Source: Microbacterium sp. BH-3-3-3 (GTDB lineage Bacteria > Actinomycetota > Actinomycetes > Actinomycetales > Microbacteriaceae). Taken from it: a stretch of 64,000 bases of DNA. Below, piece by piece: positions 1 to 64,000 of this stretch. A model generated the notes under the pieces. It saw only the letters and a program-made list of their open reading frames with translations. It was not told where the DNA came from and did no database searches. The DNA lies in the NCBI RefSeq assembly GCF_001792815.1, contig NZ_CP017674.1:372001-436000 (forward strand). Reading direction: 5' to 3'. Within the stretch, counting starts at the first letter, position 1. Every line of letters begins with the position of its first letter. The translations under genes and the position numbers were made by a program.

Positions 1-599
1 TCGGTGTCGCCGCGCACGGTGTCGAGCCAGTCGCCGAACTCCTCGGCATTCGACACGGTCGCCGACAGCGACACGAGTTTGACCGACGACGGCAGGTGGA
101 TGATGACTTCTTCCCACACCGCGCCACGGAAGCGGTCGGCGAGGTAGTGCACCTCGTCCATGACGACGAAGCGCAGGCCACGCAGGGCCGGCGAATCGGC
201 GTACAGCATGTTGCGCAGCACCTCGGTCGTCATCACGACGATGCGCGCCGAGGAGTTGATGTTCGTGTCGCCGGTGAGCAGGCCCACCTCGTCGTCGCCG
301 TAGATCTCTTGCAGCTCGTGGAACTTCTGGTTCGACAACGCCTTGATCGGCGTGGTGTAGAACGCCTTGTCCCCGGGCTCCGACATCGCGAGGTGGATGG
401 CGAACTCGCCGACGATGGTCTTTCCGGCGCCGGTGGGGGCCGCCACCAGCACGCTCCGCCCGTCTTCGAGCGCGTGGCATCCGGCGATCTGGAAGTCGTC
501 GAGCTCGAACCGCTGCATCTCGGCGAAGTCGGCCGTGTGCGGGTGCGTCGAACGGGCGCTGGCGCGCGCGAAACGCTCGGCCGGACTCGGCGCGCTCAC
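1..599 (-). CDS. helY: HelY-type Ski2/Mtr4-like DEAD/DEAH RNA helicase (N-terminal part)
   Basis: Superfamily 2 helicase of the Ski2/Mtr4 group, in actinobacteria called HelY and presumed to unwind RNA. Only the first 199 codons are in the window. They show the ATP-binding motif APTGAGKT (about residues 54-61), TTPIKALSNQK (motif Ia), DEVHYLAD (motif II) and SLSAT (motif III), in the right order. The start is the GTG at 599-597, which overlaps the tatC stop as GTGA, so translation is probably coupled. It is the last visible gene of the pafBC-tatAC-helY row that is conserved in actinobacteria. The helicase C-domain lies outside the window. Confidence 0.87.
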   Translation of the reverse strand, partial: MSAPSPAERFARASARSTHPHTADFAEMQRFELDDFQIAGCHALEDGRSVLVAAPTGAGKTIVGEFAIHLAMSEPGDKAFYTTPIKALSNQKFHELQEIYGDDEVGLLTGDTNINSSARIVVMTTEVLRNMLYADSPALRGLRFVVMDEVHYLADRFRGAVWEEVIIHLPSSVKLVSLSATVSNAEEFGDWLDTVRGDT

Positions 600-1417
600 G
601 CGATGGGCCCCGACGGCGTTGCGGCCGCGGCGGCGCGACGCGCCTTGCGGCGGTCGAACAGCATCGACACCCCGGCGGCGGCGAAGAACAGCACGGTGAG
701 GATGGCGGCCAGCATGAGCATGCTGATGATGTCGGCCGCCGGGGTGGCGAGGGCCGAGAACAGGGTGGCGATGAGGATCGCGACCCGCCAGCCCTTCAGG
801 ATCGCCTTGCCGCTCATGATGCCGGCGACGTTCAGCGCGACCAGGAACACCGGCAGCACGAACGCCACGCCCACCACGATCATGAGCTTGAACACGAAGT
901 CGTAGTAGTCGGTGGCGTTGTAGAAGTTGACGCCGCCCTCGGGCGTGAAGCCCCACATGAGCTCGATCACGTGCGGGACGATCAGCAGCCCCACCCAGCA
1001 GCCCACGAAGAACAGCGGGACCGCGGATGCCACGAACCCGACCGTGTAGCGCACCTCTTTGCGCGTGAGTCCGGGCATGATGAACGCCCAGATCTGCCAC
1101 AGCCACACCGGTGCCGACAGGAAGATGCCGATCGAGAACGCGATGCGCATGCGCAGGTCGAACGCCGAGGTCACCGAGGTGAAGTTCAGCGCCGAGAAGT
1201 CGTCGCCGCGGCGCTCCGCGATCGCACGGATCGGCTCGGTGATCAGGTGGATGATCGGGTCGGTGATGATGAACGCGACCACCATGCCCACCACGAGGGC
1301 GGCAGCCGCGATCATCAGACGCTTGCGCAGCTCCACGAGATGCGCGCCGATGGACATGCGCTTATCGCGCCGCGGCCCCTCGGGGAGGTCGATGCGCGGC
1401 GGGCCTGCCGTCACCAC
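596..1417 (-). CDS. tatC: Twin-arginine translocase subunit TatC
   Basis: Polytopic membrane receptor of the Tat pathway, which exports folded proteins carrying twin-arginine signals. The 273-residue product has six hydrophobic segments and the TatC N-terminal signature (MSIGAHLVELRKRL, residues 21-34). The C-terminus is Ala/Arg-rich. The GTG at 1417 lies three bases after the tatA stop; a Met at residue 21 is a plausible alternative start, but no better ribosome site precedes it. It forms the minimal TatAC pair with the upstream tatA and is coupled by GTGA overlap to helY. Confidence 0.95.
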   Translation of the reverse strand: MVTAGPPRIDLPEGPRRDKRMSIGAHLVELRKRLMIAAAALVVGMVVAFIITDPIIHLITEPIRAIAERRGDDFSALNFTSVTSAFDLRMRIAFSIGIFLSAPVWLWQIWAFIMPGLTRKEVRYTVGFVASAVPLFFVGCWVGLLIVPHVIELMWGFTPEGGVNFYNATDYYDFVFKLMIVVGVAFVLPVFLVALNVAGIMSGKAILKGWRVAILIATLFSALATPAADIISMLMLAAILTVLFFAAAGVSMLFDRRKARRAAAAATPSGPIA

Positions 1418-1420
1418 GAC

Positions 1421-1675
1421 TTAGATCGTGGGGTCGTTCGACCTGCGCGGCTCGGGGGCGGCGGTCGAAGCGGTGCCGGTCTCGGTGGCGCGCGGCGTCT
1501 CGGGCGTGGGAGCCACGACCTCGTCGTCGCGCTTCATCTCTTTCATCTCGCTCTTGAACACGCGAGCTGACTGGCCGACGCTCTTCGCGAGGGCGGGGAG
1601 CTTGGCGGCGCCGAACAGCAGAAGGATGACGGCCAAGACGATCAGCAGGTGCCATCCGGTCAATCCCTGAAACAT
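1421..1675 (-). CDS. tatA: Twin-arginine translocase subunit TatA
   Basis: Pore-forming Tat component of 84 residues. One N-terminal transmembrane helix (about 8-22, LLIVLAVILLLFGAAKLP) is followed by the FGAxKLP hinge and an amphipathic helix, then a charged acidic/threonine-rich tail. GAGGAG lies about six bases upstream of the ATG. No tatB is adjacent, so in this locus TatA probably covers both roles, as in other Gram-positives, unless a tatB lies elsewhere. Confidence 0.95.
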   Translation of the reverse strand: MFQGLTGWHLLIVLAVILLLFGAAKLPALAKSVGQSARVFKSEMKEMKRDDEVVAPTPETPRATETGTASTAAPEPRRSNDPTI

Positions 1676-1839
1676 GAGGACTCCTCGTCTTGTTCGGGCG
1701 TGGACATCAGTCTAACCCGCGGTTTCGGCCGCGGACCAGACGGGCCCACGGGTGCGACTACTGGGTGCGGACGCTCAGGCGCGGCGATCGGGTCGGCCAG
1801 CGGCTCCTCGTCGTCGCGGAGGGCCGAGCGGGAGGACGC

Positions 1840-2814
1840 TCAGGGCTCCGCGCGATACTGCGCCAACCCCGCCGCCGCCCACGCCGCCGCCGCGTGGCGG
1901 GCGCCGGCCGGTTCGAGCAGCTCGACCTCGCCGCCGCGCCGGGCTGCGAGGCGCTTCAGGCTCTGCTCGTCGGCGAGATGGAGCGAGGCCACCGAGGTGA
2001 CCCCGTCGGAGTCGTCGATGTCGGCGCGCTCGAGGTAGTCGGCCAGCAACGGCGCCACCGCGCGGGGAAAGCGGAACCGGGCCACCACCTCGTCGTCGGC
2101 CGGGGCGAACAGGTCGGGAACCGGATCGCCGCCGTGCACGGCCGGAATGTCGGTGAGGGTGGGATCGCTCACGCGGTCGAGGTGGAACGTGCGCACGGCT
2201 TGGCGCAGGTGGCACCAGCCCTGCAGGTACCACTGGTCGTTGGCGATGTGCACCTTGATGGGGTCGACGGTGCGCGTGGTGGGACCGGCGCCGGGCGCGC
2301 GGTACGTGAACGTGACCGCCACGCGGGCGCGGAGCGCCTCGTCGACGACATCGCGCACCCCGTCGACGGGCCCGGGCGCGACGATGACGGCGGGCGGCGC
2401 AGCCGCGGCACCGCGAGCGAGCTTGGAGAGCAGCCCCGAGACGAGGTCGTTGTCGCCGACGCCCGGCAGACTCCGCGCGAGTTGCAGACCCGCCAGCAGA
2501 GCCGCGGCCTCGCGTGCGGTCAGCCGGGGCGAGCGTTCCAATCCCACGGTGTTGGTGATCGCGATCACGTCTTCGCGGTCGAGCAGGTCCCAGTCGATGT
2601 CGAAGAGGTCGTGCGGCAACTGCCAGTACCCCTGCTCGCCGGGAAGGCCGATGACAGTGAGGCGCTCCACCATCGCGCGCATCTGCCCGGGGGCGACGTC
2701 GAAGTCGGCTGCGGCCTCGGCCACCGAGACCTCGCCCTTGCCGAGCAGGTAGGGCACCAGCTGCAGCAGCAGGGCCGCACGGTCGAGGGCGGCGATGGGC
2801 CGATCGGTGCTCAC
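1840..2814 (-). CDS. pafC: WYL-domain transcriptional regulator PafC
   Basis: Second subunit of the PafBC activator, which in mycobacteria drives the RecA/LexA-independent DNA-damage response. The 324-residue protein has an N-terminal winged-helix region (about 10-80), a central WYL domain (the WYL tripeptide is present in NDQWYLQGWC near residue 200) and a C-terminal WCX domain ending in an alanine-rich stretch. The GTG start overlaps the pafB stop by four bases. The family usually works as a PafB-PafC heterodimer or fusion; here the two remain separate. Confidence 0.92.
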   Translation of the reverse strand: MSTDRPIAALDRAALLLQLVPYLLGKGEVSVAEAAADFDVAPGQMRAMVERLTVIGLPGEQGYWQLPHDLFDIDWDLLDREDVIAITNTVGLERSPRLTAREAAALLAGLQLARSLPGVGDNDLVSGLLSKLARGAAAAPPAVIVAPGPVDGVRDVVDEALRARVAVTFTYRAPGAGPTTRTVDPIKVHIANDQWYLQGWCHLRQAVRTFHLDRVSDPTLTDIPAVHGGDPVPDLFAPADDEVVARFRFPRAVAPLLADYLERADIDDSDGVTSVASLHLADEQSLKRLAARRGGEVELLEPAGARHAAAAWAAAGLAQYRAEP

Positions 2815-3803
2815 GCGGCACCTCCGTGCAGGGCCAGCGTCGCCTCGAGGCGACGGATGACCTCGACGCGCAGGTCGTCGGGGGCGACGACGCGCACCTC
2901 GGGACCGTACGAGGCGAGCTCGTCGGCGAACACGTGCAGGTCGACGTACGGCACGAGGATGCCCTGCGGCGCCGCATCGGCGCGGCGCGCCAGCCGCAGG
3001 GCGGCTTCGGTTCCTGGGTGCACCTCGAGCAGCGCCCGCTGACGCGCGGCGACAGCCCGCAGGCCCGCCAGCGCCCGTTCTCCGGCGCCGTCTCGCAGGT
3101 CAGCCGGGAACTTCTCGCGCGCGACGGTGACGTCGCCGACGATGCGGGCCAAGAGGAACGTGCGGTCGGCCTGCACGTTCTGGTCGAACCCGTAGACGTG
3201 CCACCGCGCCTCGTACTCGACGAGGGCGAACGGACGGATGCGCCGCTCGCGCGGACGCGCCTCGCCCGGACGCAGGTAGGTGAACGTCACGACCCGCGAC
3301 TGCTCGATCGCCCGCTGCAGGGTCGCGAACGAGGCGTCGCGCACCCGGATGCGGGGCGCGTACCCGATGATCGGCTCGTCGACGGCGATGCCGAGCGCGC
3401 GGATCTTGCGCAGACCGCTGCGGGCGTCGACCGAGAGCGACTCGCTCCCCCACACGCCTCCGGCGATGTTCAACAGCGCCACCTCGGCCGGGCTGAACGA
3501 GATGTCGTCGGGCAGCTCGTACTCGGCGGTCGGCACGCGATAGCGCGCCTCGCGCAGATCGTCGGGGTCGGAGCGGTTGCCGATCGTCTCGATCGGCACA
3601 CCGAGCCCGCGCAGGTTCTCTTTGTCGCGTTCGAACATCTTCTCGAGCGCGTCCTTCGACGCGCCTGCCTCGAGCTGCTCGCGGTAGCCCGCGACCGAGG
3701 AGAGGATGGTGTCTTTGGTCAGCCCCTGCTCGGTCGCCATGAGGGCGACGACGAGGTTCACCAGGCGCTCCTCGGGAGCACTTCTGGACGGGGTGGCGGG
3801 CAC
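2811..3803 (-). CDS. pafB: WYL-domain transcriptional regulator PafB
   Basis: First subunit of PafBC, 330 residues: a winged HTH at about 12-85, a WYL-type Sm-fold domain around 170-240 (here WHVYGFD in place of a strict WYL) and a WCX domain. The start is GTG at 3803. A TAGGAT hexamer (3815-3810 on the minus strand) ends exactly six bases upstream and there is no Shine-Dalgarno, so pafBC probably has its own leaderless promoter in the 26-bp gap after the FKBP gene. No pup, dop, mpa, prcBA or pafA gene lies between trmI and pafB. Confidence 0.92.
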   Translation of the reverse strand: MPATPSRSAPEERLVNLVVALMATEQGLTKDTILSSVAGYREQLEAGASKDALEKMFERDKENLRGLGVPIETIGNRSDPDDLREARYRVPTAEYELPDDISFSPAEVALLNIAGGVWGSESLSVDARSGLRKIRALGIAVDEPIIGYAPRIRVRDASFATLQRAIEQSRVVTFTYLRPGEARPRERRIRPFALVEYEARWHVYGFDQNVQADRTFLLARIVGDVTVAREKFPADLRDGAGERALAGLRAVAARQRALLEVHPGTEAALRLARRADAAPQGILVPYVDLHVFADELASYGPEVRVVAPDDLRVEVIRRLEATLALHGGAA

Positions 3804-3829
3804 CCGCCCATCCTAGGCGTCGGGGCGGG

Positions 3830-4777
3830 TCAGCCGACGGTGCCGAGGATGTCCACGACGTACACCAGGGCGGTGTCGGCGGGGGCCTGGAGGATCTGCT
3901 GGTCCTGCTCGGTCTGGTCGGCGGGGACGACGACGAGAACCTGCGAACCGACGGTCTGCCCCTCGAGGGCCGAGGCGAGAGCCGGCGGCAGAGCCGACAC
4001 CTTGGCCTGGCCGGGCGCGCCGTTCTTCCAGGTGGAGGCGAACGTCGTCTTGGCGCCCCACGCCACGCCCTGCACGTGGATGACCACCGAGGAGTCGGCG
4101 GTCAGCGCGTCGCCGTCGCCCTTCATGATGGTCTGCGAACGCACCTCGGTGGGGGCGTCGCCCGCGGGGGTCACGATGCCGGGCTGCCCGTCGGGCGCGC
4201 GCACGACCGAGGGCATGCCGGACTCGGCGTTGTACTGGTCGGCGCCGTCTGCGGCGGGGAGGAACACCTTGCGCACGTCGAACACGAAGATCGCGCCGTC
4301 GCCCTCGCCCAGACCGAAGCCCTGGGCGCCCTGCGCACCGACCTGATCGCCCGGGAGGGCGACCGCGACGCGCGAGCCCTCGGTCACGCACTTCAGCAGC
4401 GGGGCGACGGCGGGCACCGCCTGCGTGAGGCGCGTGATCGGGGTGGCGGTGGTGAGGTCGGAGCTGTACTTCGTCGCACCCACCTGCTCGCCGGTGGCGG
4501 CGTCGAGCACGGTGACGTCGATCAGCGAGAGCTGATCGTCGGTCGTGATGCGCGTGCCGTTCCCCTCGATGAGCGTCTGCGTGCCCGCCTGCGACGGGAT
4601 GAACGGCGATCGCACGGTCACCGTGGGCGTCGTACCGAAGTCACCGGTCGCCTCGACCACCGAGGCGATCGAGCTGTCGGTGGGGGTCGGGCAGGAGGAC
4701 GCGGCGGTCGCCGAGCATCCGACGAGGCCGAATCCGGCCAGAGCGGTCACGGCCACGAGAGCGGGAAGTCTGCGCAC
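3830..4777 (-). CDS. FKBP-type peptidyl-prolyl isomerase-like lipoprotein
   Basis: Predicted surface lipoprotein of 315 residues. A short Arg-led signal peptide ends in the lipobox LVGC (Cys21). The rest can be read as two FKBP-like halves, about 45-165 and 185-315, the second closer to the family and ending in LVYVVDILG. Likely role: folding of exported proteins, consistent with tatAC downstream. GTG start at 4777. The hexamer TAAACT (4789-4784) ends six bases before it, and its TAA is the stop codon of trmI, so a leaderless promoter appears to be built on the upstream stop. Whether the first half is catalytically competent is not clear from sequence. Confidence 0.85.
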   Translation of the reverse strand: MRRLPALVAVTALAGFGLVGCSATAASSCPTPTDSSIASVVEATGDFGTTPTVTVRSPFIPSQAGTQTLIEGNGTRITTDDQLSLIDVTVLDAATGEQVGATKYSSDLTTATPITRLTQAVPAVAPLLKCVTEGSRVAVALPGDQVGAQGAQGFGLGEGDGAIFVFDVRKVFLPAADGADQYNAESGMPSVVRAPDGQPGIVTPAGDAPTEVRSQTIMKGDGDALTADSSVVIHVQGVAWGAKTTFASTWKNGAPGQAKVSALPPALASALEGQTVGSQVLVVVPADQTEQDQQILQAPADTALVYVVDILGTVG

Positions 4778-4786
4778 CGGATCAGT

Positions 4787-5803
4787 TTAGGCGCTCGGGC
4801 CCGACTCCTCCGCCGCGCCCGCGACGGACTGCCGCACACCCTCGGCGGACTTCTGCGCTTCGCGCACGCGCTTGCGCAGATTCTTGTCGGTGATCTCGCG
4901 GTCGCCGACGGCTCCCGGGGTCCACAGCTCCACGTCTTCATCGCCGTAGCTCGACTTCGACGCGCGGCGCTTGACCTCGGGCGGGACGGCGCCCGGCGCG
5001 AGACGGCGGGCCGTGATGAGGAACCCCGTATGCGCGATCATGCGGTGATCGGGGCGCACGGCGAGTCCCTCGACGTGCCACCCGCGCACCATCGTCTCGC
5101 TGGCATCCGGTTCGGTGAACAGACCCGTGGCACGGATGTACTCGGCAACACGGCTCAGCTGCGTCGCGGTGGCGATGTAGCACAGCACCACACCGCCGGG
5201 GGTGAGGGCGTCGGCGGCGGCGTCGATGCACTCCCAGGGCGCGAGCATGTCGAGCACGATGCGGTCGACGGATGCCGGGGCCACGGCATCCGGAAGGCTC
5301 TCGACGAGGTCCCCGACGATGACGTCCCACGTCGGGGGGAGCTCGCCGTGGAAGGTCGCCACGTTCGCGCGGGCGACGTCGGCGAACTCCTCACGACGCT
5401 CGAACGACAGCAGCCGACCCGCGGGCCCGATCGCGCGCAGCAGCCACAGCGACAGGGCGCCGGAGCCGACGCCGGCCTCGACGACGGTGGCGCCGGGGAA
5501 GATATCGGCCTGCGCGAGGATCTGCGCCGCGTCCTTCGGGTAGACGATCGCCGCGCCACGCGGCATCGACATCACGAAGTCGCGCAGCAGCGGGCGCACG
5601 GCCAGGTAGTCGTGGTCGGAGCTGTTGGTGACCACGCTGCCGTCGGGCTGACCGACGAGCAGCTCGTGCTTGAGCACGCCGTTGTGGGTGTGCAGCTCGC
5701 CCGCCTCGCGCAGCGTGATCGTGTGCATGCGGCCCTTCGGGCCGGTCAACTGCACACGATCGCCGATGCGGAACGGACCGCTCAGGTGGGGGGTCTCGCT
5801 CAT
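4787..5803 (-). CDS. trmI: tRNA (adenine58-N1)-methyltransferase TrmI
   Basis: Methylates N1 of A58 in the T-loop of tRNAs with S-adenosylmethionine, normally as a homotetramer. The 338-residue product has a small beta N-domain (about 1-75) and a Rossmann SAM domain with VVEAGVGSGALSLWL (about 105-119), the acidic ribose-binding ERR, and IVLDMLAPWE carrying the conserved catalytic-region Asp. A charged C-terminal tail of about 50 residues exceeds the core fold. The ATG overlaps the HAD-gene stop as ATGA. In mycobacteria the homologue (Rv2118c) sits beside the proteasome locus. Confidence 0.93.
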   Translation of the reverse strand: MSETPHLSGPFRIGDRVQLTGPKGRMHTITLREAGELHTHNGVLKHELLVGQPDGSVVTNSSDHDYLAVRPLLRDFVMSMPRGAAIVYPKDAAQILAQADIFPGATVVEAGVGSGALSLWLLRAIGPAGRLLSFERREEFADVARANVATFHGELPPTWDVIVGDLVESLPDAVAPASVDRIVLDMLAPWECIDAAADALTPGGVVLCYIATATQLSRVAEYIRATGLFTEPDASETMVRGWHVEGLAVRPDHRMIAHTGFLITARRLAPGAVPPEVKRRASKSSYGDEDVELWTPGAVGDREITDKNLRKRVREAQKSAEGVRQSVAGAAEESGPSA

Positions 5804-6495
5804 CGGTTCTCCTGGCGGGTCGGGGCGTGCGCGGCGTGGAGCGCGCGCAGGTGGGCGGTGGTGCGGCCCTCGAGGCTCGGCCAGAGCGCGTGCGCTCCGA
5901 CGCCCTCGAGCGGCACCATAAGAGGGACGCCGAGCGACACGGCGCCGCTGGCGATGGCCGAGCGCAGGCCGTTCGGGGAGTCTTCGATGGCGACGGTGTC
6001 GACGATGTCGACGCCGAGCGCTGCGGCGGCCTGCAGGTACGGGTCGGGGTGGGGCTTGGGGCGCTCGACGTCGTCGCCGGCGACGACGATGTCGAAGGCG
6101 GGGAAGTCGATCAGATCGACGACCGAGAGCGCCATGCGCCGCATCGACATCGTCACGAGCGCCGTCTGGACGCCCTCGGCGCGAAGATCGGCGAGCAGCT
6201 CGCGCGCGCCCGGGCGGAACGGCACCCCCGTGACGGCGAGCTGCCGCAGCACCTCGTCGGTGAGGTACGAGATGATCTCGTCGACGCCCCACAGCACGCC
6301 GGCGTTCTGAAGAAGACGGGCGGAGTCCTCGAGCGCGAGGCCGACCATGCCCAGCGCCTGCTCGTGCGACCACGTGCCGCCGAAGCGCTCCACGAGCGGG
6401 GTCTCGGCGGCCATCCAGTATGGCTCGGTGTCGACGAGGGTGCCGTCCATGTCCCAGAGGACCGCGGACGGCGCGGGACGCGCGGGGGAAGTCAT
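5800..6495 (-). CDS. HAD-superfamily phosphatase (beta-phosphoglucomutase-like)
   Basis: Hydrolase of 231 residues with motif I DMDGTLVD (about 15-22), motif II T/S in LVTMS, motif III Lys in ERPKPHPDPY, and motif IV in AIEDSPNG. The cap region after motif I is helical, as in subclass I HADs. The substrate is not evident; small phosphorylated sugars or nucleotides are typical. ATG at 6495: TACGAT (6507-6502) ends six bases upstream, suggesting leaderless transcription of a HAD-trmI unit. Its stop overlaps the trmI start. Confidence 0.9.
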   Translation of the reverse strand: MTSPARPAPSAVLWDMDGTLVDTEPYWMAAETPLVERFGGTWSHEQALGMVGLALEDSARLLQNAGVLWGVDEIISYLTDEVLRQLAVTGVPFRPGARELLADLRAEGVQTALVTMSMRRMALSVVDLIDFPAFDIVVAGDDVERPKPHPDPYLQAAAALGVDIVDTVAIEDSPNGLRSAIASGAVSLGVPLMVPLEGVGAHALWPSLEGRTTAHLRALHAAHAPTRQENR

Positions 6496-6603
6496 CGTTC
6501 CATCGTATCCAGCGCCCCGCGCGGCCCCGCGCCGCACGTCCGGCCGTCGCCGCGCGCGTGCGCCTATCCTGGAACCCAGCCCCGACGGGGCAGAGGAGGT
6601 TGT

Positions 6604-7470
6604 GTGGACGCACTGGGTCGCCGGATCATCGTCGCCGCATTCGACGGCTGGAACGACGCCGGAGAAGCCGCGTCGGCGGCGGCCGCCATGCTGCGCGCCG
6701 ACGTCGAGTACGAGGTCGTGCACACGGTCGACCCGGAGCTGTACTTCGACTACCAGTACACGCGACCGCAGATCGGATTGGATGCCGAGGGGCGGCGCAC
6801 GCTCACCTGGCCCGAGGCGACGCTGCTGCGGCCCGTCGAGCGCTCCGACGAGGCCGAGATCTGGCTGCTCGTCGGCGTCGAGCCCGCCCGCGCGTGGCAG
6901 GCCTTCGCGGCCGAGTTCATCGACGTCGCCCTGCGCGAGGACGTCACCGGCTTCGTGGCCCTCGGCTCGATGATGTCGGACGTGCCCCACACGCGGCCCA
7001 TCTCGGTGTTCGCCGGCAGCGACAACGACAACGTCCGCCAGTCGCTCGGCCTCGAGAAGAGCCTGTACGAGGGGCCGGTCGGCATCCTGAGCGCGATCGG
7101 CCACGCCGCCGAGGCCGTCGGCATCCCCACCGCGAGCCTCTGGGCGAGCGTCCCCCACTACGTCGCCGGGCACACCCCCTCGCCTAAGGCCACGCTGGCG
7201 CTGCTCGAACGCCTCGAGACCATCAGCGGCATCGCGGTGCCCCGCGGCGACCTCGAGACCGAGGCGCGCGCCTGGGTCGCCTCGATCGACGCGGCCGCCG
7301 CCGACGACGATGAGATGAGCGACTACATCCGCCAGCTCGAGCAGACCCGCGACACGTGGGACTCCCCCGAGGCGTCGGGCGACGCGATCGCGCAGGAGTT
7401 CGAGCGCTACCTCCGCCATGGCGGCGACGGTCCCACGAAGCCCGGTCGAGACGACCCGCCGCGTCGCTGA
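6604..7470 (+). CDS. PAC2-family protein
   Basis: 288-residue protein of the PAC2 (proteasome assembly chaperone-like) family, which in actinobacteria is found as a stand-alone cytosolic protein of unknown biochemical role. The N-terminus IIVAAFDGWNDAGEAA and the segments GSMMSDVPHTR and SVPHYVAGHTPSPKA are family hallmarks. The GTG start is preceded by GAGGAGG (6592-6598), and a TATCCT hexamer at 6565-6570 is a likely -10 box. It is transcribed divergently from the HAD-trmI unit. A charged tail (after about 265) looks disordered. Confidence 0.9.
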   Translation: MDALGRRIIVAAFDGWNDAGEAASAAAAMLRADVEYEVVHTVDPELYFDYQYTRPQIGLDAEGRRTLTWPEATLLRPVERSDEAEIWLLVGVEPARAWQAFAAEFIDVALREDVTGFVALGSMMSDVPHTRPISVFAGSDNDNVRQSLGLEKSLYEGPVGILSAIGHAAEAVGIPTASLWASVPHYVAGHTPSPKATLALLERLETISGIAVPRGDLETEARAWVASIDAAAADDDEMSDYIRQLEQTRDTWDSPEASGDAIAQEFERYLRHGGDGPTKPGRDDPPRR

Positions 7471-7480
7471 ACACAGAACG

Positions 7481-7510
7481 AAGGCGCCGCCCCCGAGGGG
7501 ACCGCGCCTT
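7481..7510. terminator. Bidirectional hairpin terminator between PAC2 gene and uppP
   Basis: AAGGCGC and GCGCCTT form a stem around a GC-rich loop, with A and T runs on the outer sides. The two flanking genes converge here, so it can serve both strands. Confidence 0.7.
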
Positions 7511-7541
7511 CCGTCGTTCCGGCCCGTCGGGGCGCGGCCCG

Positions 7542-8387
7542 TCAGCCGGTGATCGCCGAGTACGCCGGCAGCACGCCGAGCGCCAGCAGCACCATGACCA
7601 GGATGCCGAGGGCGACCCGGTAGATCACGAAGGGCAGGAAACTGCCGCGCTGCAGGTAGCGCATGAGGAACGCGATCACGACGTAGCCGACGACGAACGC
7701 GATGACCGTGGCCAGGGCCGTCTCACCGAGGCTGTAGGGACCGGTGCCCTCGTCGAAGCTCTTGTACAGCTCGTAGAAGCCACTGGCGAAGACCGCGGGC
7801 ACGGCGAGCAGGAACGAGTACTCGGCCACGGCGGTGCGCTTGTAGCCGAGGGCGCGACCGAGCGTCGTGGTCGCGCCCGAGCGCGAGACGCCCGGGACGA
7901 GCGCGAGCGCCTGCGCGAAGCCGTACGCGATGCCGTGCGGATAGGTCAGATCGTCGAGCTCGCGGCGGCGCTTGCCGTAGTGGTCGGCGAGACCGAGCAG
8001 GACGCCGAACACGATCAGCACGATCGCGGTGATCCACAGGCTCCGGAAGTTGTCGCGGATGAGGCTCTGCAGCAGGAAGCCCGCCGCCGCGATCGGGATG
8101 GTGCCGATGATCACGAGCCAGCCCATGCGGGCGTCGGGGTCGCTGCGCGGAACCCGGCCGGTCAGCGAGCCGAACCAGCGCGAGAGGACCCGACCGATCT
8201 TCTTGCGGAAGTAGATCAGGACGGCGAGCTCGGTGCCGATCTGCGTGATCGCGGTGAAGGTCGCGCCCGGGTCGACGCGCGACGGCAGGAACTCGCCCAC
8301 GATGCGCAGGTGCGCGCTGGAGGAGATGGGGAGGAACTCGGTCAGGCCCTGAACGAGCCCGAGGATGATGACCTCGAGAATATGCAT
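7542..8387 (-). CDS. uppP: Undecaprenyl-diphosphatase UppP/BacA
   Basis: Integral membrane phosphatase that recycles undecaprenyl pyrophosphate to the monophosphate for peptidoglycan and other envelope polymers; overproduction is associated with bacitracin tolerance in other bacteria. The 281-residue protein has about eight membrane segments and both family signatures: [11 protein letters not shown] (about 17-27) and [14 protein letters not shown] (about 163-176). ATG at 8387 lies eight bases after the stop of the peptidase gene, with AAGGA upstream, so the two are probably cotranscribed. Confidence 0.95.
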
Positions 8388-8395
8388 GCGGTCCT

Positions 8396-9697
8396 TCAGT
8401 ACGTCCGGAGGAGGTCGGCGAGAACTCGTCGACCGAACTCGAGCGCGTCGACGGGGACGCGCTCGTCGACACCGTGGAACATCCCGGTGAAGTCGAGATC
8501 GGCGGGGAGTCGCAGCGGTGCGAATCCGTAGCCGGCGATGCCGAGGGTCGACAGCGCCTTGTTGTCGGTGCCTCCGCCCATCAGGTAGGGAATGACCGGT
8601 ACGCCCGGGTCGTGACGACCGAGCTGTTCGATCATGGCGTCGACGAGGTCGCCCGAGAACGGCACCTCGAGGCCGATGTCCTGGTGCACGATCTCGATGT
8701 CGACGTGCGGGCCGACGATGCGGCGGATGTCGGCGAGGGCGGCCTCTTCGGTGCCCGGCAGCACGCGGACGTCGATGAGGGCCTCGGCGCGGTCGGGGAT
8801 CACGTTGTGCTTGTACCCGGCGGTGAGACCCGTGGGGTTCGTGGTGGTGCGCAGCGTGGAGCGGATGAAGCTGGATGCGGCGCCGGTGCGCAGGGCGAGA
8901 GCATCGGGATCGCCCGCGTCGTCACCCGTGATCTCGGCGAGTCCCGCGAGCAGCTGCGTGGTGGTGTCGGTGAGCCGGATGGGCCATTGCGTGCGCCCGA
9001 GGGCCGCCACGGCCTCGGCGAGGGCCGTCACGGCGTTGTCGGGATGCAGACCGCTGCCGTGGCCGGCGCGGCCGCGGGCGACGAGCTTGATCCAGATGAG
9101 GCCCTTCTCGCCCACCTGCAACAGGTACGCCCGGCGGTCGCCGACGGCGATCGAGTAGCCGCCGACCTCGCTGATGGCCTCGGTCGCGCCGGCGAACCAC
9201 TCGGGGCGGTCCTTCACCACGCGCGCCGAGCCCTCGACGCCCCCGTTCTCCTCGTCGGCGAAGAACGTCACGATGATGTCGCGCTCGGGCTGGTCCCCCG
9301 CGCGCAGCACGTCGGCGACGGCGGTGAGGATCATGGCATCCATGTCCTTCATGTCGACGGCGCCGCGGCCCCAGAGCACCCCGTCGCGGATCTCGCCCGC
9401 GAACGGGTCGACGCTCCAGTCGGCGGCGACGGCGGGCACGACGTCGAGGTGGCCGTGGAGGATCAGGGCGGGCTTGTCGCGGTTGCGGCCCGGGATGCGC
9501 GCGCAGACGTTGGTGCGGCGCTCGACCGGCTCGTAGTACTCGACGTCGAGACCCAGCGCTTCGAGGTAGGCGCCCACGTACTCGGCGGCCTCGCGCTCCC
9601 CCTCGGCGCGACCCCCGCCGTAGTTCGAGGTGTCGAACCGGATCAGGTCGGACGCGATGCGGGCGACCTCGGGCACGTCGGTTTCGAGCTCGGACAT
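8396..9697 (-). CDS. M20-family zinc metallopeptidase/deacylase
   Basis: 433-residue M20/M25/M40 dizinc amidohydrolase, acting on peptides or N-acyl amino acids. Visible catalytic motifs: GHLDVVP (metal His and Asp, about 79-85), GRGAVDMKD (bridging Asp, about 105-113), ADEENGG (general-base Glu and metal Glu, about 143-149), and a late GMFHGVDE His. Residues 190-330 form the dimerisation lid ([14 protein letters not shown]). The ATG is preceded at seven bases by TACCGT (9710-9705). Substrate cannot be assigned from sequence. Confidence 0.92.
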
Positions 9698-9837
9698 GCG
9701 CTCTACGGTACCCGGGGAGCGCGACCCCTCCCGTCGCGTGTCATCGTGAGACGCGCCCGGGGCGTCGCCCCGGTTCGAGGCGGGGTCGGGAGCATGGTAA
9801 TGTCGTTCCTCGTTGCGAAAGCGACGAAACACCCAAT

Positions 9838-9923
9838 GCGCGGGTGGCGGAATAGGTAGACGCGCTAGCTTGAGGTGCTAGTGCCCTTTAACGGGCGTGG
9901 GGGTTCAAGTCCCCCCTCGCGCA
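9838..9923 (+). tRNA. tRNA-Leu (anticodon GAG)
   Basis: 86-nt class II tRNA. Acceptor GCGCGGG (9838-9844) pairs with CTCGCGC (9916-9922, one G-U). Anticodon stem CTAGC/GCTAG encloses TTGAGGT, giving anticodon GAG at 9872-9874. A long variable arm (TGCCCTTTAACGGGCG) follows, then T-stem GGGGG/CCCCC around TTCAAGT. The discriminator is A9923. CCA is not encoded (CA follows). It reads CUC/CUU leucine codons. Confidence 0.96.
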
Positions 9924-9933
9924 CAGAACGACG

Positions 9934-9962
9934 AAGGCCCCGGGTTCATCCCCGGGGCCTTT
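9934..9962 (+). terminator. Intrinsic terminator of tRNA-Leu
   Basis: AAGGCCCCGGG and CCCGGGGCCTT form a perfect stem with a short loop, followed by a T run (to 9963). It begins 11 bases after the tRNA. Confidence 0.88.
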
Positions 9963-10068
9963 TCTGTTCCCCTCGCGGCCCGGCGTCGGTGTCCTCGGAA
10001 CCCTCCCCCGCCGCGCCTGTTCCGCGCGAACGTGACGCCCCAGAAACACCGGCGTGACACGGCCCGCT

Positions 10069-10074
10069 TAGCGT
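10069..10074 (+). promoter_or_regulatory. -10 hexamer for a leaderless oxygenase mRNA
   Basis: TAGCGT ends exactly six bases before the ATG at 10081, and no purine-rich ribosome site is present in between. Confidence 0.55.
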
Positions 10075-10080
10075 CGAGGC

Positions 10081-11124
10081 ATGCCCCCGTTCCGCGTGCC
10101 GACGATCGACATCTCCGCCTGGGTGGGCCGCGGCTCACCCGATGCCCGGGCGGCGGTGGTCGCCGCCGTCGATCACGCGTGCCGCACCGTCGGGTTCATG
10201 CAGATCGTGGGGCACGGCATCCCGGATGCCGCGGTCGCAGACCTCGCCGACGGACTCGACGAATTCTTCGCCCTGCCTCTCGAGACGAAGAAGACGTACG
10301 TGCGACCGGCGAGCGAGAACCGGGGGTACAGCCCGCCGAAGAGCGAGTCGCTGAGCTACAGCCTCGGCGTCGACCCGGTCACGCGCATGAACGACTTCTT
10401 TGAGGCGTTCAACGTGGGAACGTCGGCCGCCGAGTATCCGGGGTCGACGGCGACCCCCGAGGACTACGCCGCGAACACCTGGCCCACCGACACGACCGTC
10501 TTCGAGCCCGCGGTCCGCACCTATTACGACGAGGCACGCCGGGTCGCCCACACGCTCACGCGCGTGTTCGCCGCGGCACTGAGGGTGCCGGAGGACTTCT
10601 TCGACGACCTCACCGGCCACTCGATCGACGTGCTGCGCATGAACAACTACGCCCTGCCGCCCGGCACGATCGAACTCGACGGCGAGCTCACGGGCATGGG
10701 CGAGCACACCGACTTCGGACTCGTGACCGTGCTCTGGGCCGATCAGGTGAAGGGGTTGCAAGTGCTGGGGTCGGACGGGTCGTGGAACGACGTCTCGCCC
10801 GCCGACGGCGCGCTGCTGGTCAACCTGGGCGACGTGGCGGCACGGCTCACCAACGACCGGTGGATGTCGACGCTGCACCGGGTGAAGCCGCCCGTCATCG
10901 ACGGGACGATCGAACGCCGACGATCGGCGGCGTTCTTCCACGACGGCAACGCCGACGCGGTGATCGCTCCCCTGCCGCACTTCGTCTCGCCCGACGCGCC
11001 CGCGCTCTACGACCCCGTGACGGTGCGCGAGCACATCGCCGCCAAGCTCGCCGGTTCGCGGGCGGGCCGGCGCAACGTGACGGCGGTCCGCGAGGCCGCG
11101 CGCGTGGCGGCGAGTCGCGGCTGA
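10081..11124 (+). CDS. 2-oxoglutarate/Fe(II) oxygenase, isopenicillin-N-synthase family
   Basis: 347-residue non-haem iron dioxygenase. It has the DIOX_N segment (about 5-115, with VGFMQIVGHGIP) and the 2OG-FeII domain. Iron ligands are visible as GEHTDFG (His209, Asp211) and STLHRV (His266); ERRRSAAFF (about 278-286) gives the 2-oxoglutarate-binding Arg-x-Ser. The family hydroxylates or desaturates small molecules; the substrate is unknown here. It stands alone between tRNA-Leu and a convergent iron transporter gene. The start is fixed by the -10 hexamer six bases upstream. Confidence 0.92.
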   Translation: MPPFRVPTIDISAWVGRGSPDARAAVVAAVDHACRTVGFMQIVGHGIPDAAVADLADGLDEFFALPLETKKTYVRPASENRGYSPPKSESLSYSLGVDPVTRMNDFFEAFNVGTSAAEYPGSTATPEDYAANTWPTDTTVFEPAVRTYYDEARRVAHTLTRVFAAALRVPEDFFDDLTGHSIDVLRMNNYALPPGTIELDGELTGMGEHTDFGLVTVLWADQVKGLQVLGSDGSWNDVSPADGALLVNLGDVAARLTNDRWMSTLHRVKPPVIDGTIERRRSAAFFHDGNADAVIAPLPHFVSPDAPALYDPVTVREHIAAKLAGSRAGRRNVTAVREAARVAASRG

Positions 11125-11194
11125 CGCGGCGTCGCCCCGGCCTGCGGCGCCGCCCCCAGCCGCCCGGGCATCGCGGCCGAGAAACGCTCGCTCT

Positions 11195-11246
11195 CGCGAG
11201 ACACGCGGTGTCGCGTCGTGTCTCGCGCGAATCGGTGTGTCTCGCG
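11195..11246. repeat. Three copies of a 10-bp GTGTCTCGCG motif
   Basis: CGCGAGACAC at 11195-11204 is the inverted form of GTGTCTCGCG at 11218-11227 and 11237-11246. The group lies in the 145-bp gap between convergent genes and could form a hairpin; it is not a canonical T-tailed terminator. Confidence 0.6.
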
Positions 11247-11269
11247 CGGCGTCTCCAGAGCCCTCGGCG

Positions 11270-12349
11270 TCACGCCGCGGAGACGCCGAACACCAGACCC
11301 AGCACGTAGGTCACGGCGGCGGCGCCGAAGCCGATCGCCAGCTGGCGCAGGCCCCGCTTCAGCGGCGACGCCCCCGACAAAAGCCCCACCATCGCCCCGG
11401 TCGCCATGAGCGCGATGCCCACGAGGGCGAGGGCGAGGAGGACGGCACCGAGACCCGTCATGCCGAGGATCCACGGCAGCACCGGGATGATCGCGCCCGA
11501 GGCGAAGAACAGGAAGCTCGAGATCGAGGCACCCCAGGCGCTGCCGACGACGTCGTGCGCGGACTCCCCCGGAGCCGCGGCGGCGGGCGCCGTTCCCGCT
11601 CGCGCGGCGGTCACGGCCTCGCGGGCCTTGTCGAGGGCGGCCTCGGGGTCCATGCCGCGCGTGCGGTACACGAGGGCGAGCTCGTTGGCATCCAGGTCGA
11701 GGTGGGGAAGCGCGGAGTCGGCGAAGTCGCTCTCTTCGGTGGCTTCCAGCAGCTCGCGCTGCGAACGCACCGAGACGAACTCCCCCGCGCCCATCGACAG
11801 CGCCCCGGCGAGCAGACCCGCGATGCCGCTGAACAGCACGAAGCTCGGGGCGACGCCGGTGGCCCCCACGCCCATCACGAGGGCCAGGTTCGAGACGAGG
11901 CCGTCGTTGGCCCCGAACACGGCAGCGCGGAAGGTTCCCGACAGACGGCGGCGGCCACGGGCGGCGAGACCGCGCACGACCTCGTGGTGCACGCGCTCGT
12001 CGGCGGCCATCGCGGGGGTCGCGTACGGCTCGTCGGAGTACGGCGAGCGGGCCTCGGCGTTCTGGGCGAGGGCGAGCACGAAGATCGAGCCGAAGCGGCG
12101 GGCCATCCACGAGAGCGACCGGGTACCGATCCCGGGCCGCGGCAGGCGCGGCGGAGTCTCGCCCAGCAGGTCGAGCCAGTGCTGCTCGTGGCGCCCCTCG
12201 GCCTCGGCGAGGGCGAGCAGGATGTCGCGTTCCTCGCCGGTGCGCCGCGAGGCGAGCTCGCGGTAGACGCGCGCCTCGGCGCGTTCGTCGACGAGATAGC
12301 GCGCCCAGCGGCGGCGATCACGGGCGGTCGGGGTGGCGAGGGTCGTCAC
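11270..12349 (-). CDS. Erythrin-VIT1 (MbfA-type) iron/manganese exporter
   Basis: 359-residue fusion of an N-terminal ferritin-like/rubrerythrin helix bundle and a C-terminal VIT1/CCC1 membrane domain. The N-part has metal-ligand spacing in DERAEARVYREL and EAEGRHEQHW (about 15-60). The VIT1 part starts near 140 (ANDGLVSNLALVMG) and contains GAGEFVSVRSQ, a cytoplasmic loop and five hydrophobic segments. In MbfA proteins the ferritin-like domain senses iron and the membrane part exports it. The GTG at 12349 is preceded by AAGGAG at a good distance; longer upstream readings lack one. Confidence 0.88.
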   Translation of the reverse strand: MTTLATPTARDRRRWARYLVDERAEARVYRELASRRTGEERDILLALAEAEGRHEQHWLDLLGETPPRLPRPGIGTRSLSWMARRFGSIFVLALAQNAEARSPYSDEPYATPAMAADERVHHEVVRGLAARGRRRLSGTFRAAVFGANDGLVSNLALVMGVGATGVAPSFVLFSGIAGLLAGALSMGAGEFVSVRSQRELLEATEESDFADSALPHLDLDANELALVYRTRGMDPEAALDKAREAVTAARAGTAPAAAAPGESAHDVVGSAWGASISSFLFFASGAIIPVLPWILGMTGLGAVLLALALVGIALMATGAMVGLLSGASPLKRGLRQLAIGFGAAAVTYVLGLVFGVSAA

Positions 12350-12421
12350 TCGGGCTCCTTCGGGTCGCCCACCACCGTAATGAGCGCCCATCACTCCCCC
12401 GGGCGCGTCGGCTGACACTGA

Positions 12422-12589
12422 CAGCATTTCGGGCCTCCGAAGCCCGGGAACACGCGGATGCCACGGCGACGGTGCCAGCATTTCGGGGTCGCGAAACGCG
12501 AGGTGACGGCACATCTGCATGACCGACCGCGCGGTGAGAGGCCGAGGTGGCGCCGACCATGAACTCCTGACCCACCTGTCATGCAGATG
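12422..12589. repeat. Direct and inverted repeats in the gap upstream of the VIT1 gene
   Basis: CAGCATTTCGGG occurs twice as a direct repeat (12422-12433, 12476-12487). CATCTGCATGAC (12512-12523) and GTCATGCAGATG (12578-12589) are perfect 12-bp inverted repeats 54 bp apart. No gene covers them. The gap (12350-12625) is otherwise featureless. Confidence 0.65.
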
Positions 12590-12625
12590 GACCACGTCCG
12601 CGGGGGCGAGGTCACCCAGCGCGGT

Positions 12626-14836
12626 TCAGGAATGCACGCGCCTGCGCAGCACGTCGATGCGCGCCTGCAGCTGCGCGACGGTCGCGTGCGAGACGGCGGG
12701 ACCGCCGCAGATGCGCCGGAGCTCGGCGTGCACGAGGCCGTGGGCCTCGCCGCTCTGGCGCGCGTACAGACCCACCATGGTGTTCAGCAGCTGGCGCTGC
12801 TCTTTCAGCGTGCGGTGCAGCGGGGCGGGCAGGCCGCCCTCGTCGACCGACGGCGGCTCGACGCCGTTCTCTTTCTCGCTCGCCTCGCGAGTGGAGCGGT
12901 GGCGCGACTGCCGGGTCGCGCGCGACATCAGCACCTCGTGCACCTGCTCGGGCTCGAGCAGACCCGGGATGCCGAGGAACTCCTCTTCTTCGACGGTTCC
13001 GGGAACCGCGAGCTGACCGAACTCCTGCCCGTCGAACAGCACCCGGTCGAAGTGGGCGAGGGAGCCGAGTGCCTGGTATTCGAACTCCTGCTCGAGCGCG
13101 TCGGACGCTTTGTCCTCGCGCTCGGCGGCGTCCATCATGTCTTCTTCGGCGTTCCACTGGTCTTCCGCGTCGCTGTCGCGGTCGAGGGCGTGGTCGCGCT
13201 GCGCCTCCATCTCACCGGCGAGGGCGAGCAGCTGCGGCACGTTCGGCAAGAAGACGCTCGCGGTCTCGCCCCGCCGGCGGGCGCGCACGAAACGGCCGAT
13301 GGCCTGGGCGAAGAACAGCGGGGTCGAGGCGCTCGTGGCGTACACGCCGACCGCGAGACGCGGCACGTCGACACCCTCCGACACCATGCGCACGGCGACC
13401 ATCCACCGGCTCGTGCCCTTCGAGAACGTCTCGATGCGACCCGAGGCCTCGGCCTCGTCGGACAGCACGACGGTGACCTTCTCGCCGCTGATGTCCTCGA
13501 GGATGGCGGCGTAGGCGCGCGCCGCGGTCTGATCGGTCGCGATGACCAGGCCTCCGGCATCCGGGACCGTCTCGCGCACCTCGGTGAGGCGGCGGTCGGC
13601 GGAGCGGAGGACCGCGGGGATCCAGTCGCCGTTCGGATCGAGAGCGGTGCGCCAGGCCTGCGAGGTGATGTCTTTGGTGTTGTCCTGCCCGAGCTGGGCT
13701 TCCATCTCTTCGCCGGCCTTGGTGCGCCAGCGCATCTGACCGGCGTACACGAGGAAGAAGACGGGGCGGACGACCCCGTCGTCGAGCGCACGTCGGTAGC
13801 CGTAGGCGTAGTCGGTGCGCGAGAGGCGGATCCCCTTGGCGTTCGGGTGGTACTCCACGAACGGGATGGGCGCGGTGTCGCTGCGGAACGGCGTCCCCGA
13901 CAGCAGCAGACGACGGGTGGCGCGACTGTAGGCCTCGCGCAGCGCGTCGCCCCAGCTGAGGGCGTCGCCACCGTGGTGCACCTCGTCGAGCACGACGAGG
14001 GTGCGGGCGTCCATCGTCAGGCGGTGATGCACCTCGGCCTTGACCGCGACCTGCGCGTAGGTCACGGCGACGCCGTGGTACTGCCGCGAGGGCGTGGCGT
14101 GGCGGTTCGAGAAGAACGGATCGAGACGGATGCCGACCCGCGCGGCCGCCTCGGCCCACTGGGTCTTGAGGTGCTCGGTGGGGGCCACCACGACGATGCG
14201 GTCGATGACGCGGCGGCGCATGAGCTCACTGGCCAGGCGCAGGGCGAACGTGGTCTTTCCGGCGCCGGGGGTGGCGGCGGCGAGGAAGTCGCGGGGCCCC
14301 TTGCCCTCGCCGTCGGGTCCGTCGAGGCCGAAGTAGAGATCGAGCGCCTCAGCCTGCCACGCACGCAGGCGCTGGGCGGTTCCCCACGGCGCGCGCTGCG
14401 GGAACGCCGGCGAGAGGTGCTCGGCCGCGAAGGAGCCGAAGTGCGGCTCGGTGCCGTCGGGGGACTCGTCGACGGAGAGGGGGGCGTCGCCGGGCACGGG
14501 GTGGTCGACGACGGGAGCGGTGGCGTAGGCCGGGTCGACGGGGGTGGGGGCGTGGGCCGGGTCGGCGGGGGCGTGGGCCGGGCCGGCGGGGGCGGAGGCC
14601 GGGTGGGGCTTGGTGGTGCGCGGGGCGTCGGCGGGAGCGAGCGGCGTCGCCGCCTCGCGAGGCGGCGCGGGGGGATCGTCGAGCGGGGAGCGGCCCGGGC
14701 TGGCGATCGGGCCCGGGCTGGCGATGCGCACCGTGTTCGCGACGGGGCCGGGGCTCGCGATGCGGATCGTGCTGGCGCCCACCGAGGAGGAGTCTGCGTG
14801 AGGGGGGTGCGGGGGGCGGGCTTCTTCTTCCAGCAT
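12626..14836 (-). CDS. DEAD/DEAH-box superfamily 2 helicase
   Basis: 736-residue SF2 helicase with motifs TPGAGKTTFA (Walker A, about 189-198), DEVHHGG (motif II, about 285), LLSGTPFRSD (motif III) and, in the C-lobe, SEGVDVPRLAVGVYA and QAIGRFVRARR (motif VI), the layout of XPB/RadD-like DNA helicases. The first 150 residues are a Pro/Ala-rich disordered arm containing imperfect repeats such as IASPGP and AHAPADPAHAP. The start at 14836 is chosen because GGAGG lies five bases upstream; an ATG eleven codons earlier lacks a site. Gene is monocistronic; function in DNA repair or RNA metabolism is inferred only from family. Confidence 0.88.
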   Translation of the reverse strand: MLEEEARPPHPPHADSSSVGASTIRIASPGPVANTVRIASPGPIASPGRSPLDDPPAPPREAATPLAPADAPRTTKPHPASAPAGPAHAPADPAHAPTPVDPAYATAPVVDHPVPGDAPLSVDESPDGTEPHFGSFAAEHLSPAFPQRAPWGTAQRLRAWQAEALDLYFGLDGPDGEGKGPRDFLAAATPGAGKTTFALRLASELMRRRVIDRIVVVAPTEHLKTQWAEAAARVGIRLDPFFSNRHATPSRQYHGVAVTYAQVAVKAEVHHRLTMDARTLVVLDEVHHGGDALSWGDALREAYSRATRRLLLSGTPFRSDTAPIPFVEYHPNAKGIRLSRTDYAYGYRRALDDGVVRPVFFLVYAGQMRWRTKAGEEMEAQLGQDNTKDITSQAWRTALDPNGDWIPAVLRSADRRLTEVRETVPDAGGLVIATDQTAARAYAAILEDISGEKVTVVLSDEAEASGRIETFSKGTSRWMVAVRMVSEGVDVPRLAVGVYATSASTPLFFAQAIGRFVRARRRGETASVFLPNVPQLLALAGEMEAQRDHALDRDSDAEDQWNAEEDMMDAAEREDKASDALEQEFEYQALGSLAHFDRVLFDGQEFGQLAVPGTVEEEEFLGIPGLLEPEQVHEVLMSRATRQSRHRSTREASEKENGVEPPSVDEGGLPAPLHRTLKEQRQLLNTMVGLYARQSGEAHGLVHAELRRICGGPAVSHATVAQLQARIDVLRRRVHS

Positions 14837-15202
14837 CGAACCTCCATCCCTCGCGAGCGCGAACATCAACGATAGGTCACCTCCGCGCGGTGTCGCACCG
14901 GACTGTGGACAGATCCCGCCTTCGCCGGGCTCTCACCGCGCCCCATCCGAGCGGACGTCGGGCCGGAGCGTGTCGTGCGGCTGCGCGCGTCCACACGGCC
15001 GTCTGCGCGGCGGGGCGTCGCGGCGCGGCGGGCAGCGCGGAGGGCGCGGCGCGGCGGGGCGGGCGGCGCGGAGGGCGCGGAGGGCGGTGCAGCGGGCGTC
15101 GCGGCGGGCGAGGATCGACCCGCTGCCGGGTGCGCCGCCCCGGCCGTCCGGCACCTCCCGCCGTGTCGGGGGTCGGGGTTAGCCTGGACCGAGGAGGTAC
15201 CG
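14837..15202. other. 366-bp GC-saturated intergenic region, divergent promoters
   Basis: Separates the helicase and SGNH genes. Positions 15010-15115 are almost pure G/C with degenerate repeats of GGCGCGGAGGGCGCGG. At the right end TAGCCT (15180-15185) is a plausible -10 box for the SGNH gene. No supported gene is seen. Confidence 0.55.
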
Positions 15203-16063
15203 ATGACGACAGATCCGCACTCGCCCCGCATCCCGTCCGCATCCGACAACCCCGGCCCCCACCCGTGGCGCCGCTACGTCGCCCTGGGCGACTCGTTCAC
15301 CGAGGGGATCGGCGACCCGCTCCCCGACGGCGATCACCGCGGCTGGGCCGACCGCGTCGCGGCCGTGCTGGCCTCGCAGGTCGACGACTTCGCCTACGCC
15401 AACCTCGCCGTGCGCGGAAAGCTCATCGCGCAGATCGTCGCCGACCAGATCGAGCCGGCCCTCGCCCTCAAGCCCGATCTCATCACCTTCTCGGCCGGCG
15501 GCAACGACGTCATCCGCCCCGGAACCGATCCCGACGCCGTCTCGCGCCAGTTCGAAGACGCCGTCAGGCGCCTGCGCCGCGACGGCGCCACCGTCGTGGT
15601 GTTCACGGCGATCGACACCGAGTTCACGCCCGTGTTCCGCGGCATCCGGGGCAAGGTCGCGATCTACAACGAGAACATCCGCGCGATCGCCGACGCCCAC
15701 GACTGCGTCGTCGCCGACCAGTGGGGGCTCAAGGGGGTGCAGGACATGCGCTTCTTCGACGACGACCGCCTGCACTACAACGCGCTCGGCCATCACGAGG
15801 TGGCGCGCATGGTGCTGCGGGCGCTCAACGTTCCCAACGATCTGCAGCCGATGCAGCCCGAGACGCTTCCGGTGCGCACGTGGCGCGCCGCGCGCGAGCG
15901 CGACCTGGTCTGGGCGCGGTCGTACCTCATGCCGTGGGTCCTGCGGCGCCTGCGGCACCAGTCGTCGGGCGACGACGTGCACGCCAAGCGTCCGGAGCCG
16001 CTGCCCGTCGTGACCCTCGCGCCGGGTCCGGATGCCGCGGGCCCACGCGGGACGCAGGTGTGA
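15203..16063 (+). CDS. SGNH/GDSL-family esterase
   Basis: 286-residue SGNH hydrolase acting on esters of unknown identity. Block I is ALGDSFTEG (nucleophile Ser about 28), block III GGNDV (about 105), block V DDDRLHYNALGHH with Asp and His (about 190-200). No signal peptide, so probably cytosolic. ATG follows GAGGAGG by five bases. The C-terminal 65 residues are outside the catalytic fold and end in a Pro-rich tail. The next gene overlaps its stop. Confidence 0.9.
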   Translation: MTTDPHSPRIPSASDNPGPHPWRRYVALGDSFTEGIGDPLPDGDHRGWADRVAAVLASQVDDFAYANLAVRGKLIAQIVADQIEPALALKPDLITFSAGGNDVIRPGTDPDAVSRQFEDAVRRLRRDGATVVVFTAIDTEFTPVFRGIRGKVAIYNENIRAIADAHDCVVADQWGLKGVQDMRFFDDDRLHYNALGHHEVARMVLRALNVPNDLQPMQPETLPVRTWRAARERDLVWARSYLMPWVLRRLRHQSSGDDVHAKRPEPLPVVTLAPGPDAAGPRGTQV

Positions 16064-16752
16064 GCGGCGTGGAACACGACGACCTGCCCGACGCCGTCTC
16101 CGCGCTGCTCGACGCCGCCGACGCCGACGTGCTGCTGCGCGATGCCGAGTCGCTGGCCGCGGGGCTCGTCGAGGCCGGCTGGACACCCGAGGTCGAGAGC
16201 GGGCGCTTCGGCGCCGACGGCTGGGACGTGCTGTCTTCGGCCCGGGCGCCCCACGTGTCGGTGTTCCTCGACGGCGAGGTGAGCCGGGTGAGGGGTGCCG
16301 CGCTCGCGGTCGCGTCGGCAATGAAGGCCGTGCCGCACCGCTGGGTGTTCGACTCCGAGGGGCCGGACTGGTCGACGTGGTCGGTAGACGACGAGCGATG
16401 GGACGCCGAGTCCGTCGACGCGCTGGAGTGGACGGGAGCCGACGTCGTCGTCACCCTCTTCACCGCGGGTGAGACGCCGGCGGGTCGGGACACGCTCCCC
16501 ACCCACCTGCACCTCGCGATCGAACGCGCCGACACTCCGTCGGACGGCCTGCCGCGCGATGACGACCGCGCGCGGCGCGTGCTGCGCGAGGGCTCCGTCA
16601 TCGATCGCTGGTACCTCACGGGCGAGGATGACCTCCCCGACGACGTGCTCACGGCCCTCGAAGCCGACCCCGACCCGCGCGTGCGCGCCGCGGCCGAGTC
16701 GGAGCGGTGGATCCGCGAGCGCTCGCTCGGCGAGCAGCCGCCGGGGCTCTGA
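16060..16752 (+). CDS. Hypothetical protein, acidic
   Basis: 230-residue acidic, Trp- and Asp-rich protein with no domain I recognise. It begins with an alternating hydrophobic/acidic helix (PDAVSALLDAAD) and has a clear alternation of strands and turns around VFDSEGPDWSTWSVDD. The GTG start overlaps the SGNH stop (GTGTGA), so coupling to the esterase is likely; a GTG three codons later is an alternative. Its last codons PGL-stop form the first copy of a 16-bp tandem duplication. Confidence 0.72.
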   Translation: MSGVEHDDLPDAVSALLDAADADVLLRDAESLAAGLVEAGWTPEVESGRFGADGWDVLSSARAPHVSVFLDGEVSRVRGAALAVASAMKAVPHRWVFDSEGPDWSTWSVDDERWDAESVDALEWTGADVVVTLFTAGETPAGRDTLPTHLHLAIERADTPSDGLPRDDDRARRVLREGSVIDRWYLTGEDDLPDDVLTALEADPDPRVRAAAESERWIRERSLGEQPPGL

Positions 16753-16769
16753 CCCGCCGGGGCTCTGAC
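16738..16769 (+). repeat. 16-bp tandem duplication over the stop codon
   Basis: CCGCCGGGGCTCTGAC occurs at 16738-16753 and again, identical, at 16754-16769. The first copy contains the TGA stop of the preceding gene; the second lies wholly downstream. Confidence 0.9.
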
Positions 16770-16813
16770 CCTTCTGCGCGCCCCGGCGCCGCGGCGATGT
16801 CCGAGCCCCTCGC

Positions 16814-16819
16814 TAGCCT
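16814..16819 (+). promoter_or_regulatory. -10 hexamer for a leaderless monooxygenase mRNA
   Basis: TAGCCT ends six bases before the ATG at 16826; no Shine-Dalgarno intervenes. Confidence 0.55.
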
Positions 16820-16825
16820 TCAGGC

Positions 16826-17128
16826 ATGACCTTCGTGAACGCCGGCACGCTCGGCACCGAACCCGGCCGACGCGATGAGCTCGTCGGCATCCTGACTCGT
16901 CGCAACGACGCGCTGCGCGAGCTGGGCTGCGAGCTGTACGAGGTGGGCACGACCGACGACGAGCCCGACACCGTGTTCGTCGTCGAGGTGTGGCGCGACA
17001 CCGAGGCGCATAAGGCCTCGCTGCGGCACCCCGACGTCGTTGCCGCGATCGCCGAGGCCAGGCCGCTGTTGAACGGGGAGTTCGGCGGCTTCCGGTTCGA
17101 GGTGTCGGGGTCGCCTCTGCGCGACTAG
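16826..17128 (+). CDS. Antibiotic biosynthesis monooxygenase (ABM) fold protein
   Basis: 100-residue dimeric ferredoxin-like ABM/quinol-monooxygenase family protein. The hallmarks are the N-terminal strand FVNAGTLGTEPGRRDEL, the helix DALRELGCELYEV, the strand VFVVEVWRDTEAHKASL and a final FRFEVSG strand. The family includes cofactor-free oxygenases and haem degraders; nothing here points to either. Its TAG stop shares the four bases CTAG (17125-17128) with the stop of the convergent methyltransferase. Confidence 0.85.
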   Translation: MTFVNAGTLGTEPGRRDELVGILTRRNDALRELGCELYEVGTTDDEPDTVFVVEVWRDTEAHKASLRHPDVVAAIAEARPLLNGEFGGFRFEVSGSPLRD

Positions 17129-17931
17129 CGCCGCCCGCGCCCCAGTTCCCACAGCGCGACGGCGCTCGCCGCGGCGACGTTGAGGGAGTCCACTCCCCCG
17201 GCCATCGGGATCGTCACGACCGTGTCGGCCGCGGCGAGCGCGGTACGACTCAGACCGTCGCCCTCGGCGCCGAGCAGCAGCGCGACGCGTTCGTGTCCCG
17301 CGGCCGAGAAGGTGTCGAGGCTGACGGCGTCGTCCGACAGCGCGAGGGCGGCGAGGTGGAGCCCCGCGTCGTGCAGCAGCGGTGTCGCCTCCGACCACTC
17401 GGGCAGGCGGGTCCACGGCACCTGGAACACCGTGCCCATGCTCACGCGCACGCTGCGTCGGTACAGCGGGTCGGCGCACCGCGGAGTCACCAGCACGGCA
17501 TCCGCGCCCAGGGCCGCCGCCGAGCGGAACGCGGCACCGATGTTGGTGTGGTCGACGATGTCCTCGAGCACGACGACGAGCCGCGCATCCCGGACGACGT
17601 CGGCGACCGATGCCGGCATCGGGCGGTGCATGGATGCCAGCAACCCCCGGTGCACGGCGTACCCCGTGATCTGCTCGGCGGTCTCGGCCGTGACGACGTA
17701 CACCTCGGCATCCTCACCGACGAGGGCGAGGGCGTCGGCGAGGAACTTCTGCTGTACCAGGACCGAGCGGGGGCGGTGCCCGGCGCGGAGGGCGCGGTCG
17801 AGCACCTTCGACGACTCGGCGATGTAGAGCCCTCCCGCGGGCTCCGACACCCGGCGCAGCGACACGTCGGTGAGATCGCGGTAGTCGGCGAGTCGGGGGT
17901 CGTCGGCGGAGTCGAGCGGGATGACGGGCAT
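17125..17931 (-). CDS. SPOUT-family (TrmH/SpoU) rRNA/tRNA 2'-O-methyltransferase
   Basis: 268-residue knotted methyltransferase. An N-terminal substrate-binding domain (about 1-100, GGLYIAESSKVLDRAL) precedes the SPOUT domain with motif 1 DHTNIGAAFRSAAALG (about 130), motif 2 LLLGAEGDGLS (about 213) and motif 3 IPMAGGVDSLNVAAA (about 243), which make the SAM-binding knot. Target RNA unknown. The ATG has CACGAT (17943-17938) ending six bases upstream. The 3' end overlaps the convergent ABM gene by four bases in the self-complementary CTAG. Confidence 0.92.
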   Translation of the reverse strand: MPVIPLDSADDPRLADYRDLTDVSLRRVSEPAGGLYIAESSKVLDRALRAGHRPRSVLVQQKFLADALALVGEDAEVYVVTAETAEQITGYAVHRGLLASMHRPMPASVADVVRDARLVVVLEDIVDHTNIGAAFRSAAALGADAVLVTPRCADPLYRRSVRVSMGTVFQVPWTRLPEWSEATPLLHDAGLHLAALALSDDAVSLDTFSAAGHERVALLLGAEGDGLSRTALAAADTVVTIPMAGGVDSLNVAAASAVALWELGRGRR

Positions 17932-18148
17932 CGTCCCATCGTGCCAGCCGCGTGCCGCGAGCTGCGCCCACGCCCACGCCCGGTCCCACGTCAACGCCCA
18001 GGCCGCCCACGCCCAGGCCGCATCCGCCCCCACGTCCACGCCCAGGCCCACGCCGCGCCCACGCTCCGCACCCACGCTTGCGCCCAAGCCCACGCTCCGC
18101 ACCCGCGCTTACGCCCAGGCCGCGCCCCGTGCGCCCCCGGAGCACGTC

Positions 18149-18204
18149 GAGTGTCCGGAACACGCCGCGTCCGGGCCCGCTGGCACGGCGCGTCTTGGAC
18201 ACTC
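18149..18204. repeat. Nested palindromic element, copy 1
   Basis: GAGTGTCCGGAACACGCCG on the left and a matching CGCGTCTTGGACACTC on the right flank a GC-rich loop. Each arm is itself near-palindromic (GTGTCC/GGACAC type). It shares GGAGCACGTC before it and GGGCCCGCTGGCACGGCG-like loop sequence with copy 2. Confidence 0.85.
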
Positions 18205-18400
18205 AGCAGCTTCGGCCCCGCGCGTCACTCCCGCAGTTCGCACCGGCGTTCGCGCCCGGGTCCACGCCTGCGCCTGCGCCCACGCCCATGCTCAGGCCCG
18301 GGCCCGGGCCCGGGACTAGGCCGCGCCCATGCCCGGGACTAGGCCGCGCCCATGCCCGGGCTCGCGCCTCGCCGGCGCCCCGTGAGGGCCGGAGCACGTC

Positions 18401-18456
18401 GAGTGTCCAACACACGCCGCGTCCCTGCCCGCTGGCACGGCGCGTCTTGGACACTC
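18401..18456. repeat. Nested palindromic element, copy 2
   Basis: GAGTGTCCAACACACGCCG and CGCGTCTTGGACACTC arms; same loop (CCCGCTGGCACGG) as copy 1, 252 bp away. The shared block of roughly 70 bp indicates a recent duplication. Confidence 0.85.
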
Positions 18457-18480
18457 AACGGCTTCAGCGTGAGCGTGAGG

Positions 18481-18546
18481 GCCGGGACCGAGCCGGTCAC
18501 GAGCCGGGGCCGGGCCGGGACCGAGCCGGTCACGAGCCGGGGCCGG
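18481..18546 (+). repeat. 33-bp tandem duplication
   Basis: A unit beginning GCCGGGACCGAGCCGGTCAC occurs at 18481 and 18514 with near identity; further degraded GAGCCGGG-type units continue to about 18600. Confidence 0.8.
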
Positions 18547-18638
18547 GCCGGGCGCGAGCCGGGACGAGGCGCGAGGCGCGAGCCGGGGCCGGGCGGCGGG
18601 CGGCGCGAACCGGGACCAGCACCAGGCGCCGCGCGCTG

Positions 18639-19841
18639 TCACGCCACGTGCAGCACCCGCCCGCCGCCGACGACGAGCATCCGCTCGGGCAGGCGCACCA
18701 GCGCATCGAGGGGGTTCTCGGCATCGAGCAGCACGATGTCGGCGCGGGCACCCTCGATGAGATCGTGGGTCTCCCGGCCGACCGACCAGGCCGCGTCGGT
18801 CGTGGCGAGCTGCACGACGCGCAGCAGATCGTCGTCGCGCACGAGGCCCGACGCGCGGGCGTACTGCCAGGCGATCCCGAGGGTGTCGCCGGTGCCGTAG
18901 GGGCTCCACAGATCACGGATGCCGTCGGTGCCGAACGCGAAGCGCACCCCGGCCTCGTCGAGCTCGGCGAGCGGCAGCTGCGGCAGGCGGAGCGGGGCGA
19001 CCGTGGTCATGGTGACACCGACCTCGGCCATCGCGGCGAGCAGGTCGCGGCGGCGCGCGGGCTCGATCTGCGCGACGGCGAACCCGTGGGCGATGTTCAC
19101 CCGCCCCTGCAGCCCGAGCCGGGCGGCACGGTCGACGAGCAGTTCGATCTGGAAGGCGCCGAGGTCGGCGGGGTCGTGCAGGTGGATGTCGATGCCGACG
19201 CCGGTGTCGGCGGCGAGCGCGGTGATCGCGTCGATCTGCCCGACGGGGTCGCGGTCGATGGTCGCCGGGTCGAGTCCGCCGATCCCCTCCACGCCGGGTC
19301 GGGCGGCGGCCTCGCGCAGCAGGTCGAGGACCCCGGGGCGGCGCAGGACCCCGTCTTGGGGGAAGGCGACGATCCGCACGTCGAGCGCGCCTTCGTACGC
19401 CGCGGCCGCTTCTTCCACGGCCTCGATTCCGCGCAGGCCGACTCCGCCGTCGACGTCGACGTGGGTGCGGATCGCGGTGGTGCCGTGGCGCACGAATTCG
19501 CGCAGCACGTGGGCGGAGCGCTCGAGCGACGGGATGCCGAGGCGGTCGCGCTCGGAGCGTTCGTGGCGGATGCGCCCCTCGGTGGACGCCTCGCCGCCGT
19601 AGGACTGCCAGGGAAGCCCCCACCACGACTTGTCGACGTGCGCGTGCGCGTTCACGATGCCGGGGAGGGCGAGGAGACCGCGTCCGTCGAACTCCCGCAC
19701 GCCGATGGGGGCCGTGCCCGCCGGAGTGATGCCGGTGATCTTCCCGTCGGCCATCGCGATGTCGACGAGGTCACCGCCCCAGGGCCGGACGCGCCGGAGC
19801 GAGGTGATGTCGAGCATGGCCGGAGGGGGAAGGGGGGTCAT
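18639..19841 (-). CDS. Amidohydrolase, cytosine deaminase-like
   Basis: 400-residue TIM-barrel metal-dependent hydrolase of the cytosine deaminase/ammelide hydrolase branch. Metal-site motifs: IVNAHAHVDKS (HxH, about 65), THVDVDG (about 125), the metal His in GVGIDIHLHD (about 210), NIAHGFAV (about 243) and FGTDGIRDLW (Asp, about 300). Beta-sandwich ends are visible at both termini (ADIVLLDAENPLDALV). Substrate is probably a cyclic amide or aminopyrimidine. ATG at 19841 has GATACT (19853-19848) ending six bases upstream. A Met nine residues in is an alternative. Confidence 0.88.
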   Translation of the reverse strand: MTPLPPPAMLDITSLRRVRPWGGDLVDIAMADGKITGITPAGTAPIGVREFDGRGLLALPGIVNAHAHVDKSWWGLPWQSYGGEASTEGRIRHERSERDRLGIPSLERSAHVLREFVRHGTTAIRTHVDVDGGVGLRGIEAVEEAAAAYEGALDVRIVAFPQDGVLRRPGVLDLLREAAARPGVEGIGGLDPATIDRDPVGQIDAITALAADTGVGIDIHLHDPADLGAFQIELLVDRAARLGLQGRVNIAHGFAVAQIEPARRRDLLAAMAEVGVTMTTVAPLRLPQLPLAELDEAGVRFAFGTDGIRDLWSPYGTGDTLGIAWQYARASGLVRDDDLLRVVQLATTDAAWSVGRETHDLIEGARADIVLLDAENPLDALVRLPERMLVVGGGRVLHVA

Positions 19842-19937
19842 GGTCCCAGTATCCCCAGCGCCTCGGCCCCGTCGGCGGCGCCGCGCGCGGCGACCGCTCG
19901 CGCGCCCCGCTGGCCGGGGCTGTGCGACGATCACCGT

Positions 19938-20108
19938 ATGGATCTGCAGAGCTTTCTCGCCGACGTGTGGTCGTACGGTGTCCTCGGCCTCATCGGCCTG
20001 ATCGTTCTCGCCGTCGTGCTCGCCGTCATCTTCGGGCCGGCCCTGCTGCAAGCGCGCATCGCGCGCACGGAGCCGAAGAAGCCCTACCCCTGGCAGCGGC
20101 GCAAGTAG
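19938..20108 (+). CDS. Small single-pass membrane protein
   Basis: 56 residues: a short amphipathic lead (MDLQSFLADVW), one transmembrane helix (about 14-36, rich in Leu/Ile/Val) and a basic tail ending KKPYPWQRRK on the presumably cytosolic side. GACGAT ends six bases before the ATG, matching the leaderless starts elsewhere in the window. No family recognised. Confidence 0.7.
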   Translation: MDLQSFLADVWSYGVLGLIGLIVLAVVLAVIFGPALLQARIARTEPKKPYPWQRRK

Positions 20109-20194
20109 GGGCCTCCCGCGCCGGCCGCCTGCGCCGCCGCCCGCGCGCGTCCGATGTCGGTGCCCGTCCTAGACTCGGTATGACGGAGGTGCGC

Positions 20195-21043
20195 ATGACC
20201 GACACGACGGAGGATGCCGAGTTCCTGGCATCCATCGATCGAGCCGTCGAGGTGCTCGCGGGCCGCCGCATCGCGGTGTTGACCGGTGCCGGCGTGTCGA
20301 CGGACTCGGGGATTCCCGACTACCGCGGCAAGGGGGCTCCGACGCGGACGCCCATGACGGCGCAACAGTTCCTCTCGAACGCCGAGGCGCGACGCCGGTA
20401 CTGGGTGGGCAGTCACCTGGGCTGGAAGGTCTTCGCCGCGGCCGAACCCAATGACGGGCACCGCGCGCTCGCCGACCTCGAACGTGCGGGAGTGGCGAAC
20501 GGCGTCGTGACGCAGAACGTCGACGGGCTGCACGTGCGCGCGGGCAGTGGACGCGTCGTCGAACTGCACGGCACGATGCGCCGGGTCGGCTGCCTGCACT
20601 GCGGTCAGGTGTTCGACCGTCGCGACCTCGCCGAGCGCGTCGAAGCCGACAACCCGTGGATCAGCCTGCCCGAGAACGTCGAGCTCGGCCCCGACGGCGA
20701 CGTCACCCCCGCTTCGGCCGACGGGTTCGTGGTGCCGGTGTGCTCGGTGTGCGGTGGCACGCTCAAGCCCGACGTGGTGTTCTTCGGCGAGTACATCCCG
20801 GTCGAGAGGTTCCGCGAGGCGGAGCAGCTCGTGCACACCAGCGGGGCCCTGGTGATCGCCGGCTCGTCGCTGGTGGTCAACTCCGGCATCCGTCTGGTCG
20901 AGCGGGCGCGACGCAAGCGCCTGCCGGTCGTGATCGTCAACCGCGGCGAGACCCGTGCCGACCAGCGCGCCGCGGTGAAGATCGACGGGAGCACCACCCA
21001 CGTGCTGCGCGCACTCGCCGAGCGGCTGCCCGCGCTTCTCTAA
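20195..21043 (+). CDS. Sir2-family NAD-dependent protein deacylase
   Basis: 282-residue sirtuin that removes acyl groups from lysines using NAD+. Motifs: TGAGVSTDSGIPDYRG (NAD pocket, about 29-44), TQNVDGLH (about 108), catalytic His in ELHGTMRR (about 127) and a four-cysteine zinc site (CLHCGQ and CSVCGG). A 40-residue insertion separates the zinc cysteines. Start at 20195 is preferred over the ATG at 20180 because GGAGGT lies six bases upstream; TAGACT at 20170-20175 is a suitable -10 box. Confidence 0.92.
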   Translation: MTDTTEDAEFLASIDRAVEVLAGRRIAVLTGAGVSTDSGIPDYRGKGAPTRTPMTAQQFLSNAEARRRYWVGSHLGWKVFAAAEPNDGHRALADLERAGVANGVVTQNVDGLHVRAGSGRVVELHGTMRRVGCLHCGQVFDRRDLAERVEADNPWISLPENVELGPDGDVTPASADGFVVPVCSVCGGTLKPDVVFFGEYIPVERFREAEQLVHTSGALVIAGSSLVVNSGIRLVERARRKRLPVVIVNRGETRADQRAAVKIDGSTTHVLRALAERLPALL

Positions 21044-21313
21044 CACCTGTCGAGGCAACGACCCACGCACCGCGGTCGAGATCACCCGCGGCGGGCGCCG
21101 TGAGGAGCGATGCGCGGTCCGTCGCGCGGTGAAGTGTGGCGGGCGGAGGATCTGGGACGAGCGGAGGACCGCAATCCGCCCCGGCATCCTCCCCTCCCCC
21201 CACGTCCTCCGCTCCGCACCACCCCGCGCGACCCACCCGCGCCACCCGCGCGAGCCGCGCGAGCTGCGCAACCTGCCGCCCGGAGGGCCGGACCGGCGGA
21301 TGCCGCGCTCGGT

Positions 21314-21319
21314 TAGGCT
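21314..21319 (+). promoter_or_regulatory. -10 hexamer for a leaderless histidine-phosphatase mRNA
   Basis: TAGGCT ends six bases before the GTG at 21326. The preceding 280-bp gap after the sirtuin gene has no other feature I can support. Confidence 0.55.
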
Positions 21320-21325
21320 CGAACG

Positions 21326-21913
21326 GTGACGATCCTGACCCTCGTGCGACACGGTGAGACCGACTGGAACTCCGGGGGCCGCATCCAGGGCTCGACCGAC
21401 ATCGCCCTGAACGACACCGGTCGCGCCCAGGCGCGCGAGCTCGCCGAGCGTCTCGCCGCCGAGTACGCCGGGCGCGACGCGGTGGTGGTCTCGAGCGACC
21501 TGTCCCGCGCGGCCGAGACCGCCGACGTCATCGCCGCAGCACTCGGCACCACCGTGGCGCTGCGACTCCCCGGCCTGCAGGAGCGGTCGTACGGAGAGGC
21601 CGAGGGGATGGACGCCCCGTCGTTCGCCCGGGCCTATGGCGCGTGGCACGCGGCCGACGTCCCCGGCGCCGAGACCTGGCCGGTGGTGCGCGAGCGCGCG
21701 CTCGCCGCGCTCGCCGAGGCCCTGGCCGTCGCTCCCGAGGGCGCGGACGTCATCGCCGTCGCGCACGGCGCGCTCATCCGCGAAGTCATCCTCTACGCCA
21801 CCGACGGCGCGTTCCCCCGCGAGGGCGAGCGACTGCCGAACTGCTCGGCGACGACGTTCCGACTCGACGGCGACTCGTGGGAGATGCTGGCGTACGCCGG
21901 CGTCGCGAGCTGA
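21326..21913 (+). CDS. Histidine phosphatase (phosphoglycerate mutase-like)
   Basis: 195-residue branch-1 histidine phosphatase. The phosphoacceptor motif LVRHGETDWN (His8) is followed by SSDLSRAAETA (Arg of the phosphate pocket), the proton donor Glu in LQERSYGEAEG (about 88-98) and AVAHGALIR (second His, about 149). It has the short loop pattern of broad-specificity phosphatases rather than dPGM. GTG start set by the upstream -10 hexamer. Confidence 0.9.
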   Translation: MTILTLVRHGETDWNSGGRIQGSTDIALNDTGRAQARELAERLAAEYAGRDAVVVSSDLSRAAETADVIAAALGTTVALRLPGLQERSYGEAEGMDAPSFARAYGAWHAADVPGAETWPVVRERALAALAEALAVAPEGADVIAVAHGALIREVILYATDGAFPREGERLPNCSATTFRLDGDSWEMLAYAGVAS

Positions 21914-21952
21914 GACGCCCGGGCCGGGGTCGCTGAGACCGGACTCCCCGCC

Positions 21953-22765
21953 TCAGCGCCTCGCGCGCTGCACGAGCGATCGCGCGTGCCGCAGGATCGG
22001 CTCGTCGATCATGCGCCCCTCGAACCGGAACACCCCGCGCTCGCCCTCGGCGGCCGCGAGCACGGCGCGCGCCCACTCCACCTGCTCCGGGCGGGGGGCG
22101 TAGGCCTCGCGGATCGCCGCGACCTGCCCCGGATGGATGCACGCGGTGGCCGCGAACCCGGATGCCGCGGCATCCCGCGCCTCGACCGAGAGACCCTCGA
22201 GGTCGGCGATGTCGACGTGCACGGCGTCGATCGCCCGCTTGCCGAACGCTCCCGCGGCGAGAAGCACCCGGGCGCGCGCGAGACGGGCGACGTCGCGATA
22301 CCGGCCGCCGTCCCCGCGGCTGGAGGTACCGCCGAGGCTCGCGACGAGGTCTTCCGCGCCCCACATCAACGCCACCACCTGCGCGCATGCGGCGAGCTGT
22401 TCCGCCGCGACGACGCCGCGCGCCGTCTCGCAGAGGGCGATGACCTCGTACGACACCAGAGGATCGAGGGATGCCGGGTCCTCGGCCTTGGCGACCATCA
22501 CCGTGCGCACGCGGGTCTGCGCCAGCGCGGCGAGGTCGAGCACGAAGTCGGCGGTCACGGGAGCGTTCACCCGCACCACGACCCGGTCAGGATCGGGATC
22601 GGCGGCGATCAGTGCTTCGCGGGCGGCGGCCTTGGCATCCGGGGCCACGGCGTCTTCGAGGTCGAGGATCGCGGCATCCGCCCGTTCGAGGGCTTTTGCG
22701 AGCCGCTCGGGCCGGTCTCCGGGAACGAAGAGCAGCGCCGGGCCGAGCTCGAACGATCCGTTCAC
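21953..22765 (-). CDS. HpcH/HpaI-family lyase, CitE-like
   Basis: 270-residue TIM-barrel lyase of the citrate lyase beta-like group. Visible: FVPGDRPERLAKAL (about 13-26), DLEDAVAPDAKAAAR (metal-binding Glu/Asp, about 36-50), VRVNAP, and MWGAEDLVASLGG (about 134-146). The Mycobacterium tuberculosis homologue beside accA1-accD1-fadE19 (Rv2498c) acts on branched hydroxyacyl-CoA esters, which fits its place as the last gene of this leucine-type operon. GTG start; 43 bases after maoC, the loosest junction of the operon. Confidence 0.88.
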   Translation of the reverse strand: MNGSFELGPALLFVPGDRPERLAKALERADAAILDLEDAVAPDAKAAAREALIAADPDPDRVVVRVNAPVTADFVLDLAALAQTRVRTVMVAKAEDPASLDPLVSYEVIALCETARGVVAAEQLAACAQVVALMWGAEDLVASLGGTSSRGDGGRYRDVARLARARVLLAAGAFGKRAIDAVHVDIADLEGLSVEARDAAASGFAATACIHPGQVAAIREAYAPRPEQVEWARAVLAAAEGERGVFRFEGRMIDEPILRHARSLVQRARR

Positions 22766-22808
22766 GCGAGACGCCCCTGCGGGGGCACGCCGAGCAGCGC
22801 CGAGCCGC

Positions 22809-23276
22809 TCACGCCCGCCCCTCCTGCGCCCACACCAGCACGGTCCGCGTCGCCGTGACGACCACCTCGTCGTTCTGCGATCGACCGGTGTGCGCCATCA
22901 CCACGATCCCCTGACCGGGGCGTGAGCTCGAGGCGCGCACCGACACGACCTCGGTCTCGGCGCCGAGGGTGTCGCCGACGAACAGCGGGGCGGGAAAGCT
23001 CACGTCGGTCAGCCCCAGTTGGGCGACGAGAGTGCCCTGCGTCAACTGCGCGACCGACAGCCCCACGAGTGTCGACAGCGTCCACATCGAGTTCACGAGC
23101 GGCCGACCGAAGGGCTGGGTCGCCGCGTAGGCGGCATCCAGATGCAGGGCCTGCGTGTTCATCGTGAGGGTGGTGAACAGCACGTTGTCGGCGTCGGTGA
23201 CCGTGCGACCGGGGCGGTGCGCGTACCTCTCGCCGACGACGAACTCCTCCAGATACAGGCCGCGCTGCTCGATCAT
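22809..23276 (-). CDS. MaoC-family enoyl-CoA hydratase/dehydratase
   Basis: 155-residue hot-dog fold protein. The hydratase signature region TVTDADNVLFTTLT...PLVNSMWTLSTLVG contains the usual Asp/Asn and the long hot-dog helix. It should hydrate the 2-enoyl-CoA made by the upstream dehydrogenase, or its carboxylated product. ATG overlaps the dehydrogenase stop as ATGA. Matches Rv2499c in position. Confidence 0.9.
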   Translation of the reverse strand: MIEQRGLYLEEFVVGERYAHRPGRTVTDADNVLFTTLTMNTQALHLDAAYAATQPFGRPLVNSMWTLSTLVGLSVAQLTQGTLVAQLGLTDVSFPAPLFVGDTLGAETEVVSVRASSSRPGQGIVVMAHTGRSQNDEVVVTATRTVLVWAQEGRA

Positions 23277-24444
23277 GCCGCCACGGTACCGGTGAGTCCC
23301 AGCGCGCGCGAGATCACCATGAGCTGCACCTCGGTCGTGCCCTCGCCGATCTCGAGGATCTTCGAGTCGCGGTAGTGCCGCGCGACGGCGTACTCGTTGA
23401 TGAACCCGTTGCCGCCGAACACCTGCGTCGCATCGCGCGCGTTCGCCATCGCTGCATCGCTCGCGGTGATCTTGGCGACCGCGGCGTCGACCGAGAACGG
23501 CTTTCCGGCGTCGCACAGCCGCGCTGCGTGCACCCAGGCCAGCCGGGCGGTGTGCACGCGGGCGTGCATGCGCGCGAGCAGGAACTGCATGCTCTGACGC
23601 GTCGACAGCGTCTCACCGAACACGGTGCGGGTGCGGGCGTAGTCGACCGCCGCTTCGAGGCAGCCCTCGGCGGCTCCGGTCGCGAGGGCGGCGATCGCCA
23701 CGCGGCCCTCGTCGAGCGTGCGGAGGAAGTTCTTGAACCCCTGTCCGCGCTCGCCCAGCAGGTTGGCCGCGGGCACGCGCACGCCGTCGAAGTGCAGCGG
23801 GTGGGTGTCGGAGGCGTTCCAGCCGACCTTGTCGTAGGCCGGGCCCACGGTGAAGCCGGGGGTGCCGTTCGGCACGATGATCGTCGAGATCTCGGGGCGA
23901 TCGCCCGTGCGACCGGTCACCGCGGTGACGGTCACGAACCGGGTGATGTCGGTGCCCGAGTTGGTGATGAACTGCTTCGACCCGTCGATCACCCACTCGT
24001 CGCCCTCGAGCCGGGCGGTGGTGCGGGTGGCGCCGGCGTCGCTCCCCGCTTCGGCTTCGGTCAACCCGAAGCCGGCGAGCGCGCGACCGGCGACGAGGTC
24101 GGGGAGGTACTCGGCCTTCTGCGCCTCGGTGCCGTAGCGGTAGATCGGCATGGCGCCGAGCCCCACTCCCGCTTCGAGGGTGATCGCCATGGACTGGTCG
24201 ACGCGCGCGATCGCCTCGATCGCGACGCACAGGCTCGCGTAGTCGCCGCCCTGCCCGCCGACCTCCTCGGGGAACGGCAGTCCGAACAGGCCGAGCTCGC
24301 CCATTTGCGCGACCAGGTCGAGGGGCAGTTCGTGCGCACGGTCGGCCCCGTACGAGCGGGGCGCGATCACCTCGTCGGCGAACTCGCGCACCATGGCGCT
24401 GAGGTCGCGCTCGTCGTCGGTGAAGGCCTGCTGGCTGTCGATGC

Positions 24445-24448
<4 letters not shown>
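23273..24448 (-). CDS. Acyl-CoA dehydrogenase (isovaleryl-CoA type by context)
   Basis: 391-residue FAD flavoenzyme. The two PROSITE-type regions are visible: GFGLTEAEAGSDAGATRT (about 125-142) and QVFGGNGFINEYAVARHYRDSKI (about 340-362). C-terminal EGTTEVQLMVISRAL is standard. Neighbouring carboxylase and MaoC genes and identity of gene order with Rv2500c (fadE19) suggest it desaturates isovaleryl-CoA or another short branched acyl-CoA; the sequence alone does not prove chain length. GTG start overlaps the accA1 stop. Confidence 0.9.
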
Positions 24449-26711
<2,263 letters not shown>

Positions 26712-26715
<4 letters not shown>

Positions 26716-28319
26716 ATCCGGAAGAGGCCGAAGCCCCGGTCGGCCAGCGGCACCCGGCTGACGACGTCGAGCGCGAGCCCGAGCATCGTGCGGGTGTCGG
26801 CGGGGTCGATCACGCCGTCGTCCCAGAGGCGGGCGGTGGCGTAATACGGGCTGCCCTGTTCGTCGTAGCGCTCGCGGATCGGCTTCTGGAACGCCTGGTC
26901 GTCGGCATCCGTCCACTCCTCGCCGCGGGCGGCGCGCTGATCGCGCGTGACGGTCGAGAGCACGGATGCCGCTTGCGCGCCGCCCATGACCGAGATGCGG
27001 CTCGCGGGCCAGGTCCAGAGGAACCGCGGATCGTACGCGCGCCCGCACATCGCGTAGTTGCCCGCGCCGTACGAGCCGCCCACGAGCACGGTGAGCTTGG
27101 GCACCCGCGTAGTGGCGACGGCGGTGACCATCTTGGCGCCGTCTTTGGCGATGCCGCCGGCCTCGGCGTCGCGGCCCACCATGAACCCGGTGATGTTCTG
27201 CAGGAACAGCAGGGGGATGCCGCGCTGGTCGGCGAGCTCGATGAAGTGCGCGGCTTTCAGCGCGGATTCACTGAACAGCACCCCGTCGTTCGCGATGATG
27301 CCGACCGGGTGGCCGTGCAGGCGCGCGAAGGCGGTGATGACGGTCTCGCCGTAGAGCGCCTTGAACTCGTGCAGGGAGTCCGCGTCGACGAGGGTGTCGA
27401 TGATCGCGCGCATGTCGACGGGGTGCGACACGTCGACGGGGACGAGGTCGTACAGGTCTTCCGCCGGGCGTCGGGGTGCGACCGCGGGCAGCACCTCCCA
27501 CACCGGCGCGGGAGTCGGCGGCAGGGTGGCGATGATGTCGCGCACGATCTCGAGCGCGTGCGCGTCGTCGTCGGCGAGGTGGTCGACCACTCCGGAGCGG
27601 CGCGCGTGCAGCTCTCCCCCGCCGAGCTGCTCGGCGGTGACGTCTTCACCGATGGCGGCCTTCACCAGGGGCGGTCCGCCGAGGAACACCGTGCCCTGGT
27701 TGCGCACGATCACGCTCTCGTCGCTCATCGCGGGCACGTACGCGCCTCCCGCGGTGCACGAGCCCAGCACAGCGGCGATCTGCGGGATGCCGAGGGCCGA
27801 GAGCTGCGCCTGATTGCGGAAGATGCGACCGAAGTGTTCACGATCGGGGAAGACCTCGTCCTGCATCGGCAGGAACGCCCCGCCCGAGTCCACGAGGGCG
27901 ATGCAGGGCAGACGGTTGTCGCGCGCGATCTCCTGGGCGCGCAGGTGCTTCTTGACCGTGAGGGGGAAGTAGGCGCCGCCCTTCACGGTGGCGTCGTTGG
28001 CCAGCACCATCACGTGGCGCCCGTGCACGAGACCGATCCCCGCCACCATGCCCGCCCCGGGGGCGCCGCCGTCGTAGAGCCCGTGGGCGGCCAGAGGCGC
28101 GACCTCGAGGAAGGGGCTGCCCTCGTCGAGCAGGCGGTCGATGCGGTCCCGGGCGAGGAGCTTGCCCCGCGCGGTGTGGCGTTCGCGGGCGGCATCCGAT
28201 CCCCCGCGCGCGGCCCGGGCGAGGGTGTCGCGGAGCTCGGCGGCCAGGGAGCGCTGCGTGGGCGCGGCGTCGCTCGTCGCCTCGGGCGAGTGTGAATCGA
28301 TAACCGGTGCTGTGCTCAT
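26712..28319 (-). CDS. accD1: Acyl-CoA carboxylase beta subunit (carboxyltransferase)
   Basis: 535-residue carboxyltransferase with N- and C-lobes of crotonase fold. Landmarks: [16 protein letters not shown] and [12 protein letters not shown] in the N-lobe (CoA/oxyanion region), and [20 protein letters not shown] and [15 protein letters not shown] in the C-lobe, all typical of methylcrotonyl-CoA carboxylase beta (AccD1) rather than of propionyl-CoA forms. First gene of the operon. ATG at 28319 with GGAG seven bases upstream; an upstream ATG at 28355 lacks one. Divergent from the TetR gene across an operator. Confidence 0.92.
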
Positions 28320-28395
28320 GGCGGCTCCGTCTCGATGCCGCATCGTCGACGGCATCGTCGTTCCCGGCGGGGGGTCGTTCCCCGGGGAAGGGTTT

Positions 28396-28415
28396 CAGTT
28401 AATGTTGGCTAACTG
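28396..28415. promoter_or_regulatory. Probable TetR operator between accD1 and tetR
   Basis: CAGTTAATGTTGGCTAACTG has perfect 6-bp inverted ends (CAGTTA/TAACTG) and sits in the 119-bp divergent gap. It overlaps the proposed -35 of tetR, as expected for autorepression and repression of the catabolic operon. Confidence 0.65.
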
Positions 28416-28432
28416 AGATTTCAGGCTAGCCC
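28405..28432 (+). promoter_or_regulatory. tetR promoter (-35 TTGGCT, -10 TAGCCC)
   Basis: TTGGCT (28405-28410) and TAGCCC (28427-28432) are separated by 16 bp; the -10 ends six bases before the ATG at 28439, giving a leaderless start. Confidence 0.5.
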
Positions 28433-28438
28433 GATGGG

Positions 28439-29272
28439 ATGCCGATGACAAGAGCGAACGGGAAGCCGCCGGCCGACGCCGGCGAGGCGCGCGACGAGCC
28501 CTCCGCCCGCGCCGACGAAGCGCGCGACGAGCCCTCGGCCGACGTCGGCGAAGCGCGCCCGGGCACCGCGCGCGACCGCGCCAAGGCCGATCGCCGAGCG
28601 GCGCTGCTCGCGGCCGCCGCCCGTCTCTTCGCCGAGCGCGGCTTCGACGGCGTGACCCTCGAAGACATCGGCGCCGCCGTCGGGGTCAGCGGCCCCGCGG
28701 TGTACCGCCACGTCTCCGGCAAGCAGGCGCTGCTCGGTGCGATCCTCGTGGACGTCAGCGAGCGGCTCCTCCACGGCGGGCGTGCCGTCACCGCGGCGGT
28801 GTCGGACCCCGCGACCCCGAGCACAACGGCGGAGACCCCTCACGACACATCGGGCGACGGCTCCCTCGACCGGCGTGTCGCCGAGGATCCCCGCAGCCGT
28901 GCACGCTCGGCATCCGGGGACTCCCCGTCCGAGCGGAATCCGGGCGCACCGCTGCTCCGCGCCCTCGTCGACTTCCACGTCGCGTTCGCGCTCGCCGAGG
29001 CCGACGTGATCCGCGTGCAGGACCGCGACCTCGACCGCCTCTCACCCGCCGACCGCCGTACGGTCCGCGACCTGCAGAACGCGTACGTCTCGGTGTGGAC
29101 CGCGGCTCTCGCCGACGCGGACCCGGATGCCGAGACCCCCGCCGAACGTCGCGTCCGCGCCCTGGCCTGCTTCGGTCTGATCAACTCGACCCCGCACAGC
29201 GTGCGCGGGGTGGCGGCCGCTCGCGTGCGCCCCACGCTGACGCGCATGGCCCTCGCGGCGTTGACGGCCTGA
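28439..29272 (+). CDS. TetR-family transcriptional regulator
   Basis: 277 residues, longer than the usual 190-220. The HTH lies at about 48-95 (LFAERGFDGVTLEDIGAAVGVSGPAVYRHVSGK) after a 40-residue acidic extension made of an 11-residue duplication (EARDEPSA twice, 33-bp DNA period). A second unstructured insert of about 40 residues sits between the DNA-binding and ligand domains. Divergent from accD1, so it probably represses branched acyl-CoA catabolism and is released by an acyl-CoA. The gene's last codons LAALTA-stop seed a 27-bp tandem repeat. An ATG two codons in is also possible. Confidence 0.88.
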   Translation: MPMTRANGKPPADAGEARDEPSARADEARDEPSADVGEARPGTARDRAKADRRAALLAAAARLFAERGFDGVTLEDIGAAVGVSGPAVYRHVSGKQALLGAILVDVSERLLHGGRAVTAAVSDPATPSTTAETPHDTSGDGSLDRRVAEDPRSRARSASGDSPSERNPGAPLLRALVDFHVAFALAEADVIRVQDRDLDRLSPADRRTVRDLQNAYVSVWTAALADADPDAETPAERRVRALACFGLINSTPHSVRGVAAARVRPTLTRMALAALTA

Positions 29273-29332
29273 CGCCCGCTCGCGGCGTTGACGGCCTGAC
29301 GCGCCCTCGCGGCGTTGGCGACCTGGCGCGCC
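29252..29332 (+). repeat. 27-bp tandem triplication over the tetR stop codon
   Basis: Units at 29252, 29279 and 29306 start CTCGCGGCGTTGACGGCCTG. Unit 1 is the coding 3' end with its TGA; unit 2 repeats it including the TGA; unit 3 has three substitutions. Confidence 0.92.
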
Positions 29333-29390
29333 CTCGCGCGGTGCCGCGCGTCGCCCCGCGCCTCGTCACCCGCCCGCCGCCTCCACCCTG

Positions 29391-29450
29391 TTGAGTGTCC
29401 AAGACACGCCGCACGCCGGAGCCCTCACACGGCATGTCCTGGACACTCAA
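29391..29450. repeat. Nested palindromic element, copy 3
   Basis: Ends TTGAGTGTCC and GGACACTCAA are perfect inverted repeats; inner arms AAGACACGCCG and CGGCATGTCCT continue the stem. 60 bp. Confidence 0.9.
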
Positions 29451-29504
29451 CGCGTGTCACGACGCCGCCCGGCGTCGAACCCGCCTCATTCGCCCCGCCC
29501 CCTG

Positions 29505-29564
29505 TCGAGTGTCCAAGACACGCCGCACGCCGGAGCCCACTCGCGGCATGTCCTGGACACTCAA
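29505..29564. repeat. Nested palindromic element, copy 4
   Basis: 60 bp, 114 bp from copy 3 and almost identical (TCGAGTGTCC ... GGACACTCAA, loop ACGCCGGAGCCC shared). Confidence 0.9.
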
Positions 29565-29670
29565 CCTGTGTCACGACGCCACTCGGCGTCGAACCCTGCG
29601 CCGCCTGCCCGGGTCACTCGACCCGCCTCACGACGCCGCACGGCCGCGAATCCGAACCACACCCGCGCAC

Positions 29671-29726
29671 GAGTGTCCAGGACACGCCGCAGGCCGGAGC
29701 CCCTCCCCGGCGTGTCCTGGACACTC
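29671..29726. repeat. Nested palindromic element, copy 5
   Basis: Perfect 18-bp arms GAGTGTCCAGGACACGCC (29671-29688) and GGCGTGTCCTGGACACTC (29709-29726). Within each arm GTGTCC and GGACAC are themselves complementary around one base. It ends 33 bp before the bkdC stop. Confidence 0.92.
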
Positions 29727-29759
29727 GACGCGCCCGCCACCCCAGCGCTCAGCTCGGGC

Positions 29760-31163
29760 TCACCGCAGCAGCATCGCCCTCCCGGGTTCGCGCAGCACGC
29801 CGGCGACGTCGGTGAGGAACCGGGCCGCCTCGGCGCCGTCGACGAGACGGTGGTCGAACGACAGGCTGAGCGTCAGCACGTCGCGCAGCGCGATCTCGCC
29901 GTGGTGCTCCCACGGCGTGCGGCGAACGGCCCCGACGGCGAGGATGCCGGCCTCCCCCGGGTTGAGGATCGGGGTGCCGGCATCCACGCCGAACACGCCC
30001 ACGTTGGTGATCGAGAACGTGCCTCCCGTCATCGCCGCCGGCGAGGTGCGCCCGGCCCGCGCGGTGGCGGCGAGTTCCGCGATCGCGTCGGCGAGGTCGA
30101 CGAGGTCGAGGCCGTCGGCATCCGGGATCACCGGCACCACCAGCCCGCGCTCGGTCGCCGCGGCGATGCCGAGGCCGACGTAGTGGTGCTCGACGATCTC
30201 ACCCGCCGCCTCGTCCCATCGCGCGTTCAGCGCCGGCGTACGCCCGAGGGCGAGGCACACGGCCTTCGCGACGATCGCGAGCACTCCGATGCGGTGACCG
30301 TCGAGGGCGCGATCGTGCTTCAGGGATGCCAGCAACTCGGTCGTCGCGGTGACGTCGACCGTGAGGAAGGTCGTCGCGTGCGGTGCGGTGAAGGCGCTGC
30401 GCACCATCGCCGCGGCGGTGTGCTTGCGCACTCCGCGGATCGGCGTGCGGGTCTCGCGCGCGCCGGGAGACGAGGCCGGGGGGACCGTCGACGTGGGAGT
30501 GGAGGCGAGGGAGGAGTCCGCGCGCGCGGCGTACTCCTCGACGTGCGTGCGCGTGACCGCTTCACCGGGGTGGGCGGCGGCGACGAGCACGAGATCGACG
30601 CCCAGGTCTTTCGCGAGCTTGCGCACGGGCGGTGTCGAGCGCGGACGCTCCATCGGCAGATCGATGGGGCCCGTGCGCAGCACGTCGTGCGGGGCGGCTT
30701 CGCGCACCGCGGTGTCGACGGCGGCGTCGGCGTCGAGGGTCGCGGTGACGCCGCGCGCTCGCCGCCGGGGGCGACCGCCCGACGACGGAGCCGCGCCGTA
30801 GCCCACCAGGTTCGGGGTCGCGCGGGCGGCGATGTCGTCGGCGGGAGCCTCGACGGGCGCCTCGACGACGGTCTCGACGGCCCGTCCCGCAGCGGCCGCG
30901 GGGGCGTCGGGCTCATCGTCGGCCCCCGTCACGGCGAAGGACACCAGCGGCGCCCCCACGGCCACGACGTCGCCGGCGGCGGCGTGCAGTCCCTGCACGG
31001 TGCCCGCGTACGGCGAGGGGATCTCGACGATGGCCTTCGCCGTCTCGACCTCGGCGATGGTCTGGTTGAGGGTGACGTCGTCGCCCTCCGCCACGTGCCA
31101 CTGCACGATCTCGGCCTCGGGCAGTCCCTCACCGAGGTCGGGCAGCAGGAACTCGGCGATCAT
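29760..31163 (-). CDS. bkdC: Branched-chain 2-oxoacid dehydrogenase E2 (lipoamide acyltransferase)
   Basis: 467-residue E2 core. One lipoyl domain (about 1-75) with the lipoylated lysine in EVETAKAIVE; a flexible Ala/Pro linker; a peripheral-subunit-binding domain (about 170-210, PPVRKLAKDLGVDL); and the acyltransferase domain with catalytic LSFDHRLVDGA (about 440). Accepts the acyl group from BkdAB and passes it to CoA. The ATG overlaps the bkdB stop (ATGA). No E3 gene is adjacent, so a lipoamide dehydrogenase from elsewhere must serve. Confidence 0.93.
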   Translation of the reverse strand: MIAEFLLPDLGEGLPEAEIVQWHVAEGDDVTLNQTIAEVETAKAIVEIPSPYAGTVQGLHAAAGDVVAVGAPLVSFAVTGADDEPDAPAAAAGRAVETVVEAPVEAPADDIAARATPNLVGYGAAPSSGGRPRRRARGVTATLDADAAVDTAVREAAPHDVLRTGPIDLPMERPRSTPPVRKLAKDLGVDLVLVAAAHPGEAVTRTHVEEYAARADSSLASTPTSTVPPASSPGARETRTPIRGVRKHTAAAMVRSAFTAPHATTFLTVDVTATTELLASLKHDRALDGHRIGVLAIVAKAVCLALGRTPALNARWDEAAGEIVEHHYVGLGIAAATERGLVVPVIPDADGLDLVDLADAIAELAATARAGRTSPAAMTGGTFSITNVGVFGVDAGTPILNPGEAGILAVGAVRRTPWEHHGEIALRDVLTLSLSFDHRLVDGAEAARFLTDVAGVLREPGRAMLLR

Positions 31164-32206
31164 CGGACACCCCCGTCGATGCGGACTCCGGCGGGGGTCG
31201 CGGCAGCTGTGACCGCACCCGCTCCGCGATCGAGCACCCGGTCCACCGCGTGCAGGATGCGATCCAGGTCGGGCACGTGGTGCTTCTCGAGCTTCGACGG
31301 CGGGTAGGGGATGTCGTGGCCCGTGACCCGCATCGGCGGCGCCTCGAGGTACTCGAAGCACTGCTCGGTGATGCTCGCCACCAGCTCCGCGCCGAGACCT
31401 GCCTCGCGGGCGGCTTCGTGGGTGACGACGACCCGGCCGGTCTTGCGCACCGACGCCGCGATCGTGTTCAGATCGAGGGGCGACAGGGAACGCAGGTCGA
31501 CGACCTCGAGCGAGATCCCCTCGTCTTCCGCGGCGAGCGCGGCATCGAGTGCCGTCCGCACCTGCGCGCCGTAGGTGACGATCGTCGCGTCGGTGCCCTC
31601 GCGGGCGATGCGGGCGAGGTGCATGGGCGGGGCGTCCGAGAGGTCGGCGTCCAGGTCGACCTCGCCCTTGGAGTGGTAGAGGCGCTTGGGTTCGAAGAAG
31701 ATGACCGGATCATCGGATGCCACGGCCTGCTGCAGCATCACGTAGGCGTCCTGCGGGTTGCTGGCGGCCACGACGCGAAGCCCCGCGGTGTGCACGAAGT
31801 ACGCCTCGGGAGACTCGGAGTGGTGCTCGGCGGCGCCCACGCCGCCTGCCCACGGGATGCGGATGACGAGCGGCATCCGGATCCGCCCGTTGCTGCGGTA
31901 GTGCAGCTTGGCGACCTGGCAGACGATCTGGTCGAACGCGGGGTAGACGAAACCGTCGAACTGGATCTCGACGACGGGCCGGTAGCCGCGTAGGGCGAGT
32001 CCGACGGCGGTACCGACGATGCCCGCTTCGGCCAGCGGGGTGTCGACGACGCGCTGCGCGCCGAAACGCTTCTGCAGGCCGTCGGTCACGCGGAAGACCC
32101 CGCCGAGCTTGCCGATGTCCTCGCCCATGAGCAGCACCTTGTCATCGCTCTCGAGAGCTTCGGACAGGCCGGCGTTGATGGCGGCACCGAGGGTGAGGGC
32201 GGTCAT
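31160..32206 (-). CDS. bkdB: Branched-chain 2-oxoacid dehydrogenase E1 beta
   Basis: 348-residue transketolase-like beta chain of the thiamine-diphosphate E1. It shows MGEDIGKLGGVFRVT (about 27-41), TPLAEAGIVGTAVGLA (about 57, cofactor Glu) and the C-domain VVDLRSLSPLD. Forms the alpha2-beta2 E1 with BkdA. ATGA overlap at both ends with bkdA and bkdC shows tight coupling. Confidence 0.93.
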   Translation of the reverse strand: MTALTLGAAINAGLSEALESDDKVLLMGEDIGKLGGVFRVTDGLQKRFGAQRVVDTPLAEAGIVGTAVGLALRGYRPVVEIQFDGFVYPAFDQIVCQVAKLHYRSNGRIRMPLVIRIPWAGGVGAAEHHSESPEAYFVHTAGLRVVAASNPQDAYVMLQQAVASDDPVIFFEPKRLYHSKGEVDLDADLSDAPPMHLARIAREGTDATIVTYGAQVRTALDAALAAEDEGISLEVVDLRSLSPLDLNTIAASVRKTGRVVVTHEAAREAGLGAELVASITEQCFEYLEAPPMRVTGHDIPYPPSKLEKHHVPDLDRILHAVDRVLDRGAGAVTAAATPAGVRIDGGVR

Positions 32207-33330
32207 CGCGACACCTCGAATCCGGCGAGGTACTGCGCGTAGTCGGCCTTCTGTTGCGCGAGCCCCGCGTGCGGCTCGGCGTAGACGTGGTCGAAGATCG
32301 TCTCGGGTGCCCGGGTGGTGGCTCCGATGCACGCGGCGCGCACCTCGGCGGCGAGGGCGTCGGCGGCACGGGCGACCTCGGCGAGGCCGCCGTCGTCGAG
32401 CATCCCCTCGGCGCGCAGGTACGCCTCGAGCCGGGCGATAGGGTCGCGCTCCGCCCAAGCCTCGACCTCGCCCGGTTCCCGGTACCGGGTGGGGTCGTCG
32501 CTGGTGGTGTGCGGGCCCATGCGGTAGGTCACGGCTTCGATGAACGAGGGTCCCTCCCCGCGGCGCGCGCGGTCGAGCGCCCACCGCATCGCCGCGACGC
32601 AGGCGAGCGCGTCGTTGCCGTCGATCCGCAGGCTCGGGATGCCGAACCCCGGCGCCCGGCCCGCGAGGGGGAACTCGGACTGCACGGTGACGGGCTCGGA
32701 GATCGCCCATTGGTTGTTCGAGCAGACGAACACCACGGGGGCGCGGAACGACGAGGCGAACACCATGGCCTCGTTCACGTCGCCCTGGCTCGTGGCCCCG
32801 TCGCCGTAATACGCGACGGCGACGTCGGTGGAGCCGTCGCGCTGCGCACCCATCGCCCACCCGGTCGCGTGCAGCGACTGGGCTCCGATGATGATCTGGG
32901 GCGGGGCGGCGTTGATGGTCGTGTGGTCGTAGGCCGAGTGCTCCTCGCCGCGCCAGGCGAGCACGTAGTCGGCGGGCTGGGCGCCGCGGCCGAGGAGCAC
33001 ACCGTGCTCGCGGTAGCTCGGGAAGACGAAGTCGCCCGGGGCGAGAGCGTGCGCGGTTCCGACCTGCGTGGCCTCCTGTCCGCGACACGGGGCCCAGAGC
33101 GCCAGCTGCCCCTGGCGTTGCAGGGCGACGCCCTCGGCATCGAGGCGGCGGGTGAGGACCATGTCGCGGTGGAGGGCCCGCAGCTCGTGCGGAGACAGGT
33201 CGCTCACCCAGGGATCGAGCGTCGGCTCGGCGACGCGGGTCCCATCCGATTCCAGGAGCCGCAGGGCGTCCTCATCGTCGTGGTGGCGCGCTCTTCCGAT
33301 CGAAGAATCCTGCGTCTGGGTGTACGTCAT
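32203..33330 (-). CDS. bkdA: Branched-chain 2-oxoacid dehydrogenase E1 alpha
   Basis: 375-residue E1 alpha chain. The thiamine-diphosphate motif is GDGATSQGDVNEA with the closing NNQWA (about 200-235); the phosphorylation-loop region is YRMGPHTTSDDPTRYR. First gene of bkdABC. Start at 33330 is taken because GGAGGG lies at the right distance; an ATG two codons upstream abuts the site. Divergent from an Lrp-family regulator, as is usual for bkd operons. Confidence 0.92.
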   Translation of the reverse strand: MTYTQTQDSSIGRARHHDDEDALRLLESDGTRVAEPTLDPWVSDLSPHELRALHRDMVLTRRLDAEGVALQRQGQLALWAPCRGQEATQVGTAHALAPGDFVFPSYREHGVLLGRGAQPADYVLAWRGEEHSAYDHTTINAAPPQIIIGAQSLHATGWAMGAQRDGSTDVAVAYYGDGATSQGDVNEAMVFASSFRAPVVFVCSNNQWAISEPVTVQSEFPLAGRAPGFGIPSLRIDGNDALACVAAMRWALDRARRGEGPSFIEAVTYRMGPHTTSDDPTRYREPGEVEAWAERDPIARLEAYLRAEGMLDDGGLAEVARAADALAAEVRAACIGATTRAPETIFDHVYAEPHAGLAQQKADYAQYLAGFEVSR

Positions 33331-33469
33331 CGTCATCCCTCCAGGTGCGGCCAGGCCCCTCGTGGGAGCGTCGGCGGTCCGGGTGCCGGCAGCGTCGCCG
33401 ACGAGGCCGACCGTACGCGCGGAATGCACCCCGCTCAAGACCTCGCCGTCATATTGAGCACACTGCCCA

Positions 33470-33497
33470 TTGCGAACGGTCGCGCCGCTGCTAATGT
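33470..33497 (+). promoter_or_regulatory. Lrp-gene promoter (-35 TTGCGA, -10 TAATGT)
   Basis: TTGCGA (33470-33475) and TAATGT (33492-33497) with a 16-bp spacer; the -10 ends eight bases before the ATG, so the transcript is leaderless or nearly so. Confidence 0.6.
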
Positions 33498-33505
33498 TTC
33501 GCAGC

Positions 33506-33979
33506 ATGAGCAAGCTCGACGCGGTCGACCTCGACCTCCTCCGCGCCCTCGCCGCCGATCCGCGGGCCACCGTCGTGGCACTCGCCGAGAAGCTCGGCCT
33601 CTCGCGCAACACCGTGCAGGCGCGCATGAGCCGCCTCGAACGCGGCGGGGTGTTCCTGTCGTACGAGCGCACGCTGTCGGCCGAGGCCCTGGGCTTCCCG
33701 ATCGAGGCGTTCCTGCAGGTGACCGTGCGCCAGGCCGAGTTGCCGGCGATCCGCGCGGAGCTCGCGAAGGTGCCCGAGGTGCTGCAGGCTCACGGCCTCA
33801 GCGGCCAGGTCGACCTTCTCGTGCGCGTCGCCTGCCGCGACACGCAGCACCTCTTCGACACCGACGCGCGCATCCTCGCGATCGAGGGCGTCGAGCGCAC
33901 CGAGACCTCGCTCGTGATGGGCGAGGTCATCGGCTACCGCGTGGGTCCGCTCATGCAGCTGGCGCGCGAGGACATCTAG
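33506..33979 (+). CDS. Lrp/AsnC-family transcriptional regulator
   Basis: 157 residues: an N-terminal winged HTH (about 5-55, LDLLRALAADPRATVVALAEKLGLSRNTVQAR) and an RAM/AsnC ligand domain (about 70-150). Divergent from bkdABC, so it probably controls branched-chain oxoacid oxidation in response to an amino acid or oxoacid. An in-frame ATG at 33494 lies inside the -10 hexamer and is unlikely. Confidence 0.92.
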   Translation: MSKLDAVDLDLLRALAADPRATVVALAEKLGLSRNTVQARMSRLERGGVFLSYERTLSAEALGFPIEAFLQVTVRQAELPAIRAELAKVPEVLQAHGLSGQVDLLVRVACRDTQHLFDTDARILAIEGVERTETSLVMGEVIGYRVGPLMQLAREDI

Positions 33980-34037
33980 GTCGGGGGCGGGCGGGTCAGG
34001 CTGCGCTCACGCACCGGCCCCACACCGCCGCACCGCC

Positions 34038-35030
34038 CTACGGCGACGGCACCACCGGGATGCTCGCCGTCTCGGCGCTCCGCTCGGCCGGACTCGCGGC
34101 ATCCAATCGCACGAGCACGACCCCGACCAGGATCAACGCTCCGCCGACGAACTGGATCGGGGCGGGCGTCTCACCGAGCAGCAGCCACGCGAAGCCCAGG
34201 GCGAAGAGCACCTCGCTGAGCCCGACGAACGACGCCAGCCTCGACCCGATGAGCGGCACCGCGATCACCCCGAGCGCGTACCCCACGGTCGTGGCGACCG
34301 CGCCGACCCACAGCAGGGGCAGGATGCCGGGGAGCTCCAGCCCCGCCAGCGTCACCGTGATCGAGGGCGCGGCGAACGGCAGCACCCCGGTGCCGACGAG
34401 CACGCCCATGAGCAGCGTGCCGGTGAGCAGGCCGCCCGCGGCGAGGGCGAGCGGGGGGAGGTCGTCGCCCGCGCGTCCGGCGATGACGAAGTACGCCGCC
34501 GCGCAGACGGCCGCGCACAGCGCGAAGATCGTGCCGAGCAGGTCGAACCGGGCTCCGCTGATGTCGACGACGAGCACGAGGCCGGCCATCGCGACGACCG
34601 AGCCGATCAGTACCGCTCTCGACGGCGCACGGCGCGTGCGTACCCAGACGGCGATGACGATCAGCACGGGGGCGATGTACTGGATGAGCAGCGCCACGGC
34701 GACGGGCATGCGCTGCATGGCGGCGAAGTAGAACAGCTGGCACCCGGCGACGGCGGTGAGACCGAACGAGACGATCAGCAAACCGTGACGGCGTAGGAAC
34801 CCGCGCTGCCGTCGGATCGCGAGCAGGAGCGCCGGCGAGAGCAGCAGGGCGGCGACGCCCATGCGCACGAGCAGCACCGCGCCGAGCGACCACCCGCCGT
34901 CGAGCAGCGGTTTGACGAACGGGCCGCTGGAGGAGAAGGCGAGGGCCGAGGCGACCGCGATCGCGAGGCCGGTGACGGCGCTGGATCCGCGATGCGTGGG
35001 GCGCGGGAGGGTGACGGACGACGTGGTCAT
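34038..35030 (-). CDS. EamA/DMT-family permease
   Basis: 330-residue drug/metabolite transporter-type protein with two EamA repeats (about 20-160 and 170-305) and about ten membrane helices; charged residues are confined to loops and the C-terminal tail. Substrate unknown; relatives export amino acids or small metabolites. Divergent from a CGNR regulator over a motif-rich 72-bp gap. Convergent with the Lrp gene, no clear terminator. Confidence 0.88.
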   Translation of the reverse strand: MTTSSVTLPRPTHRGSSAVTGLAIAVASALAFSSSGPFVKPLLDGGWSLGAVLLVRMGVAALLLSPALLLAIRRQRGFLRRHGLLIVSFGLTAVAGCQLFYFAAMQRMPVAVALLIQYIAPVLIVIAVWVRTRRAPSRAVLIGSVVAMAGLVLVVDISGARFDLLGTIFALCAAVCAAAYFVIAGRAGDDLPPLALAAGGLLTGTLLMGVLVGTGVLPFAAPSITVTLAGLELPGILPLLWVGAVATTVGYALGVIAVPLIGSRLASFVGLSEVLFALGFAWLLLGETPAPIQFVGGALILVGVVLVRLDAASPAERSAETASIPVVPSP

Positions 35031-35040
35031 GCGATGCCTG

Positions 35041-35100
35041 CTGTCAGGAGTGAAGAAGGTTTACACTCGTGACAGTACGACCTCGATATGTCAGGAGTCA
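35041..35100. promoter_or_regulatory. Three TGTCAGGAGT-type half sites in the eamA/CGNR divergent gap
   Basis: CTGTCAGGAGTGAA (35041-35054) faces the imperfect inverted copy TTACACTCGTGACAG (35061-35075), and TGTCAGGAGTCA recurs at 35089-35100, where it also supplies the AGGAG ribosome site of the CGNR gene. Likely operator. Confidence 0.6.
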
Positions 35101-35102
35101 AC

Positions 35103-35663
35103 ATGATCTTCATTCGTGACACGGAGCTCGTGCTGCGCGCCGCCGTGGAACTCGTCAACACCCTGCCGCAGACCGACACCAGCGGTGCCGACACGCTCAC
35201 CGACGTGTCCGACCTCGAGGCCTTCATCGAGCGGCACGGGTACACCGGATCCCGCACCCGCGACGCGGGCGAGCTCGCCGCCGTCCGCGGCATCCGGGGA
35301 CGCCTGCTGCCCCTCTGGAGCGTCGACCGCGACGGAGCGGTGCCCCTCGTGAACGCGATGCTCGCCGACGGCCGTGCCCTTCCTCAGCTCGTTCGGCACG
35401 ACGGGCTCGATTGGCACATCCACGCGAGCGACCCGGCCGATCCGCTGGCCACGCGCATCCTCGTCGAGACGGCGCTCGCGTTCGTCGATGTGATCCGCGC
35501 GGATGAGTACGGGCGCGTGCGGGTGTGCGACGCCGACGACTGCAACGGCGTGTACGTCGACTTCTCGAAGAACGGATCGAAGCGCTATTGCGACGCGGGC
35601 AACTGCGGCAACCGCATGAACGTCAACGCGTACCGCAAGCGCAAGGCCGACGCGCCGGTCTGA
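35103..35663 (+). CDS. CGNR zinc-finger transcriptional regulator (DUF1470/ABATE domain)
   Basis: 186 residues with an N-terminal ABATE ligand-type domain and a C-terminal CGNR zinc finger: CDADDCNGVYVDFSKN and YCDAGNCGNRMNVNAYRKRK supply the four Cys and the CGNR motif (about 142-180). Such proteins are usually stress-linked regulators of neighbouring transporters; here the divergent EamA permease is the obvious target. ATG at 35103 follows AGGAG by five bases; the ATG at 35088 is upstream of the site. The 3' end seeds a 62-bp duplication. Confidence 0.9.
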   Translation: MIFIRDTELVLRAAVELVNTLPQTDTSGADTLTDVSDLEAFIERHGYTGSRTRDAGELAAVRGIRGRLLPLWSVDRDGAVPLVNAMLADGRALPQLVRHDGLDWHIHASDPADPLATRILVETALAFVDVIRADEYGRVRVCDADDCNGVYVDFSKNGSKRYCDAGNCGNRMNVNAYRKRKADAPV

Positions 35664-35768
35664 CACACCGCGCGGCCCCGTCGACGAGATGCCCACCGAC
35701 GCGCAGGGCCGACCCGCCGGCCTGACACCGCGCGCGGCCCCGTCGACAAAGTGCCCGCCGGACCGCGA
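35645..35768 (+). repeat. 62-bp tandem duplication over the CGNR-gene stop codon
   Basis: GGCCGACGCGCCGGTCTGAC at 35645 recurs as GGCCGACCCGCCGGCCTGAC at 35707; the shared GCGCGGCCCCGTCGAC block follows in both. Copy 1 holds the real TGA, copy 2 keeps TGA at the same place. Confidence 0.88.
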
Positions 35769-35779
35769 CACCTCTGCGC

Positions 35780-36652
35780 CTAGGCGAGGAACTCCCGAAT
35801 CGCGGATGCCGCCGCCCGGGGCGTCTCGTAGTGGATGAGGTGCCCGACCTCGGGGATCTCGACCAGCTCGGCGTTCGGGAAGAGCGTCGCGAGGTGCCGC
35901 TCGGCCTCGATCGGCGTGATGTCGTCCTTCTCGGCGGCGATGAGCAGAGTCGGCTGGGCGATGCGCGGCGCGAAGGCGCGCACGTCGTGCGACACGCTCG
36001 TCACGAACGCCTCGTGCAGCACGTCGCGGTCGGCGAACCGCGAGAAGTACTCGTCGTGCTGCTCGTGCACGAAGCGGCGCAGCGCGGGGTCGCGCGTCTT
36101 CGCCATGGCGTTGCTCATCACGCGCACGATGATCCCGTTGCGCAGCAGCCCCTCGCCCACCGGGCGCGGCAGCTTCGCCCCGGCGAGGTAGTAGAAGACG
36201 GCGAGACGCGTGAGGATCCCCCGCGGCCCCTCGAGCGCGGGCGCCCCGATCGGGTTCACCAGGATCAGTTTCGGGGTGGAGAGCCCACCGGCGACCGCGG
36301 CCGACGCCACGATGGATCCGAACGAGTGGCCGAGCACGACGGCATCCGGAGCGACGGATTCGACGAACTGCCGCAGCCACTCGGCGTACGTGTCGAGGTC
36401 GTGCGCGTGCCCGACGAGAGGGGCGGTCTCACCGAAGCCGGGGAGATCGGGCGAGATGACCCGGATGCCGGGAAGATGCGCCACGACCGGATCGAGCCCG
36501 TGATGCTCGCCGCGGAACCCGTGCACCGCCACGATCGTCGTCGTCGCGGTGTCGTCGCCGTAGACCCAGTACGCCGTGGTTCCACCGAGCAGGGCGACCT
36601 CGCGCCGCACGACGGGGATCTCGGCGAGCTGCGCGGCATAGGGGTTCGGCAT
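35780..36652 (-). CDS. Alpha/beta-hydrolase
   Basis: 290-residue alpha/beta-hydrolase. Nucleophile elbow VLGHSFGSIVAS (Ser about 107), oxyanion region VAVHGFRGEHHG (about 39-50), and the catalytic His in EVGHLIHYETP (about 270). A lid of about 60 residues follows strand 6. Substrate not assignable. TAGACT (36664-36659) ends six bases before the ATG, so leaderless. Confidence 0.9.
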   Translation of the reverse strand: MPNPYAAQLAEIPVVRREVALLGGTTAYWVYGDDTATTTIVAVHGFRGEHHGLDPVVAHLPGIRVISPDLPGFGETAPLVGHAHDLDTYAEWLRQFVESVAPDAVVLGHSFGSIVASAAVAGGLSTPKLILVNPIGAPALEGPRGILTRLAVFYYLAGAKLPRPVGEGLLRNGIIVRVMSNAMAKTRDPALRRFVHEQHDEYFSRFADRDVLHEAFVTSVSHDVRAFAPRIAQPTLLIAAEKDDITPIEAERHLATLFPNAELVEIPEVGHLIHYETPRAAASAIREFLA

Positions 36653-36781
36653 CCGTGAAGTCTACGAGCAGGGTCCGACATCGCCGTGCCGGGCGGAGCG
36701 GGCTCGGGCGCCGGACCCCGTGACCCCGGCCTCTTCGCTTTCGGGCCTGCGCGCCTCGGCGGCCATGTCGGAGCCCCGCTC

Positions 36782-36787
36782 TACCGT
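36782..36787 (+). promoter_or_regulatory. -10 hexamer for a leaderless exonuclease mRNA
   Basis: TACCGT ends six bases before the ATG at 36794, with only GGGCGC between. Confidence 0.55.
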
Positions 36788-36793
36788 GGGCGC

Positions 36794-37528
36794 ATGACCC
36801 TGTGGCAGGCCGAGCCGCTCCCGCTCTTCCAGACTCCCGAGTGGACGCGTGTCGTCGGCGTCTTCGACCTCGAGACCACCGGTGTCGACGTCGTGAACGA
36901 CCGCATCGTCACCGCGCACGTCGGCGTGCTCGACGCCGACGGACAGGTGGTCGACGCCCGCGATTGGCTGGCCGATCCCGGCATCGAGATCCCCGCGGGT
37001 GCGGCCGCGATCCACGGCGTGACCACCGCGCACGCGCGCGCCGAGGGAGACCCCGCCCCGCGCGTGGTGGCCGAGGTCGTCGAAGCGCTCGGCGCGCTGT
37101 TCGCCGCCGGCATCCCCGTCGTCGCCTACAACGCCCCGTTCGATTTCTCGATGCTCAAGTACGAGGCCCTGCGCCACGGTGTCGAGCCCATCCACTCCCC
37201 CGCGCCCGTGATCGACCCGCTCGTCGTCGACAAGACGTACGACCGGTACCGGCGCGGCAAGCGCACGCTGTCGGTCGTCGCCGAGCACTACGCCGTTCCG
37301 CTCGAATCCGCCCACGAGGCCTGCGCCGACGCGGTCGCCGCGGGCCGTCTCGCCCTGGCCCTCGCCGAGAAGTTCGGCCCCTGGATGCCACCCACCCTCG
37401 ACGAACTGCACACCCGCCAGATCGCCTGGGCCCGCGCGCAAGCGGCGAGCCTCAGCGAGTACTTCGTGAAGATCGGCCGGCTGGATGCCACGGCTGCGCC
37501 GCTCGACGGGGCGTGGCCGATCCGCTGA
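36794..37528 (+). CDS. DnaQ-like 3'-5' exonuclease (DEDDh)
   Basis: 244 residues. Exo I FDLETTGVD (about 26-34, catalytic Asp and Glu), Exo II YNAPFDFSML (Asp, about 117), Exo III HEACADAVAAG (His and Asp, about 174-184). The family covers DNA polymerase III epsilon homologues and stand-alone exonucleases; with no polymerase domain this is a stand-alone enzyme in repair or nucleic-acid turnover. The last codons LDGAWPIR-stop are the first unit of the downstream minisatellite. Confidence 0.9.
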   Translation: MTLWQAEPLPLFQTPEWTRVVGVFDLETTGVDVVNDRIVTAHVGVLDADGQVVDARDWLADPGIEIPAGAAAIHGVTTAHARAEGDPAPRVVAEVVEALGALFAAGIPVVAYNAPFDFSMLKYEALRHGVEPIHSPAPVIDPLVVDKTYDRYRRGKRTLSVVAEHYAVPLESAHEACADAVAAGRLALALAEKFGPWMPPTLDELHTRQIAWARAQAASLSEYFVKIGRLDATAAPLDGAWPIR

Positions 37529-37878
37529 GGTGAGGTTCTCTTCGCGACGGGGCCCGGCCGATCCGTAGATCTGCAGCTGCGCTGAGCGACGGGGCACGGC
37601 CGGTCCGCTGATCTGCGCCTGCCCCGCTCGGTTGGGCCGGGCCGGTCCGCGGGGGTATGGCTTTCTTCACGACGCGGCACAGCCGATCCGCTGATCTGCG
37701 GCTGCTCCGCTCGGTGGGGCCGGGCCGATCCGTTGGTGTGCGGCTCTCTTCGCGACGGGGCATGGCCGATCCGTAGATCTGCAGCTGCGCCGAGCGGCGG
37801 GGCACGGCCGGTCCGCTGATCTGCGGCTGCTCCGCTCGATGGGCCTGGCTGATCCTGTGACCTCGAGCCTGGCTACTC
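37504..37878 (+). repeat. Nine-unit 41-42-bp minisatellite starting inside the exonuclease gene
   Basis: Units of the type CGACGGGGCACGGCCGATCC begin at 37504, 37545, 37587, 37629, 37670, 37712, 37753, 37795 and 37837. Unit 0 is coding and carries the TGA. Units 1 and 2 match units 6 and 7 at a 208-bp shift with few differences, implying a five-unit block duplication. Units have no unique spacers. The rest of the gap to 38037 holds nothing recognised. Confidence 0.9.
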
Positions 37879-38037
37879 CGGGGCCTTCCGGCATCCATCC
37901 CGCTCGCCGCGCCGCCTGAGCCGACTTCTGCCCGCTCCCCGGCATCGCCCTGGCTCCGCCGGACCACGCGAACGGTCCTCCCGCATCGATCCCCGCGCCG
38001 CGACATCCCTCCGCCAGCCAATGTCGGAGGTCCCCGA

Positions 38038-38043
38038 TACCGT
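38038..38043 (+). promoter_or_regulatory. -10 hexamer for the leaderless HNH-protein mRNA
   Basis: TACCGT ends six bases before the ATG at 38050. Confidence 0.55.
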
Positions 38044-38049
38044 TCTCCC

Positions 38050-39600
38050 ATGACCCGAACCGCACGTCCCGCTCACCGGCCGACGCCGGTGTTCCGGGCG
38101 TGCGACGGGGTGCCGTGGCCGACCGACGACGACCTCGACCTGGATGCCGAGTGGGCAGCGCTGCGCGAGTGCGGCGACGTCGAGTGGTGGACGGATGCCG
38201 CGCCAGAACCCACCGATGAAGACGCGCCCCTCGAGATCCACAGCCCGCACGATCGGGGTCACGGCGCGGCCGATGCGGCCTCCGACCTCGACGCGCGGCT
38301 GGGGCATCTCGAGACCGTCGTGAGCGAGCGCCAGCGGGCGACCGCCGAGGAGTACCGGCTGATTCTCACGGTCCTCGACGACGCGGCGTTCGACCCGGCG
38401 CCCTGGGTCGGGCCCGACCCCACGCTCGACCGCGCCTGGATCGACGCCCGCGGGCGGACGCCCCGGGCCGTGCGGCGCGACCGCGTCGACCTCGCGGAAC
38501 GCGCCGCCGTCGCCGAGATCGCGGTGCGGCTGCACCTCTCGGAGCAGACCGTGCGAACGCGCGCCGCCCACGCACGCACGCTTGTCGGCGGTTGTCCGCA
38601 GCTCTGGGCGGCGTTCGGCGACGGTCGCATATCCGAGAAGCACGCCGTCGACGCGGCTCGCCTGGCGTCGACGCTCCCCGCGGGCGATACGGCGGCCTTC
38701 CACCGCTTCGACGATGAGGCGTGCGCCCGGGCGCTGATCCTCCCGCCCGCGAAGTTCTTCGTCGCGGCGAGGGCGGTGCGCGAGCGCGTCCACGCCGAGT
38801 CCCTCGAAACCCGGCATCGTCGCGCCGCAGACGACCGTGCCGTATGGATGACCCCCGAGCTCGACGGCATGGCCACGCTGCACGCGCTCCTGCCCGCCGA
38901 TCGGGCGAGAGCCGTGATGTCCACGCTCGATCAGGCGGCCCGTCACCTCCGCTCGCGCGACGACGAAGACCGCACGCTGGCGCAGTTGCGAGCGGATGCG
39001 TTCGCCGACCTCGTCACGATGACGAGCGATGAGGCGCCCGTTCCGGCTGAGGGTGCGACGACGGCCACCGAGGCGCGCCCGGCCGGCGCGCCGACGTCAG
39101 GGACAGCACCGCGCACTTTCCGCGCGGCTCCCCCGGCGACCGTCGTCGTCACCATTCCCGCTCTCACCCTTCTCGGCGCCGACACCGAGCCCGCGACGTT
39201 GGAGGGCTACGGCCCCATCGACCTCGACACGGCCCGGCGGCTCGCCGGCACCGCCACGTCGTGGATCCGTCTCCTCACCCACCCCGTCACCGGGGCGCCG
39301 CTGGTTCTCGACCGCAAGACCTATCGCGTTCCCGCCGCGCTGCGGCGGTGGCTCGGCGTCACCTCGCCCACCTGCGTCTTCCCCGGCTGCGGCCGAGCGG
39401 CCCGAGACTGCGACATCGACCATCTCACCGCCTGGGCCGACGGCGGAACCACCGACGACGACAACCTCGACCCGAAGTGCCGACATCACCATCGCCTACG
39501 CCACGAGTCGCGATGGGACATCGCGCACACGACCGGCGGCCCCACGGCCTGGACGTCTCCCCTCGGCGGCACCTACGGCACCGATCCCCCACCGTTCTAG
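38050..39600 (+). CDS. DUF222/HNH endonuclease-domain protein (13E12 family)
   Basis: 516 residues: acidic N-terminus, a DUF222 helical domain (about 70-300, with RAAHARTLVGGCPQL and FGDGRISEKHAVDAARLAS) and a C-terminal HNH nuclease domain with CVFPGCGRAARDCDIDHL, GGTTDDDNLDPKCRHHH (Cys, His and Asn zinc/metal residues, about 445-485). The family is multicopy in actinobacteria and of unknown role, sometimes treated as a mobile or selfish repeat gene. No recombinase neighbours. Its promoter lies just after the upstream minisatellite gap, and another minisatellite follows its stop. Confidence 0.92.
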   Translation: MTRTARPAHRPTPVFRACDGVPWPTDDDLDLDAEWAALRECGDVEWWTDAAPEPTDEDAPLEIHSPHDRGHGAADAASDLDARLGHLETVVSERQRATAEEYRLILTVLDDAAFDPAPWVGPDPTLDRAWIDARGRTPRAVRRDRVDLAERAAVAEIAVRLHLSEQTVRTRAAHARTLVGGCPQLWAAFGDGRISEKHAVDAARLASTLPAGDTAAFHRFDDEACARALILPPAKFFVAARAVRERVHAESLETRHRRAADDRAVWMTPELDGMATLHALLPADRARAVMSTLDQAARHLRSRDDEDRTLAQLRADAFADLVTMTSDEAPVPAEGATTATEARPAGAPTSGTAPRTFRAAPPATVVVTIPALTLLGADTEPATLEGYGPIDLDTARRLAGTATSWIRLLTHPVTGAPLVLDRKTYRVPAALRRWLGVTSPTCVFPGCGRAARDCDIDHLTAWADGGTTDDDNLDPKCRHHHRLRHESRWDIAHTTGGPTAWTSPLGGTYGTDPPPF

Positions 39601-39605
39601 GAACG

Positions 39606-39866
39606 GCGGCCATCGCGTATCACCCCCGACCCCGCCGACCCCGCCCCCGAGGCTGCGAGTCGCGCACACCACCCCCGCCCTCCCGCGAAACCGTGAGTCA
39701 CGCGCATCACCCCCGACCCGCCCGCGAGGCCGCCAGTCGCACACACCACCTCCGCCCCGCCCGCACGGCCGCCAGTCCCCCACACCACCCCAGCCCCGCC
39801 CGCAAGGCCGCCAGTCACGCACACCACCCCCGCCCCGCCTGTATAGCCGCGAGTCCCCCGCACCTC
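39606..39866 (+). repeat. 38-39-bp minisatellite downstream of the HNH gene
   Basis: GTC-anchored units begin at 39659, 39697, 39736, 39775, 39814 and 39853 (spacing 38, 39, 39, 39, 39), each with CACACCACCCCCGCCCCGCC-like content. A longer degenerate unit precedes at 39606. It fills almost the whole gap to the nitrilase gene. Confidence 0.9.
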
Positions 39867-39883
39867 CCTGCCAGACTGTCCCC

Positions 39884-40690
39884 GTGACCTGCCGCATCGC
39901 CACCGTCCAGGCTGAGGCCGTTCCCGGCGCGCTCGAGCGCAACGTCGCTCGTGCCGCCCGCTTCGTCGCCGAGGGCTCTGCTCAAGGAGCCGACGTCGTC
40001 GTCTTCCCCGAGGCGTTCCTCACCGGATACGACGAGACCGTCTTCGCGGGCGCCCTGCCGCACCTCGACGACCTCGCCTGGCTACACCCGCTGCAGAGCG
40101 CCGTCAACGGGACCGGCGTCATCGCCGTCGTGAACACCGCGCTCCAGTCCGGCGAGCACCGCACTCTCACCGACCTGCTGATCGCCCCCGGTCGGGCCCC
40201 TCACCCCGCCTACGCCAAGCAGCACCTGCACGCACCCGAGAGGGCGATCTTCACCCCGGGAACACATGGATACTCCTTCGACGTCGGCGGCGTCGAGCTC
40301 GCCCTGTCGGTCTGCTACGACGCGAACTTCCCCGAGCACGCTGCCGCCGCGGCCGCCGCAGGGGCCACCGTCTACCTCAACAGCGGAGCGTACTTCCCCG
40401 GTGGCGAACGCCGTCGCGACCTGCACCTGGCCGCACGCGCGCTCGACAACGGCATCTACGTCGTCTACAGCGGTCTCGTCGGAGCCCCGAGCGACTTCAT
40501 CGGCGGCTCGGCGATCTTCGACCCCCTCGGCCGCCGCATCGCCGACGTCACCGAACGCGAGGGGGTGGCCATCGCCGACATCGATCCCGCCCTCGTGGAT
40601 GCCGTCCGCAGCGACCAGCGGATGTGGACCGACCGGCGCGCCGACCTGGGAGCGTACGAACGGTCTGGCTCGCTCGTGCCGCGCGGCTAG
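39884..40690 (+). CDS. Carbon-nitrogen hydrolase (nitrilase superfamily)
   Basis: 268-residue amidase/nitrilase-fold enzyme. The Glu-Lys-Cys triad is visible as VFPEAFLTGY (about 45), AKQHLHAPE (Lys, about 108) and SVCYDANFPE (Cys, about 142). Dimerising C-terminal strands are present. Substrate unknown; short amides are typical for this length. GTG start follows directly on the minisatellite, with CAGACT ending six bases before it, so the repeat array abuts its promoter. Confidence 0.9.
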   Translation: MTCRIATVQAEAVPGALERNVARAARFVAEGSAQGADVVVFPEAFLTGYDETVFAGALPHLDDLAWLHPLQSAVNGTGVIAVVNTALQSGEHRTLTDLLIAPGRAPHPAYAKQHLHAPERAIFTPGTHGYSFDVGGVELALSVCYDANFPEHAAAAAAAGATVYLNSGAYFPGGERRRDLHLAARALDNGIYVVYSGLVGAPSDFIGGSAIFDPLGRRIADVTEREGVAIADIDPALVDAVRSDQRMWTDRRADLGAYERSGSLVPRG

Positions 40691-40909
40691 GGCATGTCTG
40701 ACGAAGGTTCGGGGCGTCTGGACCCTGGCAGACGGCGTGGACCTGGCGTCACCGGATGGCAATGTTCCTGCCACTGATGCAGCAGCTTCGCGTGGCCCGC
40801 GCGCTCCGTCGCCGTCCTCAACGCAGTCATCGCCTGGACCAACCATCTGACCGGAGTCCAGTAGACCGAAGCGAACGCCGCAACAGCCCCGGCAGACCGG
40901 CGCTGGCGA
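40691..40909. other. Low-GC gap with a broken open stretch
   Basis: On the plus strand an open stretch ends AWTNHLTGVQ-stop at 40864, without a credible start. Base composition is closer to the following orphan gene than to the 70% GC flanks. Possibly remnant coding sequence. Confidence 0.35.
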
Positions 40910-41263
40910 CTATGCAAACCACCGGATACAGTCCGCGAGTCGATACCGACGACCGTCACTACAGGCCAACTCGTTGCCTTCGATCAAGGCAATCACACAG
41001 TGCCGATGACGCGCGATCGCCTCAACGTACCGCCGCCACCCTTCGATGTCGCCCCGATAAGAGAGTCCGGCGAACACCAAGCCATCCGGAGTGCGAACGA
41101 GTACCCGCTCCTCGACGCAACCACCTTCGGCGGGCAGTGGCAGAGTCTCAGCGACATCGAGGAGGTCATGGAACCATCCCCGCGAAGACGCCGCTGCTTC
41201 GGCAACCTGCACGTAGCGAAACTCGCGCCACTCGAGGGCCACGAACCCGGGCAGCTCTTCCAC
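40910..41263 (-). CDS. Hypothetical orphan protein
   Basis: 117-residue protein with no family recognised. It alternates strands and helices (FVALEWREFRYVQVAEAA, VLVRTPDGLVFAGLSYRGDIEGW, HCVIALIEGNELACSDGRRYR), which reads as a folded alpha/beta protein rather than a composition artefact. The start is placed at GTG 41263 because AGGAG lies eight bases upstream; GTGs at 41269 and 41287 are alternatives. Codon use is less GC3-biased than the neighbours, suggesting transfer. Confidence 0.6.
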   Translation of the reverse strand: MEELPGFVALEWREFRYVQVAEAAASSRGWFHDLLDVAETLPLPAEGGCVEERVLVRTPDGLVFAGLSYRGDIEGWRRYVEAIARHRHCVIALIEGNELACSDGRRYRLADCIRWFA

Positions 41264-41429
41264 CGCCACCTCTCCTACACCAGCCACACCTCAACGCTAG
41301 AGCACGGTCGGACAAGCCCGAGCTCGCACCGCGGGACTCCTCGCTCGCACCCAACGGATCCACGCTCGCACCACACGCCCCCTCGCTCCCACAGCACACC
41401 TCCCCGCCGCACCGCGCTGACGGAACGAA

Positions 41430-41463
41430 AAAAGCCCCCCGTCCCGAAGGACGAGGGGCTTTC
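41430..41463 (-). terminator. Intrinsic terminator downstream of rpmE2
   Basis: AAAGCCCC(CC)GTCC and GGAC(GA)GGGGCTTT form a strong stem around CGAA, flanked by A and T runs, so it could also act for the opposite strand. Confidence 0.85.
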
Positions 41464-41481
41464 GCGACGGATCCGTGGGGA

Positions 41482-41733
41482 TCAACGACCGCCGAAGTTC
41501 TTGAAGCGCTGGTTGAACTTCTCGACGCGACCGGCCGAGTCCATGATGCGCTGCTTACCCGTGTAGAAGGGGTGCGAGGCCGACGAGATTTCCACGTCGA
41601 TGACGGGGTACTCCACGCCGTCGAGCTCGATCGTCTTGTCGCTCGAGACCGTCGAACGGGTCAGGAAGGTGTCGCCCGAACCGAGGTCGCGGAAGACGAC
41701 GGCCTTGTACGTGGGGTGGATGTCAGTCTGCAT
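41482..41733 (-). CDS. rpmE2: 50S ribosomal protein bL31, type B
   Basis: 83 residues. Family landmarks: [14 protein letters not shown] at the start, [21 protein letters not shown] in the middle and RFKNFGGR at the end. It lacks the CxxC zinc cysteines of type A L31, so it is the zinc-independent paralogue that many bacteria raise under zinc limitation. I see no convincing Zur box in the 111-bp upstream gap. AAAGGA precedes the ATG. Confidence 0.96.
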
Positions 41734-41844
41734 GGGAGGTCCTTTGAGAAGTGGTGCCCTGGATTCTGCCAGGACGTCAAAGTCGGCGGCGCCGTAGGCA
41801 CCAACGGAAGAGTCTACCAGGCCCGCGCGCGAACGCCGTCGCGC

Positions 41845-42627
41845 TCAGACCGCGCGCGCCGCGTAGCGGCCGGCTTCGTGCGTCAGCGTGATGTTCAGCC
41901 CGAACGTCGACGAGAGGTTCTCGGCGGTGAGGGCCTCATCGAGGGGTCCGGATGCCACGACCTCGCCGTCGCGCAACAGCAGCACGTGCGTGAAGCCGAC
42001 GGGGATCTCCTCGACGTGGTGCGTCACCATCACCATCGCGGGCGTCGTAGGGGCCTGCGCGTATCCGGACAGCAGCGCGAGCAGTTCCTCGCGCGCGCCG
42101 AGGTCGAGGCTGGCCGTGGGCTCGTCGAGCAGCAGCAGTTCGGGGTCGGTCATGACGGCTCGGGCGATCTGCACGCGCTTCTGCTCGCCGTCGCTGAGCG
42201 TGCCGAACGTGCGGTCGGCGAGGTGGTCGAGCTTCCACTCGGCGAGCACCCGCAGCGCGCGTCGCTCGTCGATGTCGTCGTAGTCCTCACGCCAGCGCCC
42301 CACGACTGAGAACGCGGCGGTGAGCACCACGTCGAGCACGCTCTCCTCGGGCGGAACGCGGCGGGCCATCGCCGACGAGGCGAAACCGATGCGCGGACGC
42401 AACTCGAACACGTCGGTGCGCCCGAGCTGCTCGCCGAGGATCGTGACGGAGCCCGAGGTGGGATGCAGGAGCGTGTCGGCGAGCTGCAGCACCGTGGTCT
42501 TGCCGGCGCCGTTCGGTCCGAGGACGACCCAGCGCTCGTCATCCGAGACCGTCCAGTCGAGGTGGGACACGATGTCCCGACCGTTGCGGCGGACGACGAC
42601 ATCGGAGAATTCGAGCACCTGCGGCAT
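41845..42627 (-). CDS. ABC transporter ATP-binding protein
   Basis: 260-residue single-domain ABC ATPase: Walker A GPNGAGKTTVLQ (about 39-50), signature LSDGEQKRVQIARA (about 144), Walker B LLLLDEPTASLD (about 166) and H-loop MVTHHVEEIP. The signature Gly-Gly is Asp-Gly here, as in ModF/YbbL-like soluble ATPases. No permease gene is adjacent, so the partner is unknown. TAGGCT (42639-42634) ends six bases before the ATG. Confidence 0.9.
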   Translation of the reverse strand: MPQVLEFSDVVVRRNGRDIVSHLDWTVSDDERWVVLGPNGAGKTTVLQLADTLLHPTSGSVTILGEQLGRTDVFELRPRIGFASSAMARRVPPEESVLDVVLTAAFSVVGRWREDYDDIDERRALRVLAEWKLDHLADRTFGTLSDGEQKRVQIARAVMTDPELLLLDEPTASLDLGAREELLALLSGYAQAPTTPAMVMVTHHVEEIPVGFTHVLLLRDGEVVASGPLDEALTAENLSSTFGLNITLTHEAGRYAARAV

Positions 42628-42749
42628 GGGGTTAGCCTACTGGCCCCGACCCGCCGGGCCGGGTGCGACGCGGCTCGCGCGGTGAGGCGCCGCGGCACCG
42701 CGAGGCCCGAGACCTCGGCGTACCGCGCGCACCCGCCGGCGCCGATCCG

Positions 42750-43940
42750 CTACTTCCCCGCCACCTCCGCGTACAGCGCCGCCGTGGTCTCGGCGATCGC
42801 CGCCCAGCTGAAGTCGTCGATGGCGCGCTGGCGACCGGCCTGTCCGTAGGCGCGGGCGGTCTCGGCATCCGTCACCACCTCGGTGAGCACGCGGGCCAGG
42901 TCGTCGACGAAGCGCTCGGGGTCGACGGGAGTGCCCGTGCCGTCCTGCACCTGCTCGATCGGCACGAGACGGCCGGTGACGCCGTCGACGACGACCTCGG
43001 GGATCCCCCCGGTCGCCGTGCCGACGACCGCGGCACCGCACGCCATGGCCTCGAGGTTGACGATGCCCAGCGGCTCGTAGACCGAGGGGCATACGAACGT
43101 CGTCGCCGAGGTGAGGATCGCGCACAGCTCGCCCCGCGGCAGCAGTCGGTCGATCCAGACGACCCCGTCGCGCGTGGCCTGCAGTCCACGCACGAGCTCC
43201 TGCACCTCGGCCATGATCTGCGGGGTGTCGGGCGCCCCCGCGCACAGCACCAGCTGCACCTCGGGGGGCAGCTGCTCCGCCGCGCGCAGCAGGTAGGGCA
43301 GCCCCTTCTGACGGGTGATGCGCCCGACGAACACGACCGAGGGCCGCGCGGGGTCGATACCGACCGACGACAGGAACGCGTCGTCCGACACCGGATGCCA
43401 CGACTCGGTGTCGATGCCGTTGTAGATCACGCGCACCTTGGCGGGGTCGAGAGCGGGGTAGCTGCGAAGGATGTCGTCGCGCATGCCCGAGCTCACCGCG
43501 ACGACCGCGGCGGCTCCCTCGTACGCGGTCTTCTCGATGTAGCTCGACACGGCGTAGCCGCCGCCGAGCTGCTCGGCCTTCCACGGGCGCAGCGGCTCGA
43601 GGCTGTGCGCGGTGACGATGTGCGGGATGCCGTGCAACAGCGACGCGAGGTGCCCGGCGAAGTTCGCGTACCAGGTGTGGGAGTGCACGACGTCAGCGCC
43701 GGCGATGTCGGAGACGATCTCGAGGTCGGTGCCGAGCGTCTGGATCGCGCCGTTCGCGGAGGAGAGCTCCGCCGGGACGCCGTACGACGTCGTGTCGTCC
43801 TCGTCGCGCGCCGCACCGAAGGCGCGGACCTGCACCTCGGTGCCCTCGGCACGCAGCGCGCGCACCAGTTCGGTGGCGTGGACACCCGCACCGCCGTAGA
43901 TCTCCGGCGGGTATTCCTTGGTCACGATGTCGACGCGCAT
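42750..43940 (-). CDS. glgA: Actinobacterial GlgA (GT4 glycogen synthase / maltose-1-phosphate synthase)
   Basis: 396-residue GT-B glycosyltransferase of family GT4, which uses ADP-glucose. KEYPPEIYGGAGVHATELVRAL is the actinobacterial N-terminus; VFVGRITRQKG and the GT4 motif CPSVYEPLGIVNLEAMACG (about 283-301, donor Glu residues) are clear. Mycobacterial homologues of this length make alpha-maltose-1-phosphate (GlgM) rather than elongating glycogen, so that activity is equally possible. Divergent from glgC, which makes its ADP-glucose. TACCGT ends seven bases before the ATG. Confidence 0.93.
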   Translation of the reverse strand: MRVDIVTKEYPPEIYGGAGVHATELVRALRAEGTEVQVRAFGAARDEDDTTSYGVPAELSSANGAIQTLGTDLEIVSDIAGADVVHSHTWYANFAGHLASLLHGIPHIVTAHSLEPLRPWKAEQLGGGYAVSSYIEKTAYEGAAAVVAVSSGMRDDILRSYPALDPAKVRVIYNGIDTESWHPVSDDAFLSSVGIDPARPSVVFVGRITRQKGLPYLLRAAEQLPPEVQLVLCAGAPDTPQIMAEVQELVRGLQATRDGVVWIDRLLPRGELCAILTSATTFVCPSVYEPLGIVNLEAMACGAAVVGTATGGIPEVVVDGVTGRLVPIEQVQDGTGTPVDPERFVDDLARVLTEVVTDAETARAYGQAGRQRAIDDFSWAAIAETTAALYAEVAGK

Positions 43941-44004
43941 GACACGAACGGTAGTACACCCGTCAAGCGACGCGCCGCGTGTAGTCGCGGGAGTTTTCGA
44001 CCCC

Positions 44005-44010
44005 TAGTGT
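44005..44010 (+). promoter_or_regulatory. -10 hexamer for leaderless glgC mRNA
   Basis: TAGTGT ends six bases before the ATG at 44017; the glgA and glgC starts are only 76 bp apart. Confidence 0.55.
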
Positions 44011-44016
44011 GGTGCC

Positions 44017-45261
44017 ATGCCTGCAGCGCCGAAGGTCTTCGGAATCATCCTCGCCGGCGGCGAGGGAAAGCGTCTCATGCCCCTCACGGCCGACCGCGCG
44101 AAACCCGCCGTGCCGTTCGGTGGTCAGTACCGCCTGATCGACTTCGCCATCTCCAACCTCATCAACTCGGGGTTGCGTCAGCTGGTCGTGCTCACGCAGT
44201 ACAAGTCGCACAGCCTCGACCGCCACATCTCGCAGACCTGGCGCATGTCACCGATGCTGAACGCCTACGTGGCGTCGGTGCCGGCGCAGCAGCGTCTCGG
44301 CAAGCGATGGTTCTCGGGTTCGGCCGACGCGATCCTGCAGTCGATGAACCTCATCCGCGACGAGAAGCCCGACATCGTGGCCGTCATCGGTGCCGACCAC
44401 GTGTACCGCATGGACTTCAAGCAGATGCTCGACGCGCACATCGCCTCCGACGCGCGCGCCACGGTGGCCGGCATCCGTCAGCCCATCGGGCTCGCGAACC
44501 AGTTCGGCGTGATCGACACCGATCCGACCGACCCCACGAAGATCCGCGCGTTCCTCGAGAAGCCGCAGAACCCCACCGGTCTCGCCGACGCCCCGCACGA
44601 GGTGCTCGCGTCGATGGGCAACTACATCTTCGACGCCGATGCGCTCGTCGAAGCCGTCACGCACGACGGTGAGCTGCCGACCTCGGCGCACGACATGGGC
44701 GGCGACATCGTGCCCTGGTTCGTCGACCGCGGCGAAGCGGCCGTCTACGACTTCCAGCGCAACGACGTTCCGGGCTCCACGCCGCGCGACCGCTCGTACT
44801 GGCGCGACGTGGGCACGATCGAGTCGTTCTACGACGCCCACATGGACCTGATCTCGACCCTGCCGATCTTCAACCTGTACAACACCGACTGGCCGATCTA
44901 CTCCCAGACGTTCAACGCCCCGCCGGCGAAGTTCGTGCGCGACTCGGTCGGACGCATCGGCAACGCGATCGACTCGATCGTCTCGCTCGGTTCGGTGCTC
45001 TCGGGCACCCACCTCGAGCGCAGCGTCGTCGGCCCCTGGGCCCTGGCGGGTGGCGGCTCGACCATCACCGACTCGGTGCTGTTCGACAGCGTGCAGGTCG
45101 GCGCGGGAGCCCGCATCCACCGCGCGATCCTCGACAAGAACGTCGTGCTCGAACCGGGCGCCACCATCGGTGTCGACCGCGAACGCGACCTGGCGCGCGG
45201 CTTCACCGTCACCGAGACGGGCATCACCGTCGTCGGCAAGGACGTGCACGTCCACGCGTGA
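44017..45261 (+). CDS. glgC: Glucose-1-phosphate adenylyltransferase
   Basis: 414-residue ADP-glucose pyrophosphorylase, the committed step of glycogen and maltosyl-phosphate synthesis. Nucleotide-binding [16 protein letters not shown] (about 9-24), [18 protein letters not shown] (about 31-48), the glucose-phosphate pocket FLEKPQ (about 183), [13 protein letters not shown] (about 266) and a left-handed beta-helix C-domain. It faces glgA from a shared promoter region. Confidence 0.97.
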
Positions 45262-45299
45262 GCGTGATCCAGACCCCGGATGCCGGGATCCTGGATGCC

Positions 45300-45335
45300 G
45301 GAAGGGGCGGTGACCGCGATGGTCACCGCCCTTCC
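45300..45335 (+). terminator. Hairpin terminator after glgC
   Basis: GGAAGGG(G)CGGTGACC pairs with GGTCACCGCCCTTCC around GCGAT; followed by GCGTTCTTAT. It separates glgC from convergent luxS. Confidence 0.75.
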
Positions 45336-45355
45336 GCGTTCTTATGGGGCGACGC

Positions 45356-45451
45356 TCAGACGCCCACGCGCGCGAACGCGTCGCGGCTGATCACCGCCTC
45401 CGCACCGACGTCAGATCAGACGCCCACGCGCGCGAACGCGTCGCGGCTGAT
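45356..45451. repeat. 60-bp tandem duplication over the luxS stop codon
   Basis: A 36-bp block starting TCAGACGCCCACGCGCGCGA is identical at 45356-45391 and 45416-45451. The second copy is the coding 3' end of luxS (TCA is its stop on the minus strand); the first lies downstream of the gene. Confidence 0.93.
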
Positions 45452-45889
45452 GCCCTTCTCGAGCACGACCTTCGACCACTCGCGGGCGCTGTGCAGGCTG
45501 TGATCGCGGTAGTTGCCGCAGCTGAACGCGTCGGTTCCGGGCACGTCGTCCCACTGCACGTCGTCGGCGATCGCGCGCAGCGAGCCCGTGATGGCGTCGA
45601 CGAGGTCGGCGACCGCCGGCTCGCCCCACATGATGACGTGGAAGCCGGTGCGGCATCCGAACGGCGAGATGTCGATGAGACCCTCGATGCGGTCGCGAAC
45701 GAGGCTCGCGAGCAGGTGCTCGATCGTGTGGAGCCCGGCCGTGGGGATCTCCTGCTCGTTCGGCTGCACGAGGCGCAGGTCGAAGTTGGAGATGACGTCG
45801 CCACGCGGGCCCGACTCCGTGCCGATCAGGCGCACGTAGGGCGCCAGCACGGCGGTGTGATCCAGGGTGAAGCTCTCGACATCGGCCAT
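45416..45889 (-). CDS. luxS: S-ribosylhomocysteine lyase LuxS
   Basis: 157 residues. Cleaves S-ribosylhomocysteine to homocysteine and DPD, the precursor of AI-2. Zinc site HTIEHL (His-x3-His, about 58-62) and Cys in FSCGNYRDH (about 128); [12 protein letters not shown] holds the catalytic Cys. AAGGG precedes the ATG. No pfs or SAH riboswitch is adjacent. Confidence 0.96.
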
Positions 45890-46010
45890 GGAGGGTCCCT
45901 TCTGAGGGGTTCGGGGTACCGCGAAAGCCTACGCGGCGATGCCGGTGACGGCACCGCGCGTGACGCCGCGCGACGCGGGACCCGGGGTCCGACCCGCTAG
46001 GGTCGAGCGC

Positions 46011-46652
46011 GTGCCTGCGCCCGCCCGATTCCTCGTCGTGCTCGATGCCGACTCCACCCTGATCCGCAACGAGGTCATCGAACTCCTCGCCGACGAAGCC
46101 GGCCGAGGTACCGAGGTGGCCGCGGCGACCGAGGCCGCGATGCGCGGCGAGGTCGACTTCGCCACGAGCCTGCGCTCGCGGGTCACCGCCCTCACGGGCG
46201 TGCCGACCGAGGCCTTCGCCCGGGCGATCGCCCGCATCGAACCCACGCCCGGCGTGCGCGAACTCATCGCCGCCGTGCACGAGCGCGGTGGGGTCGTCGG
46301 CGTCGTGTCGGGCGGGTTCCACGAGGTGCTCGACACCGTCGCCCCCGACCTGGGAGTCGACGTCTGGCGTGCCAACCGGCTCGTCACCGCCGACGGCGCG
46401 CTCACCGGCGAGGTCGACGGCGCGATCGTGGATGCCACGGCGAAGGCCGAGACGCTGCGCGCCTGGGCGGCGGAACACGGCGTGCCCCTCTCGCTCACCT
46501 TCGCGATCGGCGACGGCGCGAACGACCTCGAGATGATGGCGACCGCGGGCCTGGGGCTGGCGTTCAACGCCAAGCCCGCCGTGCGCGAGCGCGCCGACCT
46601 CGTGATCGGCGACGTCGACCTGGCCCAGGTCATCACGCTGCTGCCGCGCTGA
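46011..46652 (+). CDS. serB: Phosphoserine phosphatase SerB
   Basis: 213-residue HAD phosphatase for the last step of serine synthesis. Motif I LDADSTLI (about 9-16; DxDST), cap EVIELLADEAG, motif II VSGGF (about 98), motif III Lys in DATAKAE and motif IV IGDGANDLEMM (about 165-175). No ACT domain, so it is the short form. GTG start; TAGGGT ends seven bases before it. Confidence 0.93.
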   Translation: MPAPARFLVVLDADSTLIRNEVIELLADEAGRGTEVAAATEAAMRGEVDFATSLRSRVTALTGVPTEAFARAIARIEPTPGVRELIAAVHERGGVVGVVSGGFHEVLDTVAPDLGVDVWRANRLVTADGALTGEVDGAIVDATAKAETLRAWAAEHGVPLSLTFAIGDGANDLEMMATAGLGLAFNAKPAVRERADLVIGDVDLAQVITLLPR

Positions 46653-46789
46653 CGTAACGGGGCTCACACACGCCCGCGTGATCCCGCGTGCGGGCGAGCG
46701 ACGAGGTGGGCGAGCCCGTCGACGGCACCGGGCTCCGGCACACCGCGCCCCGCGTCCGGGCGCCCCTGGCCGATGTCGGTGGGGCGTCC

Positions 46790-46795
46790 TACCCT
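46790..46795 (+). promoter_or_regulatory. -10 hexamer for a leaderless hydrolase mRNA
   Basis: TACCCT ends six bases before the ATG at 46802. Confidence 0.55.
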
Positions 46796-46801
46796 CGAGG
46801 C

Positions 46802-47494
46802 ATGGAGATCGTCCTCGTTCCCGGGCTCTGGCTGACCGCGTCGTCGTGGGACACGGTCGCCGACGACCTCACCCGCTCCGGTCACCGTCCGCGAGCTCTC
46901 ACCCTGCCGGGCGTGGGCATCGCCGCGAGCGGTTCCGCGCACTTCGGTATCGCCGACTGGATCGCCGACGTCACCCGCGTGATCGATCAGGGCGACGAGC
47001 CGGTCGTAATCGTCGGGCACTCCGGAGGAGGCAACGTCGTCTGGGGCGCGGCCGACGCACGCCCCGAGCGCGTCGCACGCGTCATCCTCGTCGACACGTT
47101 CGCTCCCACCGACGGCGCAGGGATCTGGGAGTTCGCGGTCGTCGACGGCGTCGTGCCCTTCCCCGGCTGGGCCTCGTTCGACGAGGTCGAGATCGCCGAC
47201 CTCGACGTCGACGCGCGCCGGCGAGCCGACGACGAGATGCTTTCCGTTCCGGCGCGTATCCCCACCGACCCGATCTCGCTCCACGACGACCGCCGTCACG
47301 GCATCCCGGTCACCGTCGTGACGTGCACCCTCTCGGCCGATGACCTGCGCGCGACGCTCGCCGGGTCACCTCCGTGGGCAGCCGAGATGAACGCGATCGA
47401 CGACCTCGAGATCGTCGAGTTGCCCGGCGGTCACTGGCCGCAGTTCGCTCAGCCGCATGCGCTGGCGAGCGCGATCGACGCGGCGATCCGCTGA
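46802..47494 (+). CDS. Small alpha/beta-hydrolase
   Basis: 230 residues with LVPGLWLTASSWDTV (oxyanion loop), nucleophile elbow VGHSGGGNVV (Ser about 74) and catalytic His in LPGGHWPQF (about 211). No lid domain of note. Resembles esterase/salicylate-esterase-like enzymes of this length; substrate open. No terminator before convergent fabG. Confidence 0.88.
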   Translation: MEIVLVPGLWLTASSWDTVADDLTRSGHRPRALTLPGVGIAASGSAHFGIADWIADVTRVIDQGDEPVVIVGHSGGGNVVWGAADARPERVARVILVDTFAPTDGAGIWEFAVVDGVVPFPGWASFDEVEIADLDVDARRRADDEMLSVPARIPTDPISLHDDRRHGIPVTVVTCTLSADDLRATLAGSPPWAAEMNAIDDLEIVELPGGHWPQFAQPHALASAIDAAIR

Positions 47495-47555
47495 GGGGCC
47501 GGCCGATACCGACGCGGGACGGGGTCGATCGTCGCGCGACGGGGGTCCTGCCTCG

Positions 47556-48266
47556 TCAGTGCCCCATGCCGAGGCCACCGTCGACCGGGATCACGGCGCC
47601 CGAGATGTAGGCGGCGTCATCGCCGGCGAGCCAGGTGACGACACCGGCGACCTCGTCGGGAGAGGCGAAGCGCCCCGCGGGGATGCTCTTCTTGTAGTCG
47701 GCCTGCGTGTCGGCCGGAAGCTCGGCCGTCATGTCGGTCTCGATGAAGCCCGGAGCGACGACGTTCGCGGTGATGCCGCGCGCCCCGAGCTCGCGCGTGA
47801 GCGAACGAGCGAAGCCGACGAGGGCACTCTTCGACGCCGCGTAGTTGATCTGACCCGCCGAACCGTACAGTCCCACGACGCTGGAGATGAGGATGACGCG
47901 GCCCCACCGTGCCTTCAGCATGCCCTTCGAGGCACGCTTGACCACGCGGAACGCTCCCCCGAGGTTCGTGTTCACGACGCTGTCGAAATCGTCCTCGGTC
48001 ATGCGCAGCAGCAGAGTGTCCTTGGTGACGCCGGCGTTGGCCACGACCACGGCGATCGGTCCGAGCTCGGCCTCCACCTGCGAGAAGGCGGCGTCCACGG
48101 CGGCGGCGTCGGTGACGTCGGCGCGCACCGTGAGAGTGCCCTCGGGGCCCTCGCCCGAGCGGGCGGTGACGGCGACGCGCCAGCCCTCCGCGACGAACCG
48201 CTCGGCGATGGCACGACCGATGCCCCGGTTTCCACCGGTGACGACGACGACGCGGTCCTGAGACAT
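47556..48266 (-). CDS. fabG: 3-oxoacyl-ACP reductase FabG (SDR)
   Basis: 236-residue classical short-chain dehydrogenase. NADP site TGGNRGIGRAIA (about 10-21), NAGVTKDTLLLRM (about 80), Ser in ISSVVGLYGSAGQINY and catalytic YAASK (about 145-149), and PGFIETDMTAELP. The NAGxTxDxLxxRM element is specific to FabG among SDRs. AGGAG lies nine bases before the ATG. No other fatty-acid gene is adjacent. Confidence 0.9.
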   Translation of the reverse strand: MSQDRVVVVTGGNRGIGRAIAERFVAEGWRVAVTARSGEGPEGTLTVRADVTDAAAVDAAFSQVEAELGPIAVVVANAGVTKDTLLLRMTEDDFDSVVNTNLGGAFRVVKRASKGMLKARWGRVILISSVVGLYGSAGQINYAASKSALVGFARSLTRELGARGITANVVAPGFIETDMTAELPADTQADYKKSIPAGRFASPDEVAGVVTWLAGDDAAYISGAVIPVDGGLGMGH

Positions 48267-48676
48267 GGGTGAGACTCCTGCGTTTGCGAGGGACGGAACC
48301 GACTCAGCCTACCGAGCCGACGTCCGGGCCGCGGAGCGCGGGGGTGGGTGCGGGCGTGAGGCGCAGGGCGCAGGCGTGAGGCGCGGAGCGCGGGTGCCGG
48401 GCGCGGGGTCGGGGTCGGGCCCGGGGTCGGGGTCGGGGTCGGGCCCGGGGTCGGACTCGGGCTCGGACTCGGGCTCGGGCTCGGGGTGCAGGTTCGAGGC
48501 GCGGCCGCGGAGCACCGGCACGGAGCACGGCCCCCACGACGACGGGCGCGGGGGAACCCGACGCCACCTCTCCGCGCGCCCTCACCACACCACAGCCCGC
48601 TTCCCGCGAGGCCCGAGGTTTGACACGGCCCGAGCGGCGCTGGAACTCTGGAGCGACGCACGATGAAAGGGACCCC
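48267..48676. other. Divergent intergenic region with G-rich hexamer repeats
   Basis: Between fabG and the DUF4190 gene. 48404-48486 is a run of GGGGTC, GGGCCC and GGACTC hexamers on the plus strand, capable of G-quadruplex or slipped structures. 48340-48400 holds two copies of GCGTGAGGCGC-type units. No gene supported. Confidence 0.7.
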
Positions 48677-49393
48677 GTGAGCGACGACCGCACGACCGAC
48701 CCGAACCAGCCCGCCGGTTCGTCCGACGCCAGCGCCGACGCCTCCGGGGTGCCGGTATCGCCGTACGCTCCCCCGACGGGCGACCCCTCTCCCGGTGCGA
48801 GCCCGTTCGACGGCGGCAACGCCGCGCCGAGCGACGGCGCCCCGTCGGCATCCGGTTCGGCCTCCGAGGCCCCGGCAACCCCGGCTCCGGCCCCCGGTGC
48901 CGCTCCCGACGCGCCGTACGGTTCCGCCCCGGCCGCCCCGGCGTACGGCGCTCCCGCCACCCCGCCCTACGACGTGGCGGGCGACGCGGCATCCACCTAC
49001 GGCGCACCCGCCTACGGCGCCCCCGCGTACGGAGCCCCGGCGTACGACTCCCCCTCCGGTGCACCCGCGTACGACCAGGCGACCGCGGCCTACGGCGCGC
49101 CCGCCTACGGCTACGGCTACGCCGCAGCGCGCACGAACACCCTCGCGATCGTCTCGTTCATCGCGTCATTGGCCGGGGTGTTCGTGCTGCCGGTCATCGG
49201 CCAGATCGCCGGGGTGGTGATGGGACACATCTCGCTCTCGCAGATCAAGTCCCGGGGAGAGAAGGGCCGCGGCCTCGCCCTTGCCGGCGTGATCATCGGT
49301 TACGCCACGCTCGCCCTCGGCGTGCTGGCCATCATCGCGTTCGCGATCTTCATCGGAGCGCTCGCGAGCGCACCCGGGTCGCGATACTCCTGA
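48677..49393 (+). CDS. DUF4190-domain membrane protein with Tyr/Pro/Ala-rich arm
   Basis: 238 residues. The first 150 are disordered and rich in Ala, Pro, Gly, Ser and Tyr, with repeated AYGAP motifs (about 95-150). Two membrane helices follow, at about 158-185 and 200-228, separated by GHISLSQIKSRGEKGRG, the DUF4190 signature. GTG start with GAAAGGGA upstream. Role unknown; likely a surface or septal membrane protein with a cytosolic or external low-complexity tail. Confidence 0.85.
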   Translation: MSDDRTTDPNQPAGSSDASADASGVPVSPYAPPTGDPSPGASPFDGGNAAPSDGAPSASGSASEAPATPAPAPGAAPDAPYGSAPAAPAYGAPATPPYDVAGDAASTYGAPAYGAPAYGAPAYDSPSGAPAYDQATAAYGAPAYGYGYAAARTNTLAIVSFIASLAGVFVLPVIGQIAGVVMGHISLSQIKSRGEKGRGLALAGVIIGYATLALGVLAIIAFAIFIGALASAPGSRYS

Positions 49394-49512
49394 GGCCGCG
49401 GCACCTTCCGCGCCGACCGCACGGGGAGGGGGCGACGCGCTTGTCACGACGTCGAACAGACGTGGCATCCCCTCACCCCGTGCCGTCGCGACGGGCGTAC
49501 TGTGGTCTCACT

Positions 49513-49887
49513 GTGAAGACACCGTCCCGTGCCCAATCCGCGACGTCGCTCCCGAAGGCACCCCGGGACGACGCCGACTCCCGTTTCACCAAGTACATGG
49601 TGATGATGGGGATCCGTATCGCCTGCTTCATCGCGATGGCGGTCATCACTCCCTACGGCTGGTACACCTTCGTGTTCGCCGCGGGGGCGATCTTCCTGCC
49701 CTACCTCGCCGTGATCGTGGCGAACGTCGGCCAGGACGCAGCACCGAGCACCGCGATCAACCCCGAACGCGCAATCGACGCACCGCGGGCGGCGGCGCCG
49801 ACGCCGGCTCCCGCCGCCGACGAGCCGCTCGTCATCCGCATCGCCGAGAGCCCGCGTCTCGCCCCGCCGCGCGACGACCGGTCGTGA
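49513..49887 (+). CDS. DUF3099-family membrane protein
   Basis: 124 residues of the actinobacterial DUF3099 family: basic N-terminus, DSRFTKYMVMMGIRIACF leading into two closely spaced membrane helices (about 33-50 and 57-77) and an Ala/Pro-rich tail. The GTG at 49513 is chosen because the family begins near here; TACTGT ends nine bases upstream. A longer upstream reading is arginine-rich and improbable. Confidence 0.82.
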   Translation: MKTPSRAQSATSLPKAPRDDADSRFTKYMVMMGIRIACFIAMAVITPYGWYTFVFAAGAIFLPYLAVIVANVGQDAAPSTAINPERAIDAPRAAAPTPAPAADEPLVIRIAESPRLAPPRDDRS

Positions 49888-50090
49888 CCGAGGCCGCCGC
49901 TGAGTGCTCGCGGGCCGGATGCCGTGACACCGCCGTCTGGGTCATCGGCTGGCGCAATCCCCGCATCCACGCCGCTGACCGCAGGAAGACCTGGGTCGCC
50001 TGCGACGCCCACGTGGCCTACCTCCGCGAGTTCCTCCACGCCCGGGACTTTCCCGTCGACGTCGCCGCCCTCGCGCGAGACGCGGGATGA
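49884..50090 (+). CDS. Small cysteine-containing hypothetical protein
   Basis: 68 residues: CSRAGCRDTAVWVIGWRNPRIH, then KTWVACDAHVAYLREFL. The CxxxxC...CxxH arrangement could bind one zinc, as in short zinc-ribbon or finger proteins. GTG overlaps the DUF3099 stop (GTGA), so the two are coupled, and SURF1 follows 93 bp later. Not assigned to a family. Confidence 0.7.
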   Translation: MTEAAAECSRAGCRDTAVWVIGWRNPRIHAADRRKTWVACDAHVAYLREFLHARDFPVDVAALARDAG

Positions 50091-50127
50091 ACTCGCGCAC
50101 GCCGCCGATCGACGTACGCTGGAAGGC

Positions 50128-50187
50128 GTGGCCGAAATCTTGCAGGTGAGCGCGCGCGAGACGCGGCAGAGGGACGGTGCGGCGTGA
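50128..50187 (+). CDS. Possible 19-residue leader peptide before the SURF1 gene
   Basis: GTG preceded by GGAAGG opens a frame (VAEILQVSARETRQRDGAA) whose TGA overlaps the GTG of the SURF1 gene at 50184. Overlap and ribosome site suggest a coupled short frame; chance is not excluded. Confidence 0.3.
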   Translation: MAEILQVSARETRQRDGAA

Positions 50188-51077
50188 GCGCCCGCGAGAC
50201 CCCCGCCGCCGCGCGCTGGGCCATGTACGTGGGCGTGGCGATCCTGTTCGCGATCGCGTGCGCCTTCCTGTCGAACTGGCAGTTCTCGCGCAATGCCGAG
50301 CGCAGCGAACAGCTAGAACTCGTGGCGAACAACTACGACGCCACCCCGGTCGCCCTGGGCGATCTGCTCGCGCCCGGCGCGGAGCTCACCCCCTCCGACG
50401 AGTGGCGGCCCGTGCGCCTCGAGGGCCGGTACCTCGCCGACGAACAGCTCCTCGTGCGCAACCGCGCCCACGGCGGCTCCGCCGCCTACGAGCAGCTCGT
50501 GCCCTTCCGCCTCGACGACGGACGCACGCTGCTCGTCGACCGCGGATGGCTCCCGCCCGGCAACAGCCAGTCGCTCCCCGACGACATCCCCGACCCGCCG
50601 TCCGGCGAGGTGACCGTCGAGGTCCGCCTCCGTCCGGGCGAGGCCGCCCCCACGTCGGGCCGCACCGCGGAAGCCGGCCAGGTTCCCACCATCAACCTCG
50701 GTCTCGTGGCCGAGCAGACGGGCCCCCTCGAGCCCGGCGCGTACGGACTGCTGATGTCCGAGACCCCCGCCCCGGCCACCGCGCCGCTGACGGTCGACCC
50801 CCCGAGCAACGATCCCGGCCCCTACCTGTCGTACGCGATCCAGTGGATCCTCTTCGCCCTCATGGGCTTCGGGTTCATCACCTACGTGATCGTGAGCGAA
50901 CGGCGCCTGCGCCGCGAGGACGCCGAAGACGACGATGACGACATCGTTCCCGCCGCCGCGCCCGTGCGCGCCGACGAGGGCCGCCGCCGCGTCGACCCGA
51001 TCGCCCTGCACCGCTCGCGCAAGCTCCCCCGCGACCGCGATGCCGACGACGAGGACGCCCTGCTCGACGCGAGGTGA
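50184..51077 (+). CDS. SURF1-family cytochrome oxidase biogenesis protein
   Basis: 297 residues with the SURF1 layout: N-terminal membrane helix (about 14-33), a large external domain with LEGRYLADEQLLVRNR and LVDRGWLPPG, and a C-terminal helix (about 215-237, YLSYAIQWILFALMGFGF). A charged cytosolic tail follows. It helps assemble the aa3-type oxidase, which agrees with ctaA (haem A) at the end of the window. GAGGGA upstream of the GTG. Confidence 0.92.
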   Translation: MSARETPAAARWAMYVGVAILFAIACAFLSNWQFSRNAERSEQLELVANNYDATPVALGDLLAPGAELTPSDEWRPVRLEGRYLADEQLLVRNRAHGGSAAYEQLVPFRLDDGRTLLVDRGWLPPGNSQSLPDDIPDPPSGEVTVEVRLRPGEAAPTSGRTAEAGQVPTINLGLVAEQTGPLEPGAYGLLMSETPAPATAPLTVDPPSNDPGPYLSYAIQWILFALMGFGFITYVIVSERRLRREDAEDDDDDIVPAAAPVRADEGRRRVDPIALHRSRKLPRDRDADDEDALLDAR

Positions 51078-51163
51078 GCGCGACGGCCTCGATCGCCGCC
51101 GCGCGCAGTCAGCTCCGCAATCGAGGACGCCGTCAGCAACGGGCGCGTTCGTGATGACCGCGC

Positions 51164-51219
51164 TCAGGTCAGCGCGCTCAGGCCAGCGTGATCAGGCCAG
51201 CGTGATCAGGCCAGCGTGA
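51164..51219. repeat. 14-bp tandem array over the ABC-F stop codon
   Basis: TCAGGCCAGCGTGA is identical at 51178, 51192 and 51206, and a variant copy starts at 51164. The copy at 51206 is the coding 3' end; its TCA is the TGA stop on the minus strand. Confidence 0.94.
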
Positions 51220-52804
51220 TCAAATCCGCGTAGTCGCGACCCCAGATGTCCTCGACGCCGTCGGGCAGGATCAGCACGCGCTCGGGGTTCAGCGCCTCGA
51301 CGGCCCCCTCGTCGTGCGAGACGAGCACGACGGCACCCTCGTAGTGCGAGAGCGCCCCGAGAATTTCTTCGCGCGAGGCCGGGTCGAGGTTGTTCGTGGG
51401 CTCGTCAAGCAGCAGCATGTTCGCCGACGACACCACGAGGGTCGCGAGCGACAGACGGGTCTTCTCGCCGCCCGAGAGCACCCCGGCGGGCTTCAGCACG
51501 TCGTCGCCGACGAACAGGAACGAACCCAGCACCTTGCGGGCCTCGGTGGCGGTGATGTGCGGCGCCGACGACATCATGTTCTCGAGCACCGAACGATTCA
51601 CGTCGAGGTTCTCGTGCTCCTGGGCGTAATAGCCGACCTTCAGGCCGTGCCCGGGCTCGAGCTGACCGGTGTCGGGCTGGTCGACGCCGGCGAGGATACG
51701 CAGCAGCGTCGTCTTCCCCGCACCGTTCAAGCCCAGGATCACCACGCGGGAGCCGCGGTCGATCGCGAGGTCGACGTCGGTGAAGATCTCGAGCGAGCCG
51801 TACGACTTCGACAGTCCGGATGCCATGAGCGGGGTCTTTCCGCACGGCGCGGGCTTGGGGAAGCGGAGCTTCGCCACGCGCTCTTCGGCGCGCACCTCGT
51901 CGAGTCCCGACAGCATCTTCTCGGCGCGCGCGACCATCTGGTGCGCGGCCGCGGCCTTCGAGGCCTTCGCGCCGAAGCGAGCCGCCTGCAGCTGCAGAGC
52001 GGTGGCCTTCTTCTCGACGTTGACGCGCTCCTTCTTGCGGCGCTCCTCGTCGGCCACCCGCTGGCGCAGGTAGTTCTTCCAGTTCATGTTGTAGACGTCG
52101 ATGACCTGACGGTTCGCGTCGAGGTAGAACACGCGGTTGACCGTCTCGCCGACCAGCTCCACGTCGTGCGAGATCACGATGAGCCCGCCCTTGTACCCCT
52201 TGAGGAACTCGCGCAGCCACACGACGCTGTCGGCGTCGAGGTGGTTGGTCGGCTCGTCGAGGATCATCGTCTGGGCGTCCGAGAACAGGATGCGCGCGAG
52301 TTCGATGCGGCGACGCTGTCCTCCCGAGAGGGTCTTCAGCGGCTGCTCGAGGATGCGGTCGGGAAGCGAGAGGTTGTGGGCGATGGATGCCGCCTCGGCC
52401 TCGGCCGCGTACCCGCCCTGCGCCTCGAACTGCTCGGTGAGGGTGCCGTACTTCTTCATGGCCTTCGCGGCCACGGCGGGGTCGTCGTCGCCCATCGCCA
52501 TCGAGGCCTCGTGCATGCCGAGCGCCAGTGAGCCGAGGCCGCGGGCGTCGAGGATGCGCGTACGGGCCAGCATCTCGGGGTCGCCCGAGCGGGGGTCCTG
52601 CGGCAGGTAGCCCAGTTCGCCCACGCGGTCGACGCCGCCGTTCGCGGGGAGCAGGTCGCCCGCGAGCACCTTGGTCAGGGTCGTCTTCCCCGCGCCGTTG
52701 CGCCCGACGAGGCCGATCTTGTCGCCGTCGGAGACGCGGAACGCCACGTCGGACATGAGCACGCGGGCACCCACGCGGATCTCGAGGTCGTGCACGGCGA
52801 GCAC
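51206..52804 (-). CDS. ABC-F family ATPase
   Basis: 532 residues with two ABC domains and no membrane part: GRNGAGKTTLTKVL, LSGGQRRRIELARIL, ILDEPTNHLD in the first; GLNGAGKTTLLRIL, LSGGEKTRLSLATLV, LLDEPTNNLD in the second. The basic linker (about 255-320, ADEERRKKERVNVEKK) inserts near the ribosomal P/E sites in this family. Could be a translation factor (EttA/Uup-like) or a ribosome-protection protein. GTG at 52804 is preferred since residues upstream are not family-like. Confidence 0.9.
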   Translation of the reverse strand: MLAVHDLEIRVGARVLMSDVAFRVSDGDKIGLVGRNGAGKTTLTKVLAGDLLPANGGVDRVGELGYLPQDPRSGDPEMLARTRILDARGLGSLALGMHEASMAMGDDDPAVAAKAMKKYGTLTEQFEAQGGYAAEAEAASIAHNLSLPDRILEQPLKTLSGGQRRRIELARILFSDAQTMILDEPTNHLDADSVVWLREFLKGYKGGLIVISHDVELVGETVNRVFYLDANRQVIDVYNMNWKNYLRQRVADEERRKKERVNVEKKATALQLQAARFGAKASKAAAAHQMVARAEKMLSGLDEVRAEERVAKLRFPKPAPCGKTPLMASGLSKSYGSLEIFTDVDLAIDRGSRVVILGLNGAGKTTLLRILAGVDQPDTGQLEPGHGLKVGYYAQEHENLDVNRSVLENMMSSAPHITATEARKVLGSFLFVGDDVLKPAGVLSGGEKTRLSLATLVVSSANMLLLDEPTNNLDPASREEILGALSHYEGAVVLVSHDEGAVEALNPERVLILPDGVEDIWGRDYADLITLA

Positions 52805-53031
52805 AGCGAACGTCCGTTCTTCGGGGTTGGGGGTGGGTGGCACAGAAGGCCAGCCACCCAGTATACGGCGGCTTCCTGCACGCATTCCGACAGCGTCCCG
52901 ACAGCCCCGTCCCGGCGGTCGTGGACGCGCACCCGATCCGCGCGCGGGGTGGTCGCCGTCGATACCTCGGTGTCGAGACGATCGGCGCGGGAGCGGGCCC
53001 GCGGGTTTGCGTTCTCACCCGATCGAGGACA

Positions 53032-53050
53032 TAAGCTAAGCCTGTCCTTA
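53032..53050 (+). promoter_or_regulatory. DtxR/IdeR-like iron box upstream of the siderophore operon
   Basis: TAAGCTAAGCCTGTCCTTA matches 13 of 19 positions of the DtxR/IdeR consensus TTAGGTTAGCCTAACCTAA, with the central AGCCT intact. It lies 22 bp before the start of the binding-protein gene, the right place to repress under iron sufficiency. Confidence 0.7.
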
Positions 53051-53072
53051 CTTAGATCACAGGAGGCTCTCT

Positions 53073-54095
53073 GTGTCCCGATTCCGCGCCCTGGCTGCTC
53101 TCGCCGCCGGTTCCGCCCTCGTTCTCGCCGGCTGCGCCGGCTCGCCCGCAACGTCGGAAGGCGGGGCGGCGCAGGAGTCCGACAGCGTGTTCCCCGTCAC
53201 GGTCGACAGCGCCCTCGGCCAGGCCGTGATCGAGAAGAAGCCCGAGCGCGTGGCCACTGTCGCGTGGTCGAACCAGGAGGTCCCCCTCGCTCTCGGCATC
53301 GTGCCCGTGGGCATGGCCAAGGCCACCTGGGGCGACGATGACGGCGACGGCATCCTCCCCTGGGTCGAAGACAAGCTGACCGAGCTGGGAGGTGAGACCC
53401 CCGTGCTCTTCGACGAGACCGACGGCATCGACTTCGAGGCCGTGGCCGACACGCAGCCCGACGTGATCCTCGCCGCGTACTCCGGCCTGACGCAGGAGGA
53501 CTACGACACCCTGTCGAAGATCGCCCCCGTCGTCGCCTACCCCGACGCCGCCTGGGGAACCACGCTCGACCAGATGATCCAGCTCAACTCGAAGGCCCTC
53601 GGGCTCGAGAGCGAGGGCGACGCCCTCATCGACCAGATCAAGACCGAGTCGCAGGAGGGGTTCGACGCCCATCCCGCCCTCGCCGACGTCGCGCCGTTGT
53701 TCGCGTTCACCGACCCGACCAACATGAGCAAGATCACCTACTACACCTCGCACGACCCGCGCGCGGGCTACCTGCACCAGCTCGGCATGCCCGTGCCCGC
53801 ACAGGTGAGCAAGACCTCGACTGAGATCGACGCGTTCTACAGCGAGATCAGCGCTGAAGAGGCCGATACGTTCAGCGACGTGGGCCTGTGGATCACCTAC
53901 GGCAACACCGACGGCTCGACCGTCGCTCAGCTGCAGGCCGACCCGCTGCTGTCGAAGATCCCCGCCATCGCCGCCGGCCACATCGCGGTCCTCGAAGACG
54001 GCACGCCCCTCGCGGCCTCGGCGAACCCCTCGCCGCTGTCGATCAGCTGGGGCTTCAGCCGGTACCTCGACCTGCTCACCGCCGCCGTCGGCTGA
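53073..54095 (+). CDS. Iron-siderophore ABC transporter substrate-binding lipoprotein
   Basis: 340 residues. Signal peptide with lipobox VLAGC (Cys about 23), then a FepB/FecB-like helical-backbone binding fold: PERVATVAWSNQEVPLALG (about 55-73) and two lobes joined by a long helix. Captures ferric siderophore outside the membrane for the permeases downstream. GTG follows AGGAGG by six bases. Confidence 0.93.
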   Translation: MSRFRALAALAAGSALVLAGCAGSPATSEGGAAQESDSVFPVTVDSALGQAVIEKKPERVATVAWSNQEVPLALGIVPVGMAKATWGDDDGDGILPWVEDKLTELGGETPVLFDETDGIDFEAVADTQPDVILAAYSGLTQEDYDTLSKIAPVVAYPDAAWGTTLDQMIQLNSKALGLESEGDALIDQIKTESQEGFDAHPALADVAPLFAFTDPTNMSKITYYTSHDPRAGYLHQLGMPVPAQVSKTSTEIDAFYSEISAEEADTFSDVGLWITYGNTDGSTVAQLQADPLLSKIPAIAAGHIAVLEDGTPLAASANPSPLSISWGFSRYLDLLTAAVG

Positions 54096-54127
54096 TCCCC
54101 CACCCCGCACACCGGACCGCGCCCATC

Positions 54128-55174
54128 GTGACCTCCCGCTCCACCGTCGTCGACGTGCTCCCGGATGCCGCTTCCCTGCGGCGCCCGGCGAGCCGACGGC
54201 TCCTCTGGCTGCTGGTGCTCACGGTGGGCGTGGTCGTGGTGTCGGTGGCATCCGTCGCCTTCGGCACGCGCGACGTGTCGATCACCGAGATCGTCTCGGC
54301 CTTCACCGGCGGCACCGGGGTCGGCGAAGCCGCGGTGACGACGCGCATCCCGCGCACCGTCCTAGGCCTGCTCGTCGGCGCGGCCCTGGCCATGGCCGGT
54401 CTCACGATGCAGGCCGTGACCCGCAACCCGCTCGCCGACCCCGGCATCCTCGGTGTGTCCGCCGGAGCCTCGCTCGCGGTCGTCACCGGCATCGCCTTCT
54501 TCGGCCTGTCGAGCTCGTTCGGCTACCTGGGTTTCGCGATCGTGGGCTCGGCGGTCGCCGCGGTGTTCGTCTACACCGTGGGCTCGCTCGGACGCGGAGG
54601 CGCGACCCCGCTCAAGCTCGCCCTCGCGGGAGCGGCGACCACGGCCGCGTTCGGATCGCTCTCGAGTGCGATCCTGCTCCCCCGGGTGGATCTGCTCGAG
54701 ACGTTCAGGTTCTGGCAGATCGGCGGTATCGGCGGCGCCACGTGGGACCGCGTGCAGGTTGTGATCCCCGTGCTGGCCGCCGGCGCGCTCGTCTGCGTCC
54801 TGTGCTCGCGCGGTATGAACTCCCTCGCGCTCGGCGACGACGTCGCGACGGGCCTCGGCGAGCACGTCGGGCGCACCCGTCTGGTCGCCTCGGCCGGCGC
54901 CGTCGTGCTCGTGGGGGCGGCGACCGCTGTCGCCGGCCCGATCGCCTTCGTGGGCCTGGTCGTGCCGCACGTCTGCCGACTGCTGATCGGCACCGACCAT
55001 CGCTGGCTCGTCCCCTTCTCGGCCCTGGGCGGGGCGGTGCTGCTCGTCGGCGCCGACGTCATCGGGCGCCTCGTCGCTCGTCCGACCGAGATCGAGGTCG
55101 GCATCCTCACCGCCCTCATCGGAGCGCCGTTCTTCATCTGGATCGTGCGTCGGCAGAAAGTACGCGAGCTGTGA
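54128..55174 (+). CDS. Iron-siderophore ABC transporter permease (FecCD family), first
   Basis: 348 residues with about nine to ten membrane helices; VTRNPLADPGILGVSAGAS (about 98-116) and GPIAFVGLVVPHVCRLLIG (about 278-296, coupling region to the ATPase) are family landmarks. Forms a heterodimer with the next permease. GTG start, GTGA overlap with the next gene. Confidence 0.94.
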   Translation: MTSRSTVVDVLPDAASLRRPASRRLLWLLVLTVGVVVVSVASVAFGTRDVSITEIVSAFTGGTGVGEAAVTTRIPRTVLGLLVGAALAMAGLTMQAVTRNPLADPGILGVSAGASLAVVTGIAFFGLSSSFGYLGFAIVGSAVAAVFVYTVGSLGRGGATPLKLALAGAATTAAFGSLSSAILLPRVDLLETFRFWQIGGIGGATWDRVQVVIPVLAAGALVCVLCSRGMNSLALGDDVATGLGEHVGRTRLVASAGAVVLVGAATAVAGPIAFVGLVVPHVCRLLIGTDHRWLVPFSALGGAVLLVGADVIGRLVARPTEIEVGILTALIGAPFFIWIVRRQKVREL

Positions 55175-56295
55175 GCGCCCACGACACCCGCGACGGCCGG
55201 ACCACCGTGCGCACCCCCCTCACTCCCCGGGTCGCCACGCCCGCCGCGGCCGCGTCCGGAGCCGCCGCACCCGATGTCGCCGCCCTCGTACGCGGCCGAC
55301 GCAGCCGCGCCCGTCGACGCACCACGGTCACCGGCATCCTGGTCGCCGCCGTGGTCGCCACCTTCGTCATCACCCTGATGGTCGGCAACACCTTCTACAC
55401 GCCCGACCAGGTCGTGCGGGTGCTCCTCGGGCAGACCGTGCCCGGCGCGTCCTTCACCATCGGCGAGCTGCGCCTCCCCCGCGCGAGCCTCGGTCTTCTC
55501 GCGGGCCTCGCCTTCGGCATAGCGGGCGTGACGTTCCAGACCATGCTGCGAAACCCCCTGGCCTCCCCCGACATCATCGGCATCTCGTCGGGGGCGAGCG
55601 CCTTCGCCGTCGTCGCCATCGTCGGCTTCTCGCTCTCGGATGCCGCGGTCTCGGCCTTCGCGCTCGTCGGCGCCCTGGGCACCGCGGGAGCGATCTATCT
55701 GCTCTCGCGCCGCGGAGCCTTCACGGGCACCCGGCTCGTGCTCATCGGGATCGGCGTCGCCGCGATGCTCGACAGCGTCACGACCTGGATGCTCACCCGC
55801 GCCGCCAACTGGGACCTGCAGACCGCGATGCAGTGGCTGACCGGCAGCCTGAACAACGCCTCGTGGGGGCGCCTGCTCCCCCTCGCGATCGCCGTCGTCG
55901 TCATCGTGCCGCTCATGGTCGCGAACACCCGTGGTCTGGCCGTGCTGCGCCTCGGCGACGACTCCGCGGCGGGGCTGGGCGTACGCGTCGAGCGCACGCG
56001 TCTGCTGCTCATCGTCGGCGCCGTCGTGCTGCTGGCCGTCGCCACCGCCGCGAGCGGTCCCATCGCCTTCGTGGCCTTCATGGCCGGCCCCATCGCCGCG
56101 CGACTCATCGGCCCGGGCGGTTCGCTGCTTCTGCCCGCGGGACTCGTCGGGGCGCTGCTCGTGATGGTCTCCGACCTGATCGGCCAGTTCGCCTTCGACA
56201 ACCGCTACCCCGTCGGCGTCATCACCGGCGTGCTCGGTGCCCCCTACCTCATCTACCTGCTCATCAGAACGAACCGTTCCGGAGGCTCGCTGTGA
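55171..56295 (+). CDS. Iron-siderophore ABC transporter permease (FecCD family), second
   Basis: 374 residues, slightly longer because of a 45-residue basic N-terminal arm (RGRRSRARRRTT). Same fold as its neighbour: MLRNPLASPDIIGISSGAS (about 127-145) and GPIAFVAFMAGPIAARLIG (about 305-323). Translationally coupled to the first permease. Confidence 0.94.
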   Translation: MSAHDTRDGRTTVRTPLTPRVATPAAAASGAAAPDVAALVRGRRSRARRRTTVTGILVAAVVATFVITLMVGNTFYTPDQVVRVLLGQTVPGASFTIGELRLPRASLGLLAGLAFGIAGVTFQTMLRNPLASPDIIGISSGASAFAVVAIVGFSLSDAAVSAFALVGALGTAGAIYLLSRRGAFTGTRLVLIGIGVAAMLDSVTTWMLTRAANWDLQTAMQWLTGSLNNASWGRLLPLAIAVVVIVPLMVANTRGLAVLRLGDDSAAGLGVRVERTRLLLIVGAVVLLAVATAASGPIAFVAFMAGPIAARLIGPGGSLLLPAGLVGALLVMVSDLIGQFAFDNRYPVGVITGVLGAPYLIYLLIRTNRSGGSL

Positions 56296-56347
56296 TCGCG
56301 ACCCGAAGCACCGTCCCGCCGACCCACGCCGACCGGGGAGGCCTCTC

Positions 56348-57202
56348 GTGACCGCGAACCGCACGCTCTCGGCCGAGAAGCTCACCCTCTCGTACGGCGA
56401 CCGCACGATCATCGACGAGCTCGACCTCGAGCTGCCCGCCGGGCGGATCACCGCCATCGTCGGTGCGAACGGGTGCGGCAAGTCCACGCTGCTGCGCGCC
56501 CTCGCGCGCCTGCTGCCCCCCAAGACCGGGCGCGTCATCCTCGATGGGAAGGCGCTGCACGAACGCCCCTCCAAAGAGATCGCCCGCATCCTGGGCCTGC
56601 TCCCCCAGAGCCCGATCGCCCCCGAGGGCATCGCCGTCGCCGACCTCGTCGGCCGGGGACGCCACCCCCACCAGCGCGCTCTGGCTCGGTGGAGCGCGCG
56701 CGACTACGAGGTCGTCGCCGAGGCTCTCGCGGCCACCGGCATCAGCGACCTGGCCGACCGCTCCATCGACGAGTTGTCCGGCGGCCAGCGCCAGCGGGTG
56801 TGGATCGCGATGGCTCTCGCGCAAGAGACCGACATCCTGCTGCTCGACGAGCCGACGACCTTCCTCGACGTGGCCCACCAGGTCGAGGTGCTCGACCTGC
56901 TGACCGACCTCAACCGCGACCGCGGCACCACCACCGTGATGGTGCTGCACGACATGAACATGGCCGCGCGCTACGCCGACCACCTGGTGGCCCTGCGCGA
57001 CGGCCGCATCGTCGCCGCCGGAGACCCGAGCGCGGTCATGACCTCCGAGCTCATCGCCGACGTCTTCGGCCTCGATGCCCTTGTCGTCCCCGACCCCGTC
57101 TCGGGCACGCCCCTCGTCCTCCCCCGCGGTCGCCACCACGTGAGCGCCCGCGTTCCCGCCCCCGACGCCTCGCCGGAGACCCTCGATGCCCTCCACCCCT
57201 GA
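56348..57202 (+). CDS. Iron-siderophore ABC transporter ATP-binding protein
   Basis: 284 residues: Walker A GANGCGKSTLLRAL (about 38-51), Q-loop LLPQSP, signature LSGGQRQRVWIAMAL (about 139-153), Walker B LLLDEPTTFLD and H-loop MVLHDMN. FepC/FecE type. GTG start with GGGAGG eight bases upstream. Its 3' end overlaps the next gene by 17 bp. Confidence 0.94.
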   Translation: MTANRTLSAEKLTLSYGDRTIIDELDLELPAGRITAIVGANGCGKSTLLRALARLLPPKTGRVILDGKALHERPSKEIARILGLLPQSPIAPEGIAVADLVGRGRHPHQRALARWSARDYEVVAEALAATGISDLADRSIDELSGGQRQRVWIAMALAQETDILLLDEPTTFLDVAHQVEVLDLLTDLNRDRGTTTVMVLHDMNMAARYADHLVALRDGRIVAAGDPSAVMTSELIADVFGLDALVVPDPVSGTPLVLPRGRHHVSARVPAPDASPETLDALHP

Positions 57203-58094
57203 CACCGCGCGGTTCTTCCGCGTCCGCGTCGCCCGCATCACCGACCTCACCCCCAGCTTCCGTCGGTTCACCTTCACCGGCGACGACCTGCACGAGTACG
57301 GCGACCCCGGCTTCGACCAGCGCATCAAGGTGGTCTTCCCCACCGACGACCTGGGGCTGGATGCCATGCCCACGGGCGCGGACTGGTGGACCGACTGGCG
57401 CGCCCTGCCCGACGAGCGCCGCCTGCCCTTCCGCACCTACACGACGCGGGCGGTGCGACGCGGCGACCGTGAGGTCGACATCGACATGGTCGCGCACGAG
57501 GTGATCGGACCGGCGTCGGCGTGGATCGAGAACGCGCGCCCCGGCGATGAGGTGCTCATCTTCGCCCCCACCATCGCCCTCTCCGACGTGAGTTTCGGCG
57601 TCGACTTCGTTCCGCCCGCGCAGACCGGAGAGTACCTGCTCGCCGGCGACGAGACGGCAGCTCCCGCCATCGCCGTCATCCTCGAGCAGCTGCCCCCGGA
57701 TGCCACCGGCACGGTCGTGCTCGAAGTGCCCACGCCCGAGGACTGCGCGTATCTCCCGCGGCACCCGGGCTTCTCGTTCCGCGTCGCTGCCCGCGCGGGC
57801 GGCGACCGCCACGCGCACCTGGTCACGGCGACGCGCGACGCGGCCTTCGCCCTCACCCCCGAGGGCCACGGCGACGAGGTCGAAGAGATCGACATCGACG
57901 AGGACATGCTCTGGGAGGTTCCCCGCACGGCCAAGGGCGGCGCGGCGCTGAAGAAGGCCCCGCTGTACGCCTGGCTCGCGGGCGAGGCGTCGGCGATCAA
58001 GGCGCTGCGCCGGCACCTCGTCACCGAGCGCGGCGTCGACCGCCGCGCCGTGGCGTTCATGGGCTACTGGCGCACGGGTCGCGCCGAGTACTGA
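57186..58094 (+). CDS. Siderophore-interacting protein (FAD-dependent ferric-siderophore reductase)
   Basis: 302 residues of the SIP family, which uses NADPH or ferredoxin and FAD to reduce ferric siderophores and release iron in the cytosol. FAD-binding domain with FRTYTTRAV (about 81-89, RxYT), and C-terminal SIP domain with AWLAGEASAIKALRRHL and AFMGYWRTGRAEY. Completes the uptake operon: capture, import, release. Confidence 0.94.
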   Translation: MPSTPDTARFFRVRVARITDLTPSFRRFTFTGDDLHEYGDPGFDQRIKVVFPTDDLGLDAMPTGADWWTDWRALPDERRLPFRTYTTRAVRRGDREVDIDMVAHEVIGPASAWIENARPGDEVLIFAPTIALSDVSFGVDFVPPAQTGEYLLAGDETAAPAIAVILEQLPPDATGTVVLEVPTPEDCAYLPRHPGFSFRVAARAGGDRHAHLVTATRDAAFALTPEGHGDEVEEIDIDEDMLWEVPRTAKGGAALKKAPLYAWLAGEASAIKALRRHLVTERGVDRRAVAFMGYWRTGRAEY

Positions 58095-58111
58095 CGCGAC
58101 GACCCGCCCGC

Positions 58112-58222
58112 GTCGGGCGCGGAGCGCCGATGCATCCCCGTCGGGCGCGGAGCGCCGATGCACCCGCGTCAGGCGCGCGGACCCACCCGCGTCAGGCGCG
58201 GCGGGCCAGCGCGCCGATGCGT
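58112..58222. repeat. Tandem repeats (28, 28, 23 bp) running into the aminotransferase stop
   Basis: Units start GTCGGGCGCGG (58112, 58140) and GTCAGGCGCG (58168, 58191). The first two are nearly identical (…GAGCGCCGATGCA). The unit at 58191 contains TCA, the minus-strand stop of the following gene, and continues into its coding end (GCGCCGATGC). Confidence 0.87.
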
Positions 58223-59355
58223 TCGATCGCCTCGCGCAAGACCTCGGGCGCACACCCGACGTTGATGCGCACGTGCCCCACGCCCTGCTCGCCGAAGAGC
58301 GGGCCGTGGTGCAGGGCCACCCCCGCTTCGCGGCGGAGGTACGGTGCCGGGTTGTCGCCCCAGCCGTAGGCCGAGACGTCGACCCAGGCGAGAAAGCCGG
58401 CCTCGGGCGGCCGGTACCGCGCGAGCGGCAGGTGCTCGGCCAGCAGGTCGGCGAGCAGGTGGCGGTTCTCGTCTAGGGCGGCCAGCAACCCCTCGAGCCA
58501 CTCGTCACTCTCGGCCGAGAACGCCGCCCGGTTGGCGATCACCCCGAACAAACCGGCGCGCCACTCGACCTCCCAGGGCAGCCCGCGCACCACCTCAGCG
58601 GTCGACTCGTCGCCGGTCACGATGACCGCGCACTTCAGACCCGCGAGGTTGTAGGTCTTGCTCGCGCTCGTGACGGTGTAGCCGACGAGGGCGGCCTCGG
58701 GGCCGGCATCCAAGAAGGGGGTGAAGGTCATCGGAGCGTGCGTCAACGGGGCGTGGATCTCATCGCTCACCACGGTGGCGCCGTACCGGTGCACGAGGCG
58801 CGCGAGCGCCGCGAGCGACGCACGGGTGTGCACGGTGCCGGTGGGATTGTGCGGGTTGCACAGCAGCACCGAGCGGGCGCCGGCCGCGAGGGCGCGCTCG
58901 ATGCCGTCGAGATCGAGCGACCACCGCTCGCCGTCGTCGACGAGGGGCACGCGCTCGACGACCGCACCGGCCTCTTCGACGGTGTCGTAGAAGGGCGGGT
59001 ACACCGGCGGCGTGACGATCACACGGTCGCCCGGCCGGGTGACCGCGCGCAGCACCTCGACCACGCCCATCATCACGTCACCCGTCCACCGGATGCGCGC
59101 CGGATCGGGTCGCCACCCCCACTGCCGCTCGGCGTACGCGGCGAAGTCGAGGTCGATGCCCGGACGCGGCGGGGTGTAACCGGTGTCGCCGATCTCGACG
59201 GCGCGGGTGAGCGCCGCGGTGATCGCGGGGGCGAGGGCGAAGTCGGTCTCGGCGACGAACATGGGGATGACGTCATCCCCGTACGAGCGCCACTTGGTAC
59301 TGCTGCGCTGACGGAGGAGCTCGAGCGGCAGGGCCTTCAAGGGGGGAACGCTCAT
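58192..59355 (-). CDS. MalY/PatB-type PLP-dependent C-S lyase/aminotransferase
   Basis: 387 residues, fold type I PLP enzyme. Schiff-base Lys in TSASKTYNLAG (about 230), FVAETDFALAP near the N-terminus (the MalY-type substrate region), NPHNPTG (about 167) and an Arg in the C-domain. The MalY/PatB branch usually shows cystathionine beta-lyase activity, releasing homocysteine or sulfide. TAGGCT (59367-59362) ends six bases before the ATG. It lies after the suf operon, separated by a terminator. Confidence 0.9.
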   Translation of the reverse strand: MSVPPLKALPLELLRQRSSTKWRSYGDDVIPMFVAETDFALAPAITAALTRAVEIGDTGYTPPRPGIDLDFAAYAERQWGWRPDPARIRWTGDVMMGVVEVLRAVTRPGDRVIVTPPVYPPFYDTVEEAGAVVERVPLVDDGERWSLDLDGIERALAAGARSVLLCNPHNPTGTVHTRASLAALARLVHRYGATVVSDEIHAPLTHAPMTFTPFLDAGPEAALVGYTVTSASKTYNLAGLKCAVIVTGDESTAEVVRGLPWEVEWRAGLFGVIANRAAFSAESDEWLEGLLAALDENRHLLADLLAEHLPLARYRPPEAGFLAWVDVSAYGWGDNPAPYLRREAGVALHHGPLFGEQGVGHVRINVGCAPEVLREAIERIGALARRA

Positions 59356-59414
59356 CCCGAAAGCCTAACGAGCACGCTCGCGCCACGCGGGGGTCGGCGT
59401 CAGACGGCGACACA

Positions 59415-59452
59415 CGAAACGCCCGCCCCGCCGGACCGGAGCGGGCGTTTCG
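59415..59452 (-). terminator. Intrinsic terminator of the suf operon
   Basis: CGAAACGCCCGC and GCGGGCGTTTCG form a 12-bp perfect stem around CCCGCCGGACCGGA. Placed 10 bp after the sufT stop. Confidence 0.85.
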
Positions 59453-59462
59453 TCGGGCGATC

Positions 59463-59792
59463 TCAGATCGCGAAGCCGAGGGCGCGCATCATGTCGCGGC
59501 CGTCGTCGGTGATCCGCTCGGGACCCCACGGCGGCATCCACACCCAGTTGATGCGGAAACGGTCCACGACGTTGTCGAGCGACTGCGCCGTCTGTTCTTC
59601 GAGCACATCGGTCAGCGGGCAGCCGGCCGACGTCAGGGTCATGTGGATGACGAGCGCGTCGTTCTCGTCGTCCCACGCGAGGTCGTAGATGAGTCCCAGG
59701 TCGACGACGTTGATCCCCAGTTCGGGGTCCATGACGTCTTTCAAGGCCTCGGTGACCTCGTCGTACTTCTCGGGAGCGAGCGTTGCGGTCAT
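59463..59792 (-). CDS. sufT: SufT-like DUF59/MIP18 Fe-S maturation protein
   Basis: 109 residues of the DUF59/PaaD/MIP18 family, involved in Fe-S cluster maturation or delivery. VMDPELGINVVDLGLIYD (about 21-38) and the TSAGCPLTD loop with its conserved Cys (about 60-68) are the family marks. ATG at 59792: TAGGAT (59804-59799) ends six bases upstream and its TAG is the stop codon of sufC, so it may have a private leaderless promoter besides operon transcription. Confidence 0.9.
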   Translation of the reverse strand: MTATLAPEKYDEVTEALKDVMDPELGINVVDLGLIYDLAWDDENDALVIHMTLTSAGCPLTDVLEEQTAQSLDNVVDRFRINWVWMPPWGPERITDDGRDMMRALGFAI

Positions 59793-59798
59793 GTAACG

Positions 59799-59804
59799 AT
59801 CCTA
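59799..59804 (-). promoter_or_regulatory. -10 hexamer of sufT built on the sufC stop codon
   Basis: Read on the minus strand, TAGGAT starts with the TAG stop of sufC and ends six bases before the sufT ATG. Confidence 0.5.
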
Positions 59805-60572
59805 CGCGTCGATCGGCGTACCGGCCTCGAGGAAACGGTCGTAACCCTCTTCCTCGAGTCGGTCGGCGAGTTCGGATCCACCCTCTTCGACGATGCGGCC
59901 CTGAACGACCACGTGCACGAAATCGGGGCGGATGTAACGCAGGATGCGCGTGTAGTGCGTGATGAGCAGCACGCCGAGACCGGTCTGCTCCTTGGCGCGG
60001 TTCACGCCCTCGGAGACGATCTTCAGCGCGTCGACGTCGAGGCCGGAGTCGGTCTCGTCGAGCACGGCGATCTTCGGCTTGAGGAGCTCGAGCTGCAGGA
60101 TCTCGTGGCGCTTCTTCTCGCCGCCCGAGAATCCCTCGTTGACGTTGCGCGAGGCGAACTTGGGGTCCATGCGCAGGTTGCCCATGGCCTGCTTGACGTC
60201 CTTGGTCCACGTGCGGATCGCCGGCGCCTCGCCGTCGATGGCCGTCTTGGCCGTGCGCAGGAAGTTGGTGACCGTGACGCCCGGGATCTCGACCGGGTAC
60301 TGCATGGCGAGGAAGAGGCCGGCGCGCGCGCGCTCGTCGACGGTCATCGCGAGCACGTCTTCGCCGTCGAGCGTGATGGAACCGCTCGTCACCGTGTACT
60401 TGGGGTGACCGGCGATCGTGTAGGCCAGGGTCGACTTGCCGGAGCCGTTGGGGCCCATGATGGCGTGGGTCTCACCGGTGCGCATGGTCAGCGTCACGCC
60501 GTTGAGGATGGGGGTCGTACCGTTCTCCGTCTCGACCGTCACGTGGAGGTCGCGGATCTCGAGGACAGACAT
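59802..60572 (-). CDS. sufC: SufC, ATPase of the SufBCD scaffold
   Basis: 256 residues. Walker A GPNGSGKSTLAYTI (about 38-51), Q-loop AMQYPVEIPG, signature FSGGEKKRHEILQLELL (about 147-163), Walker B AVLDETDSGLDVDAL. It powers conformational change of SufBD during cluster assembly. No sufS or sufU follows, unlike many actinobacterial suf operons. Confidence 0.96.
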   Translation of the reverse strand: MSVLEIRDLHVTVETENGTTPILNGVTLTMRTGETHAIMGPNGSGKSTLAYTIAGHPKYTVTSGSITLDGEDVLAMTVDERARAGLFLAMQYPVEIPGVTVTNFLRTAKTAIDGEAPAIRTWTKDVKQAMGNLRMDPKFASRNVNEGFSGGEKKRHEILQLELLKPKIAVLDETDSGLDVDALKIVSEGVNRAKEQTGLGVLLITHYTRILRYIRPDFVHVVVQGRIVEEGGSELADRLEEEGYDRFLEAGTPIDA

Positions 60573-60609
60573 GGGGTTCCTTACGTAAATCTGGGTTCGT
60601 GGGCGCGGC

Positions 60610-60939
60610 TCAGGCCGTCGCCTTGGTGACGGAGGTGTCGATGAGCACGTCGTCTCCGTCGATCACGACCTCGTACACGGGGACCGGCTCGAAGGCCGGC
60701 AGGTTGAGGGGGCGGCCGGTGCGCAGCGAGAACGCCGAGCCGTGGGCCCAGCATTCGAGCGTCTCGCCCTCGACGAAGCCGTCCGACAGCGAGATGTCGC
60801 CGTGCGTGCAGACGTCGCCGATGGCGTGCACCTCGCCGTTGCCGTCGAGCACGACCGCGATCGCGACGCCGTCGAGCTCGACGCGGTGCGCCTCGTCTTG
60901 CGTGAGGTCGCTGAGGGCGCAGGCGCGCGCGGCGCTCAC
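60610..60939 (-). CDS. Rieske-type [2Fe-2S] ferredoxin
   Basis: 109-residue non-haem Rieske ferredoxin. Ligands CTHGD (Cys-x-His, about 43-45) and CWAHGS (Cys-x2-His, about 62-65). Encoded inside the suf operon between sufD and sufC; likely an electron donor or Fe-S client used in assembly. Stop is 37 bp before sufC; start overlaps sufD stop. Confidence 0.93.
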   Translation of the reverse strand: MSAARACALSDLTQDEAHRVELDGVAIAVVLDGNGEVHAIGDVCTHGDISLSDGFVEGETLECWAHGSAFSLRTGRPLNLPAFEPVPVYEVVIDGDDVLIDTSVTKATA

Positions 60940-62129
60940 GCTGCGGCTCCGTCGGCCAATTCGCGCTCGATGGCCGCGGTGAGCTCGGTCTCGAGCTCCG
61001 GGATGCCGATGCGCTGCACGATCTCGCTCAGGAACCCGAGCACCACCAGACGGCGGGCTTCGTACTCGTCGATGCCGCGCGCCTGCAGGTAGAACAGCTG
61101 CTCGTCGTCGAAACGACCGGTCGCGCTCGCGTGGCCGGCGCCCTGGATGTCACCGGTCTCGATCTCGAGGTTCGGGATCGAGTCGGCGCGCGCGCCGTCG
61201 GTGAGCACGAGGTTGCGGTTGGCCTCGTACGAGTCGGTGCCCGTGGCATCCGGTCCGATGAGCACGTCGCCGATCCAGACGCTCCGAGCGCCCTGTCCCT
61301 GGAGGGCTCCCTTGTAGAGCACGTCGCCGACGGTGTGCGGGCCCTTGTGGTGCAGGTACACCTGCGACTCGAGGTGCTGGCCGGCGTCCGAGAACGACAG
61401 ACCGTACATGCGCCCCTCGGCGCCGGCGCCCGAGAGCTCCAGCGACGGGTTCACGCGCACGACGCCGCCGCCGAAGCTGACGACGATGTGCGTGAACTTC
61501 GCGTCGCGGTCGACGCGCGCCTGGTGCGCCGAGGCGTGGATCGCGTCGTCGTCCCAGTTCTGCACCGACACGACCGTGAGGTCGGCGCCGTCGCGCACGA
61601 TGATCTCGACGTTCTGCGCGTGCTGGGCCGTGCCCTCGTGGCGCAGCACGACGGTGCCGCGCGAGTGCGGCTGCGCCTCGATGACCACGTGGGCGTGAGC
61701 GAGGCCGCCCGTGCCGGTCAGGCGGACGACGACCGGCTCGGTCAGCTCGACATCGGCGGGAATGCGCAGCAGCGGTGCCTCGGCCTCCTGCGACCAGGCG
61801 ATGGCGCTGGGCAGGTCTTCGGGGCGGAAGTGCTCGCCGCGGGGCGCGTCACCGTGACCGAGACGCAGCTGCTCGAGCTCGGCCGGGGCGTGCACCTCGA
61901 CCTGCATGACGCCCGTGGGACCGGCCTGGTCGACGAACAGCGGCGCGAGCCGGTCGATCGGGCTGAGCTTCCAGTTCACCTCGCGGCCTGTCGGCGTGCC
62001 GAAGTCGGCCGGATCGAACGAGGTCGCCCGCTCCGAGCGCGTCTGCACCGGAACGATGGATGCCACGAGGGCGGCCGGGTCGATGTGACCCGCCGCGGAA
62101 TCCGCGGGGGTCGTGGTCGCTGTGGTCAC
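60936..62129 (-). CDS. sufD: SufD, Fe-S scaffold subunit
   Basis: 397 residues. The right-handed beta-helix core with HTVGDVLYKGALQG, AHASATGRFDDEQLFYLQARGI (about 335-356) and the C-terminal helix with ARRLVVLGFLSEI. It partners SufB in SufBC2D. Shares about the last 150 residues' pattern with SufB. GTG/ATG junctions show overlap with the Rieske gene. Confidence 0.95.
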   Translation of the reverse strand: MTTATTTPADSAAGHIDPAALVASIVPVQTRSERATSFDPADFGTPTGREVNWKLSPIDRLAPLFVDQAGPTGVMQVEVHAPAELEQLRLGHGDAPRGEHFRPEDLPSAIAWSQEAEAPLLRIPADVELTEPVVVRLTGTGGLAHAHVVIEAQPHSRGTVVLRHEGTAQHAQNVEIIVRDGADLTVVSVQNWDDDAIHASAHQARVDRDAKFTHIVVSFGGGVVRVNPSLELSGAGAEGRMYGLSFSDAGQHLESQVYLHHKGPHTVGDVLYKGALQGQGARSVWIGDVLIGPDATGTDSYEANRNLVLTDGARADSIPNLEIETGDIQGAGHASATGRFDDEQLFYLQARGIDEYEARRLVVLGFLSEIVQRIGIPELETELTAAIERELADGAAA

Positions 62130-62193
62130 TGAGCTGATACTCCGTTCGGCGCGAGAGGGGAGAACACGGGAGGCGCGGATGTCGCCGAAGAGA

Positions 62194-63612
62194 TCATCCG
62201 ACGCTGCCCTCCATGCCCATCTCGATGAGCTTGTTGAGTTCGAGGGCGTACTCCATGGGGAGTTCGCGCGCGATGGGCTCGATGAACCCGCGCACGATCA
62301 TGGCCATGGCCTCGTCTTCGGGCATGCCGCGCGACTGCAGGTAGAAGAGCTGCTCTTCGCTGACCTTCGAGACGGTCGCCTCGTGTCCGAGCTGCACGTC
62401 GTCGACGCGGATGTCGATCGCGGGGTACGTGTCGCTGCGCGAGATGGTGTCCACCAGCAGCGCGTCGCAGCGCACGGTGTTCGCGGAGTGGTGCGCGTTG
62501 GCATCCACGCGCACTTCGCCGCGGTAGCCCGCGCGACCGCCGCCGCGCGCGATGGACTTCGACACGATCGACGACTGCGTGTAGGGCGCCATGTGCACCA
62601 TCTTGGCGCCGGCGTCCTGGTGCTGTCCGGGACCGGCGAAGGCGACCGACAGGGTCTCGCCCTTGGCGTGCTCGCCCATGAGGTAGATGGAGGGGTACTT
62701 CATCGTCACCTTGGAGCCGATGTTGCCGTCGACCCATTCCATGGTCGCGCCCTCGTGGGCCACGGCCCGCTTGGTGACCAGGTTGTACACGTTGTTCGAC
62801 CAGTTCTGGATCGTCGTGTAGCGAACGCGCGCGTTCTTCTTCACGATGATCTCGACGACGGCCGAGTGCAGCGAGTCGCTCTTATAGATCGGCGCCGTGC
62901 AGCCTTCGATGTAGTGCACGTAGCTGTCTTCGTCGGCGATGATCAGGGTCCGCTCGAACTGGCCCATGTTCTCGGTGTTGATGCGGAAGTACGCCTGCAG
63001 CGGGATCTCCACGTGCACGCCCTTCGGCACGTACACGAACGATCCGCCCGACCACACGGCGGTGTTGAGCGCGGCGAACTTGTTGTCACCGGCGGGGATG
63101 ACGGTGCCGAAGTACTCCTCGAAGAACTCGGGGTGCTCGCGCAGAGCCGTGTCGGTGTCCATGAAGATGACGCCCTGCTGCTCCAGGTCCTCGCGGATCT
63201 GGTGGTAGACGACCTCGGACTCGTACTGCGCGGCGACGCCGGCGACCAGGCGCTGACGCTCAGCCTCGGGGATTCCGAGCTTCTCGTACGTGTTGCGGAT
63301 CTCTTCCGGAAGGTCTTCCCAGGTCTGCGCCTGCTTCTCGGTGGAGCGCACGAAGTACTTGATGTTGTCGAAGTCGATGTCCGACAGGTCGGCACCCCAC
63401 GTGGGCATGGGCTTGCGACCGAAGAGCTGGTAGCCCTTGAGGCGCGTCTTCAGCATCCACTCGGGCTCGGACTTCAGAGCGGAGATCCCGCGCACGACGT
63501 CCTCGTTGATGCCGCGCTGCGCGAGCGCACCGGCGGCGTCGGTGTCGTGCCAGCCGAACTCGTATTGCCCCAGGCTTTCGAGCTCGGGTCGGTCGATGAG
63601 TACATCGGACAT
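62194..63612 (-). CDS. sufB: SufB, Fe-S scaffold subunit
   Basis: 472 residues. SufB signature [21 protein letters not shown] (split here as [10 protein letters not shown] then ENMGQFERT), a Cys in YIEGCTAP, and [18 protein letters not shown] near the end. The cluster is assembled at the SufB-SufD interface. ATG at 63612 is preferred because AAGGAG lies ten bases upstream; the GTG three codons earlier is too close. First gene of the operon; no SufR regulator gene precedes it in the window. Confidence 0.96.
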
Positions 63613-63777
63613 GGTGATCACTCTCCTTCTCGGGCCTCAACGGTGTCATCCGCCCCGGCATTCCGGACTCCGGTCGAAGTCCCAGGAATGTCGCTGGTGG
63701 GCCCGTTCGAAGGCGCTGGCTGCGCGCCTAGACTGTCTCCGGTGCGGATCGCGTGAGCGCTGCACCCGGACCCTTTG

Positions 63778-63783
63778 ATTCTA
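63778..63783 (-). promoter_or_regulatory. Candidate -10 of the suf operon
   Basis: TAGAAT on the minus strand (63783-63778), about 165 bp before the sufB ATG. A convincing -35 is not seen. On the plus strand TAGACT (63729-63734) is a possible -10 for ctaA. Confidence 0.35.
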
Positions 63784-63859
63784 CAGGCAACACCCGCTCC
63801 CGGCACGGCAGGTCCGCTGTTCCCGCAGCCCGAGCGGACCGATGCCAGGAAGCCAGCGC

Positions 63860-64000
63860 ATGTCCCCCGCCTCGACCACGCCCCCCTCGTCCCGCGCCGC
63901 CACGATCCCCGGTCGCTTCCTCGCGTGGCTTCCCACCGACGTCGATCGGCGCGTGCGCGTCTTCGCCTGGCTGTCGTTCCTCGCCGAGGTGCTCATCATC
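63860..64000 (+). CDS. ctaA: Haem A synthase (CtaA/COX15), N-terminal fragment
   Basis: 47 codons before the window edge. TDVDRRVRVFAWLSFLAEVLII is the typical start of the first membrane helix of actinobacterial CtaA, which oxidises haem O to haem A for aa3 oxidase. AGGAAG lies about eight bases upstream. Divergent from the suf operon, a common actinobacterial arrangement. Confidence 0.75.
   Translation, partial: MSPASTTPPSSRAATIPGRFLAWLPTDVDRRVRVFAWLSFLAEVLII

Follow-up and report, generated by a model that had tools for sequence, protein, structure and literature searches.

Tandem arrays spanning stop codons in a Microbacterium genome are probably random small duplications filtered by selection

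The MIRU of mycobacteria are short repeats that are located in the gaps between genes, touch the stop codons of the genes upstream and form one sequence family. Repeats overlapping stop codons have already been published for Yersinia and for the Borgs. According to the relevant passages on Yersinia pestis, 10 of 88 VNTRs overlap stop codons and six overlap start codons, one of the six being a CRISPR locus, and unit length is a multiple of three in the 24 VNTRs within ORFs (PMC3689786). Its authors reasoned in these passages that overlap with a stop is less consequential and that overlap with a start is under purifying selection; they measured population diversity, which was low at some of the stop-overlapping loci (PMC3689786).

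We analysed a 64,000-nucleotide stretch of the Microbacterium sp. BH-3-3-3 chromosome (the window), in which a first-pass annotation had described at least seven genes ending in a repeat that contains their own stop codon. All seven repeats are real: they were read directly, and each was stop-spanning in an independent array scan (period 10 to 200, score at least 16, periods merged). They are as follows.

16738..16771, + strand: 16-bp unit, 2.1 copies, with stop 16750-16752 of gene 16060-16752 inside
29249..29338, + strand: 27-bp unit, 3.3 copies, with stop 29270-29272 of a TetR-family gene inside
35639..35760, + strand: 62-bp unit, 2 copies, with stop 35661-35663 of an ABATE/CGNR gene inside
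37494..37834, + strand: 42-bp unit, 8.5 copies, with an 83-bp higher-order period and stop 37526-37528 of a dnaQ-like exonuclease gene inside
45356..45451, - strand: block of about 36 bp at 60-bp spacing, with stop 45416-45418 of luxS inside
51159..51222, - strand: 14-bp unit, 4.6 copies, with stop 51206-51208 of an ABC-F gene inside
58111..58200, - strand: array of 28- and 23-bp units, with stop 58192-58194 of a PatB-like lyase gene in the 23-bp part

The luxS, ABC-F and PatB-like genes, three of the seven, lie on the minus strand. Family matches identified six of the seven (dnaQ-like exonuclease, TetR, ABATE/CGNR, LuxS, ABC-F and PatB-like lyase). Neither Pfam nor NCBIfam gave a match for the remaining gene (16060-16752), whose frame therefore depends on our home-made gene caller and whose array totals only 34 bp. 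Three of the seven arrays escaped a first census that kept the best period per site at a score of at least 20, one by threshold and two by choice of period; merging periods at a score of at least 16 recovered all three. The luxS-end repeat is absent from the TRF list at a score of at least 30. This repeat had been described as 60 bp long; it is real, but the part that recurs is about 36 bp of the 60, making it a spaced direct repeat, while at the other loci the copies lie head to tail. The strongest part of the repeat placed at 58112 (28 bp, 58111-58177) falls short of the stop, and the overlapping 23-bp part (58152-58200) includes it; a plus-strand stop upstream of this array (58092-58094) falls outside it. 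The units are unrelated between loci, as had been claimed: an all-against-all BLAST of the arrays sampled from this genome (E at most 1e-4) gave 10 related pairs, none of which involves any of the seven. The last 45 nt of a gene were found again in its own downstream gap for 6/43 window genes, as against 0/43 when paired with the gap of another gene, and the gene-end repeats of the window thus exceed chance similarity. Only the PatB-like gene among the seven was missed by this stricter test.

The scan identified 21 arrays in the window: seven spanning stops, seven purely intergenic, seven in gene interiors and none spanning a start. An Rfam scan at gathering thresholds detected one tRNA and nothing else. 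The intergenic arrays, listed without strand, are the following.

15015..15080: 31-bp array in a divergent gap, without a stop
18057..18121: 31-bp array, without a stop
18298..18360: 23-bp array, without a stop
18479..18563: 33-bp array, without a stop
29386..29596: 114-bp unit, 1.9 copies, purely intergenic, with a dispersed palindromic element in each unit
39678..39868: 39-bp array, ending 15 bp upstream of a called start
48397..48487: 6/12/18-bp array in a divergent gap

We consider it likely (probability about 0.78) that these arrays are random small tandem duplications filtered by selection, with no attraction to stop codons detectable outside the window. Duplications seem to arise anywhere and to persist where the protein and its start signal stay intact. 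Small tandem duplications, with units of about 12-200 bp, would form throughout the chromosome, the likeliest source being slippage or microhomology-mediated duplication as the DNA is replicated, and selection would purge those that alter a protein or copy a start region. The survivors would be in-frame arrays inside genes, arrays straddling stops, and gap arrays that lie mainly 3' of genes. Since the original stop is retained in the first copy, a duplication straddling a stop would leave the protein unchanged, and its later copies would lie in untranslated DNA, where the array could grow by further slippage. The seven cases in the window would be due partly to the array-richness of the region and partly, we presume, to the window having been singled out. 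We infer this mechanism from sequence comparison.

We sampled 43 further stretches of the same genome outside the window and 80 stretches from 25 genomes of relatives, 123 in total, with genes called throughout by the home-made caller and not taken from curated annotation. In the protein used, identity to the closest genomes found was about 85-91%, and the comparison is one between species. Of the 123 stretches, 100 entered the placement test; the other 23, with a called coding fraction below 0.8, were dropped, since low-GC islands defeat the caller. The same threshold was applied to the gap-density figures and to array densities in the rest of this genome and of one relative (G007), and it removed 7/39 own-genome stretches from the first census. 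A threshold of 0.75 was used for the unit-length and frame counts and for the hairpin and palindromic-element association tests; the near-dif comparison among genomes, the gene-end recurrence test and the near-relative and control-locus densities used unfiltered stretches.

The first-pass annotation had proposed a process seeded on stop codons, and a scan of stops against starts and random sites. In the sampled stretches, stops behaved as random sites and starts were avoided: among 104 arrays outside the window that are not internal to genes, 15 included a stop against 14.9 expected under unit-level random placement, and one included a start alone against 15.2 expected. Both a start and a stop were included in one array (4.2 expected), 83 were purely intergenic (67.9 expected) and four were at an edge (1.7 expected). 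Stop-spanning arrays also matched expectation in the array-rich matching region of near relatives (6 vs 5.8). The unit-level null was preferred because neutral duplication needs the stop in the first unit; an array-level null, which accepts a stop at any position in the array, was set aside (outside the window it gave 13.6 stop arrays expected and 8 observed). On this test the idea of stop codons seeding repeats is not supported outside the window.

Gene ends gave a similar picture. The last 45 nt were found again downstream for 4/448 genes in the rest of the genome (mispaired control 2/447) and 3/507 in the other sampled genomes (mispaired control 0/507), and the first 45 nt were found again upstream for 0/473 and 0/628 genes, respectively. 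Start regions are not wholly spared: 5' ends recurred upstream for 3/46 genes in the window, at the lowest score, and for 6/382 in the matching region (one in the control), and the 63 arrays of 20 near relatives, counted without the coding filter, include two spanning starts and two spanning both start and stop.

Unit lengths followed the expectation that frame is kept inside genes and free outside translated DNA. Units were divisible by three in 79/81 arrays inside genes and in 10/28 stop-array pairs (27 distinct arrays, including the seven of the window), which is about one third; the latter count uses the best-scoring period, so that the dnaQ-like array was entered as 83 and not as its 42-bp unit. 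Intergenic units were divisible by three in 55/118 cases, above one third, and small genes missed by the caller may be the source of this surplus. The stop fell in the first unit, with 3 nt of slack, in 27/28 stop-array pairs. Array density per kb of convergent, codirectional and divergent gap was 0.74, 0.49 and 0.07 in the rest of the genome, and 0.67, 0.30 and 0.16 in five sampled genomes. Together with the avoidance of starts (1/104), the frame within genes and this order of gaps indicate that the suggestion of slippage tolerated only after the stop was largely right. Among 38 young two-copy duplications in non-coding DNA, the median overrun of the match beyond the unit was 3 bp, and the overrun was at least 3 bp in 20/38 compared with 9% at random non-coding positions. 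Such an overrun is what microhomology would give, although low-complexity arrays may inflate this test.

Some observations count against the preferred reading of filtered random duplication. Within the window 7/14 arrays outside gene interiors include a stop against 2.0 expected (Poisson 0.0045, post hoc), and this share differs from the 15/104 outside (Fisher p 0.0045), the window being the discovery set and chosen for this feature. The stop share of the window is beyond what array richness explains. Certain gene 3' ends look hot for duplication, which likewise counts against this reading: in the matching region (20 near relatives and G007) gene 3' ends recurred downstream in 19/324 cases vs 4/448 in the rest of this genome (p 1e-4), and the dnaQ-like 3' end was found again downstream in 6/21 genomes at several different spacings (p 6e-4 vs other genes, for a gene chosen after the fact and relatives that are not independent).

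A regional hot spot, in which duplications are formed or retained more in this neighbourhood, perhaps where replication forks meet, and stop-spanning arrays are a by-product, is possible, with the odds somewhat against it; it would supplement filtered random duplication and not substitute for it. The window holds 14 arrays outside gene interiors per 64 kb, compared with 34 per 718 kb elsewhere in its genome. The matching region of 20 near relatives holds 63 in 400 kb, compared with a total of 9 in 226 kb for 60 control loci flanking conserved genes (p 1e-5); one of these loci sits some 65 kb from the dif of its genome. Removing 12 control loci that are not clear orthologues (best hits 35-64% identity) left 48 with 9 arrays in 180 kb (p 5e-4 when computed per base and 0.007 per non-coding base). 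A dif-like site was identified at 357,149-357,171 of this genome, with gene strand bias flipping around it, which places the window (0.37-0.44 Mb) 15-79 kb from dif; in the window itself no E. coli-like dif pattern was found, and a search for ATTATGTCAA with one mismatch gave none. The single near-dif stretch of one relative (G017) had 3 arrays in 20 kb, or 15 per 100 kb vs 3.3-5.0 farther off. However, near-dif stretches of this genome other than the window had 8 arrays in 98 kb, compared with 26 in 620 kb (p 0.08), G007 had no near-dif excess, and the one near-dif stretch of each of three relatives (G004, G013, G027) was free of arrays outside genes. The matching region is array-rich in G305 yet lies 170 kb from dif, and in G359 and G063 it lies 60-74 kb from dif and has no arrays outside genes. 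The dnaQ-like and luxS ends were duplicated repeatedly in the matching region of near relatives. We tentatively suggest, as a doubtful proposition, that the dnaQ-like-to-luxS block near the terminus in this Microbacterium clade is a zone of recurrent duplication, in which the same 3' ends and stops would have been copied independently in several species with differing unit lengths.

It is improbable that activity at gene ends, such as termination, R-loops or terminator hairpins, makes repeats seeded on the stop. The stop share of this one window, the preference of arrays for convergent gaps and the varied recurrences of the dnaQ-like end are consistent with such activity, as are stems scoring at least 12 within 60 bp of 7/45 own arrays (2.8 expected) and 6/66 in relatives (2.5 expected). 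However, the agreement of stop-spanning arrays outside the window with random placement argues against it, strong hairpins were present at only 13/111 arrays tested, a mild enrichment, and a mechanism at transcript ends is not needed. Of 48 own arrays, 13 contain the dispersed palindromic element or have it within 100 bp (2.3 expected), but in relatives only 1/84 is near a copy; with strong hairpins at few arrays, hairpin stalling was rejected as the main cause.

Retention of arrays for extra in-frame stops is very unlikely. The next in-frame stop lies within 20 codons in 4/7 genes (sample median 62), and nine codons on in the 27-bp array, as had been pointed out; but a near stop arises automatically from any in-frame copy, and the frame-neutral units of stop-spanning arrays do not bear out back-up stops as a selected function. 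A MIRU-like repeat family or mobile element inserting at stops can practically be dismissed, as no unit is shared among the seven loci and, although the palindromic element adjoins one array (29249-29338), no copy was detected in the gaps of the other six.

With filtered random duplication, a simple rule takes the place of a stop-codon process: among short tandem duplications at gene boundaries, those spanning stops would be invisible to translation and those spanning starts mostly purged. Gene 3' ends would thereby serve as a reservoir of C-terminal sequence in duplicated, non-coding form, and the matching region in relatives offers a replicated natural experiment on why some neighbourhoods gather duplications faster.

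In the limited literature that we searched, the parts consulted report neither a random-placement test for stop-spanning arrays nor hot zones of tandem arrays near dif. The seven Microbacterium units are unrelated, whereas MIRU are one sequence family. The TAACTGA direct repeats of Beggiatoaceae, as described in the relevant passages, are unlike the Microbacterium arrays in being a single 7-bp sequence with built-in stops, oriented mostly towards start codons (PMC4679880). Borg tandem repeats are, in the passages concerned, likewise fast-evolving and independently arising, with ORF units divisible by three, but they are perfect, A-rich and carried on extrachromosomal archaeal elements, whereas those described here are imperfect and lie on a GC-rich bacterial chromosome (PMC9879509). 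The Yersinia pestis study presents no random-site placement test in the passages concerned, and the Microbacterium arrays differ in being mostly imperfect and compared between species; in both, repeats overlap stops and starts, and unit lengths within ORFs are multiples of three, in 79/81 cases for Microbacterium (PMC3689786).

Direct reading of the sequence confirmed a stop codon inside the array at all seven genes for which the first-pass annotation had claimed one; three of these genes are minus-strand genes. At two sites the repeat itself had to be redrawn. At 45356 the stop lies inside the repeat, but the 60 bp are not all repeated: a 36-bp block recurs at 60-bp spacing and the spacer has diverged. 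At 58112 the stop is covered by the 23-bp part of the array and reached by no other part. Six genes gave family matches; the seventh, which ends at 16752, was searched in the same way and gave none.

Genes with family matches at stop-spanning sites of the window
29270, stop of a TetR family gene
35661, stop of an ABATE/CGNR gene
37526, stop of a DnaQ-like exonuclease gene
45416, stop of a LuxS gene
51206, stop of an ABC-F ATPase gene
58192, stop of a PatB-family lyase gene

A near-perfect hairpin in the convergent gap past luxS (window 45301-45335) is likely a terminator, and similar hairpins were seen by eye in the relatives' flanks. A tRNA gene occupies window 9838-9923.

The genome of BH-3-3-3 is a single contig of 3,508,491 bp, of which the window forms bases 372,001-436,000. 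A window protein has its closest named records in Microbacterium. We sampled 39 systematic 20-kb stretches and four near-dif stretches from it, 20 stretches from the relative G007, 10 each from the relatives G004, G013, G027 and G017, and, from each of 20 near relatives, the 20 kb surrounding the dnaQ-like gene; counts across relatives are from genomes that are not phylogenetically independent. Arrays were scanned ungapped at periods 10-200, merged over periods and kept at a score of at least 16. Genes were called with a purpose-written codon-phase Markov model and interval scheduling, on which gene starts and small genes rest. Seven own stretches (L104, L106, L112, L114, L121, L130 and L134) had a low called coding fraction (0.45-0.75), and five of these also had lower GC (0.63-0.68); they are probably islands with different codon use, missed by this caller.

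Outside the window, stop codons are not preferred by arrays. Each repeat unit was placed at random, provided that it did not fall wholly within a gene, in 100 of the 123 stretches outside the window, the 23 with a called coding fraction below 0.8 being left out. Because 15 of 104 arrays spanned a stop against 14.9 expected, and one spanned a start against 15.2 (Poisson 4e-6), the proposal that repeats are seeded on stop codons as a process fails against random intergenic sites outside the window, whereas the difference from start codons stands. One array spanned both a stop and a start (4.2 expected), 83 were purely intergenic (67.9) and four were edge arrays (1.7). Observed and expected stop-spanning counts were 5 and 5.2 in the own genome outside the window, 2 and 2.7 in G007, G004 and G013 together, 2 and 1.2 in G027 and G017, and 6 and 5.8 in the near relatives. 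Start avoidance is not absolute: with no coding filter, two of 63 near-relative arrays spanned a start and two spanned both. In the window, 7 of 14 arrays spanned a stop against 2.0 expected, a larger share than the 15 in 104 found beyond it (Fisher p 0.0045), which may reflect its having been singled out.

Selection probably explains the remaining array pattern. Units were divisible by 3 in 79 of 81 arrays within genes and in 10 of 28 stop-array pairs (27 arrays); in 27 of these pairs the stop lay within the first unit (3 nt slack), and the protein is therefore untouched. Arrays per kb of convergent, codirectional and divergent gap numbered 0.74, 0.49 and 0.07 in the own genome outside the window, 0.67, 0.30 and 0.16 in five sampled genomes, and 2.79, 1.66 and 0.72 in the window.

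Outside gene interiors, the window, chosen for its repeats, holds 14 arrays in 64 kb versus 34 in 718 kb elsewhere in the own genome (p 2e-5). The matching region in the 20 near relatives is an independent check on this richness, with 63 such arrays in 400 kb; when restricted to the 14 stretches whose coding fraction was at least 0.8, the count was 36 in 280 kb. Sixty control loci, drawn from those genomes around three control genes, held 9 arrays in 226 kb, and the 48 clear orthologues among them 9 in 180 kb; against these 48 the matching region differed at p 5e-4 per base and 0.007 per non-coding base. Many of the same gaps bear arrays in different genomes, with different periods: the gap matching 33979-34038 was occupied in 7 of 15 genomes, and 9 of 21 had an array at the gap matching 36652-36794. 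The gaps matching 33330-33506 and 43940-44077 bore none in 20 genomes each.

We also sought the last 45 nt of each gene in its own downstream gap, and the first 45 nt upstream, with mispaired query and gap as control. Last 45 nt were found again for 6 of 43 genes in the window (control 0/43), 4 of 448 in the own genome outside the window (2/447), 3 of 507 in other sampled stretches (0/507) and 19 of 324 genes of the matching region (0/323), here the near relatives plus four G007 stretches. The corresponding counts for first 45 nt were 3 of 46 (control 0), 0 of 473 (0), 0 of 628 (0) and 6 of 382 (1). The 3' end of the dnaQ-like gene, picked as a hot end after the data were seen, is repeated downstream in 6 of 21 relatives and in the own genome. 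Across these seven genomes the flanks are alike over 70 bp only in G061 and G305, the other matches being of 21-45 bp and resembling the copied gene end, so that several of the duplications look independent. The window and G156 have the luxS repeat in common (149 bp, 84%), perhaps G361 too, and that in G033 looks independent.

A dif-like XerCD site lies outside the window, 15 kb to its left, at 357,149-357,171 (sampled stretch L250); around it the called genes switch from a plus-strand to a minus-strand majority, and dnaA is found at 1.947 Mb. A site with at most 3 mismatches was present in all 12 genomes searched, single in 11, and the Frankia dif given in PMC3025954 agrees closely with the own site. 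Without the window, near-dif arrays in the own genome numbered 8 in 98 kb versus 26 in 620 kb (p 0.08). The near-dif stretch of G017 is its richest (3 arrays in 20 kb); no near-dif excess was found in the sampled stretches of G007, G004, G013 and G027. G305 keeps the array-rich region though it is 170 kb away from dif, and the matching regions of G359 and G063, 60-74 kb from dif, hold zero arrays outside genes.

A palindromic element about 60 bp long is dispersed in the genome and has these copies in the window:
18146-18205, palindromic element
18398-18458, palindromic element
29390-29450, palindromic element
29504-29564, palindromic element
29671-29730, palindromic element

The 75-base stretch 29386-29460 has an MFE of -33.7. 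Presumably the element resembles a REP-type family; its window sites had no Rfam match at the gathering threshold. It occurs at 19 own-genome sites in 8 of 44 stretches including the window, every one non-coding, with none in reversed control DNA. In relatives, 5 of 40 stretches carry it, at 6 sites in total. Among 48 own arrays that are not internal to genes, 13 hold it or lie within 100 bp of it, versus 2.3 expected (for example window 18057-18563, L122 3557-3607 and L117 14549-14580), and in relatives 1 of 84 arrays holds or is near it versus 0.58 expected. A further own example, L269 18939-19126, is an additional stop-spanning array with a 60-bp unit and a score of 95; it adjoins the element and lies about 4 kb to the left of dif.

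The match ran past the unit by at least 3 bp in 20 of 38 young two-copy non-coding duplications (median 3 bp), versus 9% at random non-coding positions, an excess that low-complexity arrays may inflate and that would fit the involvement of short microhomologies. With overrun as the sole evidence bearing on mechanism, we infer that the duplications may have formed by slippage or microhomology-mediated duplication.

A Yersinia pestis survey (PMC3689786) gives, among 88 VNTRs, 10 over stops and 6 over starts, with units in-frame within ORFs. As described there, these VNTRs are like the present arrays in overlapping stops and in keeping frame within ORFs. The stop-spanning pattern thus belongs to a kind already known, to which the random-placement test and the regional recurrence of arrays are added here.
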